Shown here: positions 1 through 21,494 of the stretch, in pieces
Position numbering within the stretch: the first letter of the stretch is position 1
How the letters are laid out: every line of letters starts with the position of its first letter
From: a virus
Length of the DNA stretch: 21,494 nt
Direction: 5' to 3' (one strand)
Virus record (IMG/VR): IMGVR_UViG_3300037557_000171
Span: 1 to 21,494 of that record
The notes under the pieces: generated by a model
Database searches by the model: none
What the model was told of the DNA's origin: nothing
The model's input: the letters and a program-made list of their open reading frames with translations, nothing else
Position numbers and translations under genes: made by a program

Positions 1-3000
1 GGATATGAAGCAGATGACGAGTTGGATGAGAGTCTTACTCCCGTCAATCATAAACCCATGACTCCCTCTGGAATCACAGTTGACGGTAACCAACTTTCAG
101 GTGGTGGCACTACTATAGTCACCAACGGTAATTCCTCTGAAAGTGGTATCATAGCAGAGGGGGATGTTCTCTATTCTTCCAATTTAGCCCTGATAGGTAC
201 AATAGCATCTGGTGGTATAGGTGCTAATATCACACTCACCGGTAATAGAGCCACCGACCTCACAGATGATGAGGAGTTGTATATTGGTGTGGGCACTAAT
301 GCCTACCCCAATACTACCCCTCAGATAATTACTGCTTCTCACACCCCATCCACAAAGCACGACTCTGTTTTTCACAAGATAGTGATAGAGCCATCTACAA
401 GCAAGAATAGTGATTTAACTGACAAGGGCGACTATGAGAGGAGAGAACCCAGTCAAGCAATAGAGTCACCTTCCAATGGTGAGTTCGATAAGGCAGGCAC
501 AGTGTCTGGTACTAACATTCATGAGATGTTTGATATTATTGATAATCAATTTAGAGATAGCAACAACACTCTAAGATTGTTCTTACAACCCTCTGATAGA
601 AGGAGAATCAATCAATTATCAACGATGCGCTCACAGATTTCAGACTTCAATGAGCCTAATTTTGTTTCTTTGATGTATCTCATGAGTAGGGCTAGAATAA
701 GAGCGGTATTGGAATCTAATAATGCTGGTGACAGTTTCACTACCGTGAAGTGTGTAGGACTCACAGAATCCACAGTTAACAGAAATGTATCCGTTAGAGG
801 AAAGGGCAGTCCAGACTCGCAGATAGTCAAGGAGATAGAGCCTAATGCACCTGTTGTCACTGTTACGCTTGGTGGGCCGGGTCAAGGTGCTATGGATACC
901 AAACCCACATACGACCCTAGTCCACTTGCTAGACTCCCATTCTCAACTAGGAGAAATCTTGCAGTCCTTGGTCATCTAGCAACATCAGGTTCAAGTGGAG
1001 GAGTGATTGTAGTCAAACCTCTCAACAACAACTCTCCTGATTTGGCTTCTTGGGGCACATACGGTTTCCCGAAAGTAGGTAGAGTGTATCTGCAAGATGG
1101 CGCAAGCGCGAAGTATGATAGCAAGGATGCATCGCAGTTCACCTTCACAGATGCTAGCGCTGGTGAGGGCAAGTTCCTACTAGGTAATGGCACTGAGTTC
1201 ACTGACTTCACCTCTTGGCTTTCAGCCACTGATATCTCAAAAGGGATTGGTGGTTTAGAAGACATTAACGTCTCAGTGACATTATTCGCTGACCGTTTCT
1301 TTGATGAGACCTCACTAGCAGAGGATGGGACCACTGTCAATGACAGAATGTTCCAAGGTATGAGTGATGTCCAGCATGACTACCAACTAGGTACTCAGTA
1401 TGCCAGCACTAGGGCACTCGTGGAGATACCCTTCTTTGCTAATCAGTTCTTTAATGACCCAAGTAGTGGAACCTTCCCCGGTCCAGACAACTCCTTCAAG
1501 ATTCACATTGACGCTACTCACACATCTCACACATACAACCCAAGTCCAGTCGGTAGGAGACCCAAAGGTGTAGAACCGGCAGACAGAGAGGCTATGTCTG
1601 CATTCTCCCTCAACAAGAAGCAGAACCAGTATGCCCCATCAACTACAATCACTAAGTTCGATACTGAAACTCTAAATTATTATGTCACAGTGGCCAATGT
1701 TAATACCTTTCCAAACCCACGTCCGGGTAATTCTGAGTTAGTTGAAACCACCACAGATAGTGACCCCTATCAGAATGTGGGTGACCACGTAAGAAATTAC
1801 AGAAAGATATTCCTATCAAATGGTGAGTGGGCTTACTATAGACAGAAAGCAGGCAATACACTCTACATTCCAAGAGACAACGGTGCAGAAAACTGGGCTT
1901 TCTCCTCTGGCTTTCTTACAGGTGCTGTAGTAGGGGCTGCTGTTTCTACTGGAGGACCCACACTCCCATTGCAAGGTATCATTCCCATAGGCTCTGATGC
2001 ATTCACACCGTCTTCGGATTTCGAGAACAGAGGGGAGTACTACCACGATGCAGCCAGTGTCAAGACACAAGGGGGCAATGTGGACTACGGGCTACGCCAG
2101 TATGTCAGTGCTGTGGAGTTCAAGGAAGGGCCTGAGTCCAACCCTCATGCCCCTAGGATAGTCGGCGGAAGAGCAGTAGGTAAGGTGAATACAGTAGCCC
2201 ATAAGAATCTAGATGGTGCGAACGGTGCATTCGTCAATCAGATTCTAATCACCATGTCAGATGAGGACATGGACCTCTTCCCTGACTTGGACTACGAGGA
2301 CATGAGCACATACTCATTCTCCTCAGGAGAGTTCCTCTATGAGGCTGAGACTATAGAGAAGTCCACTGGTAATGTGTACAAAATGCATTACTATGGTAGA
2401 CTTACCAAGAATAGTATCAGTGATACCATTGCACCGAATGTTCTGGTATTTGTTTACAGGTCCGCCTCAACATCTATGCCCCCTTGGGTTACTGAACTAC
2501 CCGGCGAGGAAATCAAATTGACTAGAAGAGTGAGGGACATTCTAGGAGCAGTTGATGGTGATGATGGTGACGGGGATGCACTTAAAGAAGTCAACAATGA
2601 AATCATAGCCAAGACATACAAACCCACTGATGATGATACTTGGACAATCACTGCATCTTCACTAATCAGTTTCAATGTGACTATTACTAACAGCAACGGT
2701 AGGTTAGCAGGCTCTAACACCCTAGGCCTGAATCTAAGGGAGGGTGACCTACTTTACTCAGAGGAGGAGGAAGTAGATGATATTGCTACTAAGATACTAT
2801 ACATAGGAAAAGTGTCCAAAATAGAGGACTACGACGATGGTACTTACACTGTAAATCTAACTTCCTTTGCTAAGAACACCGCTTCGGCAAAACCGCTCAG
2901 GCTATCCATAGCCAACGCATACGAGGAAGACTCTGACGCTGTTCTCAACAAGTCTTGGAACTACCCATACGCTGCTGGAGGTTTGAGGAGCGGTGACACG

Positions 3001-6000
3001 ATATGGGCCAACATGACAATCAACAATCCCTATGCGACAGAGGGTCTGTTCTCCAAGAGCAGAGGGGTGTTCAACGAGGCTCAGGTGTGGAAGGGATTCA
3101 ACGGCGGTGTGGCCAGCCTCGCTGCATCCAGACCTAGGGAGAGCGTGCCACTGGAGAACTTCCTCATTGGTGATACATGCCTTGAGACTGCGATAAACTA
3201 CGCACAGCATGTAAACCAGACAGTCAAGGAGAACTACAAATCTCTCGGTCTTACTGAGTCACAAGCACCCAAGGTAGCATACGTTGACCCGTATCTCGCT
3301 GAGGACGGCCATGCTAGGGTGCTTCTCTATGACGTTGCTCATGACAAGGAGTTCATTGCCTTCCAAGACCTGCACATGCAAGTTCAGACGAGCGCAGAGG
3401 CAGTCACTATCGGCAGACCTAGGAACATGGTGGTTGGTGAACCTACCGACACTGATTTAGATGGTGTTCTTGATAGTGGAATAGCACCAGTGGACTTGGC
3501 TGAGTACACAGCCACATTCAATGGTGGTGGGCCGTCATGGATTACTACACAGATTGACGTAGCCAACGGTTTCCCAAGTGAGAACAAGTACATCCGCTCG
3601 ACACAACAGTCCAAGTTCATAGAGAGTGCATACTCACATGACTTGGCTAATAGACTAGGCACTGATGTTATCACTCCAGTTAATGGCTCTCTACCGAGTA
3701 GTCTACCCACTAGCCCAGTAACATCCTCATCACCGGGAATATACGGTAAGGCACACGGTCATCACGTGCACACTGGGTACAGCATATTTGGCGCAGCAAC
3801 TGACTACTCCATGGGAGACAGTGTTTTACCAAGGACAAATGACTCCACAGTCAATCCATTCACCGCAAACAGCAACCACTCATTCTCACGAACAAAGAGG
3901 TCTTTGACTGAGGCATTCACAGCGGCACTGGTCAAACTGAGGACTGATACATCTCTTGCTACTCTTAGAGACCCATCCACATTCTTCGACACACCTGATG
4001 GGACTCGTGTCATCCCCGCATTCCTATGTCTGAAAGGTGTAAGAGACACTAACCTTGACCTCACAGGTCATGAGGAGAGTAGGTTACAACATCTCAAACA
4101 ATGGACAGACATGGATTTCTTGAGAAGATTAACGGTAGACTGCGGGGCTGTTTCTGTAAAATCAAGTGTAGTTTCCATAGAGTCAGCAGCACAGGAGATT
4201 GTGAGGCAAATCAATCAGGCAGGTGCACCTAAAGGACAAATTGTAGTTGACAAAGACACAACTGGCAGCGCTCATGACCCGGCCCCGTTTTGGGATGCAG
4301 ACAAGGCGTTCTCCTCTCGTGATAGAGGAACGCACATGGGATACGTCAGAGCACATATTGGGAGGGAAGTGCAGGACAATAATGGGAACATAGGGTTCAC
4401 CGTTGTAATACACAGCACAGTTCCCGGCGCTAGTGGTAGGAACTTCTGCGTATGGTTAGACAATAGCAAGGGTCAGGCAATCTATCAGCCTGATTTCCTC
4501 ATAGGTCATGGCGGTAGATGGCGTGACTTCTGGGCATTACCAGACGAGAAAGAAGGAGAGAACATGCACCCAGCCCCTATGCCTCTCAATAAACACGGTA
4601 GACCATTCGCACCAATTACCACCCTCACACAATACATCAACCCAGAAGAGACGGGTGAGGATGTGATTAGCGCTACAGATTTCATAGACTCAGAAAGTGA
4701 TGAAAGTCCAGTCATCAGAGCAATATCCAATGCTCTAGGAGGAGGGCAGCAATTCAACACCGTCAACACAGAATCATTCTCCACCATAGGCTCTTCTTCT
4801 ACAATCATAAGCGGGCTTAGAGTAGGCAAGAATGCTGTAGGTAGAGTCAACTTCGGTGGACTGGTAGCCAGTGGAGTACCCGGTTTCGCGCCTAATGCTG
4901 GCGTATGGGGGTATGGTAAGAAGGGTTCACAGAAGTTCAGAGACAGATACGGGGGGACTTCATCTGCTGTCTCTTACACTAACCACACAGATGCTAATGA
5001 TTTGAAAGCAGACAAATTAGGTAACACTCCCATCTATGGAATGAAGATGACCGACCATAGAGGCACACACCATGGTATTCGATACATCTACAAGTCCATG
5101 GACTCAGATTTTGCAAATGACAATACCACTCTTCCAGATACCATATCCAGTGAGGTTTGTGTGTTCTTCAATGACAGAGACGTTGGTCTTGGAGGCTTCA
5201 CACTAGGCAAGCACATGAGAGGCAGTGGAGATGCCACTGGTAGGATGGAGGAACTAGGTACTAACAACTCTAGTATGACAGCCAAGTCTTGGACTGGTAA
5301 CAGATGGAGAGGAGTGGCCGCACCAAACATAGCAGTCAACTGCACACTGAGCAGAACCACCACCACTCTCACTGTTACCTTAGCGGCACCATTCAGTAGT
5401 GCTGGTGGGCTTGCACATCACGATGTGCTAGGTTACCTAGGCTTCCCAGTTACTGACGGTATACTACAAGTGACTGATTCTCAAGGTGGTAATCAAGGAA
5501 TGACGTTCTCGTATACTAGAAGAACGCAGGAGAACAAATCAGGCACTCACAAGTTCTTTGGTATTCAAGGTAGTGAAACTTTAGGTGAATCTTCTGATAA
5601 TTATCTCATAACTCCAGTTCTTAATTGGACCACATTAGTAACTGATGAGTTGATTGCAGCAGTCACCACTGCCGCTATAAACGCAGAAAGGAAGGGAATC
5701 AACAACCCTGAGGGAATATCCTTCGATTGCACAAAGATGTATGCTACTGATGGTAAGACGTTTGGTGATTGGGGTGTTTCCTCTGATGCAATCAAGATAA
5801 GGGCATATGACCCAACCAAGAACATCAGACCACTCTCGGACTTCTTCAGGGCATCAATACACCGTGATTTTGGTATTCAGGCATCTCACATTGAGTTTGG
5901 TGAAGTAGAGAAGACTGAGTTGGCATCAACAGGTTGGGCTTTCGGTACATCAAGAGCAACCACTGATGCTCTCATAGAGGGAAATCAATCCTTCGCTTGT

Positions 6001-9000
6001 GGTTACATACCCAACACAGTAATGCAAATATCCACCAAGAGCAGAGGACCGAACAGTAACACAGCAACACCTGTTCTAGTGGACTCCCTCAACAACTTAG
6101 TGGATACCTCTGATTGGAGAAGGAATCTCAAGGGTGAGAGTTTCACGAGACACAGCGGTGACCACATCCTCCCGATGATAAACAACCCGAATGCTGTGTA
6201 CGACCCAACCGGTGGTAGCAGCGCCGCTGATTGGGCCATTGGTGGTAGCGACCATCTTACTCTTCAGCATGAGATGTGGAACTTCCTGATACCAGCAGGA
6301 CAGGAGGGTGCTAGTAGTAGAATACCATCCTTCGGTGAGACCAAGACCATCTTCATGAACGACAAGAAGTCTGTCGCCGTAGAAAGTGTGAATGGCGGTA
6401 CAAGTACAACTAAACTCGCTTGGTCTAATCCCTCTGAGGACTGGCCAGCAACTGAAGTAGCAGACGTATTGGCTTTCTCACACTGGGCAAAGTTGGATAT
6501 AACCAAGGATTTCGATGGACTGCGCTCCTTAGGTAGTGTGTTCTCAGAACCATTCGTATTCTTCAGAGGTGGAAAAAGCAGTGCAGACCACAGTGTACCT
6601 CTCTTCTTCGGTGGAGGATTCAGCGGTGTGACACTCGACATCAATGATGGAACAAAGAACGACTACTCCTCGTTCTACACACACCCGTATGCGAATGGTC
6701 CTACAGGAACTACAGGCATACAGAACGCCAATGAGATATCTACCAGTTTTGCTTTGCTCGATGGTAACGCTATGTTTGCATTCTTCCCCGGTGCCGCTTT
6801 ATGCAATCAACATAGGGGAAGCATCCTCCCACCCATGTTCAACAAGGATAACATCCTGTCACCAGACTTAACCAAGACTGGCACCACAATCAACAGTGGC
6901 CATCCTTACAGTACACCATACACCAATAACTCAGGCACGAACATTACAGTTCAGAAACCAAGCCCTTTGATTCTGAGGTTCGCACACCCTACTGCAAGGT
7001 ATGAAGACCATAGAGATGGCACTGATAGCAAAACCACATACCTCATCTTCGGGCCGGGTCAGGCATTCCCATTCACACAAGAAGTAGCAGATGGTGGTAG
7101 CGCCTACAACACCGAACAACCGCACCCCGGAAGAGTCATTGTCAATGGTAATGGGTGGAGCAAAGTACCACTAGCAACAGCCACACAGAGATTTCCTAAC
7201 CATATAGAAAGCGAGGGTATACTTGCAGACGGCACGTTTGGTACTGGGTATTTCATGCCTGAAGCGTCTGCATATCAATTAGTAAGAGGAAGATTCCATT
7301 GGAGAGCAACATACAACTGGGAGCCACCACAGGGTAAACCTAATGCTGCTATACTCAAACAAACACCATCTTCTGGAAGAATGTATGGTAATCATTTCAA
7401 TTACAGGACTGCAACTAGTGGTATAGACAATGACATACTCAAAGCACATCCAATGAGACACTGCCCGGTTATTGGTCACGGCGTGGCTATGGCCGCTGAT
7501 ATGGTGTATCACATGGACGGTGGGTATCATCCCGGTGGTCATTGGATGGACAACCAAATCACATTCAACCCTCCACACCCAAAAAGTGACACTATCTTAC
7601 AACGATGGGGTAGCGGTTCAGCGGATACAGTATTGCATCCAAGTGCATACAGAGTAGCAGGTCCAATAACCACTAAGGTGCTTGCATACGCTGCGAGTGA
7701 AGGAGACTTAGTTGCTGCTGATGTTGATATGGAATACATCATAGTAGACGCAACTAGATGTCAGAACGGTGAGGAACTCTCTGCTGTACTAGGTTCAGCA
7801 ATCAACTCTTTCCCCGGTGCTGGTGCCTTAAAAGCAATGGGAGGTACACACAATCCCTCTATGAGTAATGCAATGAGACAGGATAGATATGGGTGGATTG
7901 AATCCACGTACAGTGCTATAGTAAACTCAAGCACAGACCCTGATGATAATCACATAACAGTAACAATGAGTGGGGGGACACAGGATTCACTTGAGCAGAT
8001 ACCAGCCTGTGGTTGGCTCAGAACAGCAGCGTCAGGCTTTGCACCATACTATGCAAGAGAAGTACACAATGATGGTGCTTGGAAAGTCAAGTTCTACTTA
8101 GCGCCTAACAGAATAAGTGGACAAATGAAGTTTGAGGACAAGACCACTTGGTATGATACAAGTGGCGCTAAAGATACATTCCCCACAGTCAACTCTGGTA
8201 GCATTTGGATATGGTCCAAGGCCGGAGTACACAGATTCAACAATGACAATTCACCAGAACGTGACCATATGTGTCAAACTCACTTCTCAGGTCTAGTGGA
8301 TGCAATAGACAGAACAAGACCAATAGGCGCAGTTGGGTGGGCTGGTGAGAGATACTCCTACCTCAACAGCCTCAAGGTGGGTACAGAGGGCTATGCTGCT
8401 GGTTTAGGTGCATGGCACCCAATGCTAGGTTTCTCACCATACGGTAGTGCTTCATCGGCAATGACAGCATTAGGACATCTACCAGTAGTCGCCCCTATGA
8501 CTCACAGCCCTGAGTCATTACCACCAGTAGATGGGATGGGTGCTAGTGCGGCAAACCTGATGACATACCTAGGTGACCCATACAGCAATTCCACTGGCTT
8601 CAGAGTCAATAGCGACAGTCAAGCCGCCTACAACATAGGACACCAAGTGTTCGTTGCTCCATATACAATTCACACAAAACCTCCAATCTACATAGACACA
8701 ACACTACCAGACTTCATGACACACCCACAGGGTGTCTTCGGTAGGGCTTTCCTAGTAGTCAGTTACGAATGCGAGAGTGCACTGGTAGCCAAGTACGACA
8801 GAGATGTAATCACAGGACTAGGTGATTGGTTGCAGGTTAAGGGTGCTGCTGCAAACAGTGTAGCAAACCCAATACACTATGCAGGCACAACAGAATGGGA
8901 TGAGAGATTCCACGGTCAAGATAGATTCATCGCACCAGCAAACGCAGGACCTAATGTGGAAGCAATGGTTCACATCACTCCTACTGTACCATCATTCTCA

Positions 9001-12000
9001 GATTACACTACAAACCACGTACTAGACGGTTCACCATTTAACGCCGCATACTTCTTCCATGGGTCTGCTGCTTCTAACACAAATCTAGAGAATGCAATAC
9101 CCAGTCTCCATAAGACTGGTGACCTGATACTAGACCTAGACCACTCGGTAGGTTCCTTCTTCCTTGAGGAGACAGGGGTTGAGAGGAACGTAGCAGATGA
9201 CTTCTACACAGGTGAGGACTTTACACAACTCTACGATGATGGTGGTGGTACACCTTCTCATGATGACTTCTGGGTAGGTGATGTCAATGCATTTGACCTA
9301 TACAAGCGTGCACCAGCAAAGAACTTCTCAGTAGAACACGTAGTGTGGAAGAGGATGGATGGCGGCAATCTCTCACTACCTGCAATCAACGCACGCGGTT
9401 TAGGTGCTGTTCCATTCGTCAACCGGGTCAGTGGAGGCACAGCATACACAATGGGTGAGAAGATATACGGAAACGTGAGATTCTCTTTCGAGACTACCAA
9501 CGGTGCAATGCTACCAGTGTTACAAGCACAGGAGTTGAGTCACCCACAATTAGCATCTAAGTTCCCTAAAGAAATAAGTAACGTATTAGACATACCAAAC
9601 GAAGAACTACAGTTCGAGGAGATGGTAGTCATTGATGACTCAGGACAACAACACATCTTGGAAGGTGGTAGTCCTCTTGGCACAATCATTAGAGGTTTCA
9701 GAAAAGTCAACGATAGAGAAACAAAGGGTATGGCACCATCTCTCGCTAACAGTGGAGTAGCGCCTAATCTCAAGATACAGTTACCTGACCCTAATACGAT
9801 ACCGGGTAACATAGTAATAAGGTCTGGATTCGATAGAGTGCAGGCTTATCAGAACGAAACAATGGGTTCTGGTGGTATGATACACCCAGACCTAAACGAG
9901 AACTACATCGGTAGTTTGTTTGATAATTCTGTATCTAGTCCACGAACAGGACCTACATACGAAGACCATAACTGGGAGCATATTGATACTCTCACCAAGG
10001 AAAGCACCAACTCAGGATGGAAGGAAAGCACCAACAGTGCACCGTTACAGACCAGTTACGAACAGCACGACAGAACCTTGTACTTCCACGTAACTAAGAT
10101 GGGACACAGCGGCACCGAGAGATACCCCACAGAATACACTCATTCAGGTGGTGTGGTCAATCAGAGTCTAACAGTCAGTGGTTTTAGTGGCACTACTCTC
10201 ACAGTATCAGGCACAGTGGACGCTTCGATATACGATGCAGGGTTTGGAACCAAAGAGGTAAGTGACAACAGACGCTTCCTGAGACTCGCCACAACAACAG
10301 ACTCAGTGGTAGTTTCTTACACAGCAATCAGTGGAGTCACGTTCACAGGCGTGATAGGAGATGTGGATTTCACTGCTTTCCTAGAGGCAAACCCACCAGC
10401 GTCAACGACAATCAACATCACCCCCTCATATTACATACCGGCTGGTAGCAACCGATTCTTCGCATCCAGAAGGCTACGTGACCACGCAGAGGTAAGTGGT
10501 AACTCACCTGATATGGCGAAGACAGAATACGCTACAGGAACATACGGTACAATTGATACCAACACTCTCGCTCACAACATATACAACAAGCAGGTATTGA
10601 CACCAATGCCGTTACCACGCATGGGTCATCACTTCGTCACACCCACCATGCCTATGCTACCGGGTCATTGGGCGCACCCAGTATACCAAGGTCTATTCAG
10701 GAAACACATGGCAGAAAACGCTTCACTGCGAGGCTTTGCTGACAAGAACATACTGACTGATAGCGTAACTGCCACCATGGACAAAGCAGAGTTGACGGCT
10801 TTAGAATCAGGAGCAGTAGTAGACCAGTTCAACGTACATGACCCTGAGTTAGCATTCAGTGGTGTAAACGCGGCCCCCAGTGGTCCCAGCGACATTCATG
10901 GGGGCGCGTTTACGCTTATGTTCGAGACGAGTATCAAATATGATGGTTACGGTATTCTCGCATCTACAGGAGCAGCAGGCACAGTTAACCAACAAGGTGG
11001 TCATAGCATATTGCTAGAATCCGCCGCTAACTACACTTTGGGTAAACACTTCCCAGACCCCGCTGAGGTGGGCGCATACCAGATTGTGATACAACCAAAC
11101 ACATTCTCAACACAACTGGTGGGATACCATAGTGATGTGTTGGCTTCAACTCTATCATTAACAAGCCAACAGGTAAACACCGTAATAGGCAAAAAGGTAT
11201 CACATAGCACGCTAGGTACGGTATCACTCACATTAGCACAGGCCACTCAAGCGGATGTAAGGGGTTGTGAGATTTTCATAAATGAAGCAATGTTGGACAT
11301 AAATCCAGACCACGGAAGCCAATTCACTAACATACCACCACTCCTTTTGTACAACCCATTCGGTGTAGAAGGCACGGAGTCACCCGTTTTCACACGTAGA
11401 GCACTACCATACACACCGGGTCAATTCAGAAATGCTACGCCGGGATACACAGTAAGCACACCTTGGTGGTCTTTCCTTCACAAGGTCGCTCCAGACGACG
11501 ACTCATCCGATAATTTCAAACATATAGCCCATCATCGCCCAGATAATTACTACCATATCAAGAGAAGTACCTTTGGAAGTATAGGAGTACAATTAACAAT
11601 TGCAGGATACCCTTCAATATATCCAAACATATATTCACATGTATTACAAAATACATCATTAAACCCAAAATGTATTGTTAAAAGTATCCAAAGTGCAGCG
11701 GGTGGATATAGAACAATCACTGTAGATGATGCAAGTAGGTTTCCTGAGACACCACAATATGGAGAAGTACTAGAATATACTGATTCTAATGGTATTAGAC
11801 GCACTTTAGATTACACAAGACGCGCAGGACTGCAATTAAATGCGATAAACAAACCAGATAAACTACAGTCAAGTACCCTTTCTGGGCCTTTTTGGGACAA
11901 TTTGACGGTAGAAACCACCATTAGATTATCACAACCATATGACATATACAGTTCCAAGAATGTATTAACAGATAATAATAGCAGTATATTTGCAAAAGTA

Positions 12001-14556
12001 ATTTCACAATTAGAGAAAGGTACTAGAGATACTACTAATTTACATATACCAGATGCATATCTATGTATGTGGAATAGTAATTTAGGTAGACCATATACAT
12101 TCTACTCGGATAGTTCACGTACTTACAATAATCCAACTAGTGATAGAGCGGTTGATAAGAAACCATACAACAGCCTTCCTGAGCATTTCGAGAGTATTCA
12201 TTATCATGACTCAGTATATGCAATGAGTTTAGGACCATTGGACCTAAGAATAAAAACCGCTAACCCCGATACTAAAACTGGTGCTTCCGCCACAGGAGCG
12301 GTTGTAGAGGGATTAACTGATTATCTAGCACAGGGCGGTGATAGCCTAGATAGTCAGAAGATAATGTATAGCAAGTTCTGGCCTTGTGGTAGCCGTGGTG
12401 GGCCTTTAGTCAGTCGTTTAGACCTGTACACCGAAGCCAGCGTATCATGGACTATACCCCGTAAATACGCAGCAAATGACTTCTATTACTGGGAAGACGA
12501 TGACAGCCTACTAGATGGTAGTTACAACATGAACCTCTCTGGCATCAAGTACACTGCAATGAATAGCAGTCACGCTGATAACAGATATTCCTATGGTTGG
12601 AGAGTATCAGTTAGACAAGCGTATAACAAACCCACATACGGTATACTACCGGGTAGAGGGAAACTAGAGGATGACAACTCTACAGAGACCGGATACACCA
12701 CTGATTACGTGGCAGGACCATTGGTGCAGATGGAGTCTACTACATGGTCTTACATTGGTGGTGATGCCTCGCAGTCTAGTGCTTCTATGTCCACAACATA
12801 TGTTGGTGTCATGGAGAGGCAGACTAACTTCGCGGGTATGCTTGCTGCTGACAGACCTGAGTTCCAAGTGCGTTACAGTGATGGGAGAAGGATGACAAGA
12901 CCGTTCGGAGCACCATTGAGAACATTAGCGTCCAACACAAATCAGATTGCAGACTGGTGGGGTGACTCAAGATTTGGTAAAGCAAAATATAGCGTCACAG
13001 AGGCCGCTCAGTACTATCTGGTGGATTGGTGGGGTAACGAGCGTGGAGAGGACGTAAGGCGTGCTCCAGTGCGTGGATTCGGCATCAGACCAGCATGGGA
13101 CTGTGGTGATGTATACGAGTATGACAGAACCAACGGAAGAACTCCCCACGCTAGGATATTCAATAACGGTAAGCCCATCTTCGATGTTCTTGGTGTCATA
13201 AACTCCTCAGGGGCAAGAACCGGCGACCCACCGAGATTATGTGGTACTCAATCACTGAGTGGTAGTAGCACTGTCCTAGTTGATGTATTCGCACCCACAC
13301 ACTCAATGCGTGTGGGAGACATGGGTAACGGTAGAGGGGTCAGATACCCAAGCCAATTCAACGAGGACATACTCACAGAACTTTCAGAACCAATACATTC
13401 CACTGGTATAGTGTTAAGCCACAACACAGCAGAACCACCAGCCGTAACGGGCTTGTTACGCCCCCGTAACGATGTACTGCAAGCCGATGAGATTCCTAGG
13501 GGAATCAGTGCTAGATTGGAGATTGCAGAGGATGGCCTCCTCAAACCAGACGCGGTAGTTAGTGACCGAGTGGAGAGTGTGGTAGGTTCTAGCCCACATA
13601 AGGACGCAATCAGCAGAAGCACACCGAGGATAGGGGTAGACGCTGAGAACATGGAGGGACTTGAGAAGGACCACATAGTAATCAATACGGAGGCACACAG
13701 CCTACACACTGATAGAGGGGTAGGGCAGAGGACTGTGCTTCATGGTGCTTTAGTAGCCAATTCTCAATCCATTGGTGACTTGGACCTGACATCTACTAAC
13801 TTCAATAGTAACATGAACAACATACTCAGATTCAGCCACACTAACAACGTCAACCCTCTTGGTGGTAGTTATGTGTTAGAGACCAAGAGTTACGGTGCTT
13901 TCTTTGATGATACAGGTTGGGGGCTGGATGGTGTGTCTGGTGCAGCATTCACAACAAATCCATATCAAAATACCGATTTCAATAGAAATACCATGATGAA
14001 CAATCAAAACGACCAGAGCATACAGTGGTTGTTACGCCCCGTCCGTGTCCTAGACAAACAACATGTAGAGATGTTCAGACCACTATCTGCTGTGGGTGGT
14101 AGCACAGCACAACCGGGTTCAAACTTCTTCAGAGCAACTGCTGGTGGAAAGTATGGTTTGTTCACATACAATGTAGCAACACCAAGAGTTGCGACTGATA
14201 ACTTCCCAAGGTCAACAGCATCTGATACCAACGGACCATACGTGCCTGTGTTTTACATGTCCGCATCCAGTTCTGTCACTCCTACATCCCAAGGTCCTAA
14301 GATTCTAGGAACAGAATCCACAGGTTTCGACAAGACTAGCATCACTAGCCCAGTGACGAGAATGGTGATGAGTGAGAATACCCTTCAACACTACAGAGCA
14401 GATGCTGCTAGAAGGAGACAGATGGAAGAATCAAATGAGTTAGTTAGGAGAATAGACTTCAGCATAAAACCTAGATTCAGCCAGTCTCTACACCCTAAGG
14501 GACACAAGGGTGATGTGACTTTCAACGTCAGTAACCACAGTGGTGATGCTTCATGA
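1..14556 (+). CDS. Giant virion structural protein, probably tail tip/baseplate-associated (5' partial)
   Basis: The frame is open from the first base to the TGA at 14554-14556, giving at least 4,851 residues (over 500 kDa). A TTG at 22 is the first possible start, but it has no ribosome binding site and the frame continues upstream as an acidic stretch (GYEADDELDE), so the start is outside the window. I recognise no whole-protein family. The composition (Gly, Ser, Thr, Asn, Asp and aromatics, few cysteines, little coiled coil) points to a beta-rich secreted or virion protein and not a helical tape measure. Visible pieces are GDVLY/GDLLY-type segments at 160-174 and 2743-2757, a calcium-loop motif at 3448-3474, His-rich segments near 7459-7581 and 10621-10710, an ITVDDASRFP phage-type module from 11716, and a basic, probably helical tail near 14380-14500 (HYRADAARRRQ). 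Its place before a hub-like gene and two fibres suggests a tail-tip or baseplate role; this is inference. Confidence 0.8.
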   Translation, partial: GYEADDELDESLTPVNHKPMTPSGITVDGNQLSGGGTTIVTNGNSSESGIIAEGDVLYSSNLALIGTIASGGIGANITLTGNRATDLTDDEELYIGVGTNAYPNTTPQIITASHTPSTKHDSVFHKIVIEPSTSKNSDLTDKGDYERREPSQAIESPSNGEFDKAGTVSGTNIHEMFDIIDNQFRDSNNTLRLFLQPSDRRRINQLSTMRSQISDFNEPNFVSLMYLMSRARIRAVLESNNAGDSFTTVKCVGLTESTVNRNVSVRGKGSPDSQIVKEIEPNAPVVTVTLGGPGQGAMDTKPTYDPSPLARLPFSTRRNLAVLGHLATSGSSGGVIVVKPLNNNSPDLASWGTYGFPKVGRVYLQDGASAKYDSKDASQFTFTDASAGEGKFLLGNGTEFTDFTSWLSATDISKGIGGLEDINVSVTLFADRFFDETSLAEDGTTVNDRMFQGMSDVQHDYQLGTQYASTRALVEIPFFANQFFNDPSSGTFPGPDNSFKIHIDATHTSHTYNPSPVGRRPKGVEPADREAMSAFSLNKKQNQYAPSTTITKFDTETLNYYVTVANVNTFPNPRPGNSELVETTTDSDPYQNVGDHVRNYRKIFLSNGEWAYYRQKAGNTLYIPRDNGAENWAFSSGFLTGAVVGAAVSTGGPTLPLQGIIPIGSDAFTPSSDFENRGEYYHDAASVKTQGGNVDYGLRQYVSAVEFKEGPESNPHAPRIVGGRAVGKVNTVAHKNLDGANGAFVNQILITMSDEDMDLFPDLDYEDMSTYSFSSGEFLYEAETIEKSTGNVYKMHYYGRLTKNSISDTIAPNVLVFVYRSASTSMPPWVTELPGEEIKLTRRVRDILGAVDGDDGDGDALKEVNNEIIAKTYKPTDDDTWTITASSLISFNVTITNSNGRLAGSNTLGLNLREGDLLYSEEEEVDDIATKILYIGKVSKIEDYDDGTYTVNLTSFAKNTASAKPLRLSIANAYEEDSDAVLNKSWNYPYAAGGLRSGDTIWANMTINNPYATEGLFSKSRGVFNEAQVWKGFNGGVASLAASRPRESVPLENFLIGDTCLETAINYAQHVNQTVKENYKSLGLTESQAPKVAYVDPYLAEDGHARVLLYDVAHDKEFIAFQDLHMQVQTSAEAVTIGRPRNMVVGEPTDTDLDGVLDSGIAPVDLAEYTATFNGGGPSWITTQIDVANGFPSENKYIRSTQQSKFIESAYSHDLANRLGTDVITPVNGSLPSSLPTSPVTSSSPGIYGKAHGHHVHTGYSIFGAATDYSMGDSVLPRTNDSTVNPFTANSNHSFSRTKRSLTEAFTAALVKLRTDTSLATLRDPSTFFDTPDGTRVIPAFLCLKGVRDTNLDLTGHEESRLQHLKQWTDMDFLRRLTVDCGAVSVKSSVVSIESAAQEIVRQINQAGAPKGQIVVDKDTTGSAHDPAPFWDADKAFSSRDRGTHMGYVRAHIGREVQDNNGNIGFTVVIHSTVPGASGRNFCVWLDNSKGQAIYQPDFLIGHGGRWRDFWALPDEKEGENMHPAPMPLNKHGRPFAPITTLTQYINPEETGEDVISATDFIDSESDESPVIRAISNALGGGQQFNTVNTESFSTIGSSSTIISGLRVGKNAVGRVNFGGLVASGVPGFAPNAGVWGYGKKGSQKFRDRYGGTSSAVSYTNHTDANDLKADKLGNTPIYGMKMTDHRGTHHGIRYIYKSMDSDFANDNTTLPDTISSEVCVFFNDRDVGLGGFTLGKHMRGSGDATGRMEELGTNNSSMTAKSWTGNRWRGVAAPNIAVNCTLSRTTTTLTVTLAAPFSSAGGLAHHDVLGYLGFPVTDGILQVTDSQGGNQGMTFSYTRRTQENKSGTHKFFGIQGSETLGESSDNYLITPVLNWTTLVTDELIAAVTTAAINAERKGINNPEGISFDCTKMYATDGKTFGDWGVSSDAIKIRAYDPTKNIRPLSDFFRASIHRDFGIQASHIEFGEVEKTELASTGWAFGTSRATTDALIEGNQSFACGYIPNTVMQISTKSRGPNSNTATPVLVDSLNNLVDTSDWRRNLKGESFTRHSGDHILPMINNPNAVYDPTGGSSAADWAIGGSDHLTLQHEMWNFLIPAGQEGASSRIPSFGETKTIFMNDKKSVAVESVNGGTSTTKLAWSNPSEDWPATEVADVLAFSHWAKLDITKDFDGLRSLGSVFSEPFVFFRGGKSSADHSVPLFFGGGFSGVTLDINDGTKNDYSSFYTHPYANGPTGTTGIQNANEISTSFALLDGNAMFAFFPGAALCNQHRGSILPPMFNKDNILSPDLTKTGTTINSGHPYSTPYTNNSGTNITVQKPSPLILRFAHPTARYEDHRDGTDSKTTYLIFGPGQAFPFTQEVADGGSAYNTEQPHPGRVIVNGNGWSKVPLATATQRFPNHIESEGILADGTFGTGYFMPEASAYQLVRGRFHWRATYNWEPPQGKPNAAILKQTPSSGRMYGNHFNYRTATSGIDNDILKAHPMRHCPVIGHGVAMAADMVYHMDGGYHPGGHWMDNQITFNPPHPKSDTILQRWGSGSADTVLHPSAYRVAGPITTKVLAYAASEGDLVAADVDMEYIIVDATRCQNGEELSAVLGSAINSFPGAGALKAMGGTHNPSMSNAMRQDRYGWIESTYSAIVNSSTDPDDNHITVTMSGGTQDSLEQIPACGWLRTAASGFAPYYAREVHNDGAWKVKFYLAPNRISGQMKFEDKTTWYDTSGAKDTFPTVNSGSIWIWSKAGVHRFNNDNSPERDHMCQTHFSGLVDAIDRTRPIGAVGWAGERYSYLNSLKVGTEGYAAGLGAWHPMLGFSPYGSASSAMTALGHLPVVAPMTHSPESLPPVDGMGASAANLMTYLGDPYSNSTGFRVNSDSQAAYNIGHQVFVAPYTIHTKPPIYIDTTLPDFMTHPQGVFGRAFLVVSYECESALVAKYDRDVITGLGDWLQVKGAAANSVANPIHYAGTTEWDERFHGQDRFIAPANAGPNVEAMVHITPTVPSFSDYTTNHVLDGSPFNAAYFFHGSAASNTNLENAIPSLHKTGDLILDLDHSVGSFFLEETGVERNVADDFYTGEDFTQLYDDGGGTPSHDDFWVGDVNAFDLYKRAPAKNFSVEHVVWKRMDGGNLSLPAINARGLGAVPFVNRVSGGTAYTMGEKIYGNVRFSFETTNGAMLPVLQAQELSHPQLASKFPKEISNVLDIPNEELQFEEMVVIDDSGQQHILEGGSPLGTIIRGFRKVNDRETKGMAPSLANSGVAPNLKIQLPDPNTIPGNIVIRSGFDRVQAYQNETMGSGGMIHPDLNENYIGSLFDNSVSSPRTGPTYEDHNWEHIDTLTKESTNSGWKESTNSAPLQTSYEQHDRTLYFHVTKMGHSGTERYPTEYTHSGGVVNQSLTVSGFSGTTLTVSGTVDASIYDAGFGTKEVSDNRRFLRLATTTDSVVVSYTAISGVTFTGVIGDVDFTAFLEANPPASTTINITPSYYIPAGSNRFFASRRLRDHAEVSGNSPDMAKTEYATGTYGTIDTNTLAHNIYNKQVLTPMPLPRMGHHFVTPTMPMLPGHWAHPVYQGLFRKHMAENASLRGFADKNILTDSVTATMDKAELTALESGAVVDQFNVHDPELAFSGVNAAPSGPSDIHGGAFTLMFETSIKYDGYGILASTGAAGTVNQQGGHSILLESAANYTLGKHFPDPAEVGAYQIVIQPNTFSTQLVGYHSDVLASTLSLTSQQVNTVIGKKVSHSTLGTVSLTLAQATQADVRGCEIFINEAMLDINPDHGSQFTNIPPLLLYNPFGVEGTESPVFTRRALPYTPGQFRNATPGYTVSTPWWSFLHKVAPDDDSSDNFKHIAHHRPDNYYHIKRSTFGSIGVQLTIAGYPSIYPNIYSHVLQNTSLNPKCIVKSIQSAAGGYRTITVDDASRFPETPQYGEVLEYTDSNGIRRTLDYTRRAGLQLNAINKPDKLQSSTLSGPFWDNLTVETTIRLSQPYDIYSSKNVLTDNNSSIFAKVISQLEKGTRDTTNLHIPDAYLCMWNSNLGRPYTFYSDSSRTYNNPTSDRAVDKKPYNSLPEHFESIHYHDSVYAMSLGPLDLRIKTANPDTKTGASATGAVVEGLTDYLAQGGDSLDSQKIMYSKFWPCGSRGGPLVSRLDLYTEASVSWTIPRKYAANDFYYWEDDDSLLDGSYNMNLSGIKYTAMNSSHADNRYSYGWRVSVRQAYNKPTYGILPGRGKLEDDNSTETGYTTDYVAGPLVQMESTTWSYIGGDASQSSASMSTTYVGVMERQTNFAGMLAADRPEFQVRYSDGRRMTRPFGAPLRTLASNTNQIADWWGDSRFGKAKYSVTEAAQYYLVDWWGNERGEDVRRAPVRGFGIRPAWDCGDVYEYDRTNGRTPHARIFNNGKPIFDVLGVINSSGARTGDPPRLCGTQSLSGSSTVLVDVFAPTHSMRVGDMGNGRGVRYPSQFNEDILTELSEPIHSTGIVLSHNTAEPPAVTGLLRPRNDVLQADEIPRGISARLEIAEDGLLKPDAVVSDRVESVVGSSPHKDAISRSTPRIGVDAENMEGLEKDHIVINTEAHSLHTDRGVGQRTVLHGALVANSQSIGDLDLTSTNFNSNMNNILRFSHTNNVNPLGGSYVLETKSYGAFFDDTGWGLDGVSGAAFTTNPYQNTDFNRNTMMNNQNDQSIQWLLRPVRVLDKQHVEMFRPLSAVGGSTAQPGSNFFRATAGGKYGLFTYNVATPRVATDNFPRSTASDTNGPYVPVFYMSASSSVTPTSQGPKILGTESTGFDKTSITSPVTRMVMSENTLQHYRADAARRRQMEESNELVRRIDFSIKPRFSQSLHPKGHKGDVTFNVSNHSGDAS
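9997..10044 (+). repeat. 24-base tandem repeat in the giant gene
   Basis: AAGGAAAGCACCAAC occurs at 9997-10011 and again at 10021-10035, giving KESTNSGW then KESTNSAP. It is an in-frame eight-residue duplication, probably by slippage or short-range recombination, in a Ser/Thr-rich surface-like stretch. Confidence 0.75.
10864..10913. repeat. Strong GC-rich hairpin inside the giant coding region
   Basis: The left arm 10864-10878 (GTAAACGCGGCCCCC) pairs with the right arm 10900-10913 (GGGGGCGCGTTTAC): 14 base pairs with one bulged G and a 21-base loop. It is read through in frame (VNAAPSGP..GGAFT). No T-run follows, so it is not a standard terminator. Confidence 0.7.
11550..12170 (+). other. 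Low-GC island within the giant gene
   Basis: By hand count, 11581-12060 has 162 G+C in 480 bases (about 34%), with single lines as low as 27%. Sampled lines elsewhere in the same gene give 53% (5281-5340) and 45% (8941-9000). The frame stays open. The island includes the ITVDDASRFP module and a Tyr/Asn-rich stretch (YPSIYPNIYSHVLQ). It may be a domain acquired from another virus. Confidence 0.65.
13443..13471. repeat. Three-arm short inverted repeat (cgtaac / gttacg / cgtaac)
   Basis: CGTAAC at 13443-13448, GTTACG at 13455-13460 and CGTAAC at 13465-13470 can form two mutually exclusive six-base hairpins, with GGGC/GCCC pairing also possible between 13449-13452 and 13460-13463. It lies in frame in the giant gene (VTGLLRPRND) and may be chance. 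Confidence 0.4.
14542..14547 (+). promoter_or_regulatory. Ribosome binding site for the hub-like gene (inside giant gene)
   Basis: GGTGAT lies five bases before the ATG at 14553 and pairs with the 3' end of 16S rRNA (..ATCACC..). It sits in the last codons of the giant gene, so initiation should follow termination at the overlapping ATGA. Confidence 0.65.
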
Positions 14557-15989
14557 CCAATCTAAAGGCAAGTGGTGGTAAGTTCAATAACACCGTCAAT
14601 GAAATCATGCAGCATATCAGAAAACCTGTGTTTGTGGACAATGCTGTACACCATGCACTTCTCTCATCACAGTCTGATAACAAACACAAGGTGACTATAG
14701 AGAATAGAAACAATGCTACCTACAATGTGTTCAGCGAGAAGAGGTACGAGTTGGTTGAAGGGGAAGCGGCTGTACAACTCACTCATGTAAGTGTACCGGG
14801 CCATTCAAGCAAAGCAGCACCATTCTACGAAAGTAGTGTTATTTCTTCATCTTCCACTTTACCTACTCTGATGTATAGCGGGGAGAACACTAGTGAGAGG
14901 CTTACTCTTTCAACAGCGGAAACTTCCACTGAGGGAGTTAAAATCAACATGAAGAATATGAAGGGGAGAAGTCTGAAGGATATAGGTTTCAGAGGTAGTA
15001 CTGTACATCTTGGAGACCCTATTGATGTTGGCTTAAGAACTAGCGACTTGGCTATGAGGTTAGGTTCAGATGTAACATCTACTCTTACATCAGTGCAGAT
15101 AGGCTCATTGAGACACTCTGCGAATACTAACGAAGGTAGGAGAAAACACACCAACAAGTTCCTTGCAGAGGACTTCTTCGGTATTCCCCTCATATCAGCA
15201 CTCAAGTTCACATCACGTCATGATGGAAATATCATCTACTTCGATAGATTTGCTAATCTGATGTACACACCATTCAGATTCTCATCATCAAATAGATTCC
15301 TAGATGCTACCATCAGACAAGGCAACGAGGAAACCAACCCATCATCTCACAACGAAAATAGAATCTCAATCAAAGGGGTTCCCTTAGCACTTAATGAGAA
15401 TGCTTCTGTGGTGGTTGATGATGCAGAGAGACAACAAGGTAAGTTCGATACAGACATACAAGAGACAACAACCCCTATCTTTGATGCTACAGTTAAGACC
15501 AATGCAGCAGCCAAGAGGGTTGCAAGACAGATTCTGAAAGCCAACTCCCTACAACAAGGCTCTCTGAGAAGTAGTGGACACCCCGACTCTTGGGACTTAA
15601 GACCCGGTAAGGTAGTATCCTATCAAGGAGAGAAGAGACTCATCATTGAATCTAGACACACATTATCTTCTAGACTAACAGACATGAACTTCGTCTCCAT
15701 ACAAAAAGGAATTGAAGGTGTGTTACAGGGAATCAGTAAGGGGATGGTTTCAGCATCAGCGGGTGATAATCCAGACATCATAAGTCAGAAGACTGAAAAG
15801 AATCTCTCTCTGTTTTCTTCATTAGAAATTAGAGTAATTCCCATTATAACAGTCAGAGTTGTCGAAAGCCTCAATTCTAAGTTTGCAATCGGTAAGGCTG
15901 CTGGGAGGGCTACGATAGGCAAGGCTAACACACAAAAGGTGATTGGAATGTCCAAGTTTAGCGAAGTCAGTATGAGAGGTGGTGAGTAA
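14553..15989 (+). CDS. Putative baseplate/tail hub-like protein, 478 aa
   Basis: Starts with ATG inside the ATGA overlap with the giant gene, with GGTGAT five bases upstream, so translation is probably coupled. The N-terminal half (to about residue 220) is not recognisable. The C-terminal half has a layout I associate with gpD/gp27/VgrG-type hub proteins: NRISIKGVPL, then an Ala-rich helix-like stretch (NAAAKRVARQILKANS), then the DLRPGKVVSYQG turn, then a strand pattern ending in RLIIESRHTLSSRLTDMNF. In that family these form the ring at the tail end around the spike. The last 50 residues carry short IGKA repeats. Order (giant protein, hub-like, small protein, fibres) agrees with a baseplate gene cluster. 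Arginine is AGA/AGG in 28 of 29 cases. The hub assignment is pattern-based and could be wrong; that it is a real virion-module gene is much safer. Confidence 0.55.
   Translation: MTNLKASGGKFNNTVNEIMQHIRKPVFVDNAVHHALLSSQSDNKHKVTIENRNNATYNVFSEKRYELVEGEAAVQLTHVSVPGHSSKAAPFYESSVISSSSTLPTLMYSGENTSERLTLSTAETSTEGVKINMKNMKGRSLKDIGFRGSTVHLGDPIDVGLRTSDLAMRLGSDVTSTLTSVQIGSLRHSANTNEGRRKHTNKFLAEDFFGIPLISALKFTSRHDGNIIYFDRFANLMYTPFRFSSSNRFLDATIRQGNEETNPSSHNENRISIKGVPLALNENASVVVDDAERQQGKFDTDIQETTTPIFDATVKTNAAAKRVARQILKANSLQQGSLRSSGHPDSWDLRPGKVVSYQGEKRLIIESRHTLSSRLTDMNFVSIQKGIEGVLQGISKGMVSASAGDNPDIISQKTEKNLSLFSSLEIRVIPIITVRVVESLNSKFAIGKAAGRATIGKANTQKVIGMSKFSEVSMRGGE
15976..15985 (+). promoter_or_regulatory. 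Ribosome binding site for the 114-aa gene
   Basis: GAGGTGGTGA offers two alternative matches to anti-Shine-Dalgarno, GAGGTG seven bases and GGTGA three bases before the ATG at 15989. It overlaps the end of the hub-like gene, which closes with TAATG. Confidence 0.65.
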
Positions 15990-16333
15990 TGCCTGCGAGT
16001 GATTACATCAAGAGAGTTATGTTGGATACTATAGCATCTAACATCAACGAAATGATAATTGGTTTTGATGGAACACCAGCCACGCCCTCTGATGGTGCTG
16101 CTGGTAGACCAGCGGTCACAATTACACCCACTGTGACTGTGATAGATGACTCGACTTTGATGGTCGAAGGGACCTTAGGAACCGAACACTCTTTCTCTGA
16201 ACCACTAAAGGAGGTCTTCATACAGTCAAGGGGCACCAGTGATTTCGTTCCAGTCTCAAGACATGTAATAAGCCCCATAACAAAGACAAGTGGTAACGAG
16301 ATGAAGATTCAACTATTGATAGAGGTGAGATAA
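15989..16333 (+). CDS. Small tail/baseplate-like protein of unknown function, 114 aa
   Basis: ATG overlaps the TAA of the preceding gene (TAATG), with GAGGTGGTGA just upstream. The N-terminus (SDYIKRVMLDTIASNINEM) looks helical; then comes a low-complexity, Pro/Ala/Gly-rich linker (GTPATPSDGAAGRPA, about residues 28-42) and a beta-rich C-terminal half. The segment LKEVFIQSRGTSDFVPVSRH followed by ISPITKTSGNEMKIQLLIEV resembles the pattern 'E-hydrophobic-hydrophobic, short loop, R, hydrophobic-x-P-hydrophobic-x-K, E-hydrophobic' found in N-terminal domains of several phage tail-fibre and collar proteins. That likeness is from memory and is only a hint of an adaptor or attachment role. No cysteine, signal peptide or membrane segment is present. 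Coupling on both sides shows it is made with the hub-like protein and the first fibre. Confidence 0.6.
   Translation: MPASDYIKRVMLDTIASNINEMIIGFDGTPATPSDGAAGRPAVTITPTVTVIDDSTLMVEGTLGTEHSFSEPLKEVFIQSRGTSDFVPVSRHVISPITKTSGNEMKIQLLIEVR
16322..16328 (+). promoter_or_regulatory. Ribosome binding site for fibre 1
   Basis: GAGGTGA, a seven-base match to the 16S complement, four bases before the ATG at 16333. It lies in the final codons of the 114-residue gene and supports coupled translation through TAATG. Confidence 0.7.
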
Positions 16334-19152
16334 TGGCGACAACAGGCAATCCACTTTCAGGACACACTTCTGCTAATTACAACTCTGCTCATTCAGCGGG
16401 TTCAGGGGCAGCGGTAGATGGTCTTAGAGATGGTGACCAGATACTATCAGCGTCATTCACTAACATCCTAGAGGGCATACATGGTAATGGTATACTCATG
16501 CTAGAGGGTGGTGCAGTAAGTGGCACTAATAGAAACAACCCCGACTTCCTTCCGGGCGCTGTTACCAAAGGGGTATCTAGTCATCAGGTAAAGATTCAAG
16601 GAGGCTATGTTGTATTAGACAGTTCCATGTATGCCTTTGCAGATGGATACGATACCGATGGAACTCCAGATGACATATCCATAAATCTCACAGGAAACAG
16701 CATTCACAAGACAGGCACAACAAGTGCATTAACCACAGGCAAGGAATGTCTGTTTACTATCTTCGTGAACGCCAATGACTCTAGTAGCACCAAACATATT
16801 AGATTCCAACAAAGCAGTCTAGTGGATACAGGCACAGGAGTTTATCCCTCTTCTCCTAATTCATTCCTCATAGACGATGGAACCAGCACATCAGTCAAGG
16901 AGACAGTGATTTTAGCCACAGTTAGAGCGATATTCAATGGTTCAGCGTCTGGTGATAATACTGGCACCCATGGTTTGGCACTCACAATAACAGAAATAAA
17001 TGACAAGAGAGTATTCCTCAAACCGTCACCAATGTTCATCACCCCTCTAACCAAAGGTGTTCCGAAGAACAAGGATACAGCGAACTCAGTCAACAGTCAC
17101 AGCGACCTAGATGCATTCCAAAGCGAGGCTGGTGACTTTGCCTCTTCACCATTCGGTGCTGTATGGATGTCCCATTCCACAGACAAGGTCACCGCAGGAG
17201 GCACTAGATTAGGTGATGTGGGCGACGATGTGTTGTTCTTCGCATCGCATGAATCAGATGGTTCTCCTAAGACCCTGAGACTAGCACCTGATAGAATAAA
17301 CACAGGGACACCTACTGGTGTCAACCACTTTACCCATGATGGTCCCAATATCTTCATCGTTGCGCCGGGTGGTGCTGGATGTTCCTTGAACCCAGACAAC
17401 ACTAGCAATGAGTTTGCGCCCGGCTCTATTGTCTATATCAGGAATACAAACGCAACAAGTGGTCACCCAATCAACTTCGATACCATTGGGGCAAGTGCTA
17501 TGGATTACCAGATTACAGGTGGTCAAAGCGCAATCATCATCCGTAACAACAGTAGTAGTAACCCAAAGTGGTCTGTACTCATCAACGCTTCATCCAGTGG
17601 GACAGGAGCAGTGTCTGCCTTGAATGGTGCAACTGAAAATGAACTTGTCACTATTGGGTCCACTACAACTGAACTAGATGCGGAAGCCCTACTGAAGTTC
17701 GATGGCGCTACTCTTGAAGTAGGGGCTTCTGGTAATGGTGCTGATTTACTACTACACTCTGCTACTGCTGCTCATGTCGGTCTAAAATGGGACCACGATG
17801 ACCAGACTGACGGCTCTCTAACTCTAGGGGCTGACAACCATGGTATAGATTTCAAGGCATACGGAGAGACTGCTGGCCAGTTCATTCACTGGGATGCTTC
17901 CGCTGATACACTCTTTGTCACGTCTACATTGGATATAGACGGTGCAGTAAACGTGGGTGTGGATGGGACTGGTTACGATGTGAAGTTCTTCGGTGATACT
18001 GCTGGGGCATACGTGATGTGGGACCAGAGTCAGGACGACCTCATCCTTGGTGGTGCTGCTAGACTCGGTATAGGAGACACAGCACCCGGTACACAATTAC
18101 AGATATCCGCAGACGGTCCTACAATCACACTCAAGAACAGCGTTGCTGAGAATGGAGAGGGTGGTGCTGAGAGCAATATCCTATTCGAGGACCACGCAGA
18201 TGCTTCCTTAGCGAGTATACAGGGTAGTCACCACGGAACTGCTGATGATACCAAGGGTAAACTCATCATGAGCACGCACAATGGTACATCACTCACCACT
18301 GCTGTGACGATAGACTCAGCACAGAAGACCACTCTCGCTGGTGAGGTGGTGATTGGTGGTGACCTCACAGTCAACGGGACCACTACGACAATCAACAGCA
18401 CCACCATGACCACAGACAACATAATCCTCACTCTAGGAGGAGACACCCCTCCCGGCAGCAATGACTCCAAGGACAAGGGCATAGAGTTCAGGTATTATGA
18501 CTCTCAAGCCAGAATAGGGTTCTTCGGATATGACGAGGATGCCGCTAACTTCACCTTCCTCACAGCGGCCACCAATACTAGTAACGTGTTCAGTGGTACA
18601 AAGGGCACAATCAATGCCAACCTCTCAGGTAATTTATCTGGGGGCACAATCAATGCCACTACCATAACTGGTACTGCTGATTTGATTATCAACACCAATG
18701 ACTTCGTGGTGGATACAGATACCACCAACCCTGCTAAGGTAGGAATCAATCAAGCAAGCCCGATAGCATCACTACAGATAGCCACGACTGGTTTGGAGAG
18801 TCAAACTATTGACTCTGGTAGCACCTCCAGCAACGCTGTCGTCACTCTATGCACTAGAACTCAATTCAGGTCATTGAAGGTGTTTGTATCAAGCAAGGCC
18901 GATGATGACACAGCATTTGAGGCTACTGAGATTCTAGTAACACATAACGGCGCTTCGGGTGGCACTGTGGCATCCACAACATACGGTACAGTCACAATAG
19001 GTGGAGGAGCAGGAGGCTCCCCTGCCGCAATAGCAGCATATGCTGTTGCTTTAAGTGGTGATAATTTACAACTCACAATCAATTACAATCAAGTAAACGG
19101 GTCAGACAAAGATTTTACTACAAACATCCACTGGATAGGACTGGCGATATAG
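16333..19152 (+). CDS. Modular tail fibre protein 1, 939 aa
   Basis: ATG overlaps the preceding TAA (TAATG) with a strong GAGGTGA site four bases before it. Residues 1-250 form a distinct N-terminal part (HQVKIQGGYVVLDSSMYAFA) that probably docks on the virion. Residues 330-420 look like a beta-sandwich (HFTHDGPNIFIVAPGG, GSIVYIRNT). From 430 on there are modules familiar from marine phage fibres: ENELVTIGSTTTELDAEALL (435-454), three 'WD' units with tryptophans at 486, 520 and 563, a GGDLTVNGTTTTINS module at about 675-690 known from T4-like cyanophage fibres, and a C-terminal domain at 821-939 (TQFRSLKVFVSSK, EATEILVTHNG) of a type that often ends such fibres. Expected role: receptor binding on the host envelope. 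The module calls are from recall; the fibre call itself is firm. It ends in TAG, 12 bases before fibre 2. Confidence 0.85.
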   Translation: MATTGNPLSGHTSANYNSAHSAGSGAAVDGLRDGDQILSASFTNILEGIHGNGILMLEGGAVSGTNRNNPDFLPGAVTKGVSSHQVKIQGGYVVLDSSMYAFADGYDTDGTPDDISINLTGNSIHKTGTTSALTTGKECLFTIFVNANDSSSTKHIRFQQSSLVDTGTGVYPSSPNSFLIDDGTSTSVKETVILATVRAIFNGSASGDNTGTHGLALTITEINDKRVFLKPSPMFITPLTKGVPKNKDTANSVNSHSDLDAFQSEAGDFASSPFGAVWMSHSTDKVTAGGTRLGDVGDDVLFFASHESDGSPKTLRLAPDRINTGTPTGVNHFTHDGPNIFIVAPGGAGCSLNPDNTSNEFAPGSIVYIRNTNATSGHPINFDTIGASAMDYQITGGQSAIIIRNNSSSNPKWSVLINASSSGTGAVSALNGATENELVTIGSTTTELDAEALLKFDGATLEVGASGNGADLLLHSATAAHVGLKWDHDDQTDGSLTLGADNHGIDFKAYGETAGQFIHWDASADTLFVTSTLDIDGAVNVGVDGTGYDVKFFGDTAGAYVMWDQSQDDLILGGAARLGIGDTAPGTQLQISADGPTITLKNSVAENGEGGAESNILFEDHADASLASIQGSHHGTADDTKGKLIMSTHNGTSLTTAVTIDSAQKTTLAGEVVIGGDLTVNGTTTTINSTTMTTDNIILTLGGDTPPGSNDSKDKGIEFRYYDSQARIGFFGYDEDAANFTFLTAATNTSNVFSGTKGTINANLSGNLSGGTINATTITGTADLIINTNDFVVDTDTTNPAKVGINQASPIASLQIATTGLESQTIDSGSTSSNAVVTLCTRTQFRSLKVFVSSKADDDTAFEATEILVTHNGASGGTVASTTYGTVTIGGGAGGSPAAIAAYAVALSGDNLQLTINYNQVNGSDKDFTTNIHWIGLAI
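17767..18048 (+). repeat. Three diverged 'WD' modules in fibre 1
   Basis: Three related units follow each other: residues 479-499 (AAHVGLKWDHDD..), 504-529 (GIDFKAYGETAGQFIHWDAS..LFV) and 547-572 (GYDVKFFGDTAGAYVMWDQS..LIL). The last two align over 26 residues at 43-residue spacing, sharing the FxxxGxTAGxxxxWDxSxDxL pattern. They are diverged, so the duplication is old or the modules were acquired separately. Confidence 0.7.
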
Positions 19153-19153
19153 G

Positions 19154-19160
19154 GGGGTGA
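19154..19160 (+). promoter_or_regulatory. Ribosome binding site that decides the start of fibre 2
   Basis: GGGGTGA within the only intergenic gap of the window (19153-19164). It is four bases from the ATG at 19165 and touches the out-of-frame ATG at 19161, so spacing favours 19165. Confidence 0.7.
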
Positions 19161-19164
19161 ATGA

Positions 19165-21494
19165 ATGGCAGAGAAGGATTTTCGTGTAAGGAAAGGATTA
19201 GTGGTTGATGGGACCGCAGCGGCAACCAGCGTTGCTGTCACCACAGGGAACGTGGTACTGACTGCTGGAACACTCGGTCTCACTGATGGTATTCTACTAA
19301 GCACAGTGAGTGGTACCCCTAATGTATCACTAATATCCTCACAACCCACTGATGGTAACATCAAGATTGCACCTAACGGTGCTGGTGACATCGTATTCGA
19401 CACAGACAACCTCGATGTCAGTGCTGACTCAATGAAAATCAGCATCAAGGACAATGTCACTGCTTCACTCGACATAACAGAGGCAGGTAACTCCTATCTC
19501 AAGTTCACGACCACAGACGGGGGCAGTGAAGCAGCATCAGGGTTGATTACCTTTGGTAAGGCCAGCACTTTCGCTGGAACTACTATCGCTAACTTAGGGA
19601 CCGTTACGACTGCCACATCAATCACCTCTACTGCATTTGTAGGAGCATTAGACGGTGAAGTGGGTGGAACCACACCTGCTGCTGGTACGTTTACCTCTAT
19701 TAGTGTGGGTGATGGAGACATCACCAATGTTGGAGACATCAATACAGATAGTATCAGTGTTGATGCTGCCGCTACTGGTCTCAATGTGGATTTCAGTGCT
19801 GCTAACACTGGTACTGGAGTGATTACTCTCAGAGATGCTATGGCAGACGCTCTCAGTATAACAGACGGAACAAACGACTGGATGGTGTTCAATACTGATG
19901 GAGAAACACTTACCTTCGGTAGAAACTCTACCTTCGCTGGAACTACCATAGCCAGCCTAGGTACTGTATCTGCTGCAACCTCAATCACTTCTACTGCATT
20001 TGTAGGTCCAATAGACGGTATAGTAGGTGGAAACACACCTGCCGCTGGTTCGTTTACCACCCTCGGTGCATCCAGCACCAGCGCTCTAGTAGGCGCAGTC
20101 ACGATAGGCGATGCAAGCACTCACGGAAACATCACTAGTGCTGCTGGGAAGTACATCACCATAGCACCGGGAGATGCCACTGGCACTGATACGAATGGAG
20201 GTCGCACTACCATACAGGGCGGAGCAGGGACAGGTGAAGGTGATGGAGGGTACGTCACATTCGAGTTAGCACCACCCGGAGCGGGTACTGGTGCTGGTTC
20301 TAACCCCCATGTGACTGCCTTTACATTGAATGCACTAGTGAATGGCGCTAACCCCACTGCTGTATTCACTGGCGTGACTACAGCACCTACATTCGCCACA
20401 TCCAATACGACTACCGGCATAACAGTCAGTGGTTCGACTATATCTACCGATGGCTCTCAAACCAACATACATCTCACACTCGACCCACAAGGGACTGGGG
20501 AGATAGACGCTCAAGCAGCCTTGGACATGAACGACCTCAACATCAAACATGTCGATACGATGTACGTGCTCAACGTAGATGCAAATCAAGTAGGTGCGGG
20601 AACTACTGATGTGATAAACATCGGTAGAACCGATAACGTCACAATCGGTGGAACTGCGCTGGCTGACAACAACATCGCATTGCAGGTCAATGGTGGTGCT
20701 AACGCAGCCTTGCACGCCAACACAGGGGCAGGAAGTGCTGGCGGTGATGCTGACTACACCGAGGTTCGACTTCACATAGGGGTCACTGAGACAGAGATGT
20801 CTGACCTTACCCATCCTAAGGAATTAGTTGCCCTCGTCTTACAGAACAGCAACTCAGGCACTAACAACTCTGCGGGCGCTAAGGGTATAATCTTCGATGT
20901 GCCTACTGGTACTCCCGGTACTAATTCTGACGGGTCTACTTGGGGTATTGGGACCACTCAAGACGACATGAAGAGGTTCGTCATAGGGTTCGCAGGTACT
21001 AAACAAGGTTGGGATAACTCGACCAAGGGTACTACCAACTCGCCTTTGAACGACACGAGAGCAGCAGACTCACAACCGCTCTACGTCATGGATGAGGGCG
21101 GTAATCACTACGTGCAAATCGGCACGCATATCGGTAGTGCTGCTACCGCTGGTACGTTCAATTTCATAGAGGGCAATTCCCATGCCACCGCACCCAAGAC
21201 CAAGATTCAGATAACCGGCGAGGGTGCAATCAGATTCTACGAGACTGGTGACTCAGAAAACGCCTACATAGCGATTCAAGCACCAGCAAACCTAACTGGA
21301 ACAACCACCAACTACACGCTCACTCTACCAGTGGATGATGGGGCGAGTGGAGAAGTCCTTCAGACCGATGGTAGCGGTGTTCTGAGTTGGTCTGCTGCGG
21401 CCTCTGGTGGTATAGCCCTCACTGACTTGTCTGTCGGGGCAGAGGCAACCGCTGCTGGTGATGGAGGGATATCATATGCCAGCGGTACTGGTGT
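19165..21494 (+). CDS. Modular tail fibre protein 2, at least 776 aa (3' partial)
   Basis: Starts at the second of two nearby ATGs; the ATG at 19161 is out of frame and meets a stop within 16 codons, while the one at 19165 follows GGGGTGA by four bases and opens a frame with no stop to the window edge (776 codons plus two bases). The N-terminus MAEKDFRVRKGLVVDG matches the 'DFxVxxGLxV' opening common in marine phage fibres. Residues 130-179 and 251-300 are two copies of one 50-residue module (STFAGTTIA..LGTV, TSITSTAFVG, PAAG.FT). Residues about 717-742 hold the TLTLPVDDGASGEVLQTDG...LSW motif, and about 750-770 the LSVGAEATAAGDGGISY motif, both widespread in marine phage fibres. The protein is Gly/Thr/Ala/Ser-rich, acidic and has no cysteine that I see. 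Role: probable host-binding fibre or fibre tip; the receptor-binding end is outside the window. Confidence 0.85.
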   Translation, partial: MAEKDFRVRKGLVVDGTAAATSVAVTTGNVVLTAGTLGLTDGILLSTVSGTPNVSLISSQPTDGNIKIAPNGAGDIVFDTDNLDVSADSMKISIKDNVTASLDITEAGNSYLKFTTTDGGSEAASGLITFGKASTFAGTTIANLGTVTTATSITSTAFVGALDGEVGGTTPAAGTFTSISVGDGDITNVGDINTDSISVDAAATGLNVDFSAANTGTGVITLRDAMADALSITDGTNDWMVFNTDGETLTFGRNSTFAGTTIASLGTVSAATSITSTAFVGPIDGIVGGNTPAAGSFTTLGASSTSALVGAVTIGDASTHGNITSAAGKYITIAPGDATGTDTNGGRTTIQGGAGTGEGDGGYVTFELAPPGAGTGAGSNPHVTAFTLNALVNGANPTAVFTGVTTAPTFATSNTTTGITVSGSTISTDGSQTNIHLTLDPQGTGEIDAQAALDMNDLNIKHVDTMYVLNVDANQVGAGTTDVINIGRTDNVTIGGTALADNNIALQVNGGANAALHANTGAGSAGGDADYTEVRLHIGVTETEMSDLTHPKELVALVLQNSNSGTNNSAGAKGIIFDVPTGTPGTNSDGSTWGIGTTQDDMKRFVIGFAGTKQGWDNSTKGTTNSPLNDTRAADSQPLYVMDEGGNHYVQIGTHIGSAATAGTFNFIEGNSHATAPKTKIQITGEGAIRFYETGDSENAYIAIQAPANLTGTTTNYTLTLPVDDGASGEVLQTDGSGVLSWSAAASGGIALTDLSVGAEATAAGDGGISYASGTG
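19552..19701 (+). repeat. 50-residue module, copy A, in fibre 2
   Basis: Residues 130-179, from FGKASTFAGTT to PAAGTFTSI. It aligns without gaps to copy B exactly 121 codons downstream. A 26-base block at 19618-19643 differs from copy B at one base only. Confidence 0.85.
19915..20064 (+). repeat. 50-residue module, copy B, in fibre 2
   Basis: Residues 251-300, from FGRNSTFAGTT to PAAGSFTTL. The match core is 19981-20006. Upstream similarity continues weakly (TASLDIT / ADALSIT; SYLKFTTTDG / DWMVFNTDG), so the full duplicated unit is about 120 residues. Confidence 0.85.

Follow-up and report, generated by a model that had tools for sequence, protein, structure and literature searches.

Which short words are missing from this viral DNA, and what has removed them? 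The window, that is, the whole stretch of DNA that was analysed, is a complete viral record of 21,494 nt. It is best explained as a fragment of a magrovirus, a tailed virus of lytic type, whose hosts are Poseidoniales (Marine Group II), abundant marine archaea; we consider this reading, together with the escape from host restriction proposed below, likely to be right. The window holds giant, hub-like and fibre genes only (Table 1), and the marker genes of magroviruses are found on a 73-kb relative, G003. We found no family match for the giant gene in Pfam or PHROG. Its counterpart in G003 is likewise giant.

Words missing from the window

The first-pass annotation had claimed that CCWGG is absent and that codon choice avoids it in all Pro-Gly pairs. 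The counts bear this out. Neither CCAGG nor CCTGG occurs in the 21,494 nt (0 and 0), against 48 CCWGG sites expected from a first-order and 27 from a maximal-order Markov model. In 1,000 shuffles of synonymous codons within genes the expectation was 35.8 ± 4.4 sites, with a minimum of 22. All 28 Pro-Gly pairs of the five genes (18 + 2 + 0 + 5 + 3) use CCC or CCG; about 74% of the window prolines outside Pro-Gly are CCA or CCT, and both Pro-Trp pairs are written CCT-TGG, as the annotation had said. The three codon frames, with expectations of 18.6, 5.2 and 12.3 sites, hold 0 each. The purge thus reaches beyond Pro-Gly, since the other codon frames (17 sites expected) are also empty.

Table 1. 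Genes of the window and two example codon pairs
Feature	Position	Strand	Details
Giant gene	1..14556	+	4,851 aa, 5' end open; 18 Pro-Gly pairs, all CCC/CCG
478-aa gene ("hub-like" in the first-pass annotation)	14553..15989	+	2 Pro-Gly pairs: 14796 CCGGGC, 15603 CCCGGT
114-aa gene	15989..16333	+	zero Pro-Gly pairs
Fibre/structural protein, 939 aa	16333..19152	+	PHROG 697 structural protein, E 1.2e-40; 5 Pro-Gly pairs
Fibre-like gene	19165..21494	+	3' end open, 776 aa to 21492; 3 Pro-Gly pairs
Example Pro-Gly pair CCG-GGC	14796..14801	+	CCSGG kept, CCWGG avoided
Example Pro-Gly pair CCC-GGA	20275..20280	+	proline written CCC

Two points of the earlier reading had to be changed. CCSGG was said to stand at about its expected level, but it lies above it (31 sites against 18.3, a count reached by about 1 in 1,000 shuffles), because the codon choice in Pro-Gly is forced into CCS. 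Furthermore, the CCWGG signal is real, but GATC and AGCT had been missed although they are purged even more strongly, with 0 sites against 62 and 86 expected, respectively, from the synonymous-codon shuffles. Further zeros are RAATTY (23 expected), GRCGYC (11), GRGCYC (11), CTGCAG (10) and CYCGRG (9). All eight zero sites fall below every one of the 1,000 shuffles, and GANTC, a control, is normal (98 against 89 expected).

We also ran an automatic motif search that removes overlapping words. For the window it returned eight standard palindromes and one weak extra, and for G003 18 entries, corresponding to at least 14 separate specificities. Applied to 73 kb of host chromosome and to three simulated sequences, the same search listed zero motifs. 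Each of the purged words is a classic palindromic Type II site. With at least eight specificities purged in the window, we rejected CCWGG as the sole or main signal.

The proposed "EcoRII/Dcm-type" label holds as a specificity (CCWGG is the target, CCSGG is not) but is unproven as an enzyme. Likewise, selection against CCWGG as a Type II site is supported, whereas a single EcoRII/Dcm-like enzyme is not, because CCWGG is only one of at least eight purged specificities.

The purge across magroviruses

Longer viral contigs with the same three-site purge carry copies of the window's 478-aa protein that are 84-85% identical to it (85% in G003). G003 encodes a family-B DNA polymerase (PolB), a PD-(D/E)XK nuclease, an ERCC4 nuclease and a group II chaperonin, as well as HK97-type capsid, portal and terminase proteins. 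It thereby has both PolB with the archaeal accessory replication module and the HK97-type head module that define membership, and its gene content is that of magroviruses, viruses of Poseidoniales archaea. G003 also carries an HMG-CoA lyase-like gene (L007:14670-15521; PF00682, E 1.8e-18), a possible auxiliary metabolic gene. The nearest named relatives of the capsid are the Druskaviridae haloviruses HVTV-1 and HCTV-1 (major capsid protein 33-34% identical), in agreement with the published relationship. We based the assignment to Poseidoniales hosts on gene content, on published magrovirus assignments and on one magrovirus-like contig in a Poseidoniales assembly. Among 293 Poseidoniales genomes there was one magrovirus-like terminase (45% identity); its contig, 106 kb long, may be a free virus that was binned together with the host.

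With the terminase and the polymerase as queries we obtained more than 150 magrovirus loci, and removal of near-identical ones left 79 loci with 1.57 Mb. CCWGG occurs 0 times against 2,481 expected in all 79, GATC 0 times against 6,454 once one tolerant cluster is set aside, and AGCT 0 times against 5,315 once the tolerant viruses are. At the 95% level CCWGG is thus depleted at least 800-fold, and GATC and AGCT about 2,000-fold. The control words CATG (8,085 seen, 8,098 expected), GANTC (6,380 and 6,535) and CCSGG (1,657 and 1,122) are not depleted, and TGCA is near normal. All 1,265 Pro-Gly pairs avoid CCWGG, none having CCA or CCT.

Could such a pattern follow from composition or codon bias, for instance from a general dislike of palindromes or of Pro-Gly with CCA or CCT? 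Some palindromes, such as TTAA, are indeed moderately low. However, synonymous-codon shuffles never hit zero, CCA and CCT are still usual in the relatives before other G-starting codons (4,068 of 5,523), CATG, GANTC and TGCA stay near normal, and one site returns together with one methyltransferase, as described below. Since the GC content of magroviruses spans 34 to 57%, composition is not the cause, and we give this explanation practically no credence. The hosts were compared as well, as equal avoidance of CCA/CCT-GGN in host genes would have spoken against restriction. Poseidoniales genes do not avoid it: 457 of 650 Pro-Gly pairs have CCA or CCT, and 193 avoid CCWGG. Host DNA keeps the sites, with observed to expected ratios of 0.58 for GATC and 0.63 for AGCT (both mildly reduced) and 0.85 for CCWGG.

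Loss by mutation alone, with methylated cytosines in CCWGG and AGCT deaminating to thymine, has in its favour that C5 methyltransferases are present in both virus and host. The products of deamination are not enriched, though (CCTAG 0.81 and AACT 1.01 of expected), and GATC is equally absent although m6A is no mutagen. Together with exact zeros over 1.57 Mb, a depletion of at least 800-fold, this makes mutational loss extremely improbable.

While the three core sites (GATC, AGCT and CCWGG) are constant across nearly all magroviruses, the outer set varies. Besides the words missing from the window, it includes GGNNCC, ACTAGT and others in relatives, and CTAG or GTAC is missing in other lineages. 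GGNNCC is absent from G003 (0 against about 215 expected) and present in the window (33 against 62), despite the 85% identity of the protein compared. Such differences between close relatives argue against the idea that the cutters are site-specific nucleases of the virus itself, directed at host DNA and harmless to a viral genome that has none of their sites. Magroviruses do encode PD-(D/E)XK, ERCC4-type and HNH nucleases (in part from the ICTV text), the host genome retains the sites, and matching host restriction genes look rare. On the other hand, the at least 14 specificities of G003 would demand about as many nucleases, and the scan of G003 proteins showed no member of a restriction-enzyme family. 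We regard viral cutters as a very improbable cause.

Outside this set, a methyltransferase query gave 61 other viral contigs, of which only three lack all three core sites; two of these are one archaeal type with a TFB-like gene. We observed tandem C5 methyltransferase genes on L322:1-20825 and L324, which lie outside the magrovirus set and are without GATC, AGCT and CCWGG. L322 also carries the archaeal TFB-like gene, and L321/L322 lack GTAC and CTAG too. Possibly, L322 and L324 belong to another virus family of the same hosts.

Methyltransferases and the return of sites

Next, we asked what distinguishes the viruses that tolerate a core site. Among 49 viral records searched, a C5 methyltransferase was found only in G010 and G011, where AGCT is tolerated (82 against 95 and 94 against 94 expected). 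Of the 30 contigs that reach 50 kb, the C5 carriers are the only two that tolerate AGCT, a match with a chance probability of 1 in 435. When the AGCT-tolerant group was set against the others in an unbiased contrast of 2,456 motifs, the top ten were all AGCT words, which amounted to 254 against 287 expected in the former and 19 against 6,066 in the latter. A search for this gene then placed it in five magrovirus contigs of two divergent lineages. All five are AGCT-tolerant, the three newly found carriers having 65 against 92, 65 against 87 and 90 against 96 expected sites, and in all five GATC and CCWGG remain at 0.

The C5 gene (L193:1501-2280) shows 92-94% identity across the lineages, and together with its two neighbours 89-97%, against 45-66% for the replication genes; the cassette has thus moved horizontally. 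The genes that flank it, one for the chaperonin and one of 97 aa, adjoin in G003. The target-recognition region of the viral enzyme closely matches that of the C5 methyltransferase of four Poseidoniales genomes. We infer that the viral enzyme is specific for AGCT; if so, AGCT would be a site at which selection has relaxed where methylation protects the viral DNA.

For GATC there is a single case, and the evidence is thinner than for AGCT. The magrovirus-like contig G306:C2 from a Poseidoniales assembly has 55 GATC sites against 173 expected, AGCT 0, CCWGG 0 and a D12 methyltransferase, the statistics coming from its readable part, as most of the first 72 kb reads as N. This is suggestive of a GATC return with the D12 enzyme, which has no homologues in the other viral loci. 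No methyltransferase was found on the GATC-tolerant fragments G007-G009, about 45 kb of the genome lying outside them, and the host Dam-type enzyme has no close viral homologue. In a further virus, G013 (L057, L291, L292), AGCT is partly back (25 against 129), and no methyltransferase was seen on its 31-kb fragment; possibly this virus has only shortly gained protection or changed its host. As leads only, we mention three methyltransferase-bearing viruses that tolerate words avoided by the others: G050 (D12 enzyme; GRGCYC), G031 (N6/N4 enzyme; GAATTC) and G030 (TTCGAA or TCCNGGA).

Self-methylation as a virus-wide norm was tried as a candidate and rejected: 43 of the 49 virus records carry no N6/N4, D12 or C5 methyltransferase.

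The purge is broad, is specific when compared with the control words and is not seen in host DNA, and AGCT tolerance goes together with one viral C5 methyltransferase. From this we propose that the viruses probably escape host Type II restriction by eliminating the sites, with methylation as an alternative route. The agents of the purge would be the Type II restriction endonucleases of the hosts that a lineage meets, which would select against their recognition sites. Purifying selection over a long time, acting where synonymous or otherwise tolerated changes are possible, would then lead to the loss of every site of the set, and DNA without a site could not be cut. The set would consist of a core of GATC, AGCT and CCWGG in nearly all magroviruses and an outer part, in the window RAATTY, GRGCYC, CYCGRG, GRCGYC and CTGCAG. 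Where some relatives gain a methyltransferase, the matching site would no longer be selected against and could return.

Host genomes and known systems

If host restriction enzymes are the agents, they should be visible in Poseidoniales. Methyltransferases are patchy there (C5 in 11, N6/N4 in 24 and D12 in 6 of 50 genomes), the families covered by the host searches being these three and MvaI/BcnI. An MvaI/BcnI-family endonuclease gene adjoins an N6/N4 methyltransferase in G105 and G206, and a LlaMI-family gene adjoins a C5 enzyme in G059; such MvaI/BcnI and LlaMI-family genes with adjacent methyltransferases, the candidates for the CCWGG specificity in these putative hosts, occur in 3 of 293 Poseidoniales genomes. 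The MvaI/BcnI family as such is found in 3 of the 293, the AGCT-type methyltransferase in 4 and strong Dam-type matches (about 200 bits or more) in 4. Eco47II-, TdeIII- and BglII-family genes are also present in Poseidoniales. A Dam-type methyltransferase adjoins a DUF6996/DUF6997 gene (L246:628-1404, L247:638-1402) with a PD-(D/E)XK-like E-x-D...E-x-K stretch. Judging from this stretch and its neighbour, the protein, from a family without assigned function, is a candidate GATC-specific endonuclease. The putative host endonucleases had no match among solved structures.

In summary, genes that match each core site are seen in only about 1-2% of the 293 host genomes, and this rarity fits poorly with an absolute absence of the sites across the order. 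Potentially, the host searches fall short, as they would overlook enzymes that evolve fast and genomic islands that are binned badly. Alternatively, since recognisable restriction-modification genes for the core sites are so rare, the three core sites might be targeted by a near-universal, unrecognised DNA-targeting defence of Poseidoniales, or by virus-encoded cutters; we consider this unlikely.

The sites could also be avoided as marks: solitary host methyltransferases would mark GATC, AGCT and CCWGG, and a Type IV nuclease or a regulator would act on the methylated viral DNA. Solitary GATC and AGCT methyltransferases do persist in Methanomicrobiales and Nitrososphaerota (PMC10609329), and Mrr cutting of methylated GATC has been proposed for haloviruses (PMC7230728). 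In Poseidoniales, a conserved N6/N4 methyltransferase gene (L226:1255-2208 and homologues) is common to about 20 of 50 genomes, beside the gene for phosphoglycerate kinase and with no evident restriction partner. However, a virus that methylates its own AGCT should then be worse off, whereas AGCT comes back precisely where the viral C5 methyltransferase is present, and the long outer list of six-base specificities resembles Type II restriction rather than a handful of regulatory marks. Avoidance of marks therefore seems rather improbable to us. The conserved N6/N4 methyltransferase is perhaps the CGCG enzyme of MGIIA; CGCG stands at 221 against 746 in the G054 sample. Published methylomes list CGCG, GGTAG and TCGCGA methylation for MGIIA archaea and CGCG, CYCGRG, GATC and CCWGG methylation for marine tailed viruses (PMC9516812), which does not settle core-site methylation in Poseidoniales.

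Escape from host restriction, our preferred reading, points to restriction enzymes as a dominant defence of these uncultured hosts. The purge pattern would show which words a virus cannot carry and survive, and would thereby predict the restriction specificities and methylomes of the hosts: GATC, AGCT and CCWGG in nearly all of them, and besides these an outer set that shifts from lineage to lineage. The natural experiments, in which one methyltransferase is gained and one site restored, would make methyltransferase specificities assignable from sequence alone. The puzzle they pose together is that of a universal purge and enzymes that look rare.

Site elimination itself is a known strategy; here it is order-wide and multi-specific. 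Rusinov et al. (2018) define elimination as a compositional bias below 0.1 and find it mostly for orthodox Type II palindromic sites, more typically in non-temperate phages and in 7.5% of phage-site pairs (PMC6286503). In magroviruses CCWGG, GATC and AGCT are at zero, with CCSGG, CATG and GANTC not depleted, and in contrast to that survey nearly every locus eliminates the same three sites, and many loci several more.

We found no report of site avoidance in Magrovirales, in a search that reached only part of the literature. The published members of the order (Apasviridae, Aoguangviridae and others) resemble the viruses described here in PolB, primase, PD-(D/E)XK and ERCC4 nucleases, HK97-type head genes and thermosome, in being marine and in having no reported integrase. 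The Druskaviridae HVTV-1 and HCTV-1 share the absence of GATC (0 against 254 and 0 against 266 expected) and of CTGCAG (0 against 7), but their AGCT (80 against 102 and 121 against 120) and CCWGG (82 against 65 and 82 against 53) are normal, and they avoid CTAG instead.

A close parallel is that of the HF1-group haloviruses (HF1, HF2, HRTV-7 and others), also archaeal tailed viruses that lack several palindromes at once. CTAG and GATC are totally absent from them, AGCT is absent in HRTV-7, GGWCC in most, and 21 six-base palindromes are missing, which has been explained by diverse host defences (PMC7230728). Unlike magroviruses, these are a handful of related isolates with halophile hosts, and CCWGG was not noted. 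As far as we have searched the literature, the order-wide three-site core, the broad outer set and the reversal that goes with a methyltransferase are new: magroviruses share a core of GATC, AGCT and CCWGG over an uncultivated order of divergent viruses, with exceptions that are linked to methyltransferases.
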